Positions 1 through 64,000 of a DNA stretch of 64,000 nt are shown here, one piece after another. The notes beneath the pieces are model-generated. The model was not told the origin of the DNA, ran no database searches, and saw nothing but the letters and a program-made list of their open reading frames with translations. The first letter of the stretch is position 1. Each line of letters starts with the position of its first letter. Both the position numbers and the translations under genes were made by a program. Origin of the DNA: an uncultured Bacteroidales bacterium (GTDB taxonomy: Bacteria > Bacteroidota > Bacteroidia > Bacteroidales > Paludibacteraceae); contig CACZVM010000004.1 of assembly GCA_902784585.1 (NCBI GenBank), positions 91,883-155,882 on the forward strand, read 5' to 3'.

Positions 1-222
1 ATACGAACCTAACAATGCAGAAGAGGTTGTATATATCGCATTATCCGTACCGGCAAGTCGGAACGTCACATGACTTGCCGTCCATGAAGTGGAATGCGTC
101 CCGTCGTTAAATCCACTGATGAGAGTAGATTTATTCGCGGTCGATGTAGTAGCATATGCATCGGAGAGAATACTCAATCCGATGCACATACCTATCAGTT
201 TTAGTAAGAGGAATCGTTTCAT
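1..222 (-). CDS. Secreted protein, N-terminal fragment (cut by window edge)
   Basis: An open frame of 74 codons runs from an ATG at 220-222 off the left edge. The first ~24 residues form a signal peptide (MKRFLLLKLIGMCIGLSILS, then DAYA). The mature start (TSTANKSTL..., SWTASHVTF) closely resembles the start of the mature protein encoded at 7046-9118 (TATANRATL..., TWTGSHVTF), so these are paralogues. It begins 9 bases after the short gene at 232-372 and probably shares its promoter at 400-431. By homology I infer an exported surface protein that probably carries the same C-terminal tail, but the rest lies outside the window. Function unknown. Confidence 0.75.
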   Translation of the reverse strand, partial: MKRFLLLKLIGMCIGLSILSDAYATTSTANKSTLISGFNDGTHSTSWTASHVTFRLAGTDNAIYTTSSALLGSY

Positions 223-231
223 TGCTTGAAA

Positions 232-372
232 TCAGAACACTTTCGCACGATGCTCAGGAGCATGACTACCGCCGCCGGAGCCGTGATAACTATCCGGCAT
301 CGTCATAAGGAAATCCGTCTCAACGGAAATCGCCTCTACGATCGGTATGTAATAGTGTTTCTTTTGAGCCAT
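232..372 (-). CDS. Short peptide gene, Gly/His-rich end, unknown function
   Basis: The frame is open from 426, but an ATG there would lie inside the promoter spacer, so the usable starts are at 390, 381 or 372. I chose 372, giving about 46 residues beginning MAQKKHYYIPIVEAIS. It has a Tyr/Pro-Ile-x-Glu start, a middle ending FLMTMPDS, then a Gly-Ser-His stretch (YHGSGGGSHAPEHR). Short proteins with a Y-x-x-P-x-x-E start and a Gly-rich end are common and mostly uncharacterised in Bacteroidales. It is followed after 9 bases by the secreted protein at 1-222. It could be a precursor peptide for the PqqD-like/S26-like pair about 9 kb away; that is inference only. It could also be a chance frame, but the promoter fit and tight spacing argue for a gene. 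Confidence 0.5.
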   Translation of the reverse strand: MAQKKHYYIPIVEAISVETDFLMTMPDSYHGSGGGSHAPEHRAKVF

Positions 373-399
373 AAGGCACATTGATTTCATTTGCGGCTG

Positions 400-431
400 C
401 AAAGGTACTACTTTTTTTTCAAACACGCAAA
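400..431 (-). promoter_or_regulatory. Bacteroidetes-type promoter
   Basis: On the minus strand, TTTG (428-431), a 20-base spacer and TACCTTTG (400-407). It reads into the short gene at 232-372 and the secreted protein at 1-222. Matches the Bacteroidetes -33/-7 consensus TTTG-N19/20-TAnnTTTG. Confidence 0.72.
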
Positions 432-433
432 TA

Positions 434-3400
434 TTATTTGATTATTTTTCCATTTATATCGTACATTGCGCCCTGCGGGGTGACCAAATAGAGCACATTG
501 TCGATCATCACCTTCTTCACGCCCTGTGCGTCAGCACCGGTCTCATCAATGTCTGTATGCATTTGCGGAGCCTCTGCCACGAGACGCAAACCGTAACCCT
601 CAGTCGTTCCCTTACTCAAGTCGAATACATAAGGAGCGTAACTCAAGTTCCAGATCACACGGTTGTTGTAGGTCAGATAGAGCGTTGCCTCTTCCGGAGC
701 AGCCTCTACCGACAAGGTATATTCTTTAGTTTCCGGAGCAAACAGGCTGAGTTCGCAATTGGCAACACCGTTGCTGAGCGTCATCTCATTAACGCACAGA
801 CGTGTATCGTTACGCGTGCTCCACATACGAGCCACTTTCGACTCGGTCGGATTACCCATCTTCAGCAGGTCACGACCAATCACATACTTACCCGTAGCCT
901 CTTCGCTTGCGCTTACCCAGAGTTGGTCAGCCACATTAGCAGCACCCTCTGCCTGCAGCGCCAACTGGAATTTCTCTACATTGCGATCCGTACGAGCCGG
1001 AGCCAAGAAACCATGGTTTTTATTATCTATTGTCAGCAGAGAGATAGTCTCTACACCGTCTACCTGCATGAAGAACGATGCACCTACGGCAATACTATAA
1101 TCCTTAGCCAAGTGCGGACGGTAGCAGCGGTTAGCGTGGTCGTAAATCTGGACGTATGTACTGTCTGGCACATTCAGTTCGGTATGATGCAGCGTACCAT
1201 TACCAAAACCATTCCATCCATTGTCCTTATCGTCTGCAGCCAGACCGGAGTACTCAGTTGTGAATGAGCGGTCACCTGTTACTGCAGCACCGGCTTTCTT
1301 CTTGAAGATAACGGTGTTCCAATCGTAATCATCATCTACGCCGATCGTATATATGCGACCGGGCTCCATCGTACCGCGATACTTGTTCCAGTCCTTGCCA
1401 TTCTGCGCACGCTTAGCCTCCGTATAGTTCATCACTGCGTAATTCACATCAAATACCAGCGGTGTGTCGTCGCCCTCCATCGAGATACCACCAATCACAT
1501 CCACCTCAAACGGCAGTACGAAGTCGTACCAACCAAGAGTGTTGCGCCCGGACAACGGATCAAGCGTCAAACGGAAGTACGCGTCACCCGATACATTCAG
1601 CTTCTGCTCGCCCATCACTTGACCGGAAGCCGACGGAGTAGATGTGTTCTCGTTGATGCTACCCAACTCGGCATCTAAGATAAAGTCATTGACATTCAGT
1701 TGACCGTTATGCAGAATCACATTACCGCCGTTCTCTACGTGCAGGTTACCGGCCGTAGTGCGATAGGAGTCGCCGTCACCAATGCTCAGTGTAGCGCCGT
1801 TAGCTACGGTCACGGTCACACCTTCGTTGATCGTCAGGCTGTTCACCGTCAACGAATCTGTGATATCCATATTTTCAGTAATAATGGCATCACTGGTACT
1901 GCTCGGTTTCTCTGTCCAGTTATCGTCATTGTTCGATTGATGATCATTTTGTGAATTATCAAAGACACACAAGCCTTCGCCGCCGAACAACATCGGGTGA
2001 ACTTTATCGCCGTCCAAAGTCAGGTGTGCCTTGCCGTACCACTCAGGCAGTTGATCCTCCGTAGTGGTCTGACGTCCCAATACTTCATTGCGACTGTTCA
2101 GCGCACGAACAACTTTCTCCGACGTTTTATATACTTTGATATCGCCAGCATTAAATGTACCGCCATCGATGAGCGTTTTATGCGGCAGACCCAGGATTGC
2201 ATCGCCGAGAATCGTACCGTCGTTAATCTTCACTTCACCATCGGTCTCCTCTTTCGTATCATTCATATGAACGATAGCCATATTCGTAGCATTGTGCAAC
2301 TCGATTTGCGTACCGTTGATGATTACTTTCCCTTTCGCGCCGCCTAAGTCGATAGACGGGTTACCTGTTCCCGGACGAAGCGCCAGTACTGCGGATGCAT
2401 CACCGGCTTTCCAACTATCCTCAATGGTCAATTGTGCTTTATTAGCAGACAATTGAACCGCAGCAGCATTCGCCTGAAGGATATTTGTACCGCGCGCATA
2501 TACCTTCACTGCGAAGGCGTCCTCTGCGGCTTCGGTATTATTCACTACCAGCGCACTTCCGTTAACGCCGATCTCTACATTATTCAGATAAACCTCCGTC
2601 TGCTCATTGGCCGCGCCATTCAACTGAATAGCATGGAATGCTGCTGTTCCGGCAGGCTTGTAACCGATAAATCCAAGTTTCTTACCCGCAGCCTGGATGT
2701 TCAAGGATGTCGTAGTAGCATCAAACGTACGCTTATAATCATACTGCGAGCCATTCTTCGCATATACGAAGCACGGCGTATGGAGATTACCTGCCGCTAT
2801 TGCCGGCACGTTATAACCCTTAGAAGCATCGAATTCCCAAGCGCGGCTCGAAGCAGCCGACTCAGATACTCCGTATATATATAAGGTGTCAAACTTAGCC
2901 TCCGCGCCCTCAAAGCAACCGGCATAACCGATTTCATCAAGCGTCCGATAGAGCGTCTCTGGTGCCGGAGCGTGTTCCGTACCCGTTTTGAAGATGACAG
3001 GCGACGATGCTGTCAGCACCGGTTTCGCGGAACTTACAGGAACTTCCAATGTGGTACCATCATATGCTTCGAAGACAATTTTCCCGCTTTGGTTAACATC
3101 GTTGCAACGAACGCGGATAGTATGGGAGCCATATTGGTCCATTCCTACTTTATCCGTGATTTCCGTCTCATCTACATAGAATGCAGGATTGGTAGAACTA
3201 ACTGTAATCTCACCGTCTTGATCGCCGCACGAACCTAACGAAGAATAGGAAATCGTCAATTCCTGCGGGGTATTCAACAAGTGTGTCTCATCCGCAAAAG
3301 TCAATGATGCAGGCGATGCTGTCAAGTATTTCTTTTGCGTGATTTGCAAGTTCTTGATAAATCCGGTGAAGTTACCCTTGTACTCAATACGAATATAACG

Positions 3401-6217
3401 TGTCGTCGGATTTAATGCCTCGTCAAACGTAGTAGCTCCTTGTTTAGTCTGCACCTGAGTATAATTGCTACCGTCTGCACTCTGGTATAGAATAAACTGA
3501 TCGGCTGTTACATTTGCTGTTTTCCAGTCGCCAAGCCACAAAAACTCAACGAGTTGCAATTGTGTGCTGAAACGGATACGATCCGGCACTCCCGTGAAAG
3601 ACAAATCTACTGACTTGGTGGACCATTCGAAGGTACCGTCACCGAAAAGCAAGTTCTTGAGTTTAGTCCAACTTATGCCGGTAAAACCGTCTTTCCACGA
3701 ACCCAACGCAATACCAACTGCCTGCGAATAACGAACATCGCTGGTAAGATAATGATCCGTTCCCTGTGAATTGGTATTACACCAAGATGCATCTGTAGAA
3801 GCAACAGTCATATCCCCCATCAAATCGCCATTCATAGTCACCGGCAAACATACATTCACTTTAGGACGAATAGTCACAGGCCATGCTACCTGTGCTATAG
3901 CCTCATAGTTATCAGTAGCTGCTTGAGAAACATAGATAGTACAATTGGTAGCACTCTCTACGCCTTTTGTAGTCAGCTTATTACCTTCTACACTCAGCTT
4001 AGAAGAAGAAGAAACACTTATATTCAAAGAAGCACTCGGATCCGTATTGGTCGAAGTTACGAAATTGGAATAGACCGTCTTCTCACGTAGACCGTGATTA
4101 ATATTCCAGTTCAAGTCCGCTTTCGCTTTCTTTACCGTCACAGGCACATCAAATACTATGCTGCCGTATGCATTCTCGTTTTCCGGAGTAAAACGGACAG
4201 AGAAACTTTCAGGCGTGTTATTTTGTGTAGCACTCGGCAAGGTGCTCGGGTTTTCCCAAGCTAATGTGCCTGGCACAACTACACCATTCAACTTAACGTC
4301 TCCACTTAATGTAGAGACTTCCAATAACTCACCATATGTCAACTCAGAGGCTTCTACTTCAAACCAGTCATTCGGTTTCGCACCGCAAGTATAAAAGGTT
4401 TTGGTTGCAGAAGCTGCATTCCAGTTGCCGGCTGCATCCTCACAAGTAGCTGTCACCGTAATTTTCTCGCCAACATGATCTACAGACAATTGGTTTTCAT
4501 TCTCAATATGAGCAGCCGAAGAATTTTCTGTCACTGCATAAGTTACCGTTAATCCTGAAGTAGCAGTTGCATTAAACGTCTCACCTGTTGCATACTCATA
4601 CCACTGACCACGTGCATTTTGGCCATCAAGCAAATCCCATGTGATATATTGGTCACCCTTTTCCACTTCTCTATAAATACGGATGGTATTGGTATTATAC
4701 CAATTAGTATTGGATGGAGTAAATGTCACTAAATAGCCTTCTGCGTTCTTTGCTGGGAGTAAAAGGTCTTCGCAAGAATAAGCCCCCGTAATATCTTGAC
4801 TGAGCACATTTGTTCCCTCATTATCCTTTGCCAAATTACCTGCCGTCCAATAATCTTTTACCTTCGCACCGACAGGACAAGTCTCATTATATTTCAGCGG
4901 AGACGAAATAACCGGAGCGATTAAAGTAGGAGTTACTTTGGTAATAGTCCAAGTAACCGACTTGGAAGTACAACTATTATAATATGCATTACCCGTTTGC
5001 TTTGCGGTAAACGTAACTGTACCATCCTTAATGATAGTCACTTTACCGGTATTATCAACAGTTGCAACACTCGTATTATTCGAAGAATACTCTACGGTAA
5101 GGTTGGTATTCGCTCCGCTTGTATTATCAGTCGTATAGGCTGCAAAAGCAGGAATTACATCCGTTGTTTTATGTGTCGCTGCAGTTGTTGAGAAATCCTG
5201 AAGTGTCTGATTGCGCTTAATACCCTTACCGCTCAACGTAACCGTCGCGGTGCTAGTTCCATCAGAAATGGTAATTGTACCGGAATAATCTGTTGCAGCT
5301 TCCGGGCAGAAATACACCACAAAGTCATAGCCAGAAGCCTTTCCTTTCACACTCGCGTCATTTTTATTACACGCGCCCGAACCATTATATGCAAATTTAT
5401 TGGCACCCACAGCGTATGTGTAGCCATCCTTACTACTTGTAATCTCGCCTGTAGTATTGGTGTTACTACCCAAACGCCATACATTCTTATCTCCACTGGT
5501 CAACTTAACGGTAATATTTTTATCTGTCAGGAACGACCTGAAGTTAACCGTCTGAGCAGCAGACGTTGTACCCCATGTCACCTCTCCAAAACTCCTCGAA
5601 ACATTTGTCGCACCATTATCTGCACCATCCTTCACCAAACGAATGTGTTTCGCTACCGGGACTTTGACATTTTGTACATAAACAACACATGTCACAAGTG
5701 GTATTATCGAAATAGAGGCGTTAGCCAGTTTATAGATGTAGTCAGCTTTAATAGACGTTAACTCCGAACTCATTCCGCTACCCTCAACATGCCTATAATT
5801 ATAAGTATAATTGAATGTCCATCTGTAAGGGTTAAAAAAGCCTCCTGAGCCAGACCTCACTGAAGTAGCGCTTACATTTTGAGCCACATTCACAGTTTTT
5901 TCTCCGAATTTAATTTGATAATCTTCTACCTCATACTCTTTCGGATCCTTATTACTACTCTGCTTACTAGAATGGTCTTTTCCTGGCAATTTGGAGTCAA
6001 AACTAAAAGTCCCAGCATTAGGAGCAAATGCACTATACGAGCATACAGTGACTCCTGAAATATTAGAAGCATCACCTGTATGTTCATTGGTATCATACAC
6101 CGACCACCACTTGCTTTCTTGATAGTTTTGCCCCCACGCAGGTACACTCCATGCACCCACCATGAGCATAATGAGGAAAAGACGAGAATAAGTATTAAAA
6201 AACGTAGATTTTTTCAT
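434..6217 (-). CDS. Giant secreted multi-domain surface protein with shared C-terminal tail
   Basis: 1927 residues. The signal peptide is about residues 1-29, ending VPAWG. The mature protein is beta-rich. A group-2-type bacterial Ig-like segment (SSNNTSVATVDNTGKVTI) lies near residue 380, with further repeated Ig-like stretches to ~760 and a discoidin-like segment near 830-960. A Gly/Asn-rich part (~1390-1450, DDNWTEKPSSTSDAIIT, SLTINEGVTVTVANGATLSI) resembles a segment of the 7046-9118 protein (SQDDNWDVNATPTIDHTVII), so the two share modules. The last ~28 residues (KKVMIDNVLYLV...MYDINGKIIK) are the tail shared by nine proteins here. I infer an exported, surface-attached or released adhesin or structural protein; no catalytic motif seen. 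The gene has its own promoter at 6333-6364. The many plus-strand open frames across it are shadows. Confidence 0.85.
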   Translation of the reverse strand: MKKSTFFNTYSRLFLIMLMVGAWSVPAWGQNYQESKWWSVYDTNEHTGDASNISGVTVCSYSAFAPNAGTFSFDSKLPGKDHSSKQSSNKDPKEYEVEDYQIKFGEKTVNVAQNVSATSVRSGSGGFFNPYRWTFNYTYNYRHVEGSGMSSELTSIKADYIYKLANASISIIPLVTCVVYVQNVKVPVAKHIRLVKDGADNGATNVSRSFGEVTWGTTSAAQTVNFRSFLTDKNITVKLTSGDKNVWRLGSNTNTTGEITSSKDGYTYAVGANKFAYNGSGACNKNDASVKGKASGYDFVVYFCPEAATDYSGTITISDGTSTATVTLSGKGIKRNQTLQDFSTTAATHKTTDVIPAFAAYTTDNTSGANTNLTVEYSSNNTSVATVDNTGKVTIIKDGTVTFTAKQTGNAYYNSCTSKSVTWTITKVTPTLIAPVISSPLKYNETCPVGAKVKDYWTAGNLAKDNEGTNVLSQDITGAYSCEDLLLPAKNAEGYLVTFTPSNTNWYNTNTIRIYREVEKGDQYITWDLLDGQNARGQWYEYATGETFNATATSGLTVTYAVTENSSAAHIENENQLSVDHVGEKITVTATCEDAAGNWNAASATKTFYTCGAKPNDWFEVEASELTYGELLEVSTLSGDVKLNGVVVPGTLAWENPSTLPSATQNNTPESFSVRFTPENENAYGSIVFDVPVTVKKAKADLNWNINHGLREKTVYSNFVTSTNTDPSASLNISVSSSSKLSVEGNKLTTKGVESATNCTIYVSQAATDNYEAIAQVAWPVTIRPKVNVCLPVTMNGDLMGDMTVASTDASWCNTNSQGTDHYLTSDVRYSQAVGIALGSWKDGFTGISWTKLKNLLFGDGTFEWSTKSVDLSFTGVPDRIRFSTQLQLVEFLWLGDWKTANVTADQFILYQSADGSNYTQVQTKQGATTFDEALNPTTRYIRIEYKGNFTGFIKNLQITQKKYLTASPASLTFADETHLLNTPQELTISYSSLGSCGDQDGEITVSSTNPAFYVDETEITDKVGMDQYGSHTIRVRCNDVNQSGKIVFEAYDGTTLEVPVSSAKPVLTASSPVIFKTGTEHAPAPETLYRTLDEIGYAGCFEGAEAKFDTLYIYGVSESAASSRAWEFDASKGYNVPAIAAGNLHTPCFVYAKNGSQYDYKRTFDATTTSLNIQAAGKKLGFIGYKPAGTAAFHAIQLNGAANEQTEVYLNNVEIGVNGSALVVNNTEAAEDAFAVKVYARGTNILQANAAAVQLSANKAQLTIEDSWKAGDASAVLALRPGTGNPSIDLGGAKGKVIINGTQIELHNATNMAIVHMNDTKEETDGEVKINDGTILGDAILGLPHKTLIDGGTFNAGDIKVYKTSEKVVRALNSRNEVLGRQTTTEDQLPEWYGKAHLTLDGDKVHPMLFGGEGLCVFDNSQNDHQSNNDDNWTEKPSSTSDAIITENMDITDSLTVNSLTINEGVTVTVANGATLSIGDGDSYRTTAGNLHVENGGNVILHNGQLNVNDFILDAELGSINENTSTPSASGQVMGEQKLNVSGDAYFRLTLDPLSGRNTLGWYDFVLPFEVDVIGGISMEGDDTPLVFDVNYAVMNYTEAKRAQNGKDWNKYRGTMEPGRIYTIGVDDDYDWNTVIFKKKAGAAVTGDRSFTTEYSGLAADDKDNGWNGFGNGTLHHTELNVPDSTYVQIYDHANRCYRPHLAKDYSIAVGASFFMQVDGVETISLLTIDNKNHGFLAPARTDRNVEKFQLALQAEGAANVADQLWVSASEEATGKYVIGRDLLKMGNPTESKVARMWSTRNDTRLCVNEMTLSNGVANCELSLFAPETKEYTLSVEAAPEEATLYLTYNNRVIWNLSYAPYVFDLSKGTTEGYGLRLVAEAPQMHTDIDETGADAQGVKKVMIDNVLYLVTPQGAMYDINGKIIK

Positions 6218-6332
6218 ATTTTTGTACCTTAATTTTCGATTGTTTGACTTGTTTGCTATGTGCGGTTGGCAAAATGTACTATTTTTAAGTATTTACACAC
6301 ATTTTTATAATTCCAACCATCAAAAAAGCGTG

Positions 6333-6364
6333 CAAAATTAATATTTTTCTTTGAAACACGCAAA
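6333..6364 (-). promoter_or_regulatory. Bacteroidetes-type promoter
   Basis: Minus strand: TTTG (6361-6364), a 20-base spacer and TAATTTTG (6333-6340). It would drive the giant protein ending at 434, with a ~115-base leader. The copy at 9235-9266 has the same elements. Confidence 0.6.
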
Positions 6365-6450
6365 TTTTTACCCCTCGCACACGCACGAATCATAAGGATA
6401 TATAGCCGTTTCTTAAAAAATGTATATTTTTCGAAATATAAAACATCAAA

Positions 6451-6478
6451 AAAAATCCCCTCAGAAATATTGAGAGAA
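6451..6478 (-). terminator. Weak intrinsic terminator
   Basis: On the minus strand a short CTCA/TGAG stem precedes a run of T. The stem is imperfect, but the site is homologous to the perfect one at 9351-9378. It follows the Cys-rich gene that ends at 6512. Confidence 0.4.
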
Positions 6479-6511
6479 TTTGAAGAAAATCTTCTATTTC
6501 TGTGTATTGAT

Positions 6512-6997
6512 TTAACTGATAACAGCCTGCCGGTGCTTGTAAATATACACACCCATGCAGACTGCATAAATCATCATTGTCAACTCATCACCCACCGGCA
6601 AATTGCAGTGGCAATCCTCACAAGGCCCGTCGTATGGATCGCAATCGCAGTGAGGGCACACCCAAATGGGATTCTCCTCGGTGCCAATATTCTCCCACGG
6701 ACAATCTGGACAAGCTCCCGGAGGCAACGATGCCGCCCTGCGTATGGGGCCTCGACGACACCCTGTGTCATACGTTGTGACGCCTCCGCACACTGCCGAA
6801 GCAGACGTTCGAAAACTACTTCTATACATGCCTGCCGTCCCTATGTTACCGCCACAACCGGCATTAAGAGTGGCGCTTCGTACAATCATCGGACTGGTGG
6901 AGTGCATGGCCGCCACCGGAACCCGTGCTAACCCGCCAGCTGACGCATTCACTAACACGCACAGCAAAAGCGCTATCATAGCTTCAATCTTTTTCAT
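6512..6997 (-). CDS. Small secreted Cys-rich protein with PVGD-transmembrane-basic C-terminus
   Basis: The frame opens at 7027, but the ATG at 6995-6997 starts a clean signal peptide (MKKIEAMIALLLCVLVNASA) and has AGAAAGG about 7 bases before it, so I use 6997 (161 residues). The middle is Arg/Ser/Gly-rich. A cluster of nine Cys follows (CPDCPW, CPHCDCD, CEDCHC), then LPVGDELTMMIYAVCMGVYI and a basic YKHRQ end. A PxGD motif, a hydrophobic helix and a basic end resemble the three-part sorting or anchoring signals seen in several exported protein families. It lacks the shared tail of its neighbours. It follows the 7046-9118 gene by 48 bases and is probably co-transcribed with it. Function unknown; the Cys cluster suggests metal binding or disulfides. 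Confidence 0.7.
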   Translation of the reverse strand: MKKIEAMIALLLCVLVNASAGGLARVPVAAMHSTSPMIVRSATLNAGCGGNIGTAGMYRSSFRTSASAVCGGVTTYDTGCRRGPIRRAASLPPGACPDCPWENIGTEENPIWVCPHCDCDPYDGPCEDCHCNLPVGDELTMMIYAVCMGVYIYKHRQAVIS

Positions 6998-7045
6998 ACT
7001 AATACCTTTCTCATATGCCCTCGTCACGAGGGGATGTTCTCATAA

Positions 7046-9118
7046 TCAGCGTACTACACTCCCCATCAGGCTGTAGCTTACGCCGTTCTTCTCAATCATG
7101 ATCTGTCCGCCACGTAGTACTTTACGTGCCTGCGGAGTCATCTCCGTCTTCTCCAGATCGGTGCTCACGCCCGGCTGTGCTGATTCGTCGCGCACGACGA
7201 TGCGGAAACGATTGGTGATCAGCGTATTCGGCGCCGCTTCAAATTGGTATTCAGTACCTTCTTCTATATCGATCGTTTCACCTGTTGCAGCATCCTCCAG
7301 CGCCAATGGCTGAACACTCTGCAGACGGCTGAAGAGCAATACATAAGCCGTCGTATCACCCGTACGCATACCCAGTTGCGTACCAGCCAGACTGCTCGTA
7401 GCATCCACAGCCAGCTGTTCTTCGCCCTCCACGGCAAAGATATTCGCCTCGCCACTCGTCATCTTACGGGCATCCAACCCGTTCTCATAAGTCGCGTCAA
7501 ATCGATCCGCCTCCAGCAAGTAGAGGTTGTCTGCCACCGCCTCGCTATAGAGCGACACACACAGCGCACCCGTTAGCGACTCATCAGCCTTGCGTGCCCT
7601 ACGCGCTACACGCAGCGGAGCATTGGCGGACGTAGCACGATAAACGAGTTTATCGTAATCCAGCGTCAGACGTGCTCCTTCACCCGTAGCATGCACACAG
7701 AAACCCTGCATTGATGGCACCACCGTAGGCGTGCCGAAAGCATCTTTCATCGCAGCTGCCGAACCGATAGGAATAGCCAAGTATTGCCCCGGCGTGTCGT
7801 AACTGCCCGAACGGGACGAAGCCAACTGCTTGATATCGGCACGCGAACCGGTATTGAAGAGATAGATCGCACCCTGCATCTGCTGAAAATCCGAGTCCTC
7901 CAAACGTGTGATGTCAATCGGCGCTGCAAAACTGTTGGCCAGCATATTCTGCGTATATTCCTGTCCGGCATTGTAGGCCAACTCGATCGTCCGGTCCTCA
8001 TTGGCAACCAACTGCCCCTCAAACACGATGCGCAGGCCGTTGCGGTTCGTATATTGCGAGGTCGCATAACCGTCAAAAGGCGCGAGAGTGAGGGTCTTGC
8101 GGTTGTTGAGCCATTCCTCCGTCTCCGTGCCCCAGTTGTACAACCAGCTCTGCGAGAACACCGTCTTCGCCTTCGCTCCTCCCTCTACGGGAATGCCGAT
8201 GAACTGCCATTGGCCTTCTTCCTGATGGTCGCTCGCACTCATGTCGTAATACGCACGAGTGAACAGTTCCACCGTAGCCGCAGGCATCGGAGTCGTACTC
8301 TCCGGCGAGACGCGCAGATAACCTGTCTGTCCCCGCACATCGCCCTCTTGGCCTGCACGCAGGAACAGATTATCCTTGTCCGCACCGATGATACCACCCG
8401 CACCTACCGTCAATCCGCCTGTAGGCGCAATCGTCAGCGAATAGCCGTCCTCTATAATCACACTGTAGGCCGACACCTCATCCTCGATCAGCACATCGTG
8501 ACGGATGATCACGGTATGATCGATCGTCGGCGTAGCATTCACGTCCCAGTTGTCGTCCTGACTCCAAATATCCTTGCGCGTTTCGTCCTTTCCACTACCA
8601 TTGAACACATAGACCGTCGGGGCGACGGTATATTCCACACTGATCGACTTGACGGCACAGGTGGACCACGTACCGGCTTTGCAGACAGCTACGGTCACCT
8701 CGTCGTCGTTGCCCAGGCTCATCACGCCGGAGGTGATTCCGCCCGCGGGCACGTTCCAACTATAGAAGAGGTTGGCCGACTGACTGCCGTTACCCACCGT
8801 CATCTTGTATCCTGTACCACTGGCACGCTGTACGTCCACGGCCACACGCGTTACGGTGATCGCATAGCCCTCATCCACCGTCCAACTAAGGCTGTAGGTG
8901 GCATTATGCGGGATATACAGATAACCTAAGGTCGTATAGAGCGAACTACCGGAGAAAGCAAAAGTCACATGACTGCCGGTCCAAGTCGTGCGCTTGTCGT
9001 CGTTGCTGAAGTTGTCGTGCAGGGTAGCCCGATTGGCCGTAGCCGTCAGACCCCACGCTTGGCTGCTAAAAGCCAAGGCACACACAAAAAGAAATACTTT
9101 ATACAGACTAATTTTCAT
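7046..9118 (-). CDS. Secreted multi-domain protein with shared C-terminal tail
   Basis: 690 residues. The signal peptide ends near residue 23 (SSQAWG). Residues ~24-165 form a beta-rich domain shared with the truncated gene at 1-222. Residues ~170-240 (FNGSGKDETRKDIWSQDDNW, then VIIEDGYSLTIAPTGGLTVG) match a module of the 1927-residue protein. The C-terminal ~27 residues (ARKVLRGGQIMIEKNG...) are the shared tail. No enzyme motif is seen. Its promoter is at 9235-9266, with a leader of about 110 bases. I infer an exported surface protein; function unknown. Confidence 0.82.
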   Translation of the reverse strand: MKISLYKVFLFVCALAFSSQAWGLTATANRATLHDNFSNDDKRTTWTGSHVTFAFSGSSLYTTLGYLYIPHNATYSLSWTVDEGYAITVTRVAVDVQRASGTGYKMTVGNGSQSANLFYSWNVPAGGITSGVMSLGNDDEVTVAVCKAGTWSTCAVKSISVEYTVAPTVYVFNGSGKDETRKDIWSQDDNWDVNATPTIDHTVIIRHDVLIEDEVSAYSVIIEDGYSLTIAPTGGLTVGAGGIIGADKDNLFLRAGQEGDVRGQTGYLRVSPESTTPMPAATVELFTRAYYDMSASDHQEEGQWQFIGIPVEGGAKAKTVFSQSWLYNWGTETEEWLNNRKTLTLAPFDGYATSQYTNRNGLRIVFEGQLVANEDRTIELAYNAGQEYTQNMLANSFAAPIDITRLEDSDFQQMQGAIYLFNTGSRADIKQLASSRSGSYDTPGQYLAIPIGSAAAMKDAFGTPTVVPSMQGFCVHATGEGARLTLDYDKLVYRATSANAPLRVARRARKADESLTGALCVSLYSEAVADNLYLLEADRFDATYENGLDARKMTSGEANIFAVEGEEQLAVDATSSLAGTQLGMRTGDTTAYVLLFSRLQSVQPLALEDAATGETIDIEEGTEYQFEAAPNTLITNRFRIVVRDESAQPGVSTDLEKTEMTPQARKVLRGGQIMIEKNGVSYSLMGSVVR

Positions 9119-9234
9119 CTTTTTTGTTCCTTAAATTCGACAAATACCTTAATTTTGTAAAGTCAAGTTTGCAAAATGTACTATTATTAAGATTTTATGG
9201 GTGTATTTCTGCAAAACTGGCTCAAAAACGGGTG

Positions 9235-9266
9235 CAAAATTAATATTTCTTTTCGAAACACGCAAA
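9235..9266 (-). promoter_or_regulatory. Bacteroidetes-type promoter
   Basis: Minus strand: TTTG (9263-9266), 20-base spacer, TAATTTTG (9235-9242). It reads into 9118-7046 and probably on into 6997-6512. Confidence 0.62.
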
Positions 9267-9350
9267 TTTTTCGCCCTTGTGTATGCACGAATCATAAGGA
9301 TATATAGCCATTTCTTAAAAATTGAAAACTTCCATATCAATATTAAACAT

Positions 9351-9378
9351 AAAAATCCCCTCAGAATATTCTGAGAGG
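9351..9378 (-). terminator. Intrinsic terminator of the PqqD-like/S26-like pair
   Basis: A perfect 16-base palindrome CTCAGAATATTCTGAG (9360-9375) with flanking CC/GG is followed on the minus strand by a T run (9351-9355). It lies ~100 bases after the stop at 9477. Confidence 0.7.
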
Positions 9379-9476
9379 AATATATCCAAAAGGCACAAAA
9401 CCACTACCTAAGCGGAACGAGACAACATCGTATCCTACCCCACCCTATAATATACGACGTATATTATCCCGTGATT

Positions 9477-9761
9477 TTAAAATTCGATCACTCCGGCATC
9501 TTTCCACGACGCTATCGTAGCCTCCACATCCGTCATCGCTTGCGAGGGCGTCACTTCATATTCGTCGCAGAGCGCCTTGCAAAGTTCGGCGGCAGTGAAC
9601 GCACCGTGACGGACAGTCTGCTCTTCGGCGGCGCGCCAAAGGAAAGCAGCCGTCTCATTGAGCGTGATCATCTTATTGAAATTGATGAGTTCGATCGACT
9701 CGCCCACCAGTATAAACTCGTTGCCCAACTGACGCAACTTAAATCCGGTAATCGTTTTCAT
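9477..9761 (-). CDS. PqqD-family protein (RiPP recognition element fold)
   Basis: 94 residues, full length for the family. It begins MKTITGFKLRQLGNEFILVG, followed by the family signature region with NETAAFLWR (about residues 36-44), then helices rich in Ala/Glu ending DAGVIEF. PqqD-like proteins form a small winged-helix fold that binds leader peptides of ribosomally made, modified peptides and presents them to modifying enzymes. The start overlaps the stop of the upstream peptidase gene by 4 bases (9758-9761), so the two are translationally coupled. No radical-SAM or transporter gene is adjacent, so the partner peptide and enzyme are not obvious. Family is clear, role inferred. Confidence 0.82.
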   Translation of the reverse strand: MKTITGFKLRQLGNEFILVGESIELINFNKMITLNETAAFLWRAAEEQTVRHGAFTAAELCKALCDEYEVTPSQAMTDVEATIASWKDAGVIEF

Positions 9762-10210
9762 TGTTTATAATGCCATTTTAGAGTAGTATGACGATAAATT
9801 TTGAGTAACCAATGTCTGAAGGGCATGAGCATTTGCCATAGAATGCCTCGCGGAAGCCATTTGCGGCGGCCTGAGGGACTTTCTACGCGCACGACGATAC
9901 CAATCACATCTGCAACCTTGCATCGCTCCTCTCCGCTCAGATTTCCATCCCCCTGCAGCACGAGCGTCTCTTCCTCGATGTGCAAGATGCGATGTAGCAC
10001 ATATGTAGCTTTTCCGCAGAGCGTCTCTGCACGCGCCAGCACAACGTCTCCGCGACGCGGCTTGCGGCGCAGCGGCGCAAGGATGACGCTATCGCGATCG
10101 CCCTCGATGAACGGACGCATACTCTGCCCTGCCGGCGTGAAACGCACCTCATGTCCGTCCCTGAGCAAACGCTCCATCTCCGGAATCAATATGTCGTTCT
10201 CTACTCGCAT
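9758..10210 (-). CDS. S24/S26-like signal-peptidase-fold protein
   Basis: 150 residues. Residues ~25-35 contain TPAGQSMRPFIEGD, the GxSMxP-type box that holds the catalytic Ser in S24/S26 peptidases, and RRGDVVLAR follows. The position of the usual catalytic Lys reads YVLHRIL, so a His may act as in archaeal/ER-type signal peptidases. A further box (LQGDGN) is present, and the C-terminal ~35 residues are hydrophobic/basic (LPRGILWQMLMPFRHWLLKI), suggesting membrane association. It overlaps the PqqD-like gene by 4 bases. I infer a peptidase working on a small exported peptide or on the PqqD-bound substrate. A generic S24-family assignment is secure, the substrate is not. Confidence 0.78.
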   Translation of the reverse strand: MRVENDILIPEMERLLRDGHEVRFTPAGQSMRPFIEGDRDSVILAPLRRKPRRGDVVLARAETLCGKATYVLHRILHIEEETLVLQGDGNLSGEERCKVADVIGIVVRVESPSGRRKWLPRGILWQMLMPFRHWLLKIYRHTTLKWHYKQ

Positions 10211-10308
10211 GAGTCGGGATTATTGGCAGATATGCATAAACCCTCGACACTGAATCATTCAGCGCCGAGGGTAAGCATAGATATTACGTCTAACCGATGG
10301 TTCATTCG

Positions 10309-12624
10309 TTATTCAACGCGTGCACCGGTAGCGTCATACATCACATCACCATGGAGGATGTAGAGACGTCCGTTGCGGATCACTTTCTTAGCCGCATTCG
10401 GATCAACCGTCACGTTCTCTACGTCCATAAATTCGCTGCAATCAGTGGTATAGTTGCTGTACGAAGCACCCGAACCACCACCGATCTCAAGATCAAAGTA
10501 CTCCGTGCCGTTAACATTGTTGGTTGAATAAGCACCGAATACATTATACTCGCCAGCGCGGAAAATCAGTGCACGACCGGTATTGACAGAAGAGTTAACA
10601 CGCCATGAACCTTGCGTACCACCCTCAATCGACCATGCTTGAGCGGTATTCGACAAACTCACATTTGTTTTTGATCCATTCGTGAGATAACTGCCGTTGA
10701 TCTGAATAGAAAATCCTCCCGTCATAGCCGTAAGTACGACATCAACGGCCTCGGCTTCATTGGTGGTGCTTTGCAGTTTATTATTGTTTACCGTGGAAGC
10801 TGCGTAGTATTTCGTTCCGTTCACATTCGCATAGATCTTGAACGTGCCGCCGGTATTACCGTCAAAGCTACTACCACCACCTTCTCCGCTCTGCTCTGCA
10901 AACACGGCATAGTAGGTAGCGCCCTCTGCTGCTGCGTCGCCTGCCTTGACAAGCGTCGGCGCAGTAGTAGCACTGCTATAGCTGGCCTGTGCGCACCATC
11001 CGTAGAAGACCTTACCGTCACATGCGGCAGGCTCGTTAGCGGGCAGTACAACCTTGCCGGTAGAAGTAGTGGTAGCGAACGTCTGACCACCTACCATCCA
11101 TGTGATCTCAAACGGATCAACAGGAGTAACTGGCTCCTCGATATAGGTCAGCGTCACCACACCGTTGCTCTCAACGATATTCTTCAGCGGCTTTCCGCTT
11201 ACGCCGCTCCAAGAAGTCTTCTTGCCGGTTCCCGGGAAGGTATTCTTCGGACAGTTGTCATTGTCTCCGTCCCAACCGATCTTCGTTCCTGTAGCGGAAA
11301 CAACGGTATAGAGCGGAGAGCCGGAGGTATTTGTGTTATTCGGGGCGTTATTCTCCCAAGCCGATGCATCGAAATTGACTTTCCAGATCAACAGACCGTG
11401 ACCTGTAAGCGGTTCATCCCATCCCACTGCCTGACGGTTCTCGATATAATAGCGCAGACCGGAAGTGGTCGGACTAACATACGAGCCGGAAGCGTTGATC
11501 TGATAGGTTTGTTGGTCCTCCGTGCCGTTCGCATAGAGCGTTACGTTCTGACCGGTGTTACCCAAGTTAATCGGTGTTAACCAACCGAAGAAATCTTTCT
11601 CCCACGGGTCATAGTTAGGCGGGCAGTGACCGTCAGCATTGTACGAACCACCATCCATGATGTTCCAGTCGTTCGGAGTGAGGCTGTTCTCATAGTTGGT
11701 TTCATAACTCGTGTCATACAGATCGGGCAGACCCATTACGTGACCAAACTCATGGCAGAGGGTACCGATACCACCAAGCGCATTACCGGACATCTCACCA
11801 GAGATAGCATAGTTATCGAGTTTTTTACCGCCCACTATGCATTGGGCAGCCTCATAGGTGCAATAGCCGTACTGACAAGCTGCTTCTACCGACCAGTTGT
11901 GCGGCCAAATAGTCTCAGACGTACCACCGTCTGCTTGACCCTTGCCGGCAAAAATCACATAGACGAAATCTACATAACCGTCATTATCCGAGTCATAGTT
12001 AGCCCAATTGATGCTGAATTGCTCGTTTGCCAGAATACAACCCTCTACAACAGCATCGGTGGCGTGCTGGTCATCGCCTTCATCGTCGCCCGGATTATCC
12101 GTTCCGTAATAAGCCACATTGCGGCTCAGAGTCACGGGACCAAACACATCAAACTGCGGAGCATAAGCGCCATTCGACTGCGACTTGAAATACTCGCGTG
12201 CCGAGGGATAACCGCTGTTGACAGTACAATGCTCACTGTTGCAAAGTTCATCAAACGTAGCCTGTGTATGACCAGACTGCATCGACTTGTTGCTGAAGTT
12301 GACAAGAATCACAACGCCCTTTGGAGCCAAGTTCGGCGTAACACCGACATCTTTACGCTGACGACGCGCAACGCCTTTCGCACGACGTGCTTTAGCAACA
12401 GCGGGCGTCGGAGCTTCACCTACTTCTACGTACATACCGTTGACTTCACGCACTTGCTTTCCGTCACGGTTGATCATGTAGTGGTAGAACTCATCACCGA
12501 GCACTTGCACCTCTATCTGGGTACCGTCAGCTTGCGTACGGGTTTGCCATCCGCGCTTAGCCGGAACGGCAAGAACTGTCATCGCTATCAACAGCGACAG
12601 GCAGAGAGAAAAGATTTTTTTCAT
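10309..12624 (-). CDS. M6-family secreted metalloprotease with shared C-terminal tail
   Basis: 771 residues. The signal peptide ends about residue 19 (MTVLAVPA). A propeptide-like region (RGWQTRTQADGTQIEVQ) is followed by the protease domain. The zinc site CHEFGHVMGLPD (near residue 287) matches HExxHxxGxxD of immune-inhibitor-A-type M6 peptidases. Further along is an InlB-repeat-like domain (FEITWMVGGQTFATTTSTGK...FYGWCAQ, ~500-570), a Ser/Asn/Gly-rich beta domain and the shared tail (AKKVIRNGRLYILHGDVMYD). It has its own promoter at 12693-12724. A paralogue starts at 61022 with the same order of domains. I infer an exported protease; substrate unknown. Confidence 0.9.
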   Translation of the reverse strand: MKKIFSLCLSLLIAMTVLAVPAKRGWQTRTQADGTQIEVQVLGDEFYHYMINRDGKQVREVNGMYVEVGEAPTPAVAKARRAKGVARRQRKDVGVTPNLAPKGVVILVNFSNKSMQSGHTQATFDELCNSEHCTVNSGYPSAREYFKSQSNGAYAPQFDVFGPVTLSRNVAYYGTDNPGDDEGDDQHATDAVVEGCILANEQFSINWANYDSDNDGYVDFVYVIFAGKGQADGGTSETIWPHNWSVEAACQYGYCTYEAAQCIVGGKKLDNYAISGEMSGNALGGIGTLCHEFGHVMGLPDLYDTSYETNYENSLTPNDWNIMDGGSYNADGHCPPNYDPWEKDFFGWLTPINLGNTGQNVTLYANGTEDQQTYQINASGSYVSPTTSGLRYYIENRQAVGWDEPLTGHGLLIWKVNFDASAWENNAPNNTNTSGSPLYTVVSATGTKIGWDGDNDNCPKNTFPGTGKKTSWSGVSGKPLKNIVESNGVVTLTYIEEPVTPVDPFEITWMVGGQTFATTTSTGKVVLPANEPAACDGKVFYGWCAQASYSSATTAPTLVKAGDAAAEGATYYAVFAEQSGEGGGSSFDGNTGGTFKIYANVNGTKYYAASTVNNNKLQSTTNEAEAVDVVLTAMTGGFSIQINGSYLTNGSKTNVSLSNTAQAWSIEGGTQGSWRVNSSVNTGRALIFRAGEYNVFGAYSTNNVNGTEYFDLEIGGGSGASYSNYTTDCSEFMDVENVTVDPNAAKKVIRNGRLYILHGDVMYDATGARVE

Positions 12625-12692
12625 AAATAATTGTTTTGTGTTATCTATAAGGTTAAATGTTTTTCTATTGAGCAGTCTAACCTAAATTTGCG

Positions 12693-12724
12693 CAAAGGTA
12701 CGACATTATTTTGGAATAGACAAA
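12693..12724 (-). promoter_or_regulatory. Bacteroidetes-type promoter
   Basis: Minus strand: TTTG (12721-12724), 20-base spacer, TACCTTTG (12693-12700), 70 bases before the M6 protease start. Confidence 0.72.
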
Positions 12725-12795
12725 AAATATGCCAAAAAAATGCATTTTTTCGTTAAATTTGCAATATTTTTAGATTTTATTAGAAAAATAAAACA

Positions 12796-13332
12796 TCATT
12801 TAAGAAAATTGCCACGCGCCCTTTCGCGTAACTCGGTAGAAGAAATATCAAAGTAAGGGGCTTCGCTCAAGAAGATGAGGTTCTTGCGATTGGTCATTGG
12901 TGATTGGTCATTGGTAATTTTGAATTGTCCCCTCCGCGGATATACAAAAATGCGGAAGTTGGTCAAGATATACTCATATTCACGCCATTGAGGGAATATA
13001 GCCAAATTATCCTCCCCAATAACAAGTGTGAACGTGTGCTCCGGATACGCCGCCTGCAGTGCTCGTAAGGTATTCGCCGTATAGGACGGCCGAGGCAATG
13101 AAAATTCGAAGTCACATGCCTTCACGCCGGGTATATCCTGTACAGCCTCGCGCACTGCAGCCAGACGCTCCTGCTCTGGCGCAAGGATACGTGCATCTTT
13201 CAGCGGGTTGCTTGGACTGACCATCAGCCATAGTTCATCCAGGTCGGTATGCTCCATCACCCACCTTGCCAATCCCACGTGACCGAAATGCACCGGATTG
13301 AAACTGCCTCCGTAGATACCTATTTGGGCCAT
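12796..13332 (-). CDS. nadD: Nicotinate-nucleotide adenylyltransferase
   Basis: 178 residues. It transfers AMP from ATP to nicotinate mononucleotide in NAD synthesis (cytoplasm). The nucleotidyltransferase signature GGSFNPVHFGH is at residues 8-18 and the C-terminal ISSTELRER at about 163-171. Residues ~136-148 (QFKITNDQSPMTN) have no counterpart I would expect in the family. They are encoded by the 7-base tandem repeat at 12889-12923, in a loop between the strand FRIFVYPR and the final ISST region, so function is probably kept. It is last in the mnmE-yicC-gmk-nadD series, 46 bases after gmk. Confidence 0.93.
   Translation of the reverse strand: MAQIGIYGGSFNPVHFGHVGLARWVMEHTDLDELWLMVSPSNPLKDARILAPEQERLAAVREAVQDIPGVKACDFEFSLPRPSYTANTLRALQAAYPEHTFTLVIGEDNLAIFPQWREYEYILTNFRIFVYPRRGQFKITNDQSPMTNRKNLIFLSEAPYFDISSTELRERARGNFLK
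12889..12923. repeat. 7-base tandem repeat inside nadD
   Basis: Units ATTGGTC, ATTGGTG, ATTGGTC, ATTGGTA then ATTTTGA. Three units make seven codons, so the array reads as a heptapeptide repeat (ITNDQSP MTN on the coding strand). Confidence 0.8.
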
Positions 13333-13360
13333 CAGAATTCAGAATTCAGCATTCAGCTCC
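13333..13360. repeat. 7-base tandem repeat upstream of nadD
   Basis: Units CAGAATT, CAGAATT, CAGCATT, CAGCTCC, abutting the nadD start codon (13330-13332). Confidence 0.75.
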
Positions 13361-13378
13361 TTTGTACATTACACATCG

Positions 13379-13936
13379 TCACTTTGTACTTTCGCCGATG
13401 ATAGCATCGAGTTGGGTGAAGGCATGATGCAAGTCGTCATTCACCACCACACGGTCAAACTGCGGCTTATACGACAGCTCTTCTTCGGCCTTGGCCAACC
13501 GTTTCTCAATCATCTCCGGACTGGTGTCTCCGCGCCCCTCCAACCGCCGGCGCAGTTCGTCAATTGACGGCGGGCAGATGAAGATAGAGGTAGCCTTGTC
13601 GCCCAGGATACGCTTCAGGTTGATACCACCCTTCACATCTACATCAAACAACACTTGCCGACCTGCTGCCTCGATGCGGGCTATCTCTTCCTTCAGCGTA
13701 CCGTAGTACAGTCCCTCATACACCTGCTCATACTCGATGAAGTCATCCCGCTTGATGCGGTCTTGAAATTCCTCCACCGTGATGAAATAATACTCCCGTC
13801 CGTGCACTTCTTTCCCGCGCGGCGGACGTGTAGTACAGGATATAGAGAGTTCAAACAAGTTTGGATGATTGGTGAGCAAATGGTTCACCATTGTCGATTT
13901 GCCGCTACCCGACGGCGCACAAAAAATGTATATCAT
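13379..13936 (-). CDS. gmk: Guanylate kinase
   Basis: 185 residues. It phosphorylates GMP to GDP with ATP. The P-loop APSGSGKST is at residues 7-15, the GMP-binding SCTTRPPRGKEVHGREYYF follows, and later come YGTLKEE and the lid-region Args (RRRLEGRG). It overlaps yicC by 4 bases (13933-13936), indicating coupled translation. Length and motifs are typical. Confidence 0.96.
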   Translation of the reverse strand: MIYIFCAPSGSGKSTMVNHLLTNHPNLFELSISCTTRPPRGKEVHGREYYFITVEEFQDRIKRDDFIEYEQVYEGLYYGTLKEEIARIEAAGRQVLFDVDVKGGINLKRILGDKATSIFICPPSIDELRRRLEGRGDTSPEMIEKRLAKAEEELSYKPQFDRVVVNDDLHHAFTQLDAIIGESTK

Positions 13937-14820
13937 AACACATTGAGTACTTGTTCCTTAATCTGTTCGAGGATGTCCTTCATCTTCACAACAATGATCT
14001 GCATCTCCGACTGGTTGCTCTTCGAGCCCAGCGTATTGATCTCGCGGCCCAACTCCTGAGCAATGAAGCCGAGTTTCTTTCCTACTCCGCTGCCGTTGGC
14101 GTCCATGGTCTCACGGAAATACTTTATGTGGTTAGTCAGTCGCACCTTCTCTTCGGTGATATCGAGTTTCTCCAGATAATAGATCATCTCCTGTTCCAGT
14201 CGGTTACGGTCGATCTGAGCCTGCGTATCCGCACTCAGTTGTGCCAGACTCTGTTCCAACCGTTCGCGTATCTTTGCCACACGTCCCTTCTCCAGCGGTT
14301 CCACTTGCCTGAGCAGGTCGGCAATGCCGTCCAGTTTCTCAGTGAACATTGCCTGCAACGCGGCTCCCTCTTGCGTGCGGAATGCGATGAAAGCATCGAT
14401 GGCCGTATTCAGCAGTGCCTGCACATTGTTCCACTCTTCTTCCGTCAGTTCCGACACATCCTCCTGCTGCTTCAATACATCAGGAAGACGCAAGATAGAG
14501 GCCATCACCTCGGCCGGTACTTCGCCGCCGAACTGAGTCTTATACTGCGCTGCGTACATCTTAGCCGCCTCCCAGTTGATAGCAGAAGGCTGAAGGCTGA
14601 CAGCTGAAGGCTCTTCCATATACATAGCCATATCCACTTTACCGCGTTCCAGACGCTGACTGACGATCGCACGCAGTTCCAGTTCGCGTGCACGCAACTG
14701 CGGTGCCAGACGCACCGACAGATCCATCGATTTGGAATTAAGGGAACGGATCTCGCAAATCAATTTGCGTCCGCGCAGTTGGCTTTCGGCTTTGCCATAA
14801 CCGGTCATTGATAAAATCAT
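13933..14820 (-). CDS. yicC: YicC-family endoribonuclease
   Basis: 295 residues. The N-terminus MILSMTGYGKAE and the C-terminus (EKVRLTNHIKYFRETM... GKKLGFIAQELGREINTLGS) are the family hallmarks (YicC-N and DUF1732). YicC proteins are reported as RNA endonucleases. Overlaps mnmE (14817-14820) and gmk (13933-13936) by 4 bases each. Residues ~69-78 (EPSAVSLQPSAI) are encoded by the 7-base repeat at 14582-14616 and look like an in-frame insertion between the two domains. Confidence 0.93.
   Translation of the reverse strand: MILSMTGYGKAESQLRGRKLICEIRSLNSKSMDLSVRLAPQLRARELELRAIVSQRLERGKVDMAMYMEEPSAVSLQPSAINWEAAKMYAAQYKTQFGGEVPAEVMASILRLPDVLKQQEDVSELTEEEWNNVQALLNTAIDAFIAFRTQEGAALQAMFTEKLDGIADLLRQVEPLEKGRVAKIRERLEQSLAQLSADTQAQIDRNRLEQEMIYYLEKLDITEEKVRLTNHIKYFRETMDANGSGVGKKLGFIAQELGREINTLGSKSNQSEMQIIVVKMKDILEQIKEQVLNVL
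14582..14616. repeat. 7-base tandem repeat inside yicC
   Basis: Five units: GCAGAAG, GCTGAAG, GCTGACA, GCTGAAG, GCTCTTC. The reading frame stays open through it. Confidence 0.72.
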
Positions 14821-16160
14821 TTGCCTATGCAGAATTTGCTGAATATATTGTTGAGTACTTCTTGATTCGTTATTTGTCCTGTCACCTCGCCGAGCGCAGA
14901 GAGGCAGTCTTGCAGGTCCAGCGAGAGCAGTTCGCCACTTAGTCCCTGAGCGAGACCTTCTTGCACCCGCACGATAGCCTCGTGGGCCCGACAGACGGCC
15001 TCGTAGTGACGGGCATTGCTCAGCATCACCGCGGCAGGCTCCATCGCCTCGCGTGCCACGCGCACCAATTCGCGTTTGAGCGGTTCGATATTGCCGGATT
15101 TAGCGGAGATGGAAAGCCTACTTCCGTTGGTTTCTCCCTGGAGGGAGACACCATCTCCGACAAGATCGCTTTTATTAAGCACTTCAATAATAGAGCCCGA
15201 TATTCCTTCTAGCTCCCCTCCTTTTAGGGAGGGGTTGGGGGTAGGCTCACTCACATGAACCACTATCTGCGCCTTCTCCGCCGCTTTCCTCGAGCGTTCC
15301 ATGCCCATATTCTCCAGTTCATCATCCGAACGGCGCAAGCCTGCCGTGTCGATCAACCGGAAGAGGATACCGTCCAGTAGCAGCGTGTCTTCTATCGTGT
15401 CGCGTGTTGTACCTTGTATATCGCTTACGATGGCGCGTTGTTCGCCCAGCAGGGCATTAAGCAGCGTTGATTTGCCTACGTTAGGTGCACCAACGATGGC
15501 CACGGCGATGCCATTGCGAATGGCATTGCCCGTACGAAAAGAACGGATCAGTGCCTGCAGCTTCTTTTCTATCTCTGCCGCCAGACTTTTCAGTTCGCTG
15601 CGATCGGCAAACTCCAGTTCCTCATGATCTGCGAAATCCAATTCCAGTTCGATGAGCGACGTGAAATGCAGCAGTCGTTCGCGCAGCCTGGTCAGTTCAT
15701 CGGAGACGGCTCCGCGTAACTGACTCAGCGCCAGGTCCTTCTCTGCCTTGCTACGCGCAGCTATCAGGTCTGCTACGGCCTCAGCCTGCGTCAGGTCCAT
15801 CCTTCCGTTGAGAAACGCGCGCCTGGTGAACTCACCGGGACAGGCTATACGTCCACCGGCATCCACCAACCACTGAAGCAAGGTCTGCTGGATATACAGA
15901 CTACCGTGACAAGCCACTTCCACTGTGTCCTCTCCCGTGAACGAATGAGGGGCTCGAAAGACGGAGCAAAGCACCTCGTCCAGTGTCTCGCCGTCGCGGA
16001 CTATATGGCCATGATGCACCGTCCCAGTCTTGGCTGCCGTCAGCGCCTTTCGACCACAAAACAAGCCGTCGACCAGACGTATCGCCTCGTCACCGGACAC
16101 CCGTACCACGGCAATGCCCCCTACGCCATACGGCGTTGATATAGCACATATCGTATCCAT
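14817..16160 (-). CDS. mnmE: tRNA modification GTPase MnmE
   Basis: 447 residues. With MnmG it installs the cmnm5 group on U34 of certain tRNAs. The N-terminal tetrahydrofolate-binding domain begins DTICAISTPYGVGGIAVVRV. The G domain has GAPNVGKSTLLNALLG, the segment DIQGTTRDTIEDT, DTAGLR and NKSD. The C-terminus ends FSKFCIGK with the catalytic Cys. The G domain carries two odd in-frame inserts: PTPNPSLKGGELEG (encoded by the palindrome at 15211-15245) and GVSLQGETNG (palindrome at 15121-15152). Both sit in loops around the NKSD motif. Its promoter's -7 element ends 9 bases before the ATG, so the leader must be very short. Confidence 0.95.
   Translation of the reverse strand: MDTICAISTPYGVGGIAVVRVSGDEAIRLVDGLFCGRKALTAAKTGTVHHGHIVRDGETLDEVLCSVFRAPHSFTGEDTVEVACHGSLYIQQTLLQWLVDAGGRIACPGEFTRRAFLNGRMDLTQAEAVADLIAARSKAEKDLALSQLRGAVSDELTRLRERLLHFTSLIELELDFADHEELEFADRSELKSLAAEIEKKLQALIRSFRTGNAIRNGIAVAIVGAPNVGKSTLLNALLGEQRAIVSDIQGTTRDTIEDTLLLDGILFRLIDTAGLRRSDDELENMGMERSRKAAEKAQIVVHVSEPTPNPSLKGGELEGISGSIIEVLNKSDLVGDGVSLQGETNGSRLSISAKSGNIEPLKRELVRVAREAMEPAAVMLSNARHYEAVCRAHEAIVRVQEGLAQGLSGELLSLDLQDCLSALGEVTGQITNQEVLNNIFSKFCIGK
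15121..15152. repeat. Palindromic in-frame insert (VSxLxGET type) in mnmE
   Basis: CTTCCGT precedes GGTTTC, then a stem TCTCCCT/AGGGAGA (15133-15139, 15142-15148) and GACACC. Same layout as 28961-28998 in trmO. On the coding strand it gives GVSLQGETN. Confidence 0.65.
15211..15245. repeat. Palindromic in-frame insert (PNPSLKGG type) in mnmE
   Basis: Stem CCCCTCC (15215-15221) with GGAGGGG (15228-15234), followed by GTTGGGGGTAGG. It encodes PTPNPSLKGGE. A related palindrome lies in the DUF58 gene at 37541-37569. Confidence 0.7.
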
Positions 16161-16168
16161 TCAGCCTG

Positions 16169-16200
16169 CAAAGGTACAAAAAATTTTGTATATGTGCAAA
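16169..16200 (-). promoter_or_regulatory. Promoter of mnmE operon
   Basis: Minus strand: TTTG (16197-16200), 20-base spacer, TACCTTTG (16169-16176). The mnmE ATG is at 16158-16160, so the mRNA is nearly leaderless. Back to back with the glyS promoter. Confidence 0.72.
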
Positions 16201-16204
16201 TAAA

Positions 16205-16236
16205 TTTGCATATTTCAAAAAAAAGCAGTACTTTTG
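16205..16236 (+). promoter_or_regulatory. Promoter of glyS
   Basis: TTTG (16205-16208), 20-base spacer, TACTTTTG (16229-16236). The spacer end TCAAAAAAAAGCAG is identical to those of the tRNA-Phe and rimP promoters. Confidence 0.75.
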
Positions 16237-16377
16237 TCGTCGAAATTTGTTCACAACAACATGAGTCACATCGTGACTCAAAGGGTTGCCGCAATTTCTC
16301 CTCTACCCTCCACAAGCACTGAGCCGGTTTGTGTGGGTTATATGTGACAGTAAAAATATACAATTATAAATCGTTTT
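16237..16377 (+). other. glyS leader with perfect hairpin
   Basis: The ~140-base leader contains TGAGTCACATCGTGACTCA (16262-16280), an 8-base-pair stem with a 3-base loop. A looser CCACA/TGTGG stem follows near 16308-16340. It may control translation of the synthetase; no known riboswitch class is recognised. Confidence 0.45.
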
Positions 16378-17949
16378 ATGGCAACACAAGAAGAAACCTT
16401 CAAGAAAATCGTCGCACACTGCAAGGAGTACGGATTCGTCTTCCCGAGCAGCGAGATCTACGATGGTCTGGGCGCTGTGTATGACTACGGTCAGAACGGC
16501 GTGGAACTGAAAAACAATATCAAGCGTTACTGGTGGGACTCGATGACCCTACTCCACGAAAACATCGTAGGCATCGATGCCGCCATCTTCATGCACCCGA
16601 CGACCTGGAAAGCGTCCGGTCACGTAGATGCGTTCAACGATCCGCTGATCGACAACCGTGACTCGAAGAAGCGCTACCGTGCAGACGTACTCATCGAAGA
16701 TCAGATCGCCAAGTACGACGAGAAGATAGAGAAAGAAGTGGCCAAAGCCCGCAAGCGTTTCGGCGACAGCTTTGACGAAGAGATGTTCAAGGCAACGAAT
16801 GAGCGCGTGAAGGAGCACATCGAGAAGCGCGAGGCACTGCACGAGCGTTTCGCCAAAGCGATGAACGACAACAACCTCGACGAGCTGAAGCAGATCATCC
16901 TCGACGAAGAGATAGTATGCCCGATCAGCGGCACGCGCAACTGGACCGACGTGCGCCAGTTCAACCTCATGTTCTCCACTGAGATGGGTTCAACGGCTGA
17001 CGGCGCGATGAAGATATATCTACGCCCCGAGACGGCTCAAGGTATCTTCGTCAACTTCCTCAACGTACAGAAGACCGGTCGCATGAAGATTCCGTTTGGT
17101 ATCGCGCAGATAGGTAAAGCCTTCCGCAACGAGATCGTAGCTCGTCAGTTTATCTTCCGTATGCGCGAGTTCGAGCAGATGGAGATGCAATTCTTCGTTC
17201 GCCCGGGAGAGGAGCTGAAATGGTTTGAGCACTGGAAGCAGTTCCGCCTCAAATGGCACAAGGCATTGGGTCTCGGCGATGAGAAATACCGTTTCCACGA
17301 TCATGACAAACTGGCGCACTATGCCAACGCCGCTACCGATATCGAGTTCCTGATGCCGTTCGGCTTCAAGGAGGTGGAGGGTATCCACAGCCGTACGAAT
17401 TTCGACTTGAGTTCGCATGCCAAATACAGCGGCAAGAAGATCGAGTACTTCGATCCGGAGCTCAACCAATCGTACACCCCGTACGTCATCGAGACCTCTA
17501 TCGGTGTGGACCGTATGTTCTTGAGCGTCATGTGTTCGTCGTACGAAGAGCAGGCACTCGAAGGAGGTGATACGCGTGTAGTACTCCATCTGCCGGCTGT
17601 TCTTGCTCCCGTGAAGGCTTGCATCATGCCGCTCGTCAAGAAAGACGGGCTGCCCGAGAAGGCACGAGAGATCATGAACGAACTGAAGTTCGACTTCAAG
17701 GTGGCATATGACGAGAAAGACTCGATCGGTAAGCGCTACCGCCGTCAGGACGCCGTAGGTACGCCGTTCTGTATCACTGTGGATCACGACACCGAGAAAG
17801 ACGGTTGTGTAACCGTTCGCTACCGCGACACAATGGCTCAGGACCGCGTGAAGATAGAAGACCTGCACGAGATCATCCGCAAGGCCACCGACCCGAAAGA
17901 GCTCTATCGCAAGATAGTAGGCGACTCGTTCGAAGATACGAACGAGTAA
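16378..17949 (+). CDS. glyS: Glycyl-tRNA synthetase (single-chain, class II)
   Basis: 523 residues. It charges tRNA-Gly with glycine (cytoplasm). The N-terminus has FKKIVAHCKEYGFVFPSSEI and GAVYDYGQNGVELKNN. Motif 2 region: FRNEIVARQFIFRMREFEQM. Motif 3: ETSIGVDRMFL. The C-terminal anticodon-binding domain starts near residue 400. This is the homodimeric type also found in eukaryotes and archaea, not the alpha2beta2 type. Monocistronic: divergent promoter upstream, strong bidirectional terminator downstream. Confidence 0.96.
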   Translation: MATQEETFKKIVAHCKEYGFVFPSSEIYDGLGAVYDYGQNGVELKNNIKRYWWDSMTLLHENIVGIDAAIFMHPTTWKASGHVDAFNDPLIDNRDSKKRYRADVLIEDQIAKYDEKIEKEVAKARKRFGDSFDEEMFKATNERVKEHIEKREALHERFAKAMNDNNLDELKQIILDEEIVCPISGTRNWTDVRQFNLMFSTEMGSTADGAMKIYLRPETAQGIFVNFLNVQKTGRMKIPFGIAQIGKAFRNEIVARQFIFRMREFEQMEMQFFVRPGEELKWFEHWKQFRLKWHKALGLGDEKYRFHDHDKLAHYANAATDIEFLMPFGFKEVEGIHSRTNFDLSSHAKYSGKKIEYFDPELNQSYTPYVIETSIGVDRMFLSVMCSSYEEQALEGGDTRVVLHLPAVLAPVKACIMPLVKKDGLPEKAREIMNELKFDFKVAYDEKDSIGKRYRRQDAVGTPFCITVDHDTEKDGCVTVRYRDTMAQDRVKIEDLHEIIRKATDPKELYRKIVGDSFEDTNE

Positions 17950-17970
17950 GTTTAGAGTTTAGAGAACAAA

Positions 17971-18000
17971 TAAGCGGAGCTGGAGGGCTCCGCTTATTTT
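17971..18000. terminator. Bidirectional intrinsic terminator
   Basis: TAAGCGGAGC (17971-17980), a 6-base loop, then GCTCCGCTTA (17987-17996) and a T run. It ends glyS and can also end the minus-strand starch operon that finishes at 18020. Confidence 0.85.
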
Positions 18001-18019
18001 GGTTGTATAGCGTTCGCTA

Positions 18020-20392
18020 TTAGCGTACAAGACGTCCGTTGAGGTCGTAGATCTTATCGCCACGGAGGATATAGATCTGTCCGTTGAGCAAGATCTTCGC
18101 GCTCTTCGGCGCCTCGTCACTGTCCACGAGTTCGACAGCCGTGTTGTCACGTTTCTGAATATCGCTGAAGACGGGTGCAACAACCGGCGTAGCAGTGAAG
18201 ACCTTCAGTTCGCCCGGCTCGAGCACACACGTAGAGACCGTAGCACGCGCAGCGCCGTTGAGATAGTCGTACCATGTGCCGGAAGGCATCGAGATGGCCT
18301 GGGTGTTAACATCGAAGTTAGCTACCGCAAACACATTGCTACCCCACTGGATCGTACGTACCTTCACGCCCGAACCGATATTGACGGTAGGCGCACCGGT
18401 GAAGGCATTCGGCATCAACTGGGTACGCAGCGCGATGACCTGTGCACACTTGGTGAACGCCTTTACGCGGTTCGGTTGGACGAACCAGCCTTTGGTTGAC
18501 GGATTGGGTTTGCTACCCGTACGGCCGTTATACTCGATAGAGATATCGTAACCGATCTCCTCGAACTGCCAGAGCATATGCGGCCCTCTGAGCAGCACGT
18601 TGAAGGCGACGCAAGCGGGCACACGACCGAGGCGCGTAGCCTCGTCGGTCTTGATCGTACCGTTGCCGTAGGTCTTCGCCTTGTACTGCATACGCTCTTC
18701 GTCGTGGCTCTCGCAATAGGAGACATAACCTTTGCGGTTGCCATTGTTGACAGTGAAGTCATCGCCATCCTTGAGCCAGCCCATAGCCGCCTGGCAATAG
18801 GCGTTGCAGAGCGCTTCGCCGGTCCAACACAGCATACCATAGTTGATGAGTTGGTCTTGACCGTTGCCCCAATGCTCGAGGATCATATAAGCCGTCTGAC
18901 TGACCGCCTTGACACCATTGTCGTAGTAGTCCTTCAGGTTCTGCACGGCATTGTTGGTCTGACCGCACAGGCCATGACTGAGGTCCAGACGGAAACCATC
19001 CACCTTATACTCCTGCAACCAATACTTGAACACACGCGTGAACATCTCGTGTGCAGGCTGGAAGTCATGATCCCATTCCTCGCCGTAACCGTTGTCACCC
19101 TCCGGTGGGTTGGTATTGAACCACGGGTTGTATTGCAGGTCCGTGCCATAGGGATAGAGCTTAGCCATGGGGTTGGGGCCCTTGGTATGGTTGAACACCA
19201 TATCCACGATGACGGCGATGCCGCGCTTGTGGCACTCGTCGATAAACGACTTGAGCTGATTAGGCGTACCGTAGGCCTTGTCCAGCGCGAAATACAAGGT
19301 CGGGTTGTAGCCCCAGCTCTGATTGCCCTCAAACTCCGAGACAGGCATCAACTCGATGGCATTCACGCCTAGGTTCTGGATATAATCCAGACGCTCTTTC
19401 AGACCGTTGAAATTGCGCTTGGTGGTATAGTCGTAGGGCCACACCTCATAGATGACGAGGTTCTCCTTGTCCGGTCGCTGGAAATTGAGCGTTGCACTAC
19501 TCCACTGGAACTGCGGTTTGTTGGTCTGTATCACCGTGACGTAACCGCCATCGGCACCGCTGGTAGGATAGTCGATCAGCGTCGGGTCCATCTGCTTGGG
19601 TTCCCACTGGTCGTCCGGGTGGAGCACTTTCTCCGAATACAGGTCGCATATCTGCTTCTTCACGCCGTCCGCACGCTCTATTGCGTATTGGAAACGGTAC
19701 TCCTTGCCGGGCGTGAGGCCCGTGAGCGTGATCCAGAAGAAATCACCGTCACGCTTCATCTGATACTCATTGTTCAGTTTCCAACCGGTCATATCGCCCA
19801 GCACGAACACATGTTTAGCCGGCTGGGTCTTGCTGGCAGCGAACGTACAGAGCGTCACCTTGGTGGGATCGCTGGCATCGTAGTAGATACCATTGGTCAC
19901 GCCGTTCGGACGCGCCTGGGTAGTGACTGCTGCAGGCGTGAACCCTTCCCATATATCCCCTACGGTCTCCTCGCCCAGCGTGACATAGATGTCTCCACCG
20001 GCAGAGGTCTTACCTTCCTTCGAACCGCCGTTGCCGTCGTGGAAGACGAATGCCAACTTGGTGATCGGTGTGGTCTCAGCTACGCCATAGAACGTGAACA
20101 TATTCGGGATTATCAGTTGCCAGAGATCAGTACCGATATTGGTCAGTTGGGGTGCATTGGCCGAACGCCACGTGCCGCCCACAACGCCCAGCCAACTGGC
20201 CGAAGCCGTGCAGTAACCCGTATGGGCGTAGCACTTGGTAGCGCCCTTCATGCCGGCGTTTCCTTTGGTGGCATCAAAGGTGATAGTAATCTGGCCGGTA
20301 TAACCCACAGGGATAGGATTCGGCGAAGTCGTGATCTGTGCACTCAGGCCGAGGGCGCAGAGCGCGAACAAACAAAGAATTATCTTACGCAT
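18020..20392 (-). CDS. Secreted GH13 alpha-glucan-active enzyme with shared tail
   Basis: The frame opens at 20431, but MRKIILCLFALCALGLSAQ at 20392 is a clear signal peptide, giving 790 residues. Residues ~20-135 are a beta domain (ITTSPNPIPVGYTGQITITF), ~165-280 a CBM48-like domain (HVFVLGDMTGWKLNNEYQM), and ~305-690 the GH13 barrel. The barrel shows VDMVFNHT, the nucleophile in GFRLDLSHG, the acid/base Glu in MILEHWGNG and the third carboxylate in ESHDEERM. The WGYNPTLYFAL stretch is usual for branching-enzyme or pullulanase-like subgroups. The tail SAKILLNGQIYILRGDKIYD ends the protein. Last gene of the starch block, 65 bases after the previous stop. Likely exported alpha-glucan hydrolase; exact bond specificity is not readable. 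Confidence 0.9.
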   Translation of the reverse strand: MRKIILCLFALCALGLSAQITTSPNPIPVGYTGQITITFDATKGNAGMKGATKCYAHTGYCTASASWLGVVGGTWRSANAPQLTNIGTDLWQLIIPNMFTFYGVAETTPITKLAFVFHDGNGGSKEGKTSAGGDIYVTLGEETVGDIWEGFTPAAVTTQARPNGVTNGIYYDASDPTKVTLCTFAASKTQPAKHVFVLGDMTGWKLNNEYQMKRDGDFFWITLTGLTPGKEYRFQYAIERADGVKKQICDLYSEKVLHPDDQWEPKQMDPTLIDYPTSGADGGYVTVIQTNKPQFQWSSATLNFQRPDKENLVIYEVWPYDYTTKRNFNGLKERLDYIQNLGVNAIELMPVSEFEGNQSWGYNPTLYFALDKAYGTPNQLKSFIDECHKRGIAVIVDMVFNHTKGPNPMAKLYPYGTDLQYNPWFNTNPPEGDNGYGEEWDHDFQPAHEMFTRVFKYWLQEYKVDGFRLDLSHGLCGQTNNAVQNLKDYYDNGVKAVSQTAYMILEHWGNGQDQLINYGMLCWTGEALCNAYCQAAMGWLKDGDDFTVNNGNRKGYVSYCESHDEERMQYKAKTYGNGTIKTDEATRLGRVPACVAFNVLLRGPHMLWQFEEIGYDISIEYNGRTGSKPNPSTKGWFVQPNRVKAFTKCAQVIALRTQLMPNAFTGAPTVNIGSGVKVRTIQWGSNVFAVANFDVNTQAISMPSGTWYDYLNGAARATVSTCVLEPGELKVFTATPVVAPVFSDIQKRDNTAVELVDSDEAPKSAKILLNGQIYILRGDKIYDLNGRLVR

Positions 20393-20457
20393 AATGGTAG
20401 GGATAATAGCATGGTACGCTCGCGCATACACGCGGGCGTACCTAATGATTACTATAA

Positions 20458-21744
20458 TTACAGTTGACGACCTGTAGCGTCAAACACTTTATCTCCGCGA
20501 ACGATACGCAGCTGACCATCGATGATCATCTTATGAGCTTTCTCGGCCACGCCGGTATTCTCAATACCTTCCTGACTTCCCCAGTCAATCGAGTATGCCT
20601 CATAGGTAGCCTGGTCAACCAGTTCTACATCAATCGAACCCTTGAACGTGCAGGAGTGCATGATCATATAGAGCGTTTGGTTGGCAGGCAGTTGCCATAC
20701 GTTGCTATCCTCAAAGCCGTTGGCCCAATAGAGCGTCACGCGTGTAGCACTCTCGCCCTGCCATCCTTTGGTCTTATATTGGTTGCCCTCTTCGTCCATC
20801 ATAGCAGCATATACAGCATTGTTGTAGGGACTTGGAGCCAACGAACCGGTCCAGCGGCCACGCTCATCGAATGTCAGCTCAGCCAACTGGGATTGAACAT
20901 TCCAGTCGCCACCGATAGAACCAATCAACGAGAAATCGTGGTATTGGCCCGACTCCTCCAGACCGGTATTGCCACCGGGTTGCTCACCGCCGCCAGGTTG
21001 ATCGCCACCACCGGGTTGCTCACCACTGCACGAACCGATATAGAGTTGGTCGGCATTCATCTTCAGCTTGATATAGAAATCGTAGCATCCGTCAGCCGTA
21101 CAGTTGTAGTGGTCGCCGTCACGCGTGATAGTAGCCACGCTGGCAGGATCCAGATCTACTGCCCAACCGGCATGGTTTACTGCGTCATAGAGTTGGAGCG
21201 ATGCACCGGCAGCTACCGATACACCCAGTACCATATACTCCTGGAAAGAAGGATCTCCGGGACTGGGATTCAGCGCTCCTGCATGATAATCCGTACCGTT
21301 GATCATGATGCCGTACGAAGCTGTTTGCTCTCCGCCACCGGGTTGCTCGCCGCCGCCAGGTTGATCGCCACCACCGGGATTCTCACCGCCGCTGCACGAA
21401 CCGATATAGAGTTGGTCGGCATTCATCTTCAGCTTGATATAGAAATCATAGCATCCGTCAGCCGTACAGTTGTAGTGGTTGCCATCACGCGTGATAGTAG
21501 CCACGCTGGCAGGATCCAGATCTACTGCCCAACCGGCATGGTTATCCGCATCATACAACTGCAATGTTGCACCGGCAGAAACCGATACACCCAGCACCAT
21601 AAACTCCTGGAAAGAAGGATCTCCGGGAGTGGGATTCTGAGTGCCGGCATGATAGTCCGTACCATTAATCATGATTCCATAACTTCCGGCACTCAGCGAC
21701 AATGACATCACTGCAGCTGCCATAAAAAAGAAAAACTTTTTCAT
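20458..21744 (-). CDS. Secreted protein with two near-identical starch-operon modules
   Basis: 428 residues. The signal peptide ends near residue 19 (SLSLSAG). Two ~95-residue modules (about 20-117 and 142-238) are nearly identical. Each starts YGIMINGTDYHAG and ends YDFYIKLKMNADQLYIG, and they are separated by Gly/Pro/Glu linkers (GGGDQPGGGEQPGGG). A third, different beta domain follows (~260-370, SLIGSIGGDWNVQSQLAEL), then the shared tail AHKMIIDGQLRIVRGDKVFD. The same module opens the neighbouring GH13 proteins (21783-23540 and 23555-26866), so I infer carbohydrate binding, probably starch. No catalytic residues are seen. This may be a binding or scaffold protein. Confidence 0.85.
   Translation of the reverse strand: MKKFFFFMAAAVMSLSLSAGSYGIMINGTDYHAGTQNPTPGDPSFQEFMVLGVSVSAGATLQLYDADNHAGWAVDLDPASVATITRDGNHYNCTADGCYDFYIKLKMNADQLYIGSCSGGENPGGGDQPGGGEQPGGGEQTASYGIMINGTDYHAGALNPSPGDPSFQEYMVLGVSVAAGASLQLYDAVNHAGWAVDLDPASVATITRDGDHYNCTADGCYDFYIKLKMNADQLYIGSCSGEQPGGGDQPGGGEQPGGNTGLEESGQYHDFSLIGSIGGDWNVQSQLAELTFDERGRWTGSLAPSPYNNAVYAAMMDEEGNQYKTKGWQGESATRVTLYWANGFEDSNVWQLPANQTLYMIMHSCTFKGSIDVELVDQATYEAYSIDWGSQEGIENTGVAEKAHKMIIDGQLRIVRGDKVFDATGRQL
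21022..21687 (-). repeat. Internal direct duplication of a module-coding unit
   Basis: Two copies, about 21022-21318 and 21388-21687, offset by 366 bases (122 codons). They are almost identical at DNA level over long stretches, including many synonymous positions. This points to a recent duplication or ongoing gene conversion. Confidence 0.85.
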
Positions 21745-21782
21745 AATACATTAAATTATTGGTTAGTAAATATGTTTGTTGT

Positions 21783-23540
21783 CTAATGAATCCATTTGCC
21801 TTGTGCGTCGTACACTCTTTCGCCACAGCGGATATAGAGCTGACCATCCTTGACAAATTTCTGATTGCTGAGGGCTGAGGGCTGAATGCTCTCTATGTCC
21901 TGCGGATCACCATTGCCGGTATAGTACATCGCCACCTTGCCATCCTTGATCGCCTGGGTGTAACCAGCCGGAGCTGCCTCATTGGCCGCGGAACCCAAAT
22001 AGAGTATGACATTACCGTACTTTCCGTTGACGGTAGCCTTGTACCATCCGCTGCCGCTCTGCTCTGACACACTGCTCTCCGAATGAACTCCGGCCTTTCT
22101 GCGGGCAGTGATCATCGCCTTTATCTCCGATTTGTAGCGATACCAATGGGGCCAGAACACGCACGGGATACCCGGCATCGAGAGCATATAGGCGTTGCTC
22201 TGAAGAATCAGGTTCCGGTTGTTCAGCGATGTGCTGCCGTCGGTGCTGTTGCCGCAATCGGTATTATTGATGTCCGAACGGTTGAACGTATCATGGTTAT
22301 CCACGAAGTTGACTGCATACTTGGCATAGCCCTGTCCACGCAGACCCGGATTCTTCAGTTTACCGTAGTTGTTGGAAGCGAGGCCCTGCTGGTAGCAGGT
22401 ATAGAAACTGGCAAAATCGAAGGTCATCGTGTTCTTGCCCGCGTCATCTATACGCTGCTTGAGCACGGAAGCGTTGCCGTTCCAGTACTCCATCACCGAG
22501 ACATACGGCTTGGCGCTGGAAACATAATCATTGACATGACTAACATGATAACCGCCGCAATAATCAAAACGGAAGCCATCATAGCCAATCACATTTTTCA
22601 ACCATTTGAGGTAAGCACGGCACATTGCCTGCACATTCGTATTCTTATGATCCCAGTCGCGCGTACCAGGATAGTTGGCATTGGACTCCTGACCATCGTC
22701 CGGGTTTGTGCCCACGGAATAGCCGTTGTCCTTCGCCTCATCATTGCTGGTGATCCACGAACTATTAGGCGAGAAGGTGCCGTATTCCCCGAAGTTCTGG
22801 TCGAAGAAATCATTCCACGTGCTCTTGCTGCCGGCATGATTGATCACTACATCCGCGATGACACGCGCGCCACCGGCATGCAGCGCACTGATCAAACTAC
22901 TCAGTTCACCGGAGCCACCCATACGACAACTCTGATTGGAATACTGCGAGGGCAGATACCCCATTTCGTCTTTCGCCCGACAGGAGGGCGACAACCATAC
23001 CAATTGGAAATATGAAGCTATTTCATCGGCCTGTCCCTGCAGCACCGTCCATTTGGTAGTACCATAGGTATTATCGGTGTTGCTCTTCCAGTAGAACGCC
23101 TGCAGCATCACATCCGTACACTGGCTTGGCACTGCCGACGTGAAGTCGGTGGGCGTAGTACCGCCACCACCGCCCCCACCGGGGGTGTTCGTGCAGCCGG
23201 TACCGGGACCTATATAGAGTTCGTCGGCATTAAGCTTGATCTTGATATAGAAATCATAGCAACCGGCCACAGAGCACACATAACGGTTGTTCTGCAGCGA
23301 GAAAGCCGAGACAGAAGCCGCATTGAGAGGCTTAGTCCAAGCCACCGCGTTGTTAATGTCGTACAGCTCGCAGTAATCACCGGCATTGACATATATATGC
23401 GCCAGGTACTGGGAGAAGCCCTCAAAATCATCCGTGTGCGTAGCCGGATACACATCCGTACCGTTCACTCGAATGCCGAATTGCGCCTGCACGCCGAGCG
23501 TGCAAAGCGCAATAAGCAATATAGATAGGATTCGTTTCAT
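21783..23540 (-). CDS. Secreted GH13 alpha-amylase with N-terminal module and shared tail
   Basis: 585 residues. The signal peptide is MKRILSILLIALCTLGVQA. Residues ~20-115 are the starch-operon module (GIRVNGTDVYPA ... YDFYIKIKLNADELYIG), followed by a Gly/Thr linker and the GH13 barrel at ~133-480. Catalytic sites are GFRFDYCGGY (nucleophile), VMEYWNG (acid/base) and FVDNHDTF (transition-state Asp); VIADVVINH is conserved region I. A short C-domain and the tail (KFVKDGQLYIRCGERVYD) follow. The linker before the tail (IQPSALSN) is encoded by the 7-base repeat at 21860-21894. It is 14 bases after the 23555-26866 gene. Predicted secreted endo-acting alpha-amylase. Confidence 0.93.
   Translation of the reverse strand: MKRILSILLIALCTLGVQAQFGIRVNGTDVYPATHTDDFEGFSQYLAHIYVNAGDYCELYDINNAVAWTKPLNAASVSAFSLQNNRYVCSVAGCYDFYIKIKLNADELYIGPGTGCTNTPGGGGGGGTTPTDFTSAVPSQCTDVMLQAFYWKSNTDNTYGTTKWTVLQGQADEIASYFQLVWLSPSCRAKDEMGYLPSQYSNQSCRMGGSGELSSLISALHAGGARVIADVVINHAGSKSTWNDFFDQNFGEYGTFSPNSSWITSNDEAKDNGYSVGTNPDDGQESNANYPGTRDWDHKNTNVQAMCRAYLKWLKNVIGYDGFRFDYCGGYHVSHVNDYVSSAKPYVSVMEYWNGNASVLKQRIDDAGKNTMTFDFASFYTCYQQGLASNNYGKLKNPGLRGQGYAKYAVNFVDNHDTFNRSDINNTDCGNSTDGSTSLNNRNLILQSNAYMLSMPGIPCVFWPHWYRYKSEIKAMITARRKAGVHSESSVSEQSGSGWYKATVNGKYGNVILYLGSAANEAAPAGYTQAIKDGKVAMYYTGNGDPQDIESIQPSALSNQKFVKDGQLYIRCGERVYDAQGKWIH
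21860..21894. repeat. 7-base tandem repeat in amylase gene
   Basis: TCTGATT then GCTGAGG, GCTGAGG, GCTGAAT, GCTCTCT. Same unit type as in yicC (14582-14616). It lies at the hinge between the C-domain and the shared tail. Confidence 0.72.
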
Positions 23541-23554
23541 CTAAATAAGAGAGA

Positions 23555-26500
23555 TTAGAGGCGGCGACCAAACACATCGAACATTGCGCCGTTGTGGATA
23601 ATAACGAGGCGACCGTTGATGATGAGTTTGTAGGTCTCACGGTTCTTATCCGACTGGTCGATGATCTCTTCTATACCCTCAGACATCTGACCGTCGCAGT
23701 TGTCGTCCACCACGGCTTTTCTGCAGTCGGGATTCCAGAGATAGCAAGCATTCTCGGTGACATAGATATCCTGGGTCTGCGGCTTGTTGTTACCCTCGGT
23801 GAAGATGACATAGATCTCATGGATATCCTCGGGGAAGGTATAGGAGTACCAGCCGTCAACCATATCCGTTGCCGTCCAGGGGCGACCAGGCCATCTCTTG
23901 TAAGCCGCCTTACCATCCAAAGCATAAGCCGTATCCTTGTATTTATTACCCACTTTCACACGTGTGAAGGCATAGATATAGAGGGATTTCCACTCTTCCG
24001 GTTTGATAAACTTAACCGTGATAGCACCCTGCTGCGGAGCCTTGTAGGTATAAGTCTCGCTGCGCGTAGCGGTGCGCTCTTTGTCGTAGACGGCGTAAGC
24101 CTTGACGGTCGAGGTCTGGTTGATCGTGAAGGTGAGCGGACTCGGTCCGTTGAGCGAAGCCGTAGAAGGCTCGGTGCCATCCAAGGTGTAGTAGATCATC
24201 GCGTTCTCTTCGCCGATAGCGTTGATAGTCACCTCTTGTCCTTCGGTCAAGTCGCGGAAGAAACCGCTCTCCGGAGCAATGACGATGTCAAAAGCAGGAT
24301 TGAGCAAGGTGTCGCAATCGAGCAACAGCTCCTCACTGCTATCCAATTCCTTACCTGCACGCCAGCCGTAGCAAGCGTCGTAGTTGGTCTCCAGATCGTT
24401 GGAACGCACGTTGACACCACCGCAGTCGTCACCCGAGTTGATGCAGAAGTGGATGGTATCGAGCGAGTTGTCAAACTCATAGCTATACCAACCCTCTACG
24501 TCCTGATAGATACGCTGACCGGGATATGCACCGATGATGTTCGTCGAGGTGGGGTTTCCTAAGCTATCCACGCCGGGAACCCAAGCATAGATGAAGACTT
24601 TCTCCCACTCCTCAGGCTTGTTGAAGCGTACGCGGATACCGCGTTGCAGCGGTGCGCGATAGGTGTAGGTGTACTCCTGCACCTTCGATTGTGCCGTACC
24701 GCAGGCAGCCATTACCTTGAGCGTCGTCGTTCCGGTGAAGTTGAGTGGACCGGTATAGACAGCCGACGCTGTCGTCGGGTCGGTGCCGTCGGTGGTGTAG
24801 TAGATCACGGCATCGCCGCTACCGCCTACAGCCTGGATGGTGACGTTGATACCTGCGATCGAATCCTCGAAGGTAGTGCTCGGCGTAACGATCAGACCCG
24901 GAGCAACATCTGCCGTCGCATTGGTCCAGATGGCATAGCCGTTTCCGGATGCCACCTTGCGATAGCCGCTGAAGGTGCGACCGGCCTTGTTGCCCAGACA
25001 GAGGATCAGATAACCGTTCTTACCCTGGATAGTAGCCTGATAACCACCCTGCTCTGCCTCTTCGTTGCTGACGGCACTCTCCGAGTGCACACCAGCCAGA
25101 TGGCGGGCATTGATCATCGGCTTAAGGTCCTCTTTGTATTTATACCAGTGAGGATAGAACACGCAGGGTACGCCCGGCATCGAGAGCATGAACGCATTGG
25201 CTTGCATCAGACGATCCTTCAGTTCCGGCTTCATCGAGTTGCCGTCGCCGCCGAACTCCTGTCCGTTGCCGCGCAGGAACCAGTCGTGGCTGTCGACAAA
25301 CGTAACGGCATACTTGCTGTAGCCGCGGCCCAGCAGACCGCTACCCTGGCAGCGACTGTAGTCGAAGCCTGCAATGCCGTCGAACGCGCTATACTTGGTC
25401 TGAAAATCCAGCGCCATCACATTGCGGTTGGCTTGCTCGATACCACCGATGATCTCATCGTTGCCCGACCAATATTCCATGAAGGCGATATAGGGATGGG
25501 ATGCCTTGTTGTAGTTGTCCATGTGCCAGTTGTTGAAACCGTCACCCTTGTCGTAGCGCCAGCCGTCGTACTTCATCACGTCGCGCATCCATTGCAGATA
25601 GGCCTTGAACATCTCCTGCACATAGACCTTGTCGTGACTCCAGTCGCGTGCAGCGTCCCAGTTAGCACCGTCGTCGGGTGAACCGCTGGCAGTGCCGTAG
25701 CACTCACCTGCTGCCTCACGATTGGCGGAATTGTTCATCTCATCGTTGCTGGTGATATACGTGCCGTCCGGTTCGAAACGACCATACTCACCGAAGTCCT
25801 GTACGGCGAAGTCGCACCAAGTGCTCATAGCTTCAACATGGTTGATGACGATATCCGCCACCACCTTGGTACCACCGTTATGGAGCGCAGCAATCAGCTT
25901 CTCCAGATCGCTACGGCTCCCCCAGTCGCTGTTCTGGTTGCTATATTGCTTGGGGTGGTAACCGGTACCGCTGGCATAGCCAGAAGGCGGCAGCCAAATC
26001 AGATCGAAATACGCACTTATCTCACCGGCCTGCGCCAAGAGTGTGCGCCACTTGGTGTCGCCATAGGTAGTGGTACCCATGTGCGTCGAATCCACCTCAT
26101 AACTATCGTAGTAGAAGCCTTGCATCAGCACGTCGCCGCATTGCGAAGGTACGGCACTGGTGGGTTGAGGCTTGATGGAGCAACCTGCACAGGCCACATA
26201 GATCTCGTCGGCGTCCATCTTGAACTTCAGATAGAAATCATAGGTTCCGTTTTCTGCCACTACGTACTTGTTGTTCTGAATGGGGAAGGTATAGCTGGTC
26301 GCGGCATAGTTGCTGATCACCCATGCAGCCTGATGGCAGGAGTCGTATATCTCCACATGCTGACCGGCAGTGAGTTGCAGGCCCAACACGGAATACTCCG
26401 TGAACGACGGATCGAGCGGACTGGGGTTCTTCGTACCCGTTATGTACTGACCGTCCACGAGCAGACCGAACGACTCTGCGCACGGCGGTGCGGGGTTGTA

Positions 26501-26866
26501 AGGTTCGCCGCTGCCGCAGTTGCTACCGTTGCCGATGTAGAGTTGGTCCTCACCGTACTTCAGCTTGATGTAGAAATCATAGCAACCCGTTACCGATGCG
26601 ACGTAGTGGTCACCATTGAGCGTAAAACCGGGGACAGAATACGTGTTCAGAGCAACCGCCCACCGTGCATCGTTCCCTGCGTCACACAACTGCAACTGGT
26701 CGCCACTCGCCACCTGAACATGCGCCAGATACTGGGTGAAGCCCTCATACTCATCTACTTTCGTACCGGCAAAATACGTGTTGCCGTTCACCAGAATACC
26801 ATAGCTTGCCGCGTTCACGGAGAGCGCAGTAAACATACAGCTCAAAAAGAAAAGAATCTTTTTCAT
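23555..26866 (-). CDS. Large secreted GH13 alpha-amylase with two modules, two CHB_HEX-like and two CBM26-like domains
   Basis: 1103 residues. Signal peptide MKKILFFLSCMFTALSVNA. Two starch-operon modules lie at ~20-117 and ~130-230. The GH13 barrel is at ~240-630 with VVADIVINHVE, WRYDKGDGF (nucleophile Asp), FMEYWSGNDE and FVDSHDWF. Two repeats of a chitobiase-C-like fold (VIYYTTDGTDPTTAS near 700; MIYYTLDGTEPSTAS near 900) each precede a CBM26-like starch-binding domain (VRFNKPEEWEKVFIYAW; VKFIKPEEWKSLYIYAF). The shared tail (YKLIINGRLVIIHNGAMFD) ends it. This is the largest enzyme of the block, 28 bases after 26895-28340. I infer tight binding to granular or polymeric starch during hydrolysis. 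Confidence 0.93.
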   Translation of the reverse strand: MKKILFFLSCMFTALSVNAASYGILVNGNTYFAGTKVDEYEGFTQYLAHVQVASGDQLQLCDAGNDARWAVALNTYSVPGFTLNGDHYVASVTGCYDFYIKLKYGEDQLYIGNGSNCGSGEPYNPAPPCAESFGLLVDGQYITGTKNPSPLDPSFTEYSVLGLQLTAGQHVEIYDSCHQAAWVISNYAATSYTFPIQNNKYVVAENGTYDFYLKFKMDADEIYVACAGCSIKPQPTSAVPSQCGDVLMQGFYYDSYEVDSTHMGTTTYGDTKWRTLLAQAGEISAYFDLIWLPPSGYASGTGYHPKQYSNQNSDWGSRSDLEKLIAALHNGGTKVVADIVINHVEAMSTWCDFAVQDFGEYGRFEPDGTYITSNDEMNNSANREAAGECYGTASGSPDDGANWDAARDWSHDKVYVQEMFKAYLQWMRDVMKYDGWRYDKGDGFNNWHMDNYNKASHPYIAFMEYWSGNDEIIGGIEQANRNVMALDFQTKYSAFDGIAGFDYSRCQGSGLLGRGYSKYAVTFVDSHDWFLRGNGQEFGGDGNSMKPELKDRLMQANAFMLSMPGVPCVFYPHWYKYKEDLKPMINARHLAGVHSESAVSNEEAEQGGYQATIQGKNGYLILCLGNKAGRTFSGYRKVASGNGYAIWTNATADVAPGLIVTPSTTFEDSIAGINVTIQAVGGSGDAVIYYTTDGTDPTTASAVYTGPLNFTGTTTLKVMAACGTAQSKVQEYTYTYRAPLQRGIRVRFNKPEEWEKVFIYAWVPGVDSLGNPTSTNIIGAYPGQRIYQDVEGWYSYEFDNSLDTIHFCINSGDDCGGVNVRSNDLETNYDACYGWRAGKELDSSEELLLDCDTLLNPAFDIVIAPESGFFRDLTEGQEVTINAIGEENAMIYYTLDGTEPSTASLNGPSPLTFTINQTSTVKAYAVYDKERTATRSETYTYKAPQQGAITVKFIKPEEWKSLYIYAFTRVKVGNKYKDTAYALDGKAAYKRWPGRPWTATDMVDGWYSYTFPEDIHEIYVIFTEGNNKPQTQDIYVTENACYLWNPDCRKAVVDDNCDGQMSEGIEEIIDQSDKNRETYKLIINGRLVIIHNGAMFDVFGRRL

Positions 26867-26894
26867 CGTATATGTGATTTTTGTTATTATCGTC

Positions 26895-28340
26895 TTATTC
26901 CACGATGCGACCGGTCATGTCGAAGACCTGATTGCCGCGGCGGATCAACATGCGGCCGTCACGGACAAACTTCACGCACTTATCCGTCGGCTCCGACTCC
27001 ACTTCGTCAACAGCCGTACCGTTAGCCGCGAAGATGGTATATTCGCCGTTGGTGCCACCCTCCAGCGCTACGTAGTAACCATCCGGTGCCTGACGCGAAC
27101 GGTTGGGGCCCAGACGCAAGATCAGCGTACCGCGATGGCCGTAGGTGATGACCTCGTAGGAATTGTTGTTCACACTCTCGTACACATCCGACTCCGAGTG
27201 GATACCAGCCTTCTTACGCAAAGCGATGATGGCATTGATCTCCTCTTGATAGCTCTTCCAGTGCGGATAGAACACACAAGGCACACCCGGCAACATCAGG
27301 ATATACGCATTGGCCTGGAGAATCTTGTTCTTCACCGTAGCGGTGCTGAGATCCACGTTGTAACCGAGGAACTCCTGGCTCTGTGCATCTGCACGCTCGA
27401 AGGTGTCGTGGTTGTCGATGAACGAGACGGCGTAGCGGCGATAGCCACGATTGCGCAAAGAGTTGCTGGGGTTAACCAACTGGCTGTAGCTGCTATAACG
27501 AATGGCATTGCAGAGCACGTACTTCATCGGGAAATCGAAGACCAAGGTATTGAAGTTGGTTGCCCGCAGGTGACTCACCTGTTTGTCGATTCCCTCCCAA
27601 TATTCCGAAACGGAGAAATACGGCTGTGCAGTCTGGTTGTACATACTCAGGTAGCTGCCGCTATAACCCAGCGTCATATCGTAACGGAAACCGTCGTAAT
27701 GCATCACATTGAGCATCCATTGGACGTATGCCTTCGCCCAACTCTGCACATACTCACTCCTATGGTCCAAGTCACGACAACCGCCGTCGTTGGTACCGGT
27801 GTCTGTTCCGCCATGCGTAGTACTACCGTAGTAGCTCGAGCTCGGATCGGTAAACGCCTCATCGCCCGAACAGATATGACTCTGCTTCAACTGGTAGGTG
27901 CCGTACGTACCAAAATTATCCTGCCAAAAGTCCACCCATGTACTCTTATTGCCGCGGTGGTTGATGACGATATCGGCCAGCACCTTGGTGTTGCCGGCAT
28001 GCAAAGCATTGATCAGCTGCGTCAGTTTCGCCTTGGTTCCCCATGCGCCATCCTGATTGCTCAAGCAGACATGATAATAGCCCACGCCACCTGTAGAAGA
28101 AGCGCTGGGCGGGAACCACACCAGATCAAAATTAGCATTGATAGCTGCTGTGTCTTTGAGCAGATCAATCCACTTGGTGCGACCGTACTTACTGTCCGTA
28201 GCGGTTTGCGTTTTATAACTATCCCAGTAGAAAGCCTGGAGCATTACATCTTCACACTCAGCCGGAACGCCGATGTTCTCTGCGCGCGTCATCAGCGCGC
28301 TCATCATCGTTAATAAAACGAAAAGAAGGAACTTTTTCAT
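26895..28340 (-). CDS. Secreted GH13 alpha-amylase, compact, with shared tail
   Basis: The ATG at 28338-28340 begins a signal peptide (MKKFLLFVLLTMMSALMTRA); the longer frame from 28376 would overlap the promoter. 481 residues. The GH13 barrel begins almost at once (EDVMLQAFYWDSY) and shows VLADIVINHRG, YDGFRYDMTLGY, SVSEYWEG and FIDNHDTFERAD. The C-domain is short (HRGTLILRLG), then the tail (KFVRDGRMLIRRGNQVFD). It lacks the N-terminal module of its neighbours. First gene of the starch block, right behind the promoter at 28366-28397. Confidence 0.93.
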   Translation of the reverse strand: MKKFLLFVLLTMMSALMTRAENIGVPAECEDVMLQAFYWDSYKTQTATDSKYGRTKWIDLLKDTAAINANFDLVWFPPSASSTGGVGYYHVCLSNQDGAWGTKAKLTQLINALHAGNTKVLADIVINHRGNKSTWVDFWQDNFGTYGTYQLKQSHICSGDEAFTDPSSSYYGSTTHGGTDTGTNDGGCRDLDHRSEYVQSWAKAYVQWMLNVMHYDGFRYDMTLGYSGSYLSMYNQTAQPYFSVSEYWEGIDKQVSHLRATNFNTLVFDFPMKYVLCNAIRYSSYSQLVNPSNSLRNRGYRRYAVSFIDNHDTFERADAQSQEFLGYNVDLSTATVKNKILQANAYILMLPGVPCVFYPHWKSYQEEINAIIALRKKAGIHSESDVYESVNNNSYEVITYGHRGTLILRLGPNRSRQAPDGYYVALEGGTNGEYTIFAANGTAVDEVESEPTDKCVKFVRDGRMLIRRGNQVFDMTGRIVE

Positions 28341-28365
28341 CGGTTTAACTATGTTAAAATCTCTG

Positions 28366-28397
28366 CAAAGGTACAACTATTTTTTCAAACACGCAAA
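28366..28397 (-). promoter_or_regulatory. Promoter of the starch operon
   Basis: Minus strand: TTTG (28394-28397), 20-base spacer, TACCTTTG (28366-28373). Gaps of 28, 14, 38 and 65 bases downstream suggest one transcript to 18020. Confidence 0.75.
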
Positions 28398-28412
28398 TTT
28401 TTTACAAAAAAT

Positions 28413-29201
28413 TTATCTTTTTTCCACGTTTTTGACCATAACTCGGTGGTCTCGCACCACAAAAGTGACGGTCCAGCACTCATAGTCCATCTTATACTCA
28501 CGTTGGGGATCGTCCTGGTAGCCGGGCCGCGGGTCCTGACTCAGGATATACTCAATCGCCTCGCGTGTGGAAACCGGCATGGTGTTGAGGTCTACCTGAC
28601 ATTCACGAGAGAGCACGTCTTCCGAGGGACACCACTCCACCTCCAGCCGATAGTCCTTCGTCTCATCGGCAAAGCCGTTGCGCGCGTCGGGATGGCAGTC
28701 GGTAAAGCTCAGATAGGGCTTGAGGTCATAGATAGGCGTACCGTCCAGCAGGTCGGCCCCGCTGACCAGCAGATCGCCCTTGTCAATGCCCAGCAGTCGC
28801 ACGCTGCTCAGCCCTATCGGATTAGGGCGGAAGGGACTACGCGTAGCGAACACTCCCACCCGTTTGTTGCCGCCCAACCGCGGCGGGCGCACCGTGGGTG
28901 ACCAATGGTCATTGGTGATTGGTGATTGGTGATTGGTCATTGGTGATTGGTGATGGGTGCCCCTTCCGTCTAGGGTTTCCCCGTTTAACGGGGACACCGT
29001 CAGGTCATTGGTGATTTCGGAGAAGCCCCATAGGAGCCAAAGATGGCTATATCCCTCGATGCCGCGCAGCGCTTCCGCTACGCGGTATTCGGGTTCGAAC
29101 ACGATACGCGTGCAGATAGGACTCTCTTCCCTGCTCTGACGCGGAATACCGAACTTGTCCGTATGCCCGTTGCGAGCGCGTGCAATCACTTTCAAATCCA
29201 T
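28413..29201 (-). CDS. trmO: tRNA (N6-threonylcarbamoyladenosine-N6)-methyltransferase TrmO
   Basis: 262 residues. It methylates t6A37 in certain tRNAs with S-adenosylmethionine. N-terminal KFGIPRQS and CTRIVFEPEY, then LWLLWGFS, and the core PTVRPPRLGGNKRVGVFATR with RSPFRPNPIGLSS. In family members I know, GFS-type and PTVRPP segments are only ~10 residues apart. Here ~40 residues lie between them (about 62-101), encoded by a VSxLxGET palindrome (28961-28998) and seven 7-base repeats (28911-28959). The insert is in frame and the core motifs are intact, so the enzyme is probably active. Own promoter at 29279-29310. Confidence 0.92.
   Translation of the reverse strand: MDLKVIARARNGHTDKFGIPRQSREESPICTRIVFEPEYRVAEALRGIEGYSHLWLLWGFSEITNDLTVSPLNGETLDGRGTHHQSPMTNHQSPITNDHWSPTVRPPRLGGNKRVGVFATRSPFRPNPIGLSSVRLLGIDKGDLLVSGADLLDGTPIYDLKPYLSFTDCHPDARNGFADETKDYRLEVEWCPSEDVLSRECQVDLNTMPVSTREAIEYILSQDPRPGYQDDPQREYKMDYECWTVTFVVRDHRVMVKNVEKR
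28911..28959. repeat. 7-base tandem repeat inside trmO, seven units
   Basis: ATTGGTG three times, ATTGGTC, ATTGGTG twice, ATGGGTG: the longest exact heptad array in the window. It encodes HHQSPMTNHQSPITN. Confidence 0.85.
28961..28998. repeat. Palindromic in-frame insert (VSxLxGET type) in trmO
   Basis: CTTCCGT, then GGTTTC with stem CCCCGTT/AACGGGG (28979-28985, 28987-28993) and GACACC. Encodes VSPLNGETLDG. Same layout as 15121-15152 in mnmE. Confidence 0.68.
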
Positions 29202-29278
29202 ATAGTTTACATCAATAATATTCCTGATGAATAGGAAAACAATTCATTTTTGAAGTTGTTACAAGCCTATTCTGACGA

Positions 29279-29310
29279 CAAAAGTACAAAAAACATACCG
29301 AAAATGCAAG
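29279..29310 (-). promoter_or_regulatory. Promoter of trmO
   Basis: Minus strand: CTTG (29307-29310), 20-base spacer, TACTTTTG (29279-29286); leader ~75 bases. Confidence 0.6.
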
Positions 29311-29335
29311 TTTTTGTAAAAAAAATGCAAAAAAA

Positions 29336-29367
29336 TTTGCTCATATCAAAAAAAAGCAGTACTTTTG
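29336..29367 (+). promoter_or_regulatory. Promoter of tRNA-Phe
   Basis: TTTG (29336-29339), 20-base spacer ending TCAAAAAAAAGCAG, TACTTTTG (29360-29367). Confidence 0.72.
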
Positions 29368-29599
29368 CACCCGCTTTCACGTCGGAAGGGGCTCGTCTCA
29401 CCGGATTGGCCACGCCAATCAAAGCGACTCGCACTTCCTCCTCTCCGATTAAAACACCGCTTCGCTAGCGTTTTAATCGGTTGGAAGCAAAGCTCGGGAC
29501 GTAAACCAGCGAAGCGTTTGCGGACCGAAGAGCGGAGGCACCGAGTGCCCAAATGACGACAAGGTCGTCAGTCAATGCATGAGGTTGCCGAACGCGAAG
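29368..29599 (+). other. Structured leader between promoter and tRNA-Phe
   Basis: A gene-free stretch of ~230 bases rich in hairpins: CCGATTAAAAC/GTTTTAATCGG (about 29447-29480), TTGGCCACGCCAA and GACGACAAGGTCGTC. Parts recur in reverse complement at 41628-41759 (TCGCGTTCGGCAAC, GTGCCTCCGCTCT) and near 47177-47200 (CGCTCTTCGGTC). It may be an unrecognised RNA or a dispersed repeat. Confidence 0.45.
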
Positions 29600-29672
29600 G
29601 GTGCCATAGCTCAGTTGGTAGAGCAAAGGACTGAAAATCCTTGTGTCCCTAGTTCGATTCTCGGTGGCACCA
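29600..29672 (+). tRNA. tRNA-Phe (GAA)
   Basis: Acceptor GGTGCCA/TGGCACC, D-arm GCTC-AGTTGGTA-GAGC, anticodon stem AAGGA/TCCTT with loop CTGAAAA (anticodon GAA at 29633-29635), discriminator A. CCA is not encoded. The T-stem CCTAG/CTCGG has a T-C mismatch at its third pair; with CCGAG it would be perfect. Confidence 0.93.
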
Positions 29673-29675
29673 CGA

Positions 29676-29702
29676 AAAACGACCTGATGAGGGTCGTTTT
29701 TT
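29676..29702. terminator. Intrinsic terminator of tRNA-Phe
   Basis: AAAACGACC, 7-base loop, GGTCGTTTT then more T. Confidence 0.85.
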
Positions 29703-29810
29703 GGTGCCCAAGTACCAGAATCAAACTAGAGTTCTCCGCCGCTTCGCTCTGTCGATTATTGCAGAGCAATATACTTATCTCTGCAATCTTCGATTCTCGG
29801 TGGCACCACG

Positions 29811-29839
29811 AAAAAACGACCTGATGAGGGTCGTTTTTT
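29811..29839. terminator. Second copy of the terminator
   Basis: AAAAACGACC...GGTCGTTTTTT, symmetrical. On the minus strand it can end the operon whose last gene stops at 29888. Confidence 0.78.
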
Positions 29840-29887
29840 GGTGTTATAGTTGAATAAGGAAGTTTAGGCGCACTTATTGCAAGCGGA

Positions 29888-30685
29888 TCAGCGACTGACG
29901 GTCCAGTCGGAGATGAGGAAGTCAGCCTCGACCTGTGCTTCTACGGAGTCGGGCAGTTGATAGAAGAAGTCGATGCCCGTCATCGTCTCCACCTCATCCA
30001 CGGAGTGCATATAGGTCATCAGAGGTCGGTTGCCTGCGGCATTAGGCATGACAAATCCGATGGCTGTCCACTGGCCGTCTGCCCTCTGACGAAGCAGCAC
30101 CTTGTAGAACGCCTGCGGCACCACGATGCGCCGCACGGTACCGATGGTGAGTGTTGTATCGGTCACGACGGGTCCGCAGCATATATAGACGCGTCCATAC
30201 TGCGCGGCTAAGTCGCGTCCGAGTTCCTCCAGATCTTTCCAGTCCCCAGCGTTGTTGCTATGGTTCTGCGGACACATGTTGGTCATGTAGAACGACTCGC
30301 GCATCGCCTGGGCGGACCATTTCATGTCGGCCGCCGGAGCCATATGACCGCGGTCGTAGCCGGAGTTGCTATAGTCTTTGGTGACCACCGGGTCACCCTC
30401 CACCAGCGGGTCAGGCAGGAACTTGTTGGTGCGTCCCTCTTCGCCCATCGTCTCCTCGGCTGTCAACTCGTACGCCACCCAGTTGGGCAAGTGCCAATGG
30501 TGGTTGTAGCTGACGGTGTAACCGAGGTGTTCGATCCGCTGTTCGCTGCGCCGGTCGGTGAGTTGCGGCCACTCGAGATGCGCCGCTTCCACGACAGGGG
30601 AAGCAGCGGCCACCGGCTGAGCCGGTTGGCGGGCACAGGCGGTCATCACCACCGCAGCCGCGCAGATCAGCAGCAGGCGTCGCAT
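29888..30685 (-). CDS. DNA/RNA non-specific endonuclease, lipoprotein
   Basis: 265 residues. The N-terminus MRRLLLICAAAVVMTACARQ has a lipobox (VMTAC), so the protein is lipid-anchored in the envelope. The active-site motif YDRGHMAPAADMKW (about residues 107-120) is the DRGH signature of the NucA/NucM family; the downstream Asn-rich helix (CPQNHSNNAGDW) supplies the Mg-binding Asn. Substrate is DNA and RNA without sequence preference by family. The stop-start junction with the upstream membrane protein overlaps by one base (30685). May serve nucleotide scavenging or defence against incoming DNA (inference). Confidence 0.92.
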   Translation of the reverse strand: MRRLLLICAAAVVMTACARQPAQPVAAASPVVEAAHLEWPQLTDRRSEQRIEHLGYTVSYNHHWHLPNWVAYELTAEETMGEEGRTNKFLPDPLVEGDPVVTKDYSNSGYDRGHMAPAADMKWSAQAMRESFYMTNMCPQNHSNNAGDWKDLEELGRDLAAQYGRVYICCGPVVTDTTLTIGTVRRIVVPQAFYKVLLRQRADGQWTAIGFVMPNAAGNRPLMTYMHSVDEVETMTGIDFFYQLPDSVEAQVEADFLISDWTVSR

Positions 30686-31389
30686 TATTTGCGTTTGCCG
30701 AACAGGCTCAGCAGGCGGAGAAGCAGGTTGATGAAATCCAGGTAGAGCGTGAGGGCACCGATCAGCGCGATCTTCATATTACCCTCGTTGACCGTCTCCT
30801 GCGTCTGCAACAAGCGGCGTATCTTCTGGGCGTCATACACGGTAAGACCGGCGAAGATGATCACGCCGATGACCGACATCCAGATACTCTCCGGACGGCC
30901 CAGTACGATGCCAACAACCGAGGCGATGAGCAGACCGCCAAGGGCGATGATGAGGAACGTGCCCAAGCCACTCAGGTCCTTCTTGGTGAACGTACCGATA
31001 GCGGCCAGCAGGGCGAACGCGCCGGCGGTGACGAAGAAGATCTGCGCCACGCTGTCCAACTGATAGATCAGGAAGATCGAGCTCAGCGTCGCACCGTTTA
31101 ACACACAATAGACCGTGTACATGCCCGATGCAGCACCGAAACTGAGTTTGTCGATAGCCGCACTAAGTATCATCACAAACACCAGTTCGGCGATCAGCAA
31201 GCCCCAGAAGATGATTTGGCTGCCGAAAATCAGGCTGACCAGTGTAGGCGAAGCAGCCACTATCCATGCCACGAGTCCGGTGAGTGCCAGACCTCCGGTC
31301 ATCCATAGATACACATTGCGCATGAGTTCGCTTACCGCCTCTTCGCGGCGGTCGTCGAACACCACTTTTTCTGTTGTCAGATTGTCCAT
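30685..31389 (-). CDS. Bax inhibitor-1/YccA-family membrane protein
   Basis: 234 residues with about seven hydrophobic helices from residue ~28 (YLWMTGGLALTGLVAWIVAA) to the end. The family pattern is visible: MTGGLALTGLVAW in helix 1, and VYDAQKIRRLL before the last helices (GALTLYLDFINLLLRLL). Inner-membrane protein; family members are linked to membrane stress or ion leak, and YbhL/YccA interact with FtsH in E. coli. It sits 27 bases after the BspA-like gene and overlaps the nuclease gene by one base. Confidence 0.92.
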   Translation of the reverse strand: MDNLTTEKVVFDDRREEAVSELMRNVYLWMTGGLALTGLVAWIVAASPTLVSLIFGSQIIFWGLLIAELVFVMILSAAIDKLSFGAASGMYTVYCVLNGATLSSIFLIYQLDSVAQIFFVTAGAFALLAAIGTFTKKDLSGLGTFLIIALGGLLIASVVGIVLGRPESIWMSVIGVIIFAGLTVYDAQKIRRLLQTQETVNEGNMKIALIGALTLYLDFINLLLRLLSLFGKRK

Positions 31390-31416
31390 AGGTATATATT
31401 TAAATTATTCACATGA

Positions 31417-32649
31417 TTATTTCAATTCCTGTCCGCTGACGCTGTAGGTTCTGCCGCCGCGCTCGATGGTCAGCCGGCCGTCGCGGAGAAGCTTGTTGGT
31501 CTTAGGCGATTGGTCATCGGTGATCTGCTCTACGCCCGAACCGGGAATAGGCAGTATGTTGGTGAACTCACTCCAGCCCGTTGCCTGCCGGTAGAGCAAG
31601 ATACTCTCTGCAGGTACGTAGAGAGGAATCGTCTTGTCCACCCCGTCGAAATACTCCTCGTAATGGCATGCAGGGGGCGTAGTAGCGTGGCATGTCATCG
31701 ACTGCAGTCCCGTGCAGTTGCGGAACGTACGATAGCTGATATGCCGGACGCTGGCAGGCAGCACGATTTCGGTCACTCCAGAACGACCGTCGAAGGCGTA
31801 GGAGATCACCGAGCGGATACCATCAGGAATGGTATAGCTGCCGCTGTAGCCGGTAGGCAAGAAGCAGAACAAGCGGGAGTTGTAGAGCGGATCGGTCAGA
31901 GAACAACCGTTAAAAGCCGGTATGCCGATCGAGTCCACGCTCTCGGGCATGTTAAGCGTCGTCAGGCTCTTGCAGTTGTAAAAAGCCCATTTGCCGATCT
32001 TGGTGACGCCATCGGGAATAACTACGGAGTCCAAATTTGTGCAGTTGTCGAAAGCCGAGATGCCGATATTTGTCATCCCCAGCGGCAGGGTGGCTTTGCG
32101 AACCATGTATTTCATATTCTGCCTCTGCCAGGGAACATACCCTACGGAATCCACCATTTCGCCGCTACCGGCTACGGTCAGTTGACCGGTGCGCGCGTTG
32201 AGTTGCCAAGTTAGGTTGTTGCCCTGTGCACCGCAATTGCCGCTGAAGATATGATCGGTGGCGGGAACGGTGGTCTCCGCGATAACCACATAGGCATTGA
32301 GCGCCTCGATGATGTGATTGCTGCCGTAATTCTGGATTTTAAAATCGAAACGCACGCGGTAACCATACTGCACGGGCGTTTGCGTCTTGCCTCGATAGAC
32401 ATAGAGCGGCAGGCCTTCGCCTCCGAGTTGATCTACCAACCAGAAGTTCTGGTTGTTGTACTGGCTGCTATACGCCTCCGCAGCCACCACGTAGCCATCG
32501 ACGCTGTATATCTGTTCGGAAGTAGTGTTGGCTGCCAAGGTATCACCTATAGACAACGCCTCTGCCACTGTGACGATTTCGGGGGTATCCGCCCAAACTG
32601 TTCCTACGCTCAAAGCAAGCGTCAGAAAGAAAGAGAAAACATTTTTCAT
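31417..32649 (-). CDS. Secreted BspA-like leucine-rich-repeat protein with shared tail
   Basis: The longer frame starts at 32688 inside the promoter; MKNVFSFFLTLALSVGTVWA at 32649 is a signal peptide, giving 410 residues. Residues ~20-130 resemble an OB-fold domain common in exported Bacteroidales proteins (TVAEALSIGDTLAANTTSE, then FWLVDQ). Residues ~165-370 are LRR_5/BspA-type repeats (IGISAFDNCTNLDSVVIPDG, IGKWAFYNCKSLTTLNMPES). The tail is NKLLRDGRLTIERGGRTYSV. The linker before the tail (ITDDQSPKTN) is encoded by a short 7-base repeat near 31509-31525. Likely surface adhesin or ligand-binding protein. First gene of a three-gene unit with the membrane protein and the nuclease. Confidence 0.9.
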   Translation of the reverse strand: MKNVFSFFLTLALSVGTVWADTPEIVTVAEALSIGDTLAANTTSEQIYSVDGYVVAAEAYSSQYNNQNFWLVDQLGGEGLPLYVYRGKTQTPVQYGYRVRFDFKIQNYGSNHIIEALNAYVVIAETTVPATDHIFSGNCGAQGNNLTWQLNARTGQLTVAGSGEMVDSVGYVPWQRQNMKYMVRKATLPLGMTNIGISAFDNCTNLDSVVIPDGVTKIGKWAFYNCKSLTTLNMPESVDSIGIPAFNGCSLTDPLYNSRLFCFLPTGYSGSYTIPDGIRSVISYAFDGRSGVTEIVLPASVRHISYRTFRNCTGLQSMTCHATTPPACHYEEYFDGVDKTIPLYVPAESILLYRQATGWSEFTNILPIPGSGVEQITDDQSPKTNKLLRDGRLTIERGGRTYSVSGQELK

Positions 32650-32685
32650 CTGCTGTAAAATATAGTTAATAAACCTTTTCGGCTG

Positions 32686-32717
32686 CAAAGGTACAACATT
32701 TTTTTGGAACAGACAAG
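32686..32717 (-). promoter_or_regulatory. Promoter of BspA-like gene
   Basis: Minus strand: CTTG (32714-32717), 20-base spacer, TACCTTTG (32686-32693). Confidence 0.68.
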
Positions 32718-32725
32718 ATTTTCGG

Positions 32726-33433
32726 TCAAAAAATATCTTCTGCGGCTGCGCAAGCAGGTTTTAGCGAGGAAAAAAGCGGCGGTGGCGCGAGTGTCGGCGG
32801 GGAGGAAAAGGCGAACCGATAGAAGGCTCCGCGTATCCTGGGACGGCGGATGAGCGGTTCGGCCGTGGCAGCAGGGCTAAGCGGCTCGAAAGAGAGGTCT
32901 TCGGAGAGAGGTTCGGAGACCGTTGCCGGTTCGAGGGCTTTTCGGCGTGCCGCCTGAAGTTCGCGGTAGATAGCGACGTAGGTATATTGATAGAAACGGG
33001 AATAGCGTTTCATGCCTGTTTCCGGCGCTTCACCGCATTGGAAGACGCGGAAATAATGGCGGAAGAAACGTATACGCCATTCCATGGCTGCGAGGGAGTG
33101 GTCATGCTCGAGCGCATGGGCCATCCGCTGGGCCGTCTTGATAAGTTCGCGGTTGGCAAGGCAGGCAGCAGACCAAGTCTTGGGAAAATGGTAGGTATAG
33201 AGCTGGAGGAGTTGGCCTCCGCGACGCGGAAGACGGCGGACGATGATATGTTTTCGGTAGTGGTAGCCTTCCTTGACGGTGTTCATGGCACCCCAGAACA
33301 TATCAATGCCGGTAACGGGCACGAAATAGCGCACTCCGCGTCTGTGGGAAGCGGAGATGTCCGAATGAGGAGCGTAGTACGAAACGGCGCATTTCAAACG
33401 GTTTTTTACGATAGATTTCAGGTGTCGTACCAT
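32726..33433 (-). CDS. Orphan basic protein, unknown function
   Basis: 235 residues, no signal peptide and no membrane segment. It is basic and aromatic-rich: VRYFVPVTGIDMFWGAMN, YHYRKHIIVRRLPRRGG, then a helical core (NRELIKTAQRMAHALEHDH, AMEWRIRFFRHYFRVFQ, FYQYTYVAIYRELQAARR). After residue ~175 it becomes Pro/Ser/Ala-rich and looks disordered. I do not recognise a family. A Bacteroidetes-type promoter 170 bases upstream (33602-33633) and coherent codon use suggest a real gene. Single-gene unit between the BspA-like gene and the orphan lipoprotein. Confidence 0.6.
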   Translation of the reverse strand: MVRHLKSIVKNRLKCAVSYYAPHSDISASHRRGVRYFVPVTGIDMFWGAMNTVKEGYHYRKHIIVRRLPRRGGQLLQLYTYHFPKTWSAACLANRELIKTAQRMAHALEHDHSLAAMEWRIRFFRHYFRVFQCGEAPETGMKRYSRFYQYTYVAIYRELQAARRKALEPATVSEPLSEDLSFEPLSPAATAEPLIRRPRIRGAFYRFAFSSPPTLAPPPLFSSLKPACAAAEDIF

Positions 33434-33601
33434 TTGTCGTAACAGGTTGTATATGTGTCAATTACAAGTGACTAAAAAGTAGCATGGTCTAGGATAGGCT
33501 GTGGCCGCATATTTTCCAGCCATGGAATTGTTCTAATTTAGTCCTCAAATCGAGTGCAAACCGGTTTAGAACCGGAGCAAGTTATTTCCCAATTTCGAGT
33601 G

Positions 33602-33633
33602 CAAAGGTACAACAAAAAAATGACATGTGCAAA
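33602..33633 (-). promoter_or_regulatory. Promoter of the orphan protein (duplicated 40-base sequence, copy 1)
   Basis: TTTG (33630-33633), 20-base spacer, TACCTTTG (33602-33609) on the minus strand. The surrounding ~40 bases (33601-33640) are identical to 35559-35598. The rest of the gene-free stretch 33434-33888 holds short direct repeats (GGCGGATGTGAGGA twice near 33851-33885) and nothing else I recognise. Confidence 0.68.
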
Positions 33634-33888
33634 TAAAAAAAACATTGATAAATTGTATATATATACGTAGTATATATATAGTATAAGAAGGCAAAAAATG
33701 ACGATTTCTGGGCGTTGACCGAGGATAAATAACGCGGTAATAACGCACTAATCACTCGGAAATCACTCCGAAATCGCCCCCTTTTGTCTTGTGCCGGGCT
33801 TGTGGTTTTCTGGTTGGCTTGTGACGCTCCCGACGCGCTCCCGATAATAAGGCGGATGTGAGGAAAATGTGAGGCGGATGTGAGGAGC

Positions 33889-33988
33889 GGTCGATAATAT
33901 CGACCTGAAATGGACAAAAGAAGAAAACGCCCGGCACAGGTGTGTCGGGCGGGAGCGGGCAATAATATTGCCCTATTAATGGACGGAG
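33889..33988. repeat. Paired 17-base palindromes with conserved tails, locus A
   Basis: GGTCGATAATATCGACC (33889-33905) is followed by TGAAATGGACAAAAG. GGGCAATAATATTGCCC (33957-33973) is followed by TATTAATGGACGGAG. Both palindrome-plus-tail types recur at 35765-35842 with compensating base changes in the stems. A third hairpin between them is the terminator at 33928-33951. Confidence 0.65.
33921..33951 (-). terminator. Intrinsic terminator of the orphan lipoprotein gene
   Basis: CGCCCGGCAC, loop AGGT, GTGTCGGGCG (33928-33951) with one wobble pair, followed on the minus strand by a T-rich run. Confidence 0.75.
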
Positions 33989-33991
33989 GAA

Positions 33992-35269
33992 TTACTGACG
34001 GACGCCGCCAAAGGTAAAGCCGAAGAAGAGACCGTTTGCTTTATTGGCACCGATGAGGTTTCTGTCGGTGCGATAGCCCTGTACGATCACTTCCGAAGGA
34101 TCAGACTTGGTATCTCCGAAAAGGTCCGTAACAACACAGGTGCGCACACCTATATTGTTGTTATCGGGATCTTTGTCTCCCCATTCAACGCCCATTCTGC
34201 CTTTGAACGGTTCTTCAAAATTATTGCTGTGTAAAGCATAAAAACCATTTTCCAGATAATCATATTTAGCATCAAAGTCGGTAGCACTTGGTGTCGGCAC
34301 AGTCCATGGAGATGAAACAACACCTTCCGTATCCGTCAAATTCATGGTAATATGGTTGGAGGTTTTAATGATGGTTACATGATACCAATTCTTAAATGGC
34401 ATAACTATCGTTTCGTTCATTTGCTCATCAACCGTCAAAGATGCCGCTGCCGAATCGGTGTAAATGATGCGTTTGTTCATGCCGTCCGTTTCATCCAATT
34501 GCGCCACTGCCGTTCCGACATATTTCACATTCGCCATTTCATCTGCGGCATTATTTCTATATACTCCACCACCATATATACGGGTATTATGGTAGATATT
34601 TCCTTCCAAACCATCGGCGACACTGCCGATTTGCTGCATGATGGAATCACTTAAGCGGTACTGCATATCATATACACCAAAATCCGAATGTCTCAGACCG
34701 ACTTTAGCGCCTTTGGACTCAATCACTGCCTGAACTCCTTCGTACCCCGGATTTTCTTCAGACCATTGCCCTTGCCCTGCTTTAATTGCTTCAGGAATGG
34801 CATCATCTGCGCCACGGTTTTGCGCCAAATTAGCTATAGAATTAGGATTAGATGAACTATAACAATAATCCGGATAATTTATCAAATGCCAACTGTGATA
34901 GCCCTGAACATCATTAATCTCGATAAAAAAGGAATATGTATGTTCAGGAATATCAAAATACCCGACACTATCCGATATATCCGTTCCTTTACGCACATAA
35001 TTTGTCTCGCACATATATTCCCATTTACGAAAAGCATTTTTTTCGTAAAAATAAGCAACTTCATTTTTTGAATCTGTTCTAAAAACCATACAACTGTTAT
35101 AATCATGCGATTTTAAAAAACACGCATTATCCAGATCTGAGACATGTTTCATGAAGTTATCCACTTGTGCAGGGGGCGTAACTTCATTGGCTGTCGGTTC
35201 GTTCTTACCTGTGCATGCAGCGAAAAGCAGTCCTACTGCCGTCCAAGCAAATAATGTAAACCTTTTCAT
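33992..35269 (-). CDS. Orphan lipoprotein, unknown function
   Basis: The frame opens at 35347, but MKRFTLFAWTAVGLLFAACT at 35269 is a lipoprotein signal (lipobox LFAAC), so I use that start (425 residues). The mature protein is mixed alpha/beta with many aromatic residues (HDYNSCMVFRTDSKNEVAYF, YHSWHLINYPDYCY, GLRHSDFGVYDMQYR) and ends GLFFGFTFGGVRQ. I recognise no family. Base composition is more AT-rich than the neighbouring enzymes. The gene is flanked on both sides by related palindromes and repeats, which suggests a module that arrived as a unit. Probably envelope-anchored. Confidence 0.75.
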   Translation of the reverse strand: MKRFTLFAWTAVGLLFAACTGKNEPTANEVTPPAQVDNFMKHVSDLDNACFLKSHDYNSCMVFRTDSKNEVAYFYEKNAFRKWEYMCETNYVRKGTDISDSVGYFDIPEHTYSFFIEINDVQGYHSWHLINYPDYCYSSSNPNSIANLAQNRGADDAIPEAIKAGQGQWSEENPGYEGVQAVIESKGAKVGLRHSDFGVYDMQYRLSDSIMQQIGSVADGLEGNIYHNTRIYGGGVYRNNAADEMANVKYVGTAVAQLDETDGMNKRIIYTDSAAASLTVDEQMNETIVMPFKNWYHVTIIKTSNHITMNLTDTEGVVSSPWTVPTPSATDFDAKYDYLENGFYALHSNNFEEPFKGRMGVEWGDKDPDNNNIGVRTCVVTDLFGDTKSDPSEVIVQGYRTDRNLIGANKANGLFFGFTFGGVRQ

Positions 35270-35347
35270 GATTTTTACCCTGAATCCGTGTCGGGCGCAA
35301 CTTTTAAAAGTACAACAAAAAAAAGCGTGCGTTTTCGTTCGCTTCAT

Positions 35348-35486
35348 TTGATTGTTTGAGGTCCTAGACTTACCTTAAGTATTCAAATTTACGCACGGAA
35401 AACCCACGCTGATACGTGAGCGTGCATAAACCGCGCTTGAATACTTAATGATGTTTGTGAACTTGTCTAGGGTTTCAAACAATCAA
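35348..35486. repeat. Large imperfect inverted repeat (139 bases)
   Basis: Three nested arm pairs: TTGATTGTTTGA (35348-35359) with TCAAACAATCAA (35475-35486), CCTAGAC (35363-35369) with GTCTAGG (35465-35471), and TTAAGTATTCAA (35375-35386) with TTGAATACTTAA (35437-35448). A further CACGCT/AGCGTG stem lies at the centre. It sits between a promoter (35560) and the orphan lipoprotein. No gene in 35270-35935. Confidence 0.8.
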
Positions 35487-35559
35487 GTTTTGGCTTATTA
35501 CGCTATGTAATAGCGCTCGCTTGCGCCAGATTTATGTGATGCAAAAACCTTTGCGGGTG

Positions 35560-35591
35560 CAAAGGTACAACAAAAAAATGACATGTGCAAA
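35560..35591 (-). promoter_or_regulatory. Promoter of orphan lipoprotein (duplicated 40-base sequence, copy 2)
   Basis: TTTG (35588-35591), 20-base spacer, TACCTTTG (35560-35567) on the minus strand. The leader of ~290 bases contains the inverted repeat at 35348-35486. Confidence 0.68.
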
Positions 35592-35764
35592 TAAAATTGT
35601 ATTTTTGTCGTAATTAGGTAATTACGGAATGACGTACTTACGAAGGATACTAAACGCAAAGCGTACACCCCATTAATAGCCAAAATGAAACCTCACCGAA
35701 GGTAACAGCCAATTGCCACACCCCACAACAGGAAGATGCCGCATTAATGCAGCATGCCGAAAGC

Positions 35765-35842
35765 GAGCAATGAGATTGCTCTACTAATGGACGGAGCTTT
35801 AGGGGCGGCGTTTGACAAACGCCTGAAATTGACAAAGAAAAA
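35765..35842. repeat. Paired 17-base palindromes with conserved tails, locus B
   Basis: GAGCAATGAGATTGCTC (35765-35781) followed by TACTAATGGACGGAG; GGCGTTTGACAAACGCC (35807-35823) followed by TGAAATTGACAAAG. The second palindrome is ~70 bases upstream of the predicted sigma-54 start site, a usual place for an activator site. Confidence 0.65.
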
Positions 35843-35859
35843 AAGCACGAAAGTGCAAT

Positions 35860-35876
35860 TTGGCACGGAATTTGCA
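35860..35876 (+). promoter_or_regulatory. Sigma-54 (RpoN) promoter of the Bat operon
   Basis: TTGGCACG, 4 bases, TTGCA. GG (35862-35863) and GC (35874-35875) are 10 bases apart, the exact -24/-12 spacing. Expected transcription start near 35887 and moxR ATG at 35936. No TTTG/TAnnTTTG promoter is seen here. A small GCAC/GTGC hairpin lies just upstream. Confidence 0.72.
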
Positions 35877-35935
35877 TACTGGTTAGCGGAAAATTATAAT
35901 TACATTATACGCATCAAATAAAACACATTTATACT

Positions 35936-36931
35936 ATGCAAAATCCAGTGGATATTAGAGAACTTCAAGAGCGCGTAGAACGCGAGAGTTCGTTTGTAGA
36001 TGCCTTGACCTTAGGCATGAATCAAGTGATTGTTGGTCAGAAGCACCTGGTAGAGAGTTTGTTGATCGGTCTGTTGAGCGACGGACACATCCTGTTAGAA
36101 GGTGTGCCGGGATTAGCCAAGACCCTGGCTATCAAGACGCTGAGCGACCTGATCAAAGCCAACTTCAGCCGTATTCAGTTTACTCCGGACCTGCTGCCGG
36201 CCGACGTGATCGGTACGCAGATATACAGTCAGAAGAGCGAAGAATTCAAGATCAAACGTGGTCCTATCTTCGCTAATTTTGTGCTGGCTGATGAGATCAA
36301 CCGTGCACCGGCGAAAGTGCAGTCGGCCCTGCTTGAGGCGATGCAGGAGCGTCAGGTGACCATCGGCGAGCAGACCTTCAAACTAGACGATCCGTTCCTA
36401 GTACTGGCTACGCAGAACCCGATCGAGCAGGAAGGTACGTATCCGCTGCCGGAAGCGCAGACCGACCGTTTCATGCTGAAGGTAGTGATCGGTTATCCGA
36501 AGAAAGAAGAGGAGCAGGCCATCATCCGTCAGAACATCGCGTCGGAGAAGAAGGCCGTACTGCCGATTTTGAGTACGGCGGATATCATCAAGGCACGCAA
36601 GATAGTGGAAGAGGTCTATCTGGACGAGAAGATAGAGAAGTACATCGTGGATCTGGTGTTTGCCACCAGAGATCCTGAGGAGTACGGCCTGAAAGACCTG
36701 AAGCAGATGATCGCCTTCGGCGGCAGTCCGCGTGCAAGTATTAACCTCGCGAAGGCCGCGCGTGCGTACGCGTTCATTCATAGAAGAGGATACGTGACGC
36801 CCGAAGATGTGCGCGCTGTATGCTACGACGTACTGCGTCACCGTATCGGTCTGACCTACGAGGCAGAGGCCAATAACGTAACAACAGAGGATATCATCAC
36901 CGAGGTACTGAACGTAGTTCAGGTTCCCTAA
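35936..36931 (+). CDS. MoxR-family AAA+ ATPase
   Basis: 331 residues. Walker A GVPGLAKT (about 58-65), Walker B VLADEINRAP, sensor and arginine-finger regions (ATQNPIEQEGTYPLPEAQTD, FGGSPRASINLAKAARA). MoxR ATPases act as chaperones for von Willebrand factor A proteins, here the BatA/BatB proteins encoded downstream. First gene of an eight-gene plus-strand operon ending at 44341. Cytoplasmic. Probably regulated through the sigma-54 promoter at 35860-35876. Confidence 0.95.
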   Translation: MQNPVDIRELQERVERESSFVDALTLGMNQVIVGQKHLVESLLIGLLSDGHILLEGVPGLAKTLAIKTLSDLIKANFSRIQFTPDLLPADVIGTQIYSQKSEEFKIKRGPIFANFVLADEINRAPAKVQSALLEAMQERQVTIGEQTFKLDDPFLVLATQNPIEQEGTYPLPEAQTDRFMLKVVIGYPKKEEEQAIIRQNIASEKKAVLPILSTADIIKARKIVEEVYLDEKIEKYIVDLVFATRDPEEYGLKDLKQMIAFGGSPRASINLAKAARAYAFIHRRGYVTPEDVRAVCYDVLRHRIGLTYEAEANNVTTEDIITEVLNVVQVP

Positions 36932-36971
36932 CTAGTCCACTAGTCAACTAGTCCACTAGTAAACTAGATTA
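36932..36971. repeat. 8-base tandem repeat between moxR and DUF58 gene
   Basis: CTAGTCCA, CTAGTCAA, CTAGTCCA, CTAGTAAA, CTAGATTA, ending two bases before the next ATG. Confidence 0.8.
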
Positions 36972-36973
36972 CT

Positions 36974-37864
36974 ATGACTTCAGAAGAGTTATTACAAAAG
37001 GTTCGGAAGATAGAGATCAAGACCCACGGGTTGAGCAAGAATATCTTCGCAGGCGAATACCACAGCCAGTTTAAAGGTCGTGGTATGGCGTTCAGCGAGG
37101 TGCGCGAATATCAGCCGGGCGATGACGTGCGCTCCATCGACTGGAACGTAACGGCGCGCATGAACCGCCCCTACGTCAAGATCTATGAAGAGGAACGCGA
37201 GTTGACGGTGATGTTGCTCGTGGACGTCAGTGGCAGCCGTAACTTCGGTACGGTCAACCAGATGAAACGTGACACGATGGCCGAAGTAGCCGCGACACTC
37301 GCTTTCTCTACCATAGAGAACAACGACAAGGTGGGCGTCATCTTCTTCTCCGACAAGGTGGAGAAATTTATCCCGCCGAAGAAAGGCAAGAGCCACGTAC
37401 TGCATATCATCCGTGAGCTGCTCTCGTTCGAACCCGAACATACAGGTACAGATATCAATGCGGCGCTGCAATTTCTGACGAACGCCCAGAAGAGACGATG
37501 CACAGCGTTCCTGATTTCGGATTTCATAGGAGAGCCTATCCCCGACCCTTCCCTAAAAGGAAGGGGGGCCATTCCGCCTATTATCATTGCGAGCCGTAAG
37601 CATGACCTGAGTGCCATACAGATATACGACCGCAGGGACGCAGAGATGCCGAACGTGGGACTACTGAAAGTGCGCGACCCGGAGACAGGTGCACGCGTCT
37701 GGGCAGACACCAGCATGGCAAGCGTCAGGAATGCCTATGGCGAAGCGTGGAAAGCGCAACAAGAGGCACTGGAGAACATCTATACCAAGACAGGCATGAA
37801 CCATGTGAGTCTGCGGACGGATGAAGACTACGTGAAAGCCCTGATGAGGCTTTTTAGGAATTAA
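36974..37864 (+). CDS. DUF58 protein of the Bat operon
   Basis: 296 residues. The DUF58 core motif REYQPGDDVRSIDWNVTARM (about 42-61) and a VWA-like strand with LLVDVSGSRN are present. In Bacteroidetes the gene normally follows moxR and precedes batA. Between SDFIG (near 182) and PIIIAS lies EPIPDPSLKGRGA, encoded by the palindrome at 37541-37569, absent from family members I know. Cytoplasmic, possibly peripheral to the membrane. Confidence 0.92.
   Translation: MTSEELLQKVRKIEIKTHGLSKNIFAGEYHSQFKGRGMAFSEVREYQPGDDVRSIDWNVTARMNRPYVKIYEEERELTVMLLVDVSGSRNFGTVNQMKRDTMAEVAATLAFSTIENNDKVGVIFFSDKVEKFIPPKKGKSHVLHIIRELLSFEPEHTGTDINAALQFLTNAQKRRCTAFLISDFIGEPIPDPSLKGRGAIPPIIIASRKHDLSAIQIYDRRDAEMPNVGLLKVRDPETGARVWADTSMASVRNAYGEAWKAQQEALENIYTKTGMNHVSLRTDEDYVKALMRLFRN
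37541..37569. repeat. Palindromic in-frame insert (PDPSLKG type) in DUF58 gene
   Basis: CCCTTCC (37546-37552) pairs with GGAAGGG (37559-37565). Encodes PDPSLKGRG; related to 15211-15245. Confidence 0.65.
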
Positions 37865-37886
37865 GAATTAAAAATTAAGAATTAAG
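37859..37886. repeat. 7-base tandem repeat at gene junction
   Basis: AATTAAG, AATTAAA, AATTAAG, AATTAAG; it contains the DUF58 stop codon and ends one base before the next ATG (37888). Confidence 0.82.
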
Positions 37887-37887
37887 A

Positions 37888-38817
37888 ATGTTTCTGAACA
37901 TCTTATTAGCGATAGTGGTGAGCGCGAGCATCGACTCGACGACGCTGATGATAGGCGACCAGACCGACCTGCACCTGCAAGTGACGCACGAGGCGTCGGA
38001 GCACGTGCAACTGCCGGTGTTCGGAGAGACGCTGCAGGACGGGATAGAGATAGTGGACCGCACGATAGTGGACACCACCACCCTGCCCGACGGCCGCGTA
38101 CAACTGAACCAATACCTGACGCTGACCTCGTTCAAGGACTCGCTGTTCGCCATTGATCCGCTGGTGGTGACCTGCGGCGAGGACTCGTTCTGGAGCGACG
38201 CGATGGCGCTGAACGTGGTGCAACCCTTTGAGGTGGACAGCAGTCTGGCCATCACCGACATCAAGGATATAGAGAAAGCACCCATATGGTGGTGGGGCAT
38301 CATCCGATGGATCCTGCTGGCTATCGGCCTCCTGCTGTTAGCCGTGGGTCTGTATTATCTATGGCGGTGGTATGAGAAACACCGCAAGCCGGAGGAAGAG
38401 GCCATCGACCCGATCCTGCTGCGTCCTGCCGACGAGGTGGCACTGGAGAAACTGGATGCCATCAAAGCACGTAAGATCTGGAAGGACGGCAAGGTGAAGG
38501 AATATCAGACCGAACTGACCGACGTCGTGCGCGAATATATAGGCCGCCGCTTCGACGTGCATAGCACCGAGAAGACGAGTGATGAGACGCTAAGAGAGGT
38601 AAAACCTCTATTGGTGAATGGTGATTTGTCATTGGTCAATGGAGATGGCAAAATCCTCTACGAGAACCTGCGCAAGATGCTGCAACTGGCAGATCTGGTG
38701 AAGTTCGCCAAGTGGCACACCACGCCCGACGAGAACGAACAAGCACTGACGACGGCGTATGAGTTCGTCAAGGAGACGACTCCGCAAGCGGAGGAAGAAT
38801 TAGAAATTCAAAATTAA
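37888..38817 (+). CDS. Bat operon membrane protein (conserved, unnamed)
   Basis: 309 residues. The short hydrophobic N-terminus (MFLNILLAIVVSASIDS) is a signal peptide, followed by a periplasmic beta domain (~20-115) resembling a small BatD-like domain. One transmembrane helix lies at ~130-152 (WWGIIRWILLAIGLLLLAVG), then a cytoplasmic helical part with EYIGRRFDVHSTEKTSDETL. This protein is regularly found between the DUF58 gene and batA. Residues ~240-250 (LVNGDLSLVNGDG) are encoded by the 7-base repeat at 38610-38644. Confidence 0.85.
   Translation: MFLNILLAIVVSASIDSTTLMIGDQTDLHLQVTHEASEHVQLPVFGETLQDGIEIVDRTIVDTTTLPDGRVQLNQYLTLTSFKDSLFAIDPLVVTCGEDSFWSDAMALNVVQPFEVDSSLAITDIKDIEKAPIWWWGIIRWILLAIGLLLLAVGLYYLWRWYEKHRKPEEEAIDPILLRPADEVALEKLDAIKARKIWKDGKVKEYQTELTDVVREYIGRRFDVHSTEKTSDETLREVKPLLVNGDLSLVNGDGKILYENLRKMLQLADLVKFAKWHTTPDENEQALTTAYEFVKETTPQAEEELEIQN
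38610..38644. repeat. 7-base tandem repeat inside the Bat membrane protein gene
   Basis: ATTGGTG, AATGGTG, ATTTGTC, ATTGGTC, AATGGAG: diverged units but unbroken phase and frame. Confidence 0.65.
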
Positions 38818-38832
38818 AAATTAAGAATTAAT
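38798..38832. repeat. 7-base tandem repeat at gene junction before batA
   Basis: AATTAGA, AATTCAA, AATTAAA, AATTAAG, AATTAAT. It encodes the last residues (ELEIQN) of the upstream protein, contains its stop, and reaches the batA ATG. Confidence 0.82.
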
Positions 38833-39817
38833 GACATTTGCTAATCCGGGATATTTATTCTTGCTGCTACTATTGATACCGATAGTAGGCTGGTATATCT
38901 ACGAGTTGCGCAAATCGGATGCCAGTGTGCAAGTGAGCGACACGACGACGCTGGCGGCGCAGCCGAAGAGTTGGCGCATATGGCTGCTGCACGTACCCTT
39001 TGCACTGCGTGTGGCGGTGGTGACGCTGCTGAGTCTGGCACTGGCACGGCCGCAGCTGACCAACCGTTGGTCGTCGGAATCGACCGAAGGTATCGACATC
39101 ATGATGGCGCTGGATATAAGCGGTACGATGCTGGCGGAGGACCTGAAACCCAACCGTCTGGAGGCCGCCAAGCAGGTGGCGTCCGACTTCGTCATCGCCC
39201 GTCCGAACGACCAGATAGGTCTGGTGGTGTTCGCCGGCGAGAGCTTCACCCAATGTCCGCTGACAACAGATCATGCGGTGCTGGTCAACCTCTTCAAGTC
39301 GGTTGAGTACGGCATGATAGAAGACGGTACGGCTATCGGTCTGGGACTGGCGAATGCGGTGAACCGCATGAAGGACAGCCCGACGAAGAGCAAAGTGGTG
39401 ATCCTACTGACCGACGGATCGAACAACCGAGGCGACATCGACCCGCAGACGGCCGCCGAGATAGCCCGCACGTTCGGCATACGCGTCTATACGGTGGGCG
39501 TGGGCAGTTACGGACAGACCCGCGTACCCGTGCAGACACCTATCGGACGGCAGTACGTGACGATGGACTCGGAGTTTGACGAAGGCACCTTGCGCCGCAT
39601 AGCCGAGACCACGGGAGGCCAGTATTTCCGCGCAACGGACAACAACAGTCTGAAGCAGATATACGAACAAATAGACCAACTGGAGAAGACGAAGATGCGG
39701 GTGCGCGAGTACGCCAAGCACTCGGAGAACTTCGCACCGTTCCTCATCGCCGCCCTACTCTGTCTGCTGGCGGAGATCATATTGAGATATTTCGTGCTAC
39801 GCACGATTAGTAATTAG
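38831..39817 (+). CDS. batA: BatA: VWA-domain membrane protein
   Basis: 328 residues. N-terminal membrane helices (YLFLLLLLIPIVGWYIYEL; VAVVTLLSLALA), then a VWA domain with the metal-site motif MALDISGTMLAED and later VILLTDGSNNRGD. A C-terminal helix (FLIAALLCLLAEIILRYFVL) anchors it. BatA belongs to the Bacteroidetes aerotolerance (Bat) complex, chaperoned by MoxR. Inner membrane with the VWA domain between helices. Confidence 0.94.
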   Translation: MTFANPGYLFLLLLLIPIVGWYIYELRKSDASVQVSDTTTLAAQPKSWRIWLLHVPFALRVAVVTLLSLALARPQLTNRWSSESTEGIDIMMALDISGTMLAEDLKPNRLEAAKQVASDFVIARPNDQIGLVVFAGESFTQCPLTTDHAVLVNLFKSVEYGMIEDGTAIGLGLANAVNRMKDSPTKSKVVILLTDGSNNRGDIDPQTAAEIARTFGIRVYTVGVGSYGQTRVPVQTPIGRQYVTMDSEFDEGTLRRIAETTGGQYFRATDNNSLKQIYEQIDQLEKTKMRVREYAKHSENFAPFLIAALLCLLAEIILRYFVLRTISN

Positions 39818-39846
39818 AAATTAAGAATTAAAAATTAAGAATTACT
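39812..39846. repeat. 7-base tandem repeat at batA-batB junction
   Basis: AATTAGA, AATTAAG, AATTAAA, AATTAAG, AATTACT, ending at the base before the batB ATG (39848); contains the batA stop. Confidence 0.82.
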
Positions 39847-39847
39847 A

Positions 39848-40909
39848 ATGTTTCGATTTGCGAATATAGAACTATTATGGTTGCTGCTGAGCATCCCTGC
39901 ATTCGTGGCAGCCTATATCGTGTATACGCACCACAAGCGTCGCCAGCTGGAGGCGTTTGGTGACCCAGAACTGGTGGAGGCCTTGATGCCTAACGCCAGC
40001 CGTACACGTCCCACCGTCAAGTTCGCCCTGCTGATGGCAGCACTGGCGCTGCTGATCATTGCAGCGGCCCGTCCGCAGTTCGGACAGACCGAACGCACCG
40101 AGAAACGGCAAGGCATAGAGGCCATCGTGGCACTGGATATATCCAACTCGATGCTGGCTGAAGACGTAGCCCCGAACCGTCTGGACCGCGCCAAACAGAT
40201 GGTGAGCAAGATGATGGACAGGATGGTGAACGACAAAGTGGGACTGGTGGTGTTCGCCGGTGACGCGTTCATCCAACTGCCTATCACGTGCGACTATGTG
40301 TCGGCGAAGATGTTTCTGGGTAGCATCACCCCTAACCTGATCAAGACGCAGGGAACGGCCATCGGTCAGGCACTGAGCACCTCCATCCGCTGCTTCGGAG
40401 CAGCCAGCGAGGACGGACAAGCGTCAGTCAGCGACGCAAGCCGCGCCATCATCCTCATCACCGACGGCGAGAACCACGAGGACGATGCCGTAGCCGTAGC
40501 CAAGCGCGCCAAGGAAGAAGGTATCCGCGTGATAGTAGTGGGTATAGGCAAACCCGAAGGAAGTCCCATCCCCGTGCCGGGCACTAACAACTTCATCAAG
40601 GACCGTCAGGGCAATGTGGTGGTGAGCCGACTGAACGAAGACATGTGCCGCGAGATAGCACAGGCAGGCGGAGGCATGTATGTGCGCTGCGACAACACCA
40701 ACACGGCACTGCGTGCACTGCAGAAAGAACTGGACGAGATGGCTACACAAGAGATAGAGACCAGCGTCTTCACCGACTACAACGAGCAGTTCCAGAGCTT
40801 CGCGCTGCTGGCCTTGCTGCTGCTGGTGATCGATTTCTTCATCTTCAACCGAAAGAACAAAGCATTAACCCGTCTGGATATATTCGGGGAGATGAAAGAT
40901 GAAAAATGA
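39848..40909 (+). CDS. batB: BatB: VWA-domain membrane protein
   Basis: 353 residues, paralogue of BatA. Helices at ~5-25 and ~55-75 (FALLMAALALLIIAAARPQF), metal-site motif VALDISNSMLAED, VGLVVFAGDAFIQLPITCDY, IILITDGENHEDDA, and a C-terminal helix (FALLALLLLVIDFFIF). Acts with BatA in the Bat complex. The C-terminus (FGEMKDEK) is encoded by the start of the 7-base repeat at 40892-40926. Confidence 0.94.
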   Translation: MFRFANIELLWLLLSIPAFVAAYIVYTHHKRRQLEAFGDPELVEALMPNASRTRPTVKFALLMAALALLIIAAARPQFGQTERTEKRQGIEAIVALDISNSMLAEDVAPNRLDRAKQMVSKMMDRMVNDKVGLVVFAGDAFIQLPITCDYVSAKMFLGSITPNLIKTQGTAIGQALSTSIRCFGAASEDGQASVSDASRAIILITDGENHEDDAVAVAKRAKEEGIRVIVVGIGKPEGSPIPVPGTNNFIKDRQGNVVVSRLNEDMCREIAQAGGGMYVRCDNTNTALRALQKELDEMATQEIETSVFTDYNEQFQSFALLALLLLVIDFFIFNRKNKALTRLDIFGEMKDEK

Positions 40910-40926
40910 AAGATGAAAAATGAACG
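40892..40926. repeat. 7-base tandem repeat at batB-batC junction
   Basis: ATGAAAG, ATGAAAA, ATGAAAG, ATGAAAA, ATGAACG. It contains the batB stop and several possible ATG starts. Confidence 0.82.
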
Positions 40927-40931
40927 GTAAA

Positions 40932-41627
40932 ATGAAACGATTGATAACCATATTGTCATTTATCCTTTGTCCTATGTCCATCGTCCTTGCCCAGAAGGAA
41001 GCAAGCGACGTGCGCAGCGGAAACCGCGAATACAAGAAGCAGAACTTCACCGAGGCGGAGATAGACTACCGTCGTGCGCTGGAGACCAACAAAAACAGCT
41101 ACGAGGCCCATTACAACCTGGGTGACGCCCTGTTCAAACAAGACAAGTACGCCGAGGCGCAGACGGAGTTTGAGACCGCCGCCAAGCTGCTGGACACAAA
41201 GAAGGACAAAGAGCGCTACGCCAAGTCGATGCACAACATCGGCAACTGCGCCTTCGCCCAACAGCAGTACGACAAAGCCGTGGCTGCCTACCAGCAGTCG
41301 CTGCGCGCTAATCCCAAGGACAACGACACACGCTATAACCTGGTGAAGGCGATGGAACTGCTGCAACAGCAACAGCAGCAACAACAGCAGAACCAAGACC
41401 AACAACAACAGCAACAACAGCAACAACAGCAAGACCAGCAAGACCAGCAAGACCAGCAAGACCAGCAAGATCAGCAGCAGGAGCAAGAGCAGCAACAACA
41501 AGACGACCAGATGGACAAGGAGACGGCCGAACAGATTCTGCAAGCCCTGGAGCAAGACGAACAAGATACGCAAGAGAAGATGCAACGGCAGCAGGGGAAG
41601 AAACGCCGTGTAGAGAAAGAATGGTAG
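40932..41627 (+). CDS. batC: BatC: tetratricopeptide protein with polyglutamine tract
   Basis: The frame starts at 40920; I use 40932 because MKRLITILSFILCPMSIVLA is a clean signal peptide (231 residues). Residues ~20-135 are TPR-like (NFTEAEIDYRRALETNKNSY, YNLGDALFKQDKYAEAQTEF, AVAAYQQSLRANPKDNDTRY). Then comes a long tract dominated by Gln with repeated QDQ units (about residues 141-195), then an acidic/basic end. Periplasmic scaffold of the Bat system. Q-rich linkers occur in BatC proteins but this one is very long; the CAG/CAA mix suggests selection for the amino acid rather than simple slippage. Confidence 0.9.
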   Translation: MKRLITILSFILCPMSIVLAQKEASDVRSGNREYKKQNFTEAEIDYRRALETNKNSYEAHYNLGDALFKQDKYAEAQTEFETAAKLLDTKKDKERYAKSMHNIGNCAFAQQQYDKAVAAYQQSLRANPKDNDTRYNLVKAMELLQQQQQQQQQNQDQQQQQQQQQQQDQQDQQDQQDQQDQQQEQEQQQQDDQMDKETAEQILQALEQDEQDTQEKMQRQQGKKRRVEKEW

Positions 41628-41759
41628 TCGCGTTCGGCAACAAGTTCGCAAAGGTCGATACCACTCCGTTAAACCGACAAGCGACTTGTGCCTCCGCTCT
41701 CCCCACTGCAAACAGCCTATGGCTTGGTTTGCATCGGGGGCCCCGTAATAAAGAAGAGT
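41628..41759 (+). other. batC-batD spacer with dispersed repeat
   Basis: 132 bases, unusually long for this operon. It contains TCGCGTTCGGCAAC and GTGCCTCCGCTCT, both present in reverse complement in the tRNA-Phe leader (29529-29596), plus a TGCAAAC/GTTTGCA hairpin (41706-41733). No gene. Confidence 0.5.
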
Positions 41760-43604
41760 ATGAAGAAAATATTTACAATAGTAGTATGTCTCAGCATGGC
41801 CCTGACGGGCTTTGCTGAGGATGTGCAATTTAGGGCGCAGGCTCCGAGTCAGGTGATTGTAGGCCAGCCGTTCCAGCTGACCTACACCGTCAACCAGCGT
41901 AGCCGTGACATGCGTGCACCGGAGTTCACCGACTTCGACGTACTGGCCGGTCCGTACACCTCGACGAGCAGCAGCACGTCGTTCGTCAACGGTCACCGCA
42001 CCTCGTCCTTCAGTCAGGCCTATACCTACACGCTGATGGCGCAACGGGCCGGTACCTACACCATCCCACCCGCCACGGTGAAGGTGGACGGCGAGAACAT
42101 CCAGTCGAACGGCGTACGCATCCAGGTGCTGCCCGAAGATGAGCAGCCTGCGCAGCAAAGCAATCAGTCAGCAGCTGTCAGCAATCAGAGCAGTCAGTCC
42201 AGTCAAACCAGTCAGACCGCCTCGGAGAACATCTTCGTTCGCACGATAGCCAGCAAGATCCGTGTACATGAACAGGAAGCACTGATGGTGAGCTACAAGC
42301 TGTATTTCGCCAACGTGGATGTGGCCCAACTGACCAACAACACGAAGTTGCCGGAGTTCACGGGTTTTCTGAAGCAAGAGATCGAACTGGGAGAGATACA
42401 AGCCGAACTGGAGCACTACAACGGACGCAACTACCAGACGGCTGTACTCTACCGCACCATCCTCTATCCGCAGCACTCGGGTGACATCCAGATAGAGCCT
42501 GCCAAGTTCGAGGCCGTCCTGCGCGTGCAGACCCAACAGCGTGCACGAAGCATCTTTGATGATTTCTTCGGCAGTTACACCAACGTGACGAAGATGCTGA
42601 CAGCCCCCGAGGTGACGATACACGTGAGTGCCCTACCGAGTGGCAAACCGTCAGGTTTCTCAGGCGGCGTAGGTAAATTCAACCTCACCCCATCTATCTC
42701 GCAGACCGAACTGCAGACCAACGAGGCGGTAACCATCAAACTGGACATCACCGGTGCGGGTAACATGAAGCTGCTCAAGACCCCTGCCATCGATTGGCCG
42801 GAAGGCTTCGAGCCCTACGACCCGAAGGTGACCAACAACTTCGCCACCTCAACGGCCGGCGTGAGCGGTACAAAGTCGATAGAATATCTGGCTATCCCGC
42901 GCAGTCCGGGCGACTACACCATACCCGCCGTTCACTTCAGCTATTTCGACATAGAGGACAAGGCCTACAAGACCCTGAGTACACCCGAATATACGATTCA
43001 TGTGAAACGCGGGGCAGGAGAGCAGTCAGCAGCAAGTGGTCAGCAGTCAGGTGTAGTATCCTACACGCAGAAAGAGGACATCAAGCAACTGGGTACGGAT
43101 ATACGGTATATAGACACCAAGAACTTATCAATTCAAAATTCAAAATTCAAAATTCAAAATTACGAATGGATCTGGCTATGGTACGTCATTCCTTTGCTGA
43201 CAGCGATTGTTCTGCTGGTAGTACTGCGCAAGCAGATCAAAGAGGCGGCGGATGTCAACCGCATGCGATACAAACGTGCCAACAAGGTGGCGCAGAAGCG
43301 TCTGAAAGCCGCCGCGGCAGCACTGAAAGACAACCAGAAAGATGCGTTCTATGCCGCCATCGAACAAGCGGCGTGGACCTACCTGAGCGACCGCCTGAGT
43401 ATTCCTATGGCGGAACTAAACAAAGACAACATCGCCCAACTGCTGCGTCAGAAAGGCGTAGGCGATGGCCTCATCCATGAGGTGACCGACGTGCTGAGCA
43501 CAGCGGAGTTTGCCCGCTACGCACCGAGCACCGACCACGCGATGGATGACCTCTACAAGGCCACGACGAACATGATTAACAACCTAGAAGACCAGAAGAT
43601 ATGA
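41760..43604 (+). CDS. batD: BatD: oxygen-tolerance family membrane protein
   Basis: The frame opens at 41688; MKKIFTIVVCLSMALTGFAE at 41760 is a signal peptide, giving 614 residues. It shows the BatD pattern of beta domains: VGQPFQLTYTVNQRSRDMRA, NIFVRTIASKIRVHEQEALM, DIQIEPAKFEAVLRVQ, TNEAVTIKLDITGAGNMKLL. A transmembrane helix near residue 480 (WLWYVIPLLTAIVLLVVL) and a cytoplasmic helical end follow. Just before the helix, IQNSKFKIQN is encoded by the 7-base repeat at 43130-43164. Ser/Gln/Asn-rich linkers (42150-42225, 43020-43050) also look repeat-derived. Overlaps batE by 4 bases. Confidence 0.93.
   Translation: MKKIFTIVVCLSMALTGFAEDVQFRAQAPSQVIVGQPFQLTYTVNQRSRDMRAPEFTDFDVLAGPYTSTSSSTSFVNGHRTSSFSQAYTYTLMAQRAGTYTIPPATVKVDGENIQSNGVRIQVLPEDEQPAQQSNQSAAVSNQSSQSSQTSQTASENIFVRTIASKIRVHEQEALMVSYKLYFANVDVAQLTNNTKLPEFTGFLKQEIELGEIQAELEHYNGRNYQTAVLYRTILYPQHSGDIQIEPAKFEAVLRVQTQQRARSIFDDFFGSYTNVTKMLTAPEVTIHVSALPSGKPSGFSGGVGKFNLTPSISQTELQTNEAVTIKLDITGAGNMKLLKTPAIDWPEGFEPYDPKVTNNFATSTAGVSGTKSIEYLAIPRSPGDYTIPAVHFSYFDIEDKAYKTLSTPEYTIHVKRGAGEQSAASGQQSGVVSYTQKEDIKQLGTDIRYIDTKNLSIQNSKFKIQNYEWIWLWYVIPLLTAIVLLVVLRKQIKEAADVNRMRYKRANKVAQKRLKAAAAALKDNQKDAFYAAIEQAAWTYLSDRLSIPMAELNKDNIAQLLRQKGVGDGLIHEVTDVLSTAEFARYAPSTDHAMDDLYKATTNMINNLEDQKI
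43130..43164. repeat. 7-base tandem repeat inside batD
   Basis: AATTCAA four times then AATTACG. Encodes the linker right before the membrane helix. Confidence 0.85.
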
Positions 43605-44341
43605 AAAGAATATTGGTAATTTGTAATTGGTTATTGGTCATTTGCCATTTGACTTTTGCACAAAGCACTTTTGATGCGGCTAATGCGGCGTATGCCGAAG
43701 GGCGCTACGACGAGGCGGCCACACTCTATCAGGCCATCATCGACGAGCAACCGAATGCGCAGGTCTATTACAACCTGGGTAACACACGTTTCAAACAGGG
43801 AGAGCTGGCGCAGGCTATCTTGAGTTATGAGCGTGCCTTGCGGCTCCGTCCCAACTATGCGGATGCCAAATACAACCTCCAGTTTGCGCAGAGCCGCATC
43901 ACCGACAACACGCCCGAACAGGACTTCTTTCTCCTGGCCTGGACACGCGCGCTTCGCAACAGCCTGAGTGAGCACACTTGGCTAGTGCTGTCGATCAGTC
44001 TGTTCATCTTCGGGCTGGTGGGTATATTGCTCTTCCTGCTCTCGCGCACGCTCTGGCTGCGCAAGACGGCTTTTCACGTAGCCTGGTTGGCACTGCTCTT
44101 CTCACTCGTAGCGGGACTGAATGCCACATCGCTGCACCGCCGCGACACGCTGCGCAACGAGGCGATCATCGTACAGGGAGTGGTCAACGCCAAGTCCGCA
44201 CCTGATCGCTCCGGCACGGACCTATTCACAGTGCACGAAGGCACCAAAGTAACGATTCGTGAGACGATAGGCGAATGGGCCAACATACGAGTCGGCCAGA
44301 ACGAAGGATGGATACGATTACAAAATATGGAGCGCATTTAA
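43601..44341 (+). CDS. batE: BatE: TPR and SH3-like membrane protein
   Basis: 246 residues. Its signal peptide (MKRILVICNWLLVICHLTFA) is itself encoded by six 7-base repeat units. TPR units lie at ~22-95 (YAEGRYDEAATLYQAIIDEQ, YNLGNTRFKQGELAQAILSY). Two membrane helices follow (~125-175), then a bacterial SH3-like domain (NAKSAPDRSGTDLFTVHEGT ... EGWIRLQNM). Last gene of the Bat operon. Its stop codon lies inside the loop of the terminator. Confidence 0.92.
   Translation: MKRILVICNWLLVICHLTFAQSTFDAANAAYAEGRYDEAATLYQAIIDEQPNAQVYYNLGNTRFKQGELAQAILSYERALRLRPNYADAKYNLQFAQSRITDNTPEQDFFLLAWTRALRNSLSEHTWLVLSISLFIFGLVGILLFLLSRTLWLRKTAFHVAWLALLFSLVAGLNATSLHRRDTLRNEAIIVQGVVNAKSAPDRSGTDLFTVHEGTKVTIRETIGEWANIRVGQNEGWIRLQNMERI
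43612..43653. repeat. 7-base tandem repeat encoding the BatE signal peptide
   Basis: ATTGGTA, ATTTGTA, ATTGGTT, ATTGGTC, ATTTGCC, ATTTGAC. Read in this frame it yields alternating Leu/Val/Ile/Cys with Trp, a working hydrophobic core. Confidence 0.82.
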
Positions 44342-44357
44342 CGCTCCATATTTTGTA
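44321..44357. terminator. Bidirectional intrinsic terminator, Bat operon / infB operon
   Basis: CAAAATATGGAGCG (44321-44334), 7-base loop CATTTAA, CGCTCCATATTTTG (44342-44355): a perfect 14-base-pair stem with A/T flanks. The batE stop TAA (44339-44341) is in the loop. Confidence 0.88.
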
Positions 44358-44361
44358 ATTT

Positions 44362-44389
44362 ATGATTTCAAATTTCAAATTTGATATTT
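44362..44389. repeat. 7-base tandem repeat at the infB 3' end
   Basis: ATGATTT, CAAATTT, CAAATTT, GATATTT; overlaps the infB stop. Confidence 0.7.
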
Positions 44390-47114
44390 ACAAGGTTTTT
44401 GCCACTTCGATCTCTTCGAACGACTCGAGGATGTCACCCACCTGGATGTCGTCGTAGGCCTTGAGGCTCAATCCGCATTCGGTATTGACACCGGCCTCCT
44501 TGATATCATCCTTGACATGCTTGAGGGATGCCAGTTCGGCCGTCTTGATGACGATACCGTCGCGGATGACGCGTACCTTGTTGCCGCGCTTGATCTTACC
44601 CTCGCGCACGATACAACCGGCGATGGTGCCCACCTTGGATATATGGAAGGTCTGCAGCACCTCGAGGGTAGCCGTCACTTCTTCCTTCACCTCCGGCGAG
44701 AGCATACCTGCCATCGCGTCCTTGAGTTCGTTGATAGCATCGTAGATGATCGAGTAGATGCGGATATCCACCTCTTCTGTCTCAGCCATCTTGCGTGCCG
44801 TACCGGTAGGACGCACGTTGAAGCCGACGATCATCGCATCGGAAGCCGCAGCCAGCATGACATCCGAGTCGCTGATAGCACCCACTGCTCCGTGGATGAC
44901 GTTGACCTGGATATTCTCTGTCGAGAGCTTGATGAGCGAGTCCTTGATGGCCTCCACCGAACCGTCCACGTCAGCCTTGACGATGACGTTGAGTTCCTTG
45001 AAGTCGCCGATAGCCATACGACGACCGATCTCCTCGAGTCCGATATGCTTTTTGGTACGAATCGACTGCTCGCGTTGCAGTTGTTCGCGCTTGGTGGCAA
45101 TCTCGCGTGCCTCCTGTTCGGTAGGCAGTACGTTGAACTCGTCACCGGCCTGCGGCGCACCGTTCAGACCCAGTACCGAACACGGTTCACCCGGGTGTAC
45201 CTCCTGAATCTTCTGTCCACGCTCGTTGAACATCGCCTTGATACGTCCGTGGTAGGTGCCGGCCAGGATGATATCGCCCATATGGAGCGTACCGTCCTGC
45301 ACGAGCAGCGTAGCCACGTAGCCGCGTCCCTTGTCGAGTGAAGACTCGATGACCGAACCTTTGGCACGACGCTTGGGATTGGCTTTGAGTTCGAGCAGTT
45401 CAGCCTCCAGCAGCACTTTCTCCAGCAGTTCGTACACGCCCGTACCCTTCTTGGCAGAGATTTCTTGGCACTGGTACTTACCGCCCCAATCCTCTACGAG
45501 GATGTTCATATTGGAGAGCTGTTCGCGTATCTTGTCGGGGTTCGCACCGGGCTTGTCCACCTTGTTGATGGCGAAGATCATCGGTACGCCTGCTGCCTGG
45601 GCATGGTTGATAGCCTCTATCGTCTGCGGCATGACAGCATCGTCGGCCGCGATGATGATGATGGCGATATCCGTCACCTTCGCACCACGCGCACGCATGG
45701 CGGTGAAGGCCGCGTGACCCGGGGTGTCCAGGAAGGTGATATGCTGGCCGTTCTTCAGCTTGACATTGTATGCACCGATGTGCTGGGTGATACCACCTGC
45801 CTCACCGGCGATGACGTTGGCGTTGCGGATGTGGTCGAGGAGCGAAGTCTTACCATGATCGACGTGCCCCATCACGGTGATGATCGGGCAGCGGGGCTCC
45901 ATATCTTCCTCGTTGATGACCTCGTCGGCGTTGATCTCATCGGCCACGTGTGCGGAGACATATTCGGTGGTGAAACCGAACTCCTCGGCCACGAGGTTGA
46001 TAGTCTCGGCATCCAGACGCTGGTTGATAGAGACGAACAGTCCGAGCGACATACACGTACCGATGATCTTGTTGACCGGTACGTTCATCATGTTCGCCAG
46101 GTCGTTGGCAGTCACGAACTCGGTGAGCTTGAGCACTTTGGATTGCTCCTGTTGCTCCATGATCTCGAGTTCATGCTTCTCACGCTCCTGCTCACGGCGT
46201 TCACGTTTGTATTTGGACGCATTGCTCTTACCCTTGGGTTGCTGCAGGCGGTTGAGCGTCTCCTTGAGTGCTTTCTCCACCTCTTCCTGTGTGGCCTCGC
46301 GTGGTTTGCTGTTCTTGTTGTTCTTCTTGCCAACCTGGTTGCGCTTGTCGTTGGGGTCCACCTTCGCCGCACCCTTGATACGCTCGCGTTTGCGTTTCTC
46401 CGCCGCAGCCTGCTGTTGTGCCTGCTGGGCCTGCTGACGCTCCTCACGCTCCTTGCGTTTCTGCTCTTTGGTCTTCTTGGCCGGACGCGTGGACGTGTCG
46501 ATGGCGTTGAGGTCGATCTTGCCGATCACCTTGGGCGCATTCTTCAGTTCGGGTGTACCGAGAGTGAAGATCTCCTTCTTCTGCGCCTCAGTGTTCTTGG
46601 CCTCTGCCACCGCTTCTGCCTCTGCCTGCGCAGCCGCAGCCACTTTCTCTGCCTCCGCCTGTGCCCGAGCCGCTTTCTCGGCAGCTGCTTTCTCGGCCGC
46701 CAGACGTGCCTCTTCGGCGGCTTTGCGAGCCGCTTCGGCTTCAGCCTGAGCACGCGCAGCCTCTTCGGCAGCCTTGCGGGCAGCCTCTTCCATGGCTTTC
46801 TTCTCGGCCTCGAGCTCGATCTTACCCACCACCTTCGGTTGCGGCACCTTGGTCTCGATATGTGCAGGCTGTTTCTCCTCCACACTCAGCGTAGGCGCTG
46901 CGATGCGTTCCTGACGCTCCGCAGCCTGACGATCGGCCTCCAGTTTGACAGCCATGTCCTTGTTGAACTCCTTGGCAAGAAGCAGATAGAGATCATCGTC
47001 GATGCGCACGTTGGGGTCCGACTCGATGGGATGTCCGTTCTTCTCACACCAGGCGGTCAGCGTAGACATACCTATGTTTAGTTCTTTACAAGCTTTAATC
47101 AGTTTGATAGCCAT
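44388..47114 (-). CDS. infB: Translation initiation factor IF-2
   Basis: 908 residues. It delivers initiator tRNA to the ribosome. The N-terminal winged domain (residues 1-50, [16 protein letters not shown]) is followed by a long Ala/Glu/Lys-rich helical stretch (~95-185) and a Lys/Arg-rich linker. The G domain has [14 protein letters not shown] (near 416), DTPGHAAF and NKVDKPGA. Domains II-IV end EVAKTL. Last gene of rimP-nusA-infB, separated from nusA by 143 bases. Confidence 0.97.
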
Positions 47115-47257
47115 ATCGCGTGAACTAAGGCTTAATACGATTCGCGAATCTGTCGCTCATATGAATTCTCGCCTTGTTCCCGCTCTTCGGTCGGCAAAAT
47201 TCTATTTTACCGCCCGAGGGGGAACCCTCTTAGTTCGGAGAGGGATTATATGGTTTA
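47115..47257 (-). other. nusA-infB spacer with hairpins
   Basis: 143 bases. Hairpins on the minus strand: CCCTCT/AGAGGG right after the nusA stop and GGTAAAAT/ATTTTGCC (about 47196-47214). CGCTCTTCGGTC near 47177-47188 also occurs in the tRNA-Phe leader. Possible attenuation or processing site; no gene. Confidence 0.4.
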
Positions 47258-48514
47258 TTAATCGTTTTCGAATTCGGCAGCGAGGATACGGAGCACCTCG
47301 TCGATAGTCTCCTCCTCGAGGTCGGTCTGCTTAAGCAATTCCTCTTTGCTCTTGCCGAGCACATCCTTGGCGGTGTCGAGTCCGATAGCCTTGAGGGCAT
47401 CGATCACCCACTGGTCGATCTCGTCGTTGAACTCATCCAGATAGATGTCGTCCAAATCCTGTTCGCTCATCTCGCGATATACGTCGATTTGATAACCGGT
47501 CAGCATGCTGGCGAGTTTGATGTTGTAGCCGCCCTTACCGATAGCCAGGCTCACCTCATCGGGTTGCAGATAAACCTTTGCCATCTTGCTCTCTTCGTCG
47601 ATCTCCATCGAACTGATCTTAGCCGGCGCCAGTGCACGCTGGATATAGAGGTTGATATTCTTGGTGTAGTTGATCACGTCGATGTTCTCGTTGCGCAACT
47701 CGCGTACGATACCATGGATACGCGCACCCTTCACGCCGACGCAAGCGCCCACCGGGTCGATGCGATCGTCGAAAGTCTCAACGGCCACCTTGGCACGCTC
47801 ACCCGGGATACGGGCAATGTTCTTGATGGCGATCAGTCCCTCTTTCACCTCCGGCACCTCCTGCTCGAACAGACGCTGCAAGAAGAGCGGGCTGGTACGC
47901 GAGAGGATGATCTTTGGGTTCTGATTCTTGTTGTCCACCTGCACTACTACAGCGCGGACAATCTCGCCCTTGCGATAGAAGTCGGTAGGGATCTGGTTCT
48001 GCTTGGGCAGGTACATCTCATTGCCCTCTTCGTCCAGCAGCAGCATCTCGCGTTTCCATACCTGATAGAGTTCGCCGCTGACCACCTGGCCGAGCATGTC
48101 GGAGTACTTCAGGTAGAGGTTCTCCTTCTGCAACTCGAGTATCTTCGATGCCAGAGTCTGACGCAGGTTGAGGATCATACGACGTCCGAAGCTAGCCATC
48201 TCCACCTTGTCGGTGATCTCTTCGCCCACTTCAGCTTCATCATCCAGTTTGCGTGCATCGCTCAGCGCGATCTGGGTCTCCGGATTCGCCACGTCGTCGT
48301 CCTCCATGATCAGACGGTTGCGATAGATCTCCAGGTCACCCTTGTCGGGGTTGATGATCACGTCGTAGTTGGCATCCGAACCGTACATCTTCGCAATCAC
48401 GTTGCGGAACGAATCCTCCAACACGTTGATGAGTGTTTGTTTGTCGATTTTCTTAAAATCTTTGAATTCTGAAAAAATGTCAATCAGGTTGATTGACTCT
48501 TGTGCTTTAGCCAT
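47258..48514 (-). CDS. nusA: Transcription termination/antitermination factor NusA
   Basis: 418 residues. The N-terminal RNA-polymerase-binding domain (LIDIFSEFKDFKKIDKQTLI), an S1 domain (~135-200), and two KH domains (PGERAKVAVETFDDRIDPVG, GACVGVKGARIHGIVREL; later LAIGKGGYNIKLASMLTGYQ). The acidic C-terminus is typical of Bacteroidetes. Regulates pausing, termination and antitermination. Between rimP and infB in the usual order. Confidence 0.97.
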   Translation of the reverse strand: MAKAQESINLIDIFSEFKDFKKIDKQTLINVLEDSFRNVIAKMYGSDANYDVIINPDKGDLEIYRNRLIMEDDDVANPETQIALSDARKLDDEAEVGEEITDKVEMASFGRRMILNLRQTLASKILELQKENLYLKYSDMLGQVVSGELYQVWKREMLLLDEEGNEMYLPKQNQIPTDFYRKGEIVRAVVVQVDNKNQNPKIILSRTSPLFLQRLFEQEVPEVKEGLIAIKNIARIPGERAKVAVETFDDRIDPVGACVGVKGARIHGIVRELRNENIDVINYTKNINLYIQRALAPAKISSMEIDEESKMAKVYLQPDEVSLAIGKGGYNIKLASMLTGYQIDVYREMSEQDLDDIYLDEFNDEIDQWVIDALKAIGLDTAKDVLGKSKEELLKQTDLEEETIDEVLRILAAEFEND

Positions 48515-48533
48515 TTTTATATAATATATTTAA

Positions 48534-48568
48534 ATCTAAAATCTCAAATTTAGAATTTCAAATCATAC
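48534..48568. repeat. 7-base tandem repeat at rimP-nusA junction
   Basis: AATCTAA, AATCTCA, AATTTAG, AATTTCA, AATCATA. Contains the rimP stop and encodes its last residues. Confidence 0.78.
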
Positions 48569-49002
48569 TTCACGTATTTCGGCTCGTCGTAGCGCCAGGT
48601 ATGCGTTACGATCTGCGTCTCTTTGCGCTTCTTGCCCTCCACGGCCACCTTCTCCACTATGTCAACAGCAAAGGTCTCTTCGTCCACCGAGACGAGTTGT
48701 CCGCGCAGCTTCTTGCCGTCCACCAGCAATTCAACGTCATGCCCCAGGTTCTTCTCAAATTGCATCTTCGTCTTGAACGGATCGGTCAGGCTGACGCTGC
48801 CTACTTCGAGGGAGTAGTCTTCGTCGCCCAGTTTATCCACCAGATAGCGGTTCAGTGCCGCGCAGAAATCCACATCCACGCCGGCGAGACGATCCACCTC
48901 AACGAGTACCTCATTCTCCGCCGAGACAGTCAGCGTGATCAACTCATAATCGGTATCCTTTAGATACTCCTCAATCCAGGATTGTAATTGCTGTTTATCC
49001 AT
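48550..49002 (-). CDS. rimP: Ribosome maturation factor RimP
   Basis: 150 residues. Needed for 30S subunit assembly. N-terminal domain with YELITLTVSAENEVLVEVDR, the conserved VDFCAALNRYLVDKL and GDEDYSLEVGSVSLTDPFK, then an SH3-like C-terminal domain ending EPKYVKYDLKF. First gene of rimP-nusA-infB. The leader holds a GAGGGGACC/GGTCTCCTC hairpin with one mismatch (49010-49041). Confidence 0.95.
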   Translation of the reverse strand: MDKQQLQSWIEEYLKDTDYELITLTVSAENEVLVEVDRLAGVDVDFCAALNRYLVDKLGDEDYSLEVGSVSLTDPFKTKMQFEKNLGHDVELLVDGKKLRGQLVSVDEETFAVDIVEKVAVEGKKRKETQIVTHTWRYDEPKYVKYDLKF

Positions 49003-49055
49003 ATTCTTAACGCGAGAGGAGACCTTTTCGGGTCCCCTCGATTCATTTCACGCTG

Positions 49056-49087
49056 CAAAAGTACTGCTTTTTTTTGACATACGCAAA
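49056..49087 (-). promoter_or_regulatory. Promoter of rimP-nusA-infB
   Basis: TTTG (49084-49087), 20-base spacer ending TCAAAAAAAAGCAG, TACTTTTG (49056-49063) on the minus strand. Confidence 0.75.
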
Positions 49088-49119
49088 TATTTGTGCACTT
49101 TTTTGCGATTTTTCTGCGA

Positions 49120-49773
49120 CTAATGGCAGAACATGAAGCCCAGATAGATGCGCGGACCGGTGGGCATACAGAGTTCGGAATGATGGAAAGCCAGCATCCA
49201 GTCGAGGCGGAAAGTGAGGTGTACCTTAGGCGTCACACAATAGTCGCATCCCACAAAAGGCGTGGCATAGACGAAGCCCTGATGATGGAACGTGCTGTTC
49301 GCATCCGGCGTCCAACTGTTCTGATCGCCGTCGAGGATATACAAGCCGCTCATGGATCCGCCGCCCACAGTGGCACCTATATACGGCCAGGCCTTCTCCA
49401 GGCGCCAGCAGCAGTCAGCCAGCAATCCGCCGCAGCCCATGCGGACATAACTACCCGGCCGCAGCAGGTCACGCCGGTCGGTGGCGCCGGAATACATCGT
49501 AGAGACATATCCCTCGCACCCCACACGCAGATGTTTCCACAGATGAACGCGCATAGCTCCGCCGATGCCGAAGACAGCACCTTGCGGACTGGACGAACGG
49601 CCGTCATCCCCCTTCGGGGCATTCCCGTCACGGCCGAACAGAAATCCCGTATGCACCATCACGCCACCCGAAAACCCCTGATAGACACGCCGGGTAGGAA
49701 TAGAATCGGAGGTGGTAGCCAGAAGCGATGAGGCCGACAGAAGACACAGCCAGAGACAGACGATTTTTCTCAT
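49120..49773 (-). CDS. Small outer-membrane beta-barrel-like protein, unknown function
   Basis: 217 residues. Signal peptide MRKIVCLWLCLLSASSLLA. The mature chain alternates Gly and aromatic residues in beta-barrel fashion (QGFSGGVMVHTGFLFGRD, FGIGGAMRVHLWKHLRVGCE, YIGATVGGGSMSGLYILDGD) and ends in an aromatic-rich strand (GPRIYLGFMFCH), as outer-membrane barrels do. Six Cys in the mature part are unusual. The start overlaps the MATE gene stop by 4 bases, so it is co-translated. No named family recognised. Confidence 0.75.
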   Translation of the reverse strand: MRKIVCLWLCLLSASSLLATTSDSIPTRRVYQGFSGGVMVHTGFLFGRDGNAPKGDDGRSSSPQGAVFGIGGAMRVHLWKHLRVGCEGYVSTMYSGATDRRDLLRPGSYVRMGCGGLLADCCWRLEKAWPYIGATVGGGSMSGLYILDGDQNSWTPDANSTFHHQGFVYATPFVGCDYCVTPKVHLTFRLDWMLAFHHSELCMPTGPRIYLGFMFCH

Positions 49774-51104
49774 TGGGAGGACAGATTAAGACGATGGAGT
49801 TGACGATTAAAACGGATATGATAGCAGACGGCAGGGATAGCCAGTCCAAGGATGAAAGCGAGCCACATGCCCTTGGCACCCAAGCCCAGCGGGAAGGTGA
49901 GCAAGACTCCCAAGGGCAGTGCCACACCTATATAAGCGAACGCGGCAATGCGCATAGGTACGCGCACGTCCTGGATGCCTCGCAGCATCGCCGCACCGAT
50001 GCACTGCAGTCCGTCGGCGTACTGGAAGAGACCGGCGATGAGGATGAGCGTGGAGGCGATAGCGACCACCTCCGGATCGCTGGTGAAGACATACGGCAGC
50101 ACATGACGCAGACCTATCATCAGTCCCGCACCGATGGTGTTCATCAGCAGGCACAGATGGATAGACGCGCGGCTGGCCATACGCACGGCAGGCAGGTTGC
50201 CATGCCCTAACTGATGCGACACGCGTATCGTCGTTGCCGAACCGATACCCAGCGCGAGCATGAAGGTGAGATCCGCCATCTGGTTGGCGATATGATGCGC
50301 CGCCAGTGCCTCCTTGTTGATCCAACCGATGATGATGAACGACGAGGTGAAGAGAAACGCCTCGACAAACGACTGTAAGCCGATAGGTGTTCCCAAGCGG
50401 ATGAAATGTATCACCTCCGCACGGCGTACCATCGTCCGACGTATATGGCTAAGATAGACGCGCCACTGTGGTTGCACGAGTAGCACCACCAGAAAACAGA
50501 CGGCTGTCAGGGTGCGGGCGATGAGCGTGGCCCACCCTGCCCCCTCTGCACCCATGGCTGGGCATCCCCAGTGACCGAAGACAAAGACCCAGTTGAGCAG
50601 GATATTCAGCAGATTACACACCACCGTGATGATCATCGCCACTATCGTGTTATCCAGGCCCTCGAGAAACTGCTTGCAGAGGCAGAAGAAGAGGAAAGGC
50701 AGGATAGAGAGGATGATGAGCAGATAGTACGGTCGCGCACAAGCAACCACGTCGGGTTCTTGTCCGAACAGATGCAAGCACGGCAGACAAGGCACCAGCA
50801 GCAGCATCGAAACCAGCGTGACGATGGCCGAGAAGACCAGTCCGTTCGCCAGCAGCGATGCGATGCGGTCCTCCCCCTCTCTGGCACCTACGGCATAGCC
50901 CACCAGCGGCGTGATCGCCATCAGTGCACCCATGGCAAACACCATGACGGTGAAGAAGATGGCATTGGAGAAACTGACTGCCGCCAAATCGGCCGTACCA
51001 TAATGGCCCACCATGATCGAATCGAACAAACCGACCAAGGCCGCACCCAACTGAGTGAGCATGACCGGAAACGCCAAACGCAGGTTACGGCGATAATAAG
51101 GCAA
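49770..51104 (-). CDS. MATE-family multidrug efflux transporter
   Basis: 444 residues with twelve hydrophobic segments in two similar halves. N-terminal LAFPVMLTQLGAALVGLFDS and MVGHYGTADLAAVSFSNAIF match the MATE signature; the second half repeats it (GTPIGLQSFVEAFLFTSSFI, IIGWINKEALAAHHIANQMA). Exports cationic compounds in exchange for Na+ or H+ (inner membrane). 20 bases after trxB. Confidence 0.94.
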   Translation of the reverse strand: MPYYRRNLRLAFPVMLTQLGAALVGLFDSIMVGHYGTADLAAVSFSNAIFFTVMVFAMGALMAITPLVGYAVGAREGEDRIASLLANGLVFSAIVTLVSMLLLVPCLPCLHLFGQEPDVVACARPYYLLIILSILPFLFFCLCKQFLEGLDNTIVAMIITVVCNLLNILLNWVFVFGHWGCPAMGAEGAGWATLIARTLTAVCFLVVLLVQPQWRVYLSHIRRTMVRRAEVIHFIRLGTPIGLQSFVEAFLFTSSFIIIGWINKEALAAHHIANQMADLTFMLALGIGSATTIRVSHQLGHGNLPAVRMASRASIHLCLLMNTIGAGLMIGLRHVLPYVFTSDPEVVAIASTLILIAGLFQYADGLQCIGAAMLRGIQDVRVPMRIAAFAYIGVALPLGVLLTFPLGLGAKGMWLAFILGLAIPAVCYHIRFNRQLHRLNLSSQ

Positions 51105-51124
51105 ATATTTGCGGAAGGAATAAC

Positions 51125-52087
51125 TTATAGCGACTTGATGTATTTATCCGCCTCGATAGCAGCCTTCGCACCACTACCGGCGGCTACGACCGCCTGACGA
51201 TAATGCGGGTCGGCGCAATCGCCTGCGGCGAAGACTCCGGGGAGGATTGGTGATTGGTCATTGGTGATTGGTGATTGATAGCATTGAGTGCTATTGTCAC
51301 GCGTAATGATAAATCCTTCGGCGTCGCGGGCGATATAATCCTTGAAGAGTTCGGTGTTCGGATGATGACCGATAGCCAGGAAGAAACCGTCGATAGCGAT
51401 ATGACGTATCTCCTCGTCCGATTCACCCTTACGATAGATGAGGTCCGCGCCCTGCACCTTGCCTTCTCCGGTCAGCTGCAGCGTGTTGTGCTCAAAGAGC
51501 ACCTCTATCTTGGGATTGGTCAGCACGCGCTGCTGCATGATTTCCGACGCACGCAGATAGGGTTTGCGCACGATCATATACACCTTCTCGCAGAGTCCGC
51601 TGAGGTAGTTGGCCTCCTCGCAGGCCGTGTCGCCACCACCCACTACGGCCACCGTCTTCTTGCGATAGAAGAAACCGTCGCAGGTGGCACAAGCCGACAC
51701 GCCGCGGCCGCGATAAGTGCGCTCGGACTCAATGCCCAGATAGCGGGCACTGGCACCGGTGGCGATGATGACCGCGTCGGCTTCGTATTCCTGCTCGTCC
51801 TCAACGATAACTTTCTTGGGAGAAACAGAGAAATCGACCTTGGTTACGATGCCGGAGACAAACTGCGTGCCGAAACGCTCCGCCTGACGACGCATATCGT
51901 CCATCATTGTGAAGGGATCGATACCGTCGGGATAACCGGGGAAGTTCTCCACTTCGGTGGTCGTCGTCAGCTGGCCGCCGAGTTGCGGTCCTTCGATGAG
52001 TACGGGCGAGAGGTTAGCTCGCGAAGCATATATAGCGGCTGTGTAGCCGGCAGGGCCGGAGCCGATGATTAAGCATTTCACTTTCAT
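51125..52087 (-). CDS. trxB: Thioredoxin reductase
   Basis: 320 residues. FAD-binding GSGPAGYTAAIYASRANL near the start, redox-active CATC in SACATCDGFF (near 135-140), NADPH-binding VVGGGDTACEEANYL, and the C-terminal FAD motif GVFAAGDCAD. Reduces thioredoxin with NADPH. Residues ~280-292 (YQSPITNDQSPIL) are encoded by the 7-base repeat at 51246-51280, inserted just before GVFAAGD where the family usually has a short surface loop. Overlaps lolA by 4 bases. Confidence 0.95.
   Translation of the reverse strand: MKVKCLIIGSGPAGYTAAIYASRANLSPVLIEGPQLGGQLTTTTEVENFPGYPDGIDPFTMMDDMRRQAERFGTQFVSGIVTKVDFSVSPKKVIVEDEQEYEADAVIIATGASARYLGIESERTYRGRGVSACATCDGFFYRKKTVAVVGGGDTACEEANYLSGLCEKVYMIVRKPYLRASEIMQQRVLTNPKIEVLFEHNTLQLTGEGKVQGADLIYRKGESDEEIRHIAIDGFFLAIGHHPNTELFKDYIARDAEGFIITRDNSTQCYQSPITNDQSPILPGVFAAGDCADPHYRQAVVAAGSGAKAAIEADKYIKSL
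51246..51280. repeat. 7-base tandem repeat inside trxB
   Basis: ATTGGTG, ATTGGTC, ATTGGTG, ATTGGTG, ATTGATA. Same unit as in nadD and trmO. Confidence 0.85.
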
Positions 52088-52653
52088 AAGCGCATATCGT
52101 TGACATAAGTGTCCTTGTCCGGACGCAAAACATATTCGGGTTGAGTAGTAATAAACTTGGGTTCTTTGAGCCGCAAGACCGTCGTTTTCTTCCCTTCTTT
52201 GAGTTCGACGGAAAGAGGGATGAGGTCGGCCGTGCGCAGTTTGAGCACAAAGCGGTTGATACCGATGGATTGGTCTTTCGGCGTGAGGGTGATAATGGTT
52301 ATTGGTGATTGGTTATTGGTGATTGCCCGCTCCGTGACGTTGCATACCGGCACAAGGGCTTGGGCATAGAGGAAGGGATTGGCTTCGCGCAGCTCGACCT
52401 CGGTAGGATTCGAGAGCGTCAGCTCGTCCACGTCGGCATTGTAGGTATAGAGCGTCTTGCCGTCGTAGGCAGACTCCAGACCGAACATCGTCAGGCGGAA
52501 CAGCTGTCCATGCATCGTGATCGTACCCGGATAGTTCATCGGGGCATTGACCTCTTCGCTCACCGTGATGGTGAAGTCCGACTGCATGGTCTTCGTCTCC
52601 ATATTGGAGAGGAAGGAAGAAAGGACCGTTAGTATGATAAATAATAGTTTCAT
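52084..52653 (-). CDS. lolA: LolA-like outer-membrane lipoprotein carrier protein
   Basis: 189 residues. Hydrophobic N-terminus (MKLLFIILTVLSSFLSN), then the LolA-type half barrel: SDFTITVSEE, YPGTITMHGQLFRLTMFGLE, SAYDGKTLYTYNADVDELTL, and the late strand FVLKLRTADLIPLSVELKEG. Carries lipoproteins across the periplasm. The order ftsK-lolA-trxB is typical of Bacteroidales. A short loop (AITNNQSPITI, ~113-123) is encoded by the 7-base repeat at 52301-52328. Confidence 0.9.
   Translation of the reverse strand: MKLLFIILTVLSSFLSNMETKTMQSDFTITVSEEVNAPMNYPGTITMHGQLFRLTMFGLESAYDGKTLYTYNADVDELTLSNPTEVELREANPFLYAQALVPVCNVTERAITNNQSPITIITLTPKDQSIGINRFVLKLRTADLIPLSVELKEGKKTTVLRLKEPKFITTQPEYVLRPDKDTYVNDMRL
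52301..52328. repeat. 7-base tandem repeat inside lolA
   Basis: ATTGGTG, ATTGGTT, ATTGGTG, ATTGCCC. Confidence 0.75.
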
Positions 52654-52663
52654 GATTGTTACG

Positions 52664-52707
52664 AGTTTGTCTCGATTCGATTCTCTCTCGATAGTGTCTC
52701 GTTAGTC
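52664..52707. repeat. ~11-base repeat between ftsK and lolA
   Basis: On the minus strand: TAACGAGACAC, TATCGAGAGAG, then AATCGAATCGAGACA. The same unit (TTAACGAGACA) is repeated at 60891-60956. Confidence 0.6.
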
Positions 52708-52715
52708 TGATTTGG

Positions 52716-55337
52716 TTACTTTACGCCCAACTCTTCGAGCAGTTTGTCGAGTTGGTCGAGGTCGGTGATAAGTACGTCGCGGCCCTTCGGTCCTTTGTTC
52801 GGGCCTACGATGCCAGCAGCCTCCAATTGGTCGCTGAGTTTGCCGGCACGGTTGTAGCCAATCTCGAAGGCGCGCTGCAGACGCGAGGTAGAGCCTTCCT
52901 GCTTCGTTACTACGTAACGTGCCACGTCGGCGAACATCGGGTCGAGGCGCTTCATATCCACGCTGCCCGGTGCGAGTGCCTCTCCTTCGCCGCCTTCACC
53001 TACATATTCTGGCAGCTGATACGGTTCGCGGAACTTCTGCTGCTTCTGGATATGTCCGACGATGGCATCCACCTCGGGCGTGTCGACGAAGGCACACTGG
53101 ATACGTGTGACGGACGCATTGCCGGCATAGAGCGAGTCACCGCGTCCGATGAGTTGTTCGGCACCCTTGGCATCGAGCACGGTGCGCGAGTCGATGACGG
53201 ACTGCGTACGCAGGGCGATGCGGGTCGGGATATTGGCCTTGATCACACCCGTCACGATATTGACGGACGGACGCTGGGTAGCCAGTATCATGTGCATGCC
53301 GACGGCACGGGCTTTCTGGGTGATACGTGCGATAGGTGTCTCGACCTGTTTGCCGGCCTGCATGATGAAGTCGCCGTACTCATCGATGATGATGACGATA
53401 TAAGGCAGGAACTGATGGTGCAGTCCGTCGGCTACCTGTTTGTTCGGATTGAGGCGGCGATGGATGAACTTGTCGTTGTAGTCCTCCAGGTTGCGTACGC
53501 CGGCATCCATCAGCAGCTTGTAGCGGTTCTCCATCTCTATCACGAGCGAGTTGAGCGTGTTGATCACGCGATCGCATTCGGTGATGACCACCTGGTCGGG
53601 ATCGGTGTCCGGCATCGCCGCCAGGAAATGCTTGAGCAGCGGTTTGTAGGGTGCAAACTCCACCATCTTCGGGTCCACCATGACGAGTTTGAGTTCCGCC
53701 GGGTGCTTCTTGTAGAGCAACGAGGTGATGATGGCGTTGATAGCGACAGACTTACCCGTACCGGTAGCACCGGCCACGAGCAGGTGAGGCGTCTTGGCGA
53801 GGTCGAACATGAAGACCTCGTTGGTGATGGTGCGTCCGTAGGCGATAGGCAGGCGCATCTTCTGCTCTTCCTGGAATCGCTTGCTGGCGATGACGGAGTG
53901 CATCGAGACTGTCTGCGGTTTCTCGTTGGGCACCTCTATACCGATGGTTCCCTTACCCGGCATCGGGGCGATGATACGTATACCCGTGGCTGAGAGCGAG
54001 AGCATGATATCATTCTCCAGCGCCTGGATCTTCGCCACACGCACACCGGCCTTCGGCACTATTTCATAGAGCGTCACGGTGGGTCCCACCGTTGCCTTGA
54101 TGCTATCAATTTCTATGCCATAGTTGCGCAGTGTGGTGACGATGCGTGCACCGTTAGCCCGCTGTTCCTCCTCGTTGATGACGGGTGCGGACTCGTTGTC
54201 ATAGACCTTCAGCAGGTCCAGTCCGGGGAACTTATAGAACTCCAGATCCTTACGCGGATCGTACGGACCGAGTTTCTCCAGAATCGTCTCGGGTGCTTTG
54301 TCCCAGATCTCATCTTCCTTCACATCCTCTATCTCGAGCGTAGCGTCCTTTTTCTCGGCCTCCTCGGCCTCTTTTTGCATGAGGTCGGTAAGCGTACCGT
54401 CTGCGGGTCCACCGTCATCAGGCAGCGGCTCCTCTTCCGGTTCCTCCACCGGAACGGGCTCTTCGATGGTCAGCGTCACTTCTCCGTCCGCGTTCTCACC
54501 GTCAGTCTGTTCTTCCTCGATGGGTTCGATGGTGAAGGTCACTTCGTCATCCTCTTTTGCAGGCTCATCGTCTGTCTCCTCAGGGATATCCAGCACCACT
54601 TCGGTGCCTTCGGCATCCGTCGGCTGCAGGTCGTCGGTTACAGGCGACGGCTCTTTCTTCTTGCGATGGAAGAGGCCGGCGCACCATGCACCGAAAGCCT
54701 TGCAGCGGTCGATGAACTTCGGGTCGGTGACGATCAGGAAAATGGTGAGCAACACTGCCAGGATAGCTATCGTACCCACCACATGCACGTAGCTGGTGAG
54801 CCAAAGGGCAGCTTTCGCGCCGAAAGCGCCACCCCAACGATAGACACCCAGATGGATCATCTGCTGGGCAAAGCCCAGGACAGTACTGCCCCAGAGCACC
54901 CAGAACACCGTGGTGCAGAGCAGACGAATACAGCGGAGGTTGTCGATGGCGTGCATGAGTCGAAGGCCGTAGAGGCCGATCATGAACGCCAGCAGAATAC
55001 TGACAAAACCGAAGGTTCCGTCGATCATCCATTGGGCCAACGCAGCGCCCGGCAGACCCAGCAGATTCGTCACCTGCACGCGATTGCTGATACGATCGGC
55101 ACGATCCATGCCGAGGATCGACTGATCAGCCGTACCGGTGAACAGATAACTGACATATGCGATCGCTGCCAGCACGGCAAAAGCCAGCAGCAGCAATCCG
55201 ATGATAGTCTGCGTACGACGATCCATCAACACACGTCGGGTCGCCGCCCACAGGCTCTCTTTTTCCTCACGAATAGCACGCTCTTCGCGTGCGGTATCCT
55301 CCAGACTATTTCCTGATTTACTTGAATGACGGGGCAT
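52716..55337 (-). CDS. ftsK: DNA translocase FtsK
   Basis: 873 residues. Four membrane helices lie between ~35 and ~205 (IIGLLLLAFAVLAAIAYVSY first), then an acidic Glu/Asp-rich linker (~240-345). The motor has VPNEKPQTVSM, Walker A GATGTGKSVAINAI (near 520) and Walker B YIVIIIDEYGDFI. The C-terminal gamma winged helix (FEIGYNRAGKLSDQLEAAGI) reads DNA polarity signals. Moves chromosome termini and activates XerCD at division. First gene of the ftsK-lolA-trxB-MATE-barrel series. Confidence 0.97.
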   Translation of the reverse strand: MPRHSSKSGNSLEDTAREERAIREEKESLWAATRRVLMDRRTQTIIGLLLLAFAVLAAIAYVSYLFTGTADQSILGMDRADRISNRVQVTNLLGLPGAALAQWMIDGTFGFVSILLAFMIGLYGLRLMHAIDNLRCIRLLCTTVFWVLWGSTVLGFAQQMIHLGVYRWGGAFGAKAALWLTSYVHVVGTIAILAVLLTIFLIVTDPKFIDRCKAFGAWCAGLFHRKKKEPSPVTDDLQPTDAEGTEVVLDIPEETDDEPAKEDDEVTFTIEPIEEEQTDGENADGEVTLTIEEPVPVEEPEEEPLPDDGGPADGTLTDLMQKEAEEAEKKDATLEIEDVKEDEIWDKAPETILEKLGPYDPRKDLEFYKFPGLDLLKVYDNESAPVINEEEQRANGARIVTTLRNYGIEIDSIKATVGPTVTLYEIVPKAGVRVAKIQALENDIMLSLSATGIRIIAPMPGKGTIGIEVPNEKPQTVSMHSVIASKRFQEEQKMRLPIAYGRTITNEVFMFDLAKTPHLLVAGATGTGKSVAINAIITSLLYKKHPAELKLVMVDPKMVEFAPYKPLLKHFLAAMPDTDPDQVVITECDRVINTLNSLVIEMENRYKLLMDAGVRNLEDYNDKFIHRRLNPNKQVADGLHHQFLPYIVIIIDEYGDFIMQAGKQVETPIARITQKARAVGMHMILATQRPSVNIVTGVIKANIPTRIALRTQSVIDSRTVLDAKGAEQLIGRGDSLYAGNASVTRIQCAFVDTPEVDAIVGHIQKQQKFREPYQLPEYVGEGGEGEALAPGSVDMKRLDPMFADVARYVVTKQEGSTSRLQRAFEIGYNRAGKLSDQLEAAGIVGPNKGPKGRDVLITDLDQLDKLLEELGVK

Positions 55338-55356
55338 AATATCTCAAATTAGCGTG

Positions 55357-55388
55357 CAAAGATACAACAAATATTTGAGATTTCAGAT
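55357..55388 (-). promoter_or_regulatory. Promoter of ftsK
   Basis: TATCTTTG (55357-55364) on the minus strand, 20 bases from a weak -33 element (TCTG); it overlaps a 7-base repeat. Confidence 0.5.
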
Positions 55389-55407
55389 TTTGGATTTCAG
55401 ATTTTAT
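55373..55407. repeat. 7-base tandem repeat upstream of ftsK
   Basis: ATTTGAG, ATTTCAG, ATTTTGG, ATTTCAG, ATTTTAT. Confidence 0.78.
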
Positions 55408-55455
55408 ATTTTTTCCCGCAAAAAAACATTTTTTTTCAATAAATGTTCGTGCGCG

Positions 55456-55487
55456 CTTGCACATATGAAAAACTTTTTGTACCTTTG
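55456..55487 (+). promoter_or_regulatory. Promoter of the rseC-rnf operon
   Basis: CTTG (55456-55459), 20-base spacer, TACCTTTG (55480-55487). Leader about 10 bases. Confidence 0.68.
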
Positions 55488-55504
55488 CACGCTTTTTTAT
55501 GGTC

Positions 55505-55918
55505 ATGGACGAACTGATTAGACACGAAGGAGTAGTGCTGAGCACGGATGGCACGATAGCGCGAGTGGCTATCATGCAGACCAGTGCCTGCCAGGCTTGC
55601 AAGGCGCAGAGCATGTGTCTCTCGTCGGAGAGTCAGCAGCGGATGGTGGATGCGCAGATGGCCGAAGCGATGCAACCAGGCGACCGGGTAGAAGTGATGG
55701 TACACGAACGACTGGCCTGGCGTGCCGTCCTGTTGGCCTATGTTCTGCCCTTCGTCGTGATGATAGCCGTCATCGCACTGCTGGATGCCGCCACCGACTG
55801 GAGCGAAGCCATCGTGGGCACCCTGTCGCTCTGCGCCATCGCCCTGTATTATCTGGTGCTCGGCGCATTCCGCAGCAGGCTGCAGAAGCAATTCAGTTTC
55901 ACCGCCAGAAAGCTATAG
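55505..55918 (+). CDS. rseC: RseC/MucC-family positive regulator protein
   Basis: The frame starts at 55499 (MVMDEL); I prefer 55505 (MDELIRHEGVV), giving 137 residues. The four Cys cluster CQACKAQSMC (about 29-38) and two membrane helices (~72-92, ~98-120) are typical of RseC, also seen next to rnf genes as a SoxR-reducing component. In Bacteroidales it routinely precedes rnfB. Inner membrane; may bind a redox cofactor through its Cys. Confidence 0.88.
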   Translation: MDELIRHEGVVLSTDGTIARVAIMQTSACQACKAQSMCLSSESQQRMVDAQMAEAMQPGDRVEVMVHERLAWRAVLLAYVLPFVVMIAVIALLDAATDWSEAIVGTLSLCAIALYYLVLGAFRSRLQKQFSFTARKL

Positions 55919-55951
55919 ATCATCAGTCAAAAATCATAAATCAAAAATAAC

Positions 55952-56365
55952 ATGAACATTATTTTCATTTCAATGGGAGTGCTGGGTGTGACCGCGTTCG
56001 TGGCGGCCGTACTGCTCTATGCTATCAGCCAGTACTTCAAAGTGGAGGAAGATCCCCGCATCGACCTGGTGCAGGCTGTACTGCCGGGTGCCAACTGCGG
56101 TGGATGCGGTTTTGCCGGATGCCGGGCGTTTGCAGAAGCCTGCGTCAAAGCCAACGGCATTGACGGACTGGCATGTCCGGTGGGAGGAGAACCCACGATG
56201 ACCGATGTACTCAAGGTGCTGATTCCTGCGGCGGCTGAAGAAGCAGCTCCGGCGGCAGAAGGCGACGGCAAGAAAGGATTTGATCCGGTGATTGCAGCCA
56301 AGATCAAAGCACTCGCCACACCGCGAGCCATGTTCCCGCTGGCGCTCCGACCTATCAATTCGTAA
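55952..56365 (+). CDS. rnfB: RnfB, short form lacking the ferredoxin domain
   Basis: 137 residues. An N-terminal membrane helix (MNIIFISMGVLGVTAFVAAV), then the Fe-S binding Cys motif NCGGCGFAGCRAFAEAC and LACPVGGEPT. RnfB normally continues with a ferredoxin domain of two or more [4Fe-4S] clusters (family length ~180-330). Here the protein instead runs into an Ala/Glu linker and a novel end (IAAKIKALATPRAMFPLALR). I found no Cys-rich continuation in other frames before rnfC starts at 56393. Either a true short form, a decayed gene, or an internal deletion. It lies first in rnfBCDGEA. Confidence 0.85.
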   Translation: MNIIFISMGVLGVTAFVAAVLLYAISQYFKVEEDPRIDLVQAVLPGANCGGCGFAGCRAFAEACVKANGIDGLACPVGGEPTMTDVLKVLIPAAAEEAAPAAEGDGKKGFDPVIAAKIKALATPRAMFPLALRPINS

Positions 56366-56391
56366 TTTTTAATTCATAATTCTTAATTTCG
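56357..56391. repeat. 7-base tandem repeat at rnfB-rnfC junction
   Basis: AATTCGT, AATTTTT, AATTCAT, AATTCTT, AATTTCG. Contains the rnfB stop and ends at the base before the rnfC ATG (56393). Confidence 0.82.
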
Positions 56392-56392
56392 A

Positions 56393-57748
56393 ATGAAAAC
56401 ATTCCATATAGGCGGAGTTCATCCGCACGACAACAAACAATTCTCCGCTCACCAGGCTATCACGGAGTGTCCGCTGCCCAAGCAGGCCATCATCCCGCTG
56501 GTGCAACATATCGGTGCGCCGGCTCAGGCTGTGGTAGAAGTGGGAGCGAAAGTGAAAGTGGGCGAGCTGCTGGCCAAAGCCGGTGGTTTTGTGAGCGCGA
56601 ATATCGCCTCGCCCGTCAGTGGTACAGTCACCAAGATCGGCGACATGACCGATGCATGGGGTGCCACTGTACCTGCTATCTTCATCGACGTGGATGGTGA
56701 TGTATGGTCGCCAGAGATTGACCGTTCGCCCGACCTGATCCACCAGTGTACACTCGAGCCGAAACAGATCATCGACAAAATCGCCGCAGCCGGCATCGTG
56801 GGTCTGGGTGGTGCCTGTTTCCCCACACATGTCAAGTTGCTGCCCCCGCCGGGCAAGAAAGCCGAAGTGCTCATCGTCAACGGCGTGGAGTGCGAACCGT
56901 ACCTGACCTGCGACCATCAGTTGATGATGGAGCATGGCGAAGAACTGATCATCGGTATCCAGATACTGAAGAAAGCACTGGGTGTTGATCGCGCCATCAT
57001 CGGCATAGAGAACAACAAACGCGACGCCATCGAACACATGACGCGTCTGGCCAATGCCCAATTGGGTATCGAGGTGATGCCGCTCCAGCTCAAGTATCCG
57101 CAGGGCGGTGAGAAACAGCTGATCGATGCCTGCATCGGCCGTCAGGTGCCCTCCGGTGCACTGCCTATCGAGGTGGGTGCCGTGGTGGACAACGTAGCTA
57201 CACTCTTCGCTGTCTATGAGGCAGTGCAGAAGAACAAACCGCTCATCAGCCGCGTCATGACCGTGACGGGTAAGAACGTACAGAAACCGGGCAACTACCT
57301 CGTGCGCTTCGGTACACCTATCGACGAAGTGATCGCCCTGGCTGGCGGAGTGCCCAACCATACAGGCAAGGTCATCGGCGGCGGTCCGATGATGGGTCGT
57401 GCGATGGATCACACCGAAGGCATGCCCGCCAACAAACGTCTGAGCGGACTGCTCTTCCTCGACGAAGCCGAGTGCCAAAGCCACGAACCGGAGAACTGTA
57501 TCCGTTGCGGCAAGTGCGTTCAGGCATGCCCGATGGGGCTGGAGCCCTACCTGCTCCATCGCCTCTACGAACTGGAGCGCTGGGATGAGATGGAGAAGCA
57601 CGACGTGATGGACTGCATCGACTGCGGTTGTTGCGTCTTCACCTGTCCCGCCCATCGTCCGTTGCTCGACGGCATCCGTCCCGGCAAGGCCAAAGTGGGT
57701 GCTATCCTGCGCGAACGCGCCGCAGCCAAAGCCGCTGAGAAAAAATAA
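56393..57748 (+). CDS. rnfC: RnfC, NADH- and Fe-S-binding subunit
   Basis: 451 residues. Glycine-rich nucleotide-binding region GIVGLGGACFPTHVKL (about 129-144), EVLIVNGVECEPYLTCD, and two C-terminal [4Fe-4S] motifs CIRCGKCVQACPMG and CIDCGCCVFTCPAHRP. Part of the membrane complex that couples electron flow between ferredoxin and NAD+ to Na+ or H+ transport. Peripheral on the cytoplasmic face. Length and motifs normal. Confidence 0.96.
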   Translation: MKTFHIGGVHPHDNKQFSAHQAITECPLPKQAIIPLVQHIGAPAQAVVEVGAKVKVGELLAKAGGFVSANIASPVSGTVTKIGDMTDAWGATVPAIFIDVDGDVWSPEIDRSPDLIHQCTLEPKQIIDKIAAAGIVGLGGACFPTHVKLLPPPGKKAEVLIVNGVECEPYLTCDHQLMMEHGEELIIGIQILKKALGVDRAIIGIENNKRDAIEHMTRLANAQLGIEVMPLQLKYPQGGEKQLIDACIGRQVPSGALPIEVGAVVDNVATLFAVYEAVQKNKPLISRVMTVTGKNVQKPGNYLVRFGTPIDEVIALAGGVPNHTGKVIGGGPMMGRAMDHTEGMPANKRLSGLLFLDEAECQSHEPENCIRCGKCVQACPMGLEPYLLHRLYELERWDEMEKHDVMDCIDCGCCVFTCPAHRPLLDGIRPGKAKVGAILRERAAAKAAEKK

Positions 57749-57781
57749 ATCACCAATTACAAATCACAAATTACCAATATA
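57747..57781. repeat. 7-base tandem repeat at rnfC-rnfD junction
   Basis: AAATCAC, CAATTAC, AAATCAC, AAATTAC, CAATATA, just before the rnfD ATG (57784). Confidence 0.82.
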
Positions 57782-57783
57782 AA

Positions 57784-58770
57784 ATGGCACATTTTATTAC
57801 TTCTCCGGCCCCGCACGTCCATAGTGGCGACAGCGTCCGCCGGAATATGGCTCTGGTCATTCTCGCCTTGATGCCGGCATACATTGTGTCGGTGATTGAG
57901 TTTGGCTGCGGAGCACTCATCACAGCCGCTATCGCGGTAGCCGCCTGTGTACTGACCGAATGGCTCATCAGCCGTTTTATGCTCAAGGAGCAGCGTCAGT
58001 CGATCGGTGACCTGTCGGCCGTACTGACGGGTCTGCTGCTGGCCTTCAACCTGCCGTCGAGCATCGACTGGTGGATCGTCGTCATCGGCGCCATCGTGGC
58101 CATTGGTGTAGGTAAGATGACCTTCGGCGGTCTGGGACAGAACCTGTTCAACCCAGCCCTTGTCGGCCGTGTGTTCCTGCTCATCTCCTTCCCTGCCCAG
58201 ATGACTACCTGGCCGTTGCCCAAGGGCTTCGAGACCTCATATGTGGACGCAGAGACAGGCGCTACCCCGCTCTATTTCCTCAAGCACATCATGAAGACGG
58301 GTGACACCAGTCTGGTGGAGCAACTGCCTTCGCTGCGCGATGCACTGTTCGGTGTGATGGGCGGTTCGCTGGGTGAAGTAGCCGCTCTGGCACTCATCAT
58401 CGGCGGCGTGTTCCTGATTTGCACCCGCGTCATCACATGGCATATACCTGTATCGATCATCGCCACCGTGGCTCTCTTCGCATGGATCGCCACGCCGGCC
58501 GGAATGGCCCCGCACACGTTCATCGGCTATCAGCTGCTCAGCGGTGGTTTGATGCTCGGCGCGTTCTTCATGGCTACCGACTATGTCACCAGCCCGATGA
58601 CGGCTTGGGGTAAGATCATCTTCGGCGTAGGCATCGGCCTCCTGATGATGGTGATCCGTACCTGGGGTGCCTATCCGGAAGGTATGTCGTTCGCTATCCT
58701 TATCATGAACGCCTGCGTGCCGTTGTTGAACCGTTTCCGTCCGCAACGTTTCGGCGAGAAGAAAAAATAA
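57784..58770 (+). CDS. rnfD: RnfD membrane subunit
   Basis: 328 residues, about nine hydrophobic helices. The family N-terminus TSPAPHVHSGDSVRRNMALV and the FMN-attachment site with Thr in DAETGATPLYF (about 159-169) are present. FGGLGQNLFNPALVGRVFLL is well conserved. Integral inner-membrane subunit carrying covalent FMN. Confidence 0.96.
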   Translation: MAHFITSPAPHVHSGDSVRRNMALVILALMPAYIVSVIEFGCGALITAAIAVAACVLTEWLISRFMLKEQRQSIGDLSAVLTGLLLAFNLPSSIDWWIVVIGAIVAIGVGKMTFGGLGQNLFNPALVGRVFLLISFPAQMTTWPLPKGFETSYVDAETGATPLYFLKHIMKTGDTSLVEQLPSLRDALFGVMGGSLGEVAALALIIGGVFLICTRVITWHIPVSIIATVALFAWIATPAGMAPHTFIGYQLLSGGLMLGAFFMATDYVTSPMTAWGKIIFGVGIGLLMMVIRTWGAYPEGMSFAILIMNACVPLLNRFRPQRFGEKKK

Positions 58771-58796
58771 TTCGTAATTCTTAATTTTTGATTCTT
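58769..58796. repeat. 7-base tandem repeat at rnfD-rnfG junction
   Basis: AATTCGT, AATTCTT, AATTTTT, GATTCTT, ending at the base before the rnfG ATG (58798). Confidence 0.8.
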
Positions 58797-58797
58797 T

Positions 58798-59514
58798 ATG
58801 AATAAGTTAGAGAGTTCATTCAAGAATATGGTGCTGAGCTTGGTCATCATCTCGGTGGTGGCGGCAGGCGCGTTGGCTGGCGTGTATATCCTCACGCTCA
58901 AGACCATCGAAGCACAGAAAACGCAGAAGCAGCAGGCGGCTATTCTGGCTGTACTGCCGGAAGGCGTGGAGCTGGGTGAGGCCCAGGACGTCAACGACAT
59001 GATCGTCTATCCCGCTACGCTCAACGGCGAACCGGCCGGTGCAGCCGTACAGACGGAGGCCAACGGTTTCGGCGGCCCGCAGAAGGTGATGGTGGGCTTC
59101 GATCAGGAAGGTCGCATCATCAACTACGAGGTGCTGGAGCACCAGGAGACTCCGGGTCTGGGCGATAAGATCGTCAGCTGGTTTAAGAATGCCGACAAGC
59201 CCGCTCAGAATATTCTGGGTCGCCAGGCCGGCAAACTCACCGTGAGCAAAGACGGCGGTGACGTAGATGCGATCACGGCCGCTACTATCTCCAGCCGCGC
59301 GTTCCTCAAGGCGGTCAACAAGGCCTATGCCGCATTCCTCAACGACCATACCGAGGCACACACCGGTGCCAGCCAGCAAGTGCATCCTGTGGAACAACCC
59401 GTACATGAGTGCGATCACCATTGTCAGGGTCAGCATGAGGACGGCCATAAGTGCGACGGTCACTGCGGAGGCAATTGCAAACATCATCAAGAAAAGGAGG
59501 CAAACAATGAATAA
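58798..59514 (+). CDS. rnfG: RnfG with Cys/His-rich C-terminal extension
   Basis: 238 residues. One N-terminal membrane helix (MVLSLVIISVVAAGALAGVY), then the periplasmic FMN domain with the attachment Thr in DAITAATISSRAF (about 160-172). After the normal end of the domain (~residue 182) it carries ~55 extra residues with a dense metal-ligand pattern: HECDHHCQGQHEDGHKCDGH then CGGNCKHH. Family members I know end soon after the FMN domain. The extension would face the periplasm. Start overlaps of rnfE by 8 bases show coupling. Confidence 0.93.
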   Translation: MNKLESSFKNMVLSLVIISVVAAGALAGVYILTLKTIEAQKTQKQQAAILAVLPEGVELGEAQDVNDMIVYPATLNGEPAGAAVQTEANGFGGPQKVMVGFDQEGRIINYEVLEHQETPGLGDKIVSWFKNADKPAQNILGRQAGKLTVSKDGGDVDAITAATISSRAFLKAVNKAYAAFLNDHTEAHTGASQQVHPVEQPVHECDHHCQGQHEDGHKCDGHCGGNCKHHQEKEANNE

Positions 59515-60094
59515 CGGAATGAAAACACTGACCAACGGTCTGCTCCGCGAGAACCCGACCTTTGTACTGGTGCTCGGTATGTGTCCTACGCTGGCTACTA
59601 CCACCAGCGCCATCAATGGCATGTCGATGGGTCTGGCTACGATGTTCGTGCTCATCTGCTCCAACGTCGTCATCTCGCTCCTGAAAAACCTCATCCCCGA
59701 CAAGGTACGTATTCCTGCTTTCATCGTCGTCATCGCTACGTTCGTGACGATGGTACAACTGGTGATGCAGGCCTACCTGCCCGCTATCTACGACGTGCTG
59801 GGCTTGTTTATCCCGCTGATCGTGGTTAACTGTATCGTGCTGGGTCGTGCCGAGGCGTTTGCGGCTAAGAACAGCGTCGGACTGAGTGCTCTCGACGGCA
59901 TCGGTATGGGTCTCGGCTTCACGCTGGCCCTGACTATCCTCGGTGCTATTCGCGAACTGCTGGGTACGGGTGCTGTGTTCGGTCTGCCTATCTTCAGCGA
60001 CCATTTCGCAGCCCTCATCTTCGTCCTCGCACCGGGTGCCTTCATCTGTCTGGCTTACCTCATGGCTCTGGCCAACAAACTCCAGAAAAAGTAA
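59507..60094 (+). CDS. rnfE: RnfE membrane subunit
   Basis: A longer frame exists from 59267 but overlaps rnfG. AAGGAGG at 59493-59499 places the start at ATG 59507 (195 residues, MNNGMKTLTNGLLRENPTFV). Six hydrophobic helices; ENPTFVLVLGMCPTLATTTS and GLGFTLALTILGAIRELLGT are family motifs. The Cys of GMCP matches the Fe-S-ligating Cys of RnfE. Confidence 0.95.
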   Translation: MNNGMKTLTNGLLRENPTFVLVLGMCPTLATTTSAINGMSMGLATMFVLICSNVVISLLKNLIPDKVRIPAFIVVIATFVTMVQLVMQAYLPAIYDVLGLFIPLIVVNCIVLGRAEAFAAKNSVGLSALDGIGMGLGFTLALTILGAIRELLGTGAVFGLPIFSDHFAALIFVLAPGAFICLAYLMALANKLQKK

Positions 60095-60126
60095 CCCTAA
60101 ACACTAACGCTAAACACTAAACGATT

Positions 60127-60720
60127 ATGGTATACTTTCTGATATTTATCTCGGCGATATTCGTCAATAATATCGTTCTGAGCCAGTTCTTGGGTATCTG
60201 CCCGTTCCTGGGTGTAAGTAAGAAGATCGACACCGCGCTGGGCATGAGTGCCGCAGTGACGTTTGTGCTCGTACTGGCCACGGTAGTCACCTATTTGCTG
60301 CAGATGTTGCTTGTTGCCTGGGGACTTGAGTTCCTCCAGACCATTCTCTTCATCCTCATCATCGCCGCCCTTGTGCAGATGATTGAGATCATACTGAAGA
60401 AGATTAGCCCGTCGCTCTACCAGGCGCTGGGTGTCTTCCTGCCGCTCATCACCACCAACTGCTGTATCCTCGGTGTAGCTATCCTCGTGGCTAACGGTAC
60501 GGAGAAGCTGCCGATGGGTGCCGAGCACGGCATGCTGACCGGTACACTCTTCGCACTGGCCACCGCCCTCGGTTTCGGTCTGGCACTCGTCCTCTTCGCA
60601 GGTCTGCGCGAGCAGTTGGCGATGAACCGTGTGCCCAAAGCGATGCAGGGTACGCCTATCGCACTGCTCACCGCCGGACTCCTGGCGATGGCTTTCATGG
60701 GCTTCAGCGGAGTGGTATAA
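60127..60720 (+). CDS. rnfA: RnfA membrane subunit
   Basis: 197 residues, six hydrophobic helices. NNIVLSQFLGICPFLGVSKK (residues ~14-33) and LITTNCCILGVAILVANGTE are the family motifs, each with the conserved Cys for the RnfA/E [2Fe-2S] site. Last gene of the rnf operon, followed by a terminator. Confidence 0.96.
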   Translation: MVYFLIFISAIFVNNIVLSQFLGICPFLGVSKKIDTALGMSAAVTFVLVLATVVTYLLQMLLVAWGLEFLQTILFILIIAALVQMIEIILKKISPSLYQALGVFLPLITTNCCILGVAILVANGTEKLPMGAEHGMLTGTLFALATALGFGLALVLFAGLREQLAMNRVPKAMQGTPIALLTAGLLAMAFMGFSGVV

Positions 60721-60743
60721 AAGGACGTAAAATAAAGAAAATG

Positions 60744-60775
60744 GCGACAAAATAAATTTTTTGTCGCTTTTTTTT
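60744..60775 (+). terminator. Intrinsic terminator of the rnf operon
   Basis: GCGACAAAA (60744-60752), 6-base loop, TTTTGTCGC (60759-60767), then eight T. Its T run merges into the -33 element of the next promoter. Confidence 0.85.
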
Positions 60776-60804
60776 GTGCATATAAAAAATATGTTGTATA
60801 TTTG
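60773..60804 (+). promoter_or_regulatory. Promoter of the second M6 protease
   Basis: TTTG (60773-60776), 20-base spacer, TATATTTG (60797-60804). The -33 element is the end of the rnf terminator. Leader ~215 bases. Confidence 0.7.
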
Positions 60805-60890
60805 CACACTATTTTGCATTCATGCGCGTGTGACGCACTCGTATACGCATGCTAAATAATAGGAAAAAGGCTCGTCAACGTACAAAAACT

Positions 60891-60956
60891 TTATCGAGAC
60901 ATTAACGAGGTTTGAACGAGACTTTAACGAGACATTTACCTGAGATTATCGAGATA
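60891..60956. repeat. ~11-base tandem repeat in the protease leader
   Basis: TTATCGAGACA, TTAACGAGGT, TTGAACGAGACT, TTAACGAGACA, TTTACCTGAGA, TTATCGAGATA. Related to 52664-52707. A CCCCCTC/GAGGGGG hairpin follows at 60961-60976. No gene in 60721-61021. Confidence 0.7.
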
Positions 60957-61021
60957 GCACCCCCTCCGAGGGGGTACCACTCCTCGCCCGACTAATACCG
61001 AAAATTATAACACAACATATC

Positions 61022-64000
61022 ATGACAACTTATAAACGTTTTTTAACCTTAAGTCTAATGACGGTCCTCACGGCTGTCACTATCTATTCGTATGCCGTTC
61101 CCGCTTATCGTGGATGGCAGCAACGTACTTTGACAGATGGCACTCCTGTGACCGTTCGTCTCGTCGGCGACGAGGCTTATCACCACTGGGAAACCCAGGA
61201 TGGTAAGATAGCTACTATGCTCAGTAATGGTAAGTTTGTCGTTTCTAACGAGCAAGCTCCTTCTAAGGAACAGGTAGTTAAGCTGCGCAAAGCGGCTGCT
61301 GCGCGCCGTAATATCAATATGGCACGCAAGAATTACGGTGCTATTCAACCGACGAAACTGCTGGTCATTCTCGTCAATTTCAGCGATAAGTCCATGAAAT
61401 CGACGCACAACAAAGCGTTCTTTGAGAACCTGTTAAACGGTTCGTTTCCCTCGGTACAGGACTATTTTAAGCAATCTTCCGGCAATAATTATGAGCCGGT
61501 ATTTGACGTGTTCGGTCCCTATACATTAGATCGTAATATGGCTTACTACGGCGCTAATGATAGTAACGGAGACGATGAGCACCCAGACCAAATGGTGGTA
61601 GATGCCTGTGCAAAAGCTTATGCTGATGGTTGTAACTTTAGCAACTACGACACTAACGGAGACGGAAAAGTAGATAATATCTACGTCATTTATGCGGGCT
61701 ATGGCGAGGCAGCAGGTGCTCCGGCGAATACAATCTGGCCGCATAGTTGGGAGATTTATAGTAAAAATGTGACTGGTACATTGACCTATAACGGTAAAAC
61801 GCTGGGTCACTACGCTTGTAGTGCCGAACTCTCGGGTAAATCAGGATCGAATAGCGACGGTGTAGGTACTTTTGCGCATGAGTTCAGTCACGTCATTGGT
61901 CTTCCCGACTATTATGACACCGACTATGGAACAAACTCTGACAACGGAGTTACTCCGGGCGAGTGGACACTGATGGATCAAGGTTCATACAACGGTAGTG
62001 GTCAATATCCTCCGCTGTATAGTGCCTATGACAAGTATTTCATGGGATGGATGACACCTAAGTTCCTAGCGAAAGACGAAGTAAAGAATGTAACGCTGAC
62101 TACTACATGGAATGACAACTACCAGATTACCGGTGGTGCCTCACGTGTGGCATGCACCAATACCAGCACGGTTTATTATATTGAGAACCGCCAGAAGAGC
62201 GGCTATGACCAGTACTTGCCGGGCCATGGTATGGTAGTATGGAAAGTGCAATATAATGCAACTCGCTGGAACAATAACGATCTGAACAATACCGCCGGAA
62301 CACTCCGTTATACCATTATACCGGCTGACGGAAAGACAAAGAACTACGGTGATGGCGCCGATCCGTTCCCGGGTACAAAGAACAAAAAGACATGGACTCC
62401 TGCCACCGGTTGTGCCATTACAAATATTACCGAGAGCGCAGGTAACATCACCTTCAAATACAACGGTGGTGTAAATAAGACGACTTGCACCTACGAATTC
62501 TTGACGGATCAGTGTACAGCCCCTGCCAATGGTTCAGTAGCGATCAATGCGCCTCTGTCTGTTGTTATCACGCCCAATAGTGGTTACTCATTAGCCGATG
62601 CTTCGTGCTGGACAGTAGAGATGGGTGGTACACTTCTGACCTATGGTACAGACTTCACCTACACTCCAGCTACCAACACGTTCTATATCGCCAGCCTCAC
62701 AGATGATATCGTTATTATGGCAGAGGCCAAAGCCATACACACGGTAACATGGAGCGTCAATGGCGTCACTACACCTGTCAACTTCGCAGACGGTGCGACA
62801 CTGGTGCTGCCCTCTACTCCATCCGACTGCTCTGGTTCCGGTGGCAAGAAATTTGTAGGATGGACTGCTCAAAGCTCCGTGACTGGCACTGCGCCTTCAG
62901 ATCTCTTCACCGAAGCCGGCACCAAGACCGTTACAGCTAACACAACCTATTATGCTGTTTATGCAAACGGCAGTGGAGGAGGTGCCCCGGAAACAATCGT
63001 AGAACGAATGTCGGGTAGTTCTCCTTATGTTGCCCAAACTGGCTGGACTGCTTCCGCCGGCGGAACATATACTACATCAGGAAATATTGGCGAGTCCTCT
63101 CCCTCTATCAAATTTTCTTCTACGGGTCATTATGTTCAATCAGCTCTAGTGGAAAGTGCGATAACTTCTGTTAGCTATTGGTATAAACCCCAGAATGCCA
63201 CAGGATCTATAGATTTCTACGTCTCTACAGACGGATCAACATTTACAGAAATAACTGGTGAAAAGGTTTCGTTCAGTAGCAGTAGTACTTCTGGCACAAA
63301 ATCTATCACTCTTTCATCAGGTAGTGGATATAAGGCAATTAAGATTGTTTATACCAAAACAACTTCTAATGTTGCCGTAGATGATATTTCTATCACTTAT
63401 GGCTCAGGAGCATCATATTCCGACTATTCGCTGACATGTTCTGCTCCGGAACCTTGTGCAAATCAAGTTACCTTATCGAAAGGCACTCCGGCTAATGGTT
63501 CGTTCAACATCAGCAAGACCGGCGCACAAGATAACTGCGCTGCTGGCGGATTAGTTGTTAACGTCACAGATATTACTCCGGCTGCCGGTTACGAGTTTGG
63601 TGCTATCACCCAAACGGGCATTGTTTCTGGCGTAACCATCGACCAAGTGGCCAAGACCGTCACTTATGCCAAAGATGTAACCGGAACTTCTACCATCAAT
63701 GTAACCTTTAATCCGCTTCCCACCTACGCCATCCGTTTCTTCAATAACGGTGCGCAAGTAGGCGCAACACAAAACCTCATTGCAGGTGCAACGGCTGTGA
63801 AGCCGTCTGACCCAACACCCTGTACGGGCGACTATACCTTCGTAGGCTGGTGGACTGCTACGTTAGCAGAAGATAACACTACCGCCGAGACGTGGGTGAC
63901 TGACTTCACCGTCAGCGGAGCACAAGACTACTATGCTGTTTATAGCAAAACCGTTGGAGGTGGGGGAAGTAGCAAAACATACACCCTCGAATTGGATGGA
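61022..64000 (+). CDS. M6-family secreted metalloprotease, 3' end outside window
   Basis: Open for 993 codons from ATG 61022 to the edge. The signal peptide ends about residue 25 (TVLTAVTIYSYAVPA). The pro-region (YRGWQQRTLTDGTPVTVRLV) and protease domain are paralogous to 10309-12624. The zinc motif is HEFSHVIGLPDYYD (near 288). Then follow an InlB-repeat-like domain (TWSVNGVTTPVNFADG ... FVGWTA), a beta-sandwich domain (about 660-800, WTASAGGTYTTSGNIGESSP), and another InlB-like repeat near the end (YAIRFFNNGAQVGATQNL ... FVGWWTA). It is longer than its paralogue and likely ends in the shared tail (not visible). Secreted protease with several accessory modules. Confidence 0.92.
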   Translation, partial: MTTYKRFLTLSLMTVLTAVTIYSYAVPAYRGWQQRTLTDGTPVTVRLVGDEAYHHWETQDGKIATMLSNGKFVVSNEQAPSKEQVVKLRKAAAARRNINMARKNYGAIQPTKLLVILVNFSDKSMKSTHNKAFFENLLNGSFPSVQDYFKQSSGNNYEPVFDVFGPYTLDRNMAYYGANDSNGDDEHPDQMVVDACAKAYADGCNFSNYDTNGDGKVDNIYVIYAGYGEAAGAPANTIWPHSWEIYSKNVTGTLTYNGKTLGHYACSAELSGKSGSNSDGVGTFAHEFSHVIGLPDYYDTDYGTNSDNGVTPGEWTLMDQGSYNGSGQYPPLYSAYDKYFMGWMTPKFLAKDEVKNVTLTTTWNDNYQITGGASRVACTNTSTVYYIENRQKSGYDQYLPGHGMVVWKVQYNATRWNNNDLNNTAGTLRYTIIPADGKTKNYGDGADPFPGTKNKKTWTPATGCAITNITESAGNITFKYNGGVNKTTCTYEFLTDQCTAPANGSVAINAPLSVVITPNSGYSLADASCWTVEMGGTLLTYGTDFTYTPATNTFYIASLTDDIVIMAEAKAIHTVTWSVNGVTTPVNFADGATLVLPSTPSDCSGSGGKKFVGWTAQSSVTGTAPSDLFTEAGTKTVTANTTYYAVYANGSGGGAPETIVERMSGSSPYVAQTGWTASAGGTYTTSGNIGESSPSIKFSSTGHYVQSALVESAITSVSYWYKPQNATGSIDFYVSTDGSTFTEITGEKVSFSSSSTSGTKSITLSSGSGYKAIKIVYTKTTSNVAVDDISITYGSGASYSDYSLTCSAPEPCANQVTLSKGTPANGSFNISKTGAQDNCAAGGLVVNVTDITPAAGYEFGAITQTGIVSGVTIDQVAKTVTYAKDVTGTSTINVTFNPLPTYAIRFFNNGAQVGATQNLIAGATAVKPSDPTPCTGDYTFVGWWTATLAEDNTTAETWVTDFTVSGAQDYYAVYSKTVGGGGSSKTYTLELDG

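Follow-up and report, generated by a model that had tools for sequence, protein, structure and literature searches.

Period-7 tandem arrays with changing units at enzyme loops and gene spacers of a Bacteroidales genus

Introduction

The heptanucleotide tandem repeats of cyanobacteria are of the STRR type, Rickettsia palindromic elements are found inserted in frame in genes, and phase-variable simple sequence repeats place short tandem units in genes. Heptamers described in Nostoc PCC 7120 (GGGGA(C/T)T) and in Xanthomonas (GGGNATC; 186 and 183 short degenerate arrays in two genomes) are over-represented between genes, and are built from a single G-rich unit with the potential to form a G-quadruplex (PMC4692102). 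Over-representation of 7-base repeats in bacteria had been noted earlier, and the only cause offered, as far as this account goes, is a guess based on the polymerase footprint (PMC4692102).

TAACTGA direct repeats are reported from Beggiatoaceae, some cyanobacteria, and five Bacteroidetes, including Paludibacter propionicigenes, mostly just upstream of start codons and with overlap of stop codons (PMC4679880). The same paper states that forward repeats are confined to the ends of genes and that those in gene interiors are reverse; that repeats lie within or overlap 25 proteins, of which 11 have reverse repeats, seven of these without an assigned function; and that indels between two Cyanothece strains are mostly 7 nt. 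The arrays described below appear, by comparison, to be a new variant beside the heptamer repeats of cyanobacteria, Xanthomonas, and Beggiatoaceae.

Results

The window, i.e., the whole stretch of DNA analysed, comprises 64,000 nt of a draft genome of an uncultured Bacteroidales bacterium (1.63 Mb, 79% complete; called G000 in comparisons with its sister species G026). Period-7 arrays were called when at least 18 of 21 bases matched at lag 7 (18/21 rule), with Tandem Repeats Finder (TRF) as a second detector. The following heptad arrays were recorded:

12888..12919, minus strand: ATTGGTN array in nadD (12796-13332, minus), coding as ACCAATN, loop KITNDQSPMTN; TRF and 18/21 rule
13330..13357, no strand: ATTCAGN heptads at the nadD start and upstream junction
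14585..14612, minus strand: degenerate GCTGANN heptads in yicC (13933-14820, minus), peptide PSAVSLQPSAI; below the 18/21 rule, TRF 80% matches
21857..21885, minus strand: GCTGANN heptads close to the C-terminal end of an alpha-amylase-like protein (21783-23540, minus); passes the 18/21 rule
28902..28960, minus strand: ATTGGTN array of about eight units in trmO (28413-29201, minus), peptide HHQSPMTNHQSPITND
37854..37890, plus strand: TTAAGAA heptads covering a stop codon and the gap up to the following gene
38610..38644, plus strand: degenerate ATTGGTN-like heptads in gene 37888-38817 (plus); below the 18/21 rule; 11 residues fewer in G026
38803..38832, plus strand: AATTAAR heptads over a stop codon
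39812..39844, plus strand: AATTAAA/AATTAAG heptads filling the 30-bp spacer before a VWA/BatA-type gene; in G026 the stop codon nearly abuts the start
40889..40924, plus strand: AGATGAA heptads over a stop codon
43125..43167, plus strand: AATTCAA heptads in batD (41688-43604, plus), peptide IQNSKFKIQN; other residues in G026, +3 nt
43612..43642, plus strand: ATTGGTA-like heptads at the start of a TPR/SH3 gene; score 41
51244..51280, minus strand: ATTGGTN array in trxB (51125-52087, minus), peptide QSPITNDQSPIL; absent in G026; ACCGNTN-type heptads in G006
52293..52325, minus strand: ATTGGTN array in a lolA-like gene (52084-52653, minus), peptide ITNNQSPIT; ACCGNTN-type heptads in G006
55373..55412, no strand: intergenic ATTTTAG/ATTTCAG heptads; AAAGTTG/AAAGGTG-type heptads in several relatives
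56357..56388, plus strand: AATTCTT/AATTCAT heptads at a gene junction
57747..57778, plus strand: AAATCAC/AAATTAC heptads that fill the space between two genes; several relatives have other heptads, and G030 nearly identical ones

All eight stretches in which a first-pass annotation had placed heptad arrays were indeed present at the positions given there, and its ATTGGTN arrays in nadD, trmO, trxB, and lolA were clear, being detected by TRF and the 18/21 rule alike. The batD array (43130-43164) had been called ATTGGTN-related; its unit, AATTCAA, is a different one. The related array at 38610-38644 exists in a degenerate form below the rule, as does one of the two proposed GCTGANN arrays (yicC, 14582-14616), while the other, in the amylase gene, passes. 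Pfam agreed with the gene identities proposed for nadD (CTP_transf_like), TrmO, Pyr_redox, YicC, alpha-amylase, and BatD, while lolA (23.4 vs. 26.8 bits) and the “Bat membrane protein” (DUF4381; 23.7 vs. 27.2 bits) stayed below the cut-off. Further arrays, many at gene junctions, begin at 37854, 38803, 39812, 40889, 55373, 56357, and 57747.

Ten period-7 arrays of the window, which was not picked for ATTGGTN, passed the 18/21 rule, compared with 0 or 1 at every other lag from 2 to 13. Another 400 kb of the same genome, sampled around ATTGGTN matches and hence biased upward, contained 75. First-order Markov shuffles of all 464 kb gave none. The pattern (ATTGGTN)3 had 142 overlapping matches in the draft genome and none when reversed; the 100 matches listed fall in at least 36 separate places. 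ATTGGTN accounted for 42 of the 85 arrays (a sample partly chosen around it) and for 4/10 in the window, beside many other units. Its bases 1-6 are nearly fixed and base 7 is free, in a count that took in only units with at least 4/6 matches and thus favours positions 1-6. Plain slippage would not predict such a fixed-six/free-one pattern, which counts against the explanation that we prefer below. Intergenic autocorrelation peaked at 7/14/21 in this genome, and weakly in relatives. Many dispersed arrays with a 7-base unit, by which bacterial heptameric tandem repeats are recognised, are present here.

Like the STRR and Xanthomonas heptamers, as far as these are described in PMC4692102, the arrays have a 7-base step, are many, short, and degenerate, contain free unit positions, and vary in length among close relatives. 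Unlike them, they have mixed units, are about one-third intragenic, show a second step of 11, and change unit at one loop between species. A G-tract of at least three per unit, as a G-quadruplex calls for, was absent: GGG occurred in 0/85 consensus units on either strand, and GGG or CCC somewhere in 4/85 arrays, none of which had three. With the TAACTGA repeats, as PMC4679880 presents them, the arrays share the occurrence of heptamers in Bacteroidetes, stop-codon overlap, and an orientation split between gene end and interior; in contrast to that single unit, here units are numerous, the hosts include conserved enzymes, and one loop is occupied repeatedly. TAACTGA itself was found in none of the 85 arrays in any rotation or on either strand.

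By location, 29/85 arrays lie inside genes, 28/85 over a stop codon, and 24/85 between genes (including the nadD array, a gene missed by the gene caller), and 4/85 overlap a start; 56/85 are thus not wholly intragenic. In relatives, 25/71 lie inside genes. ACCAATN was on the coding strand in all 19 ATTGGT-family arrays called intragenic, while ATTGGT was in sense in 9 of the 11 that overlap a stop codon, where it supplies TGA/TAA. Reading frames stay open across intragenic arrays, the ATTGGT unit there being in its stop-poor orientation. In relatives, a number of the gene spacers contain other heptads or 11-mers, and the TTAAGAA spacer (37854..37890) measures 49 nt here versus 19 nt in G026 between aligned flanks. 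At junction 57784/58798, a short plain spacer was seen in all eight relatives compared, so turnover is not seen everywhere. By analogy with the proposal made for the Beggiatoaceae TAACTGA repeats upstream of start codons, the arrays might be bound by a regulator, of DNA or RNA, whose 6-base site recurs at 7-base intervals. The fixed ATTGGT core with its one free base and the frequency of gene junctions would suit this idea, which nevertheless appears improbable in view of the many different units in one genome, the intragenic arrays with an orientation that follows the reading frame, and the spacers of relatives, often with other units or none.

At the loops of nadD, trmO, trxB, and a SpoU/TrmH methylase, orthologues carry other heptads, sometimes an identical heptad, other small repeats, or nothing. 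Period-7 arrays occupied 12 of 53 distinct nadD loops, 6 of 30 in trmO, and 14 of 30 SpoU/TrmH linkers (this genome counted in each), while shuffled means were 0 to 0.05 and lags 6, 8, 9, or 12 gave 0 to 3 loops per gene. In these three genes, period 7 was far above other periods; the trxB signal was weak, at just 2/30. Among the 29 other trmO orthologues, five have other period-7 arrays at the site and seven have only 2-3 residues there. At the lolA-like site, no array was seen by eye in nine relatives other than G006. ACCAATN recurs in nadD of two further species (L172, L174) and in one further SpoU-type linker (L260). A PI(G/E)DxxLx(I/V)(G/E)D(L/I) peptide is common to five SpoU-type linkers (G026, L256, L263, L271, L275); some arrays have thus been inherited as tracts in which the unit drifts. 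What is constant is the 7-base period, not one sequence. In trxB of several lineages, QC(Y/F) precedes the repeat, which suggests exchange of loop alleles. Palindromic elements were observed at the same nadD and trmO loops in other species.

Most orthologues lack the array residues or have other sequence at the same place, in agreement with the earlier view that these residues are not ancestral. Its placement of the inserts in tolerant regions was likewise borne out: the NadD array is a low-confidence loop between two strands in an AlphaFold2 model, ~31 residues at the array site of this TrmO lack an equivalent in Haemophilus influenzae TrmO (1xqb), and the SpoU-type array lies between two Pfam domains. 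Selection on the encoded heptapeptide, as an adhesive, ligand-binding, or targeting loop, could account for the open orientation in 19/19; it is very improbable, given that peptides at one loop differ widely between species (QSPITND, KLEIGDL, SIVNSQL, GQWAVG), that many species have no array there, and that the host proteins are unrelated enzymes. The array peptide probably has no function beyond that of a tolerated loop. Tolerance of a small repeat in frame in conserved proteins is also a property of Rickettsia palindromic elements; those are palindromes of tens of bases, whereas the arrays here are direct repeats. Unlike in phase-variable repeats, unit identity changes and not only unit number, and the identified array genes encode ordinary enzymes or envelope proteins.

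The first-pass annotation had further expected unit numbers in multiples of three. Seven intragenic arrays aligned to G026 differed in length by 105, 3, 33, 6, 12, 39, and 0 nt, and a test on length classes had p = 0.014 for this genome, a trend in the other direction for relatives, and p = 0.28 when the two were combined; a restriction to threes is not supported. One case, the methylase linker of G586, seven codons longer than that of this genome, does fit. Intragenic arrays mostly replace native sequence instead of adding 3n units, and at several sites the length grew little or not at all.

In the SpoU-type gene, G000 and G026 are ~99.5% identical around the array (8/1490 bases differ on one side and 0/190 on the other), with three further differences 12-20 bases from it. 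The array itself differs at 24/36 bases and has the opposite orientation, with length and frame kept. It was probably rewritten (flipped or replaced) within one recombined, nearly identical tract, though two exchanges sparing the array could give the same picture. A clean in-place inversion was rejected: by eye, in an alignment, the inverted G026 array fits G000 no better than does another ATTGGTN array. The SpoU-type locus had no match in Rfam. With one genome per species, the estimate of turnover speed rests on this tract. Across species, the segment compared is 26 or 27 codons long in 12 of the 14 array-bearing SpoU-type alleles, unrelated units among them. Because of this constancy and of the G000/G026 change, one may propose a length-neutral rewriting in 7-nt steps throughout the genus, in which gene stretches are overwritten by a unit whose source is either its neighbour 7 bases off or a different array; the orientation would be free and the frame kept, so that enzyme loops are continually resampled. 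We regard this proposal as unlikely.

Period-7 arrays were found in 10/10 species first sampled from the genus, and period-11 arrays in 8/10. A survey of 775 kb from 15 relatives gave 71 lag-7 and 25 lag-11 arrays, versus 2 and 0 in 266 kb from 19 outgroup genomes. (ATTGGTN)4 matched 13/395 Bacteroidota genomes (12/394 other than this one) and the reversed control 22/395, so neither ATTGGTN nor heptads as such are confined to the genus; in 11 of the 12 other genomes, the matches listed have one identical seventh base. Within the genus, the reversed control matched 4/37. A planctomycete match (L232) had no period-7 or period-11 array. An assembly or binning artefact might be suspected, the genomes being drafts, and seven record pairs in the lag 7/11 survey having identical DNA and loops (probably one genome entered twice, and not replication). 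It is very unlikely, since like arrays, with open frames and variant bases inside them, occupy orthologous loops of species that come from projects with different names (RUG, RGIG, UBA, and others).

Unit families were common to 17.2% of 308 within-species pairs of arrays versus 7.4% of between-species pairs; permutation gave a mean of 8.3% and a highest value of 13.6% in 1000. The effect held for arrays at least 2 kb or at least 5 kb apart (p = 0.012 and 0.002). Sharing between species reflects some sequence preference or common descent. The earlier statement that unrelated genes have a unit in common thus stands above the permutation null, while the spread between loci that it deduced is so far an inference: for five arrays tested, no other copy with fewer than three mismatches was found in 464 kb (~28% of the genome). 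Ku-type end joining was rejected as a source (Ku, PF02735, in 0/61 genomes; Bacillus subtilis control positive).

Discussion

The arrays probably result from a mutational process, active throughout the genus and still going on, by which tandem tracts are made and rewritten in steps of 7 (also 11) bases, while selection mainly determines where they stay. The best reading is a fast, mainly neutral period-7 turnover at any site where protein or spacer permits it, and arrays are probably copied from site to site. At tolerant sites, tracts would arise through slippage during replication or a transient ~7-nt misalignment, and the unit may then change by copying from other genomic arrays, through ectopic template switching or gene conversion. 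Each species would in this way acquire the unit families that are common in it, ATTGGTN in the present case.

Local slippage by itself would have each array grow in place out of a short seed of native sequence, the geometry of the polymerase favouring 7 nt, with no copying between loci; this is possible, albeit rather doubtful. The great variety of units within and between species, the single ACCAAT at the empty trxB site of G026, the outcome of the donor search, and the polymerase-footprint idea put forward for heptamers in PMC4692102 all speak for it. It does not sit well with an ATTGGT core common to dozens of unrelated places, with within-species unit sharing above the null, with opposite orientations at one site in sister species, or with replacement at little or no gain in length.

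A genus with 178 species genomes, in which one enzyme loop is refilled with different heptads, provides natural replicates. The fixed sites let birth, orientation, length, and replacement of arrays be read, making slippage, copying between sites, and selection separable. The arrays also represent a route by which repeat DNA of the spacer type becomes a protein loop in conserved enzymes, with the reading frame unbroken.

Heptad arrays in the source genome

The first-pass annotation had placed ATTGGTN arrays (ACCAATN on the opposite strand) in conserved genes of the window, and these are plain in nadD, trmO, trxB and the lolA-like gene. The array in batD, described there as related, has AATTCAA as its unit, and two further stretches that had been named are degenerate. 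Arrays were called as tracts with at least 18 of 21 matches at lag 7. By this rule, 10 arrays were found in the window. A further 400 kb of stretches contained 75, a count biased upward because these stretches, unlike the window, were picked around (ATTGGTN)3 matches. First-order Markov shuffles of both gave none. The draft genome (G000; 1,634,244 bases, 79% complete), in which the window is C4:91883-155882, has 142 overlapping (ATTGGTN)3 matches and none to a reversed control; the 100 that were listed represent at least 36 distinct places. Over contigs C1-C8, 102 matches are forward and 40 reverse; among those listed, most contigs keep to a single strand, which is mainly + on C1-C4 and - on C7-C8.

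By our own gene calls, 29 of the 85 arrays are wholly intragenic, 28 lie over a stop codon, four over a start codon, and 24 are intergenic, one of the latter being really intragenic, since the gene caller missed nadD. Several intergenic arrays span from a stop codon to a few bases short of the next start. Where junctions were compared with up to ten relatives, the spacer in the latter is frequently taken up by 11-mers or different heptads, or contains just a few bases; at junction 57784/58798, a short plain spacer was present in all eight relatives. Other repeats in the window are as follows:

36930-36967, CTAG-centred array of period 8 (AACTAGTC); the matching junction of the sister species, G026, has a different CTAG array (TCTAGAAN)
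33750-33775 and 33856-33886, period-11 arrays
20971-21675, tandem duplication of 366 bases whose copies are 90% alike, and 18-base repeats, in protein 20458-21744 (- strand)
41363-41500, CAG/CAA-rich tract close to the end of ORF 40920-41627 (+ strand)

Orientation and unit composition

Of the ATTGGT-family arrays, all 19 that were called as intragenic read ACCAATN on the coding strand, and 9 of the 11 lying over a stop codon have ATTGGT in sense. ACCAATN is translated as T, N, N/H/D/Y, Q, S/L, P and I/M provided that the TNA codon has C or T as its variable base, and ATTGGT(A/G) yields TGA or TAA every third unit. On a direct reading of the code, the coding-strand bias is thus a consequence of maintaining an open frame. 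The seventh base is free (G52 A8 C8 T3 in genes; G55 A51 C7 T7 outside). Bases 1-6 vary in 7 of 426 cells inside genes and 12 of 720 outside, though units were counted at four or more of six matches, which favours these positions.

Different repeats in the same enzyme loop

The 61 nadD orthologues have 53 distinct loops. A period-7 array was found in 12 of them (G000 is included in this and the following counts), none at lags 4-6 and 8-13, and nine at the multiple, 14. The units are ACCAATN (in three), GATTGAA, AATTCTC, CAATTNT, GGGCAGT, ATCAATN and AACAGCC. Period-7 arrays are present in 6 of 30 trmO loops, in 14 of 30 SpoU/TrmH-type methylase linkers (the best 30 of 178 genomes searched), and in just 2 of 30 trxB loops, with unlike heptads in the two. 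Shuffled loops of the four genes gave means of 0 to 0.05 arrays. In stop-to-stop frames, which take in some flanking DNA, 12 of 23 period-7 tracts in nadD, 7 of 12 in trmO and 2 of 4 in trxB lie outside the compared loop.

In a NadD model (mean pLDDT 86), residues 131-150 sit between strands 126-130 and 151-153 and have block means of 62 and 58; the last seven residues alone score lower (54). In the SpoU-type protein, the linker separates a substrate-binding domain (residues 21-99) from the SpoU domain (116-243).

Other small elements, palindromes and 18-base-type repeats, also occupy the nadD and trmO loops, among them a palindromic element encoding SSRQTGG.ASAEKG in nadD and G-rich palindromes in trmO. 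Two stretches with 94% DNA identity, L202 and L230, have wholly unlike nadD loops, neither a heptad. A palindromic in-frame nadD element (CCTCCCGACAAACGGGAGGAG...CTCTGCCGAGAAGG and variants) occurs at one site in L174, L175, L185, L190, L197, L206, L219 and L230, adjoining a heptad array in L174. In L182 and L203, the nadD AATTCTC array, unbroken in L201, is split by an insert of 27 bases whose core is palindromic (TTAGCCCCTCAGGGGCACGA); a similar palindrome is found in a spacer of genome G027. Among trxB loops (L051-L080), a QC(Y/F) motif precedes a variable insert in scattered lineages of the trxB tree, a distribution suggesting that loop alleles may be exchanged.

Replacement between sister species

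G026 is the sister of G000 in the trxB tree and lacks the trxB array. Within 466 kb of G026 compared, 18 of the 85 arrays were alignable. The lengths of the seven intragenic arrays among these differ by 105, 3, 33, 6, 12, 39 and 0 nt, and the earlier reading of the arrays as inserted repeats gives way, on this comparison, to replacement rather than simple insertion.

The SpoU-type gene and its neighbour (14350-16135 of L041, a G000 stretch on C3) are nearly identical to G026 (stretch L244), whereas the adjoining kilobase (16400-17550) has ~73% identity in the same alignment. Such a tract next to ~27% difference points to recent between-species recombination. There are eight differences in 14400-15889 and none in 15946-16135; three differences lie 12-20 bases from the array. 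In the array itself (15910-15945), 24 of 36 bases differ, with opposite orientation and equal length; elsewhere in this gene, near 15720, the two species share an unaltered short GCTGANN-like tract. G026 has PIGDCSLVIGDL as its allele and, in the frame used, carries C in the unit where A or G would create a stop. This allele looks older, since it is similar to the PI(G/E)DxxLx(I/V)(G/E)D(L/I) peptide of L256, L263, L271 and L275. Two histories would account for this: rewriting of the array once the exchange had taken place, or a pair of exchanges that left it untouched.

Linkers or loops with an array varied less in length than those without one for two of three genes (Levene p=0.039 for SpoU-type, p=0.023 for nadD; loop length in trmO, p=0.43), species being non-independent in these tests.

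Units are shared more often within a species than between species. Genome G006 has ACCGNTN-type heptads in both lolA and trxB, where G000 has ACCAATN in both. In a permutation test (81 arrays, 16 species), 17.2% of within-species pairs shared a unit vs 7.4% of between-species pairs; the values were 13.5% vs 6.2% (p=0.012) with arrays thinned to at least 2 kb apart, and 15.6% vs 5.3% (p=0.002) at 5 kb.

The period across the genus and phylum

The constant feature is the period, not the unit sequence. Fifteen relatives of the genus were scanned over 775,498 bases, about half of the stretches being trxB neighbourhoods. Lag 7 accounts for 71 arrays, lag 11 for 25, lag 8 for 15 and lag 9 for nine, with no other lag between 4 and 13 exceeding four. 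The 19 outgroup genomes, from the same order, gave in 266 kb two arrays at lag 7, four at lag 10 and none at lag 11. With masked N runs disregarded, lag-7 arrays occur in all ten sampled species of the genus and lag-11 arrays in eight; in G083, G014 and G011, the latter are the more numerous. Units among relatives include GGGTTAC, AAAGGTG, ATTTATR, TCAGTAT, AGCCGTC and more. The genus has a second step, of 11 bases, and an identical 64-base period-11 copy occurs at two places in G000 (L032:2872-2935 and L045:9861-9924).

Of 37 genomes in the genus, G000 included, 23 have (ATTGGTN)3 and four match its reversed control; (ATTGGTN)3 is absent from 24 others of the order. Among 395 Bacteroidota, matches to (ATTGGTN)4 occur in 13 genomes, against 22 for the reversed control, so heptads as such also occur elsewhere in the phylum. 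Close relatives are labelled "Bacteroidales bacterium" (five, "Paludibacteraceae bacterium"), and several are ruminant-derived by label, RUG presumably denoting rumen; the genus may be GTDB RF16.

Origin of the arrays

Heptamer repeats are described from cyanobacteria, Xanthomonas, Beggiatoaceae and a few Bacteroidetes (PMC4679880, PMC4692102, PMC6749651). The listings of a literature search covering few subscription papers showed no account of heptads in the genus of G000, nor of orthologous enzyme loops in which heptads turn over. Ku-dependent end joining is an unlikely source, since Ku was found in none of 61 genomes. It is inferred that misalignment by ~7 nt forms the tracts and that copying between arrays changes their units. 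What the arrays display is a fixed step with a varied unit, at tolerant sites, in the orientation that keeps the frame open, and with replacement between sister species.
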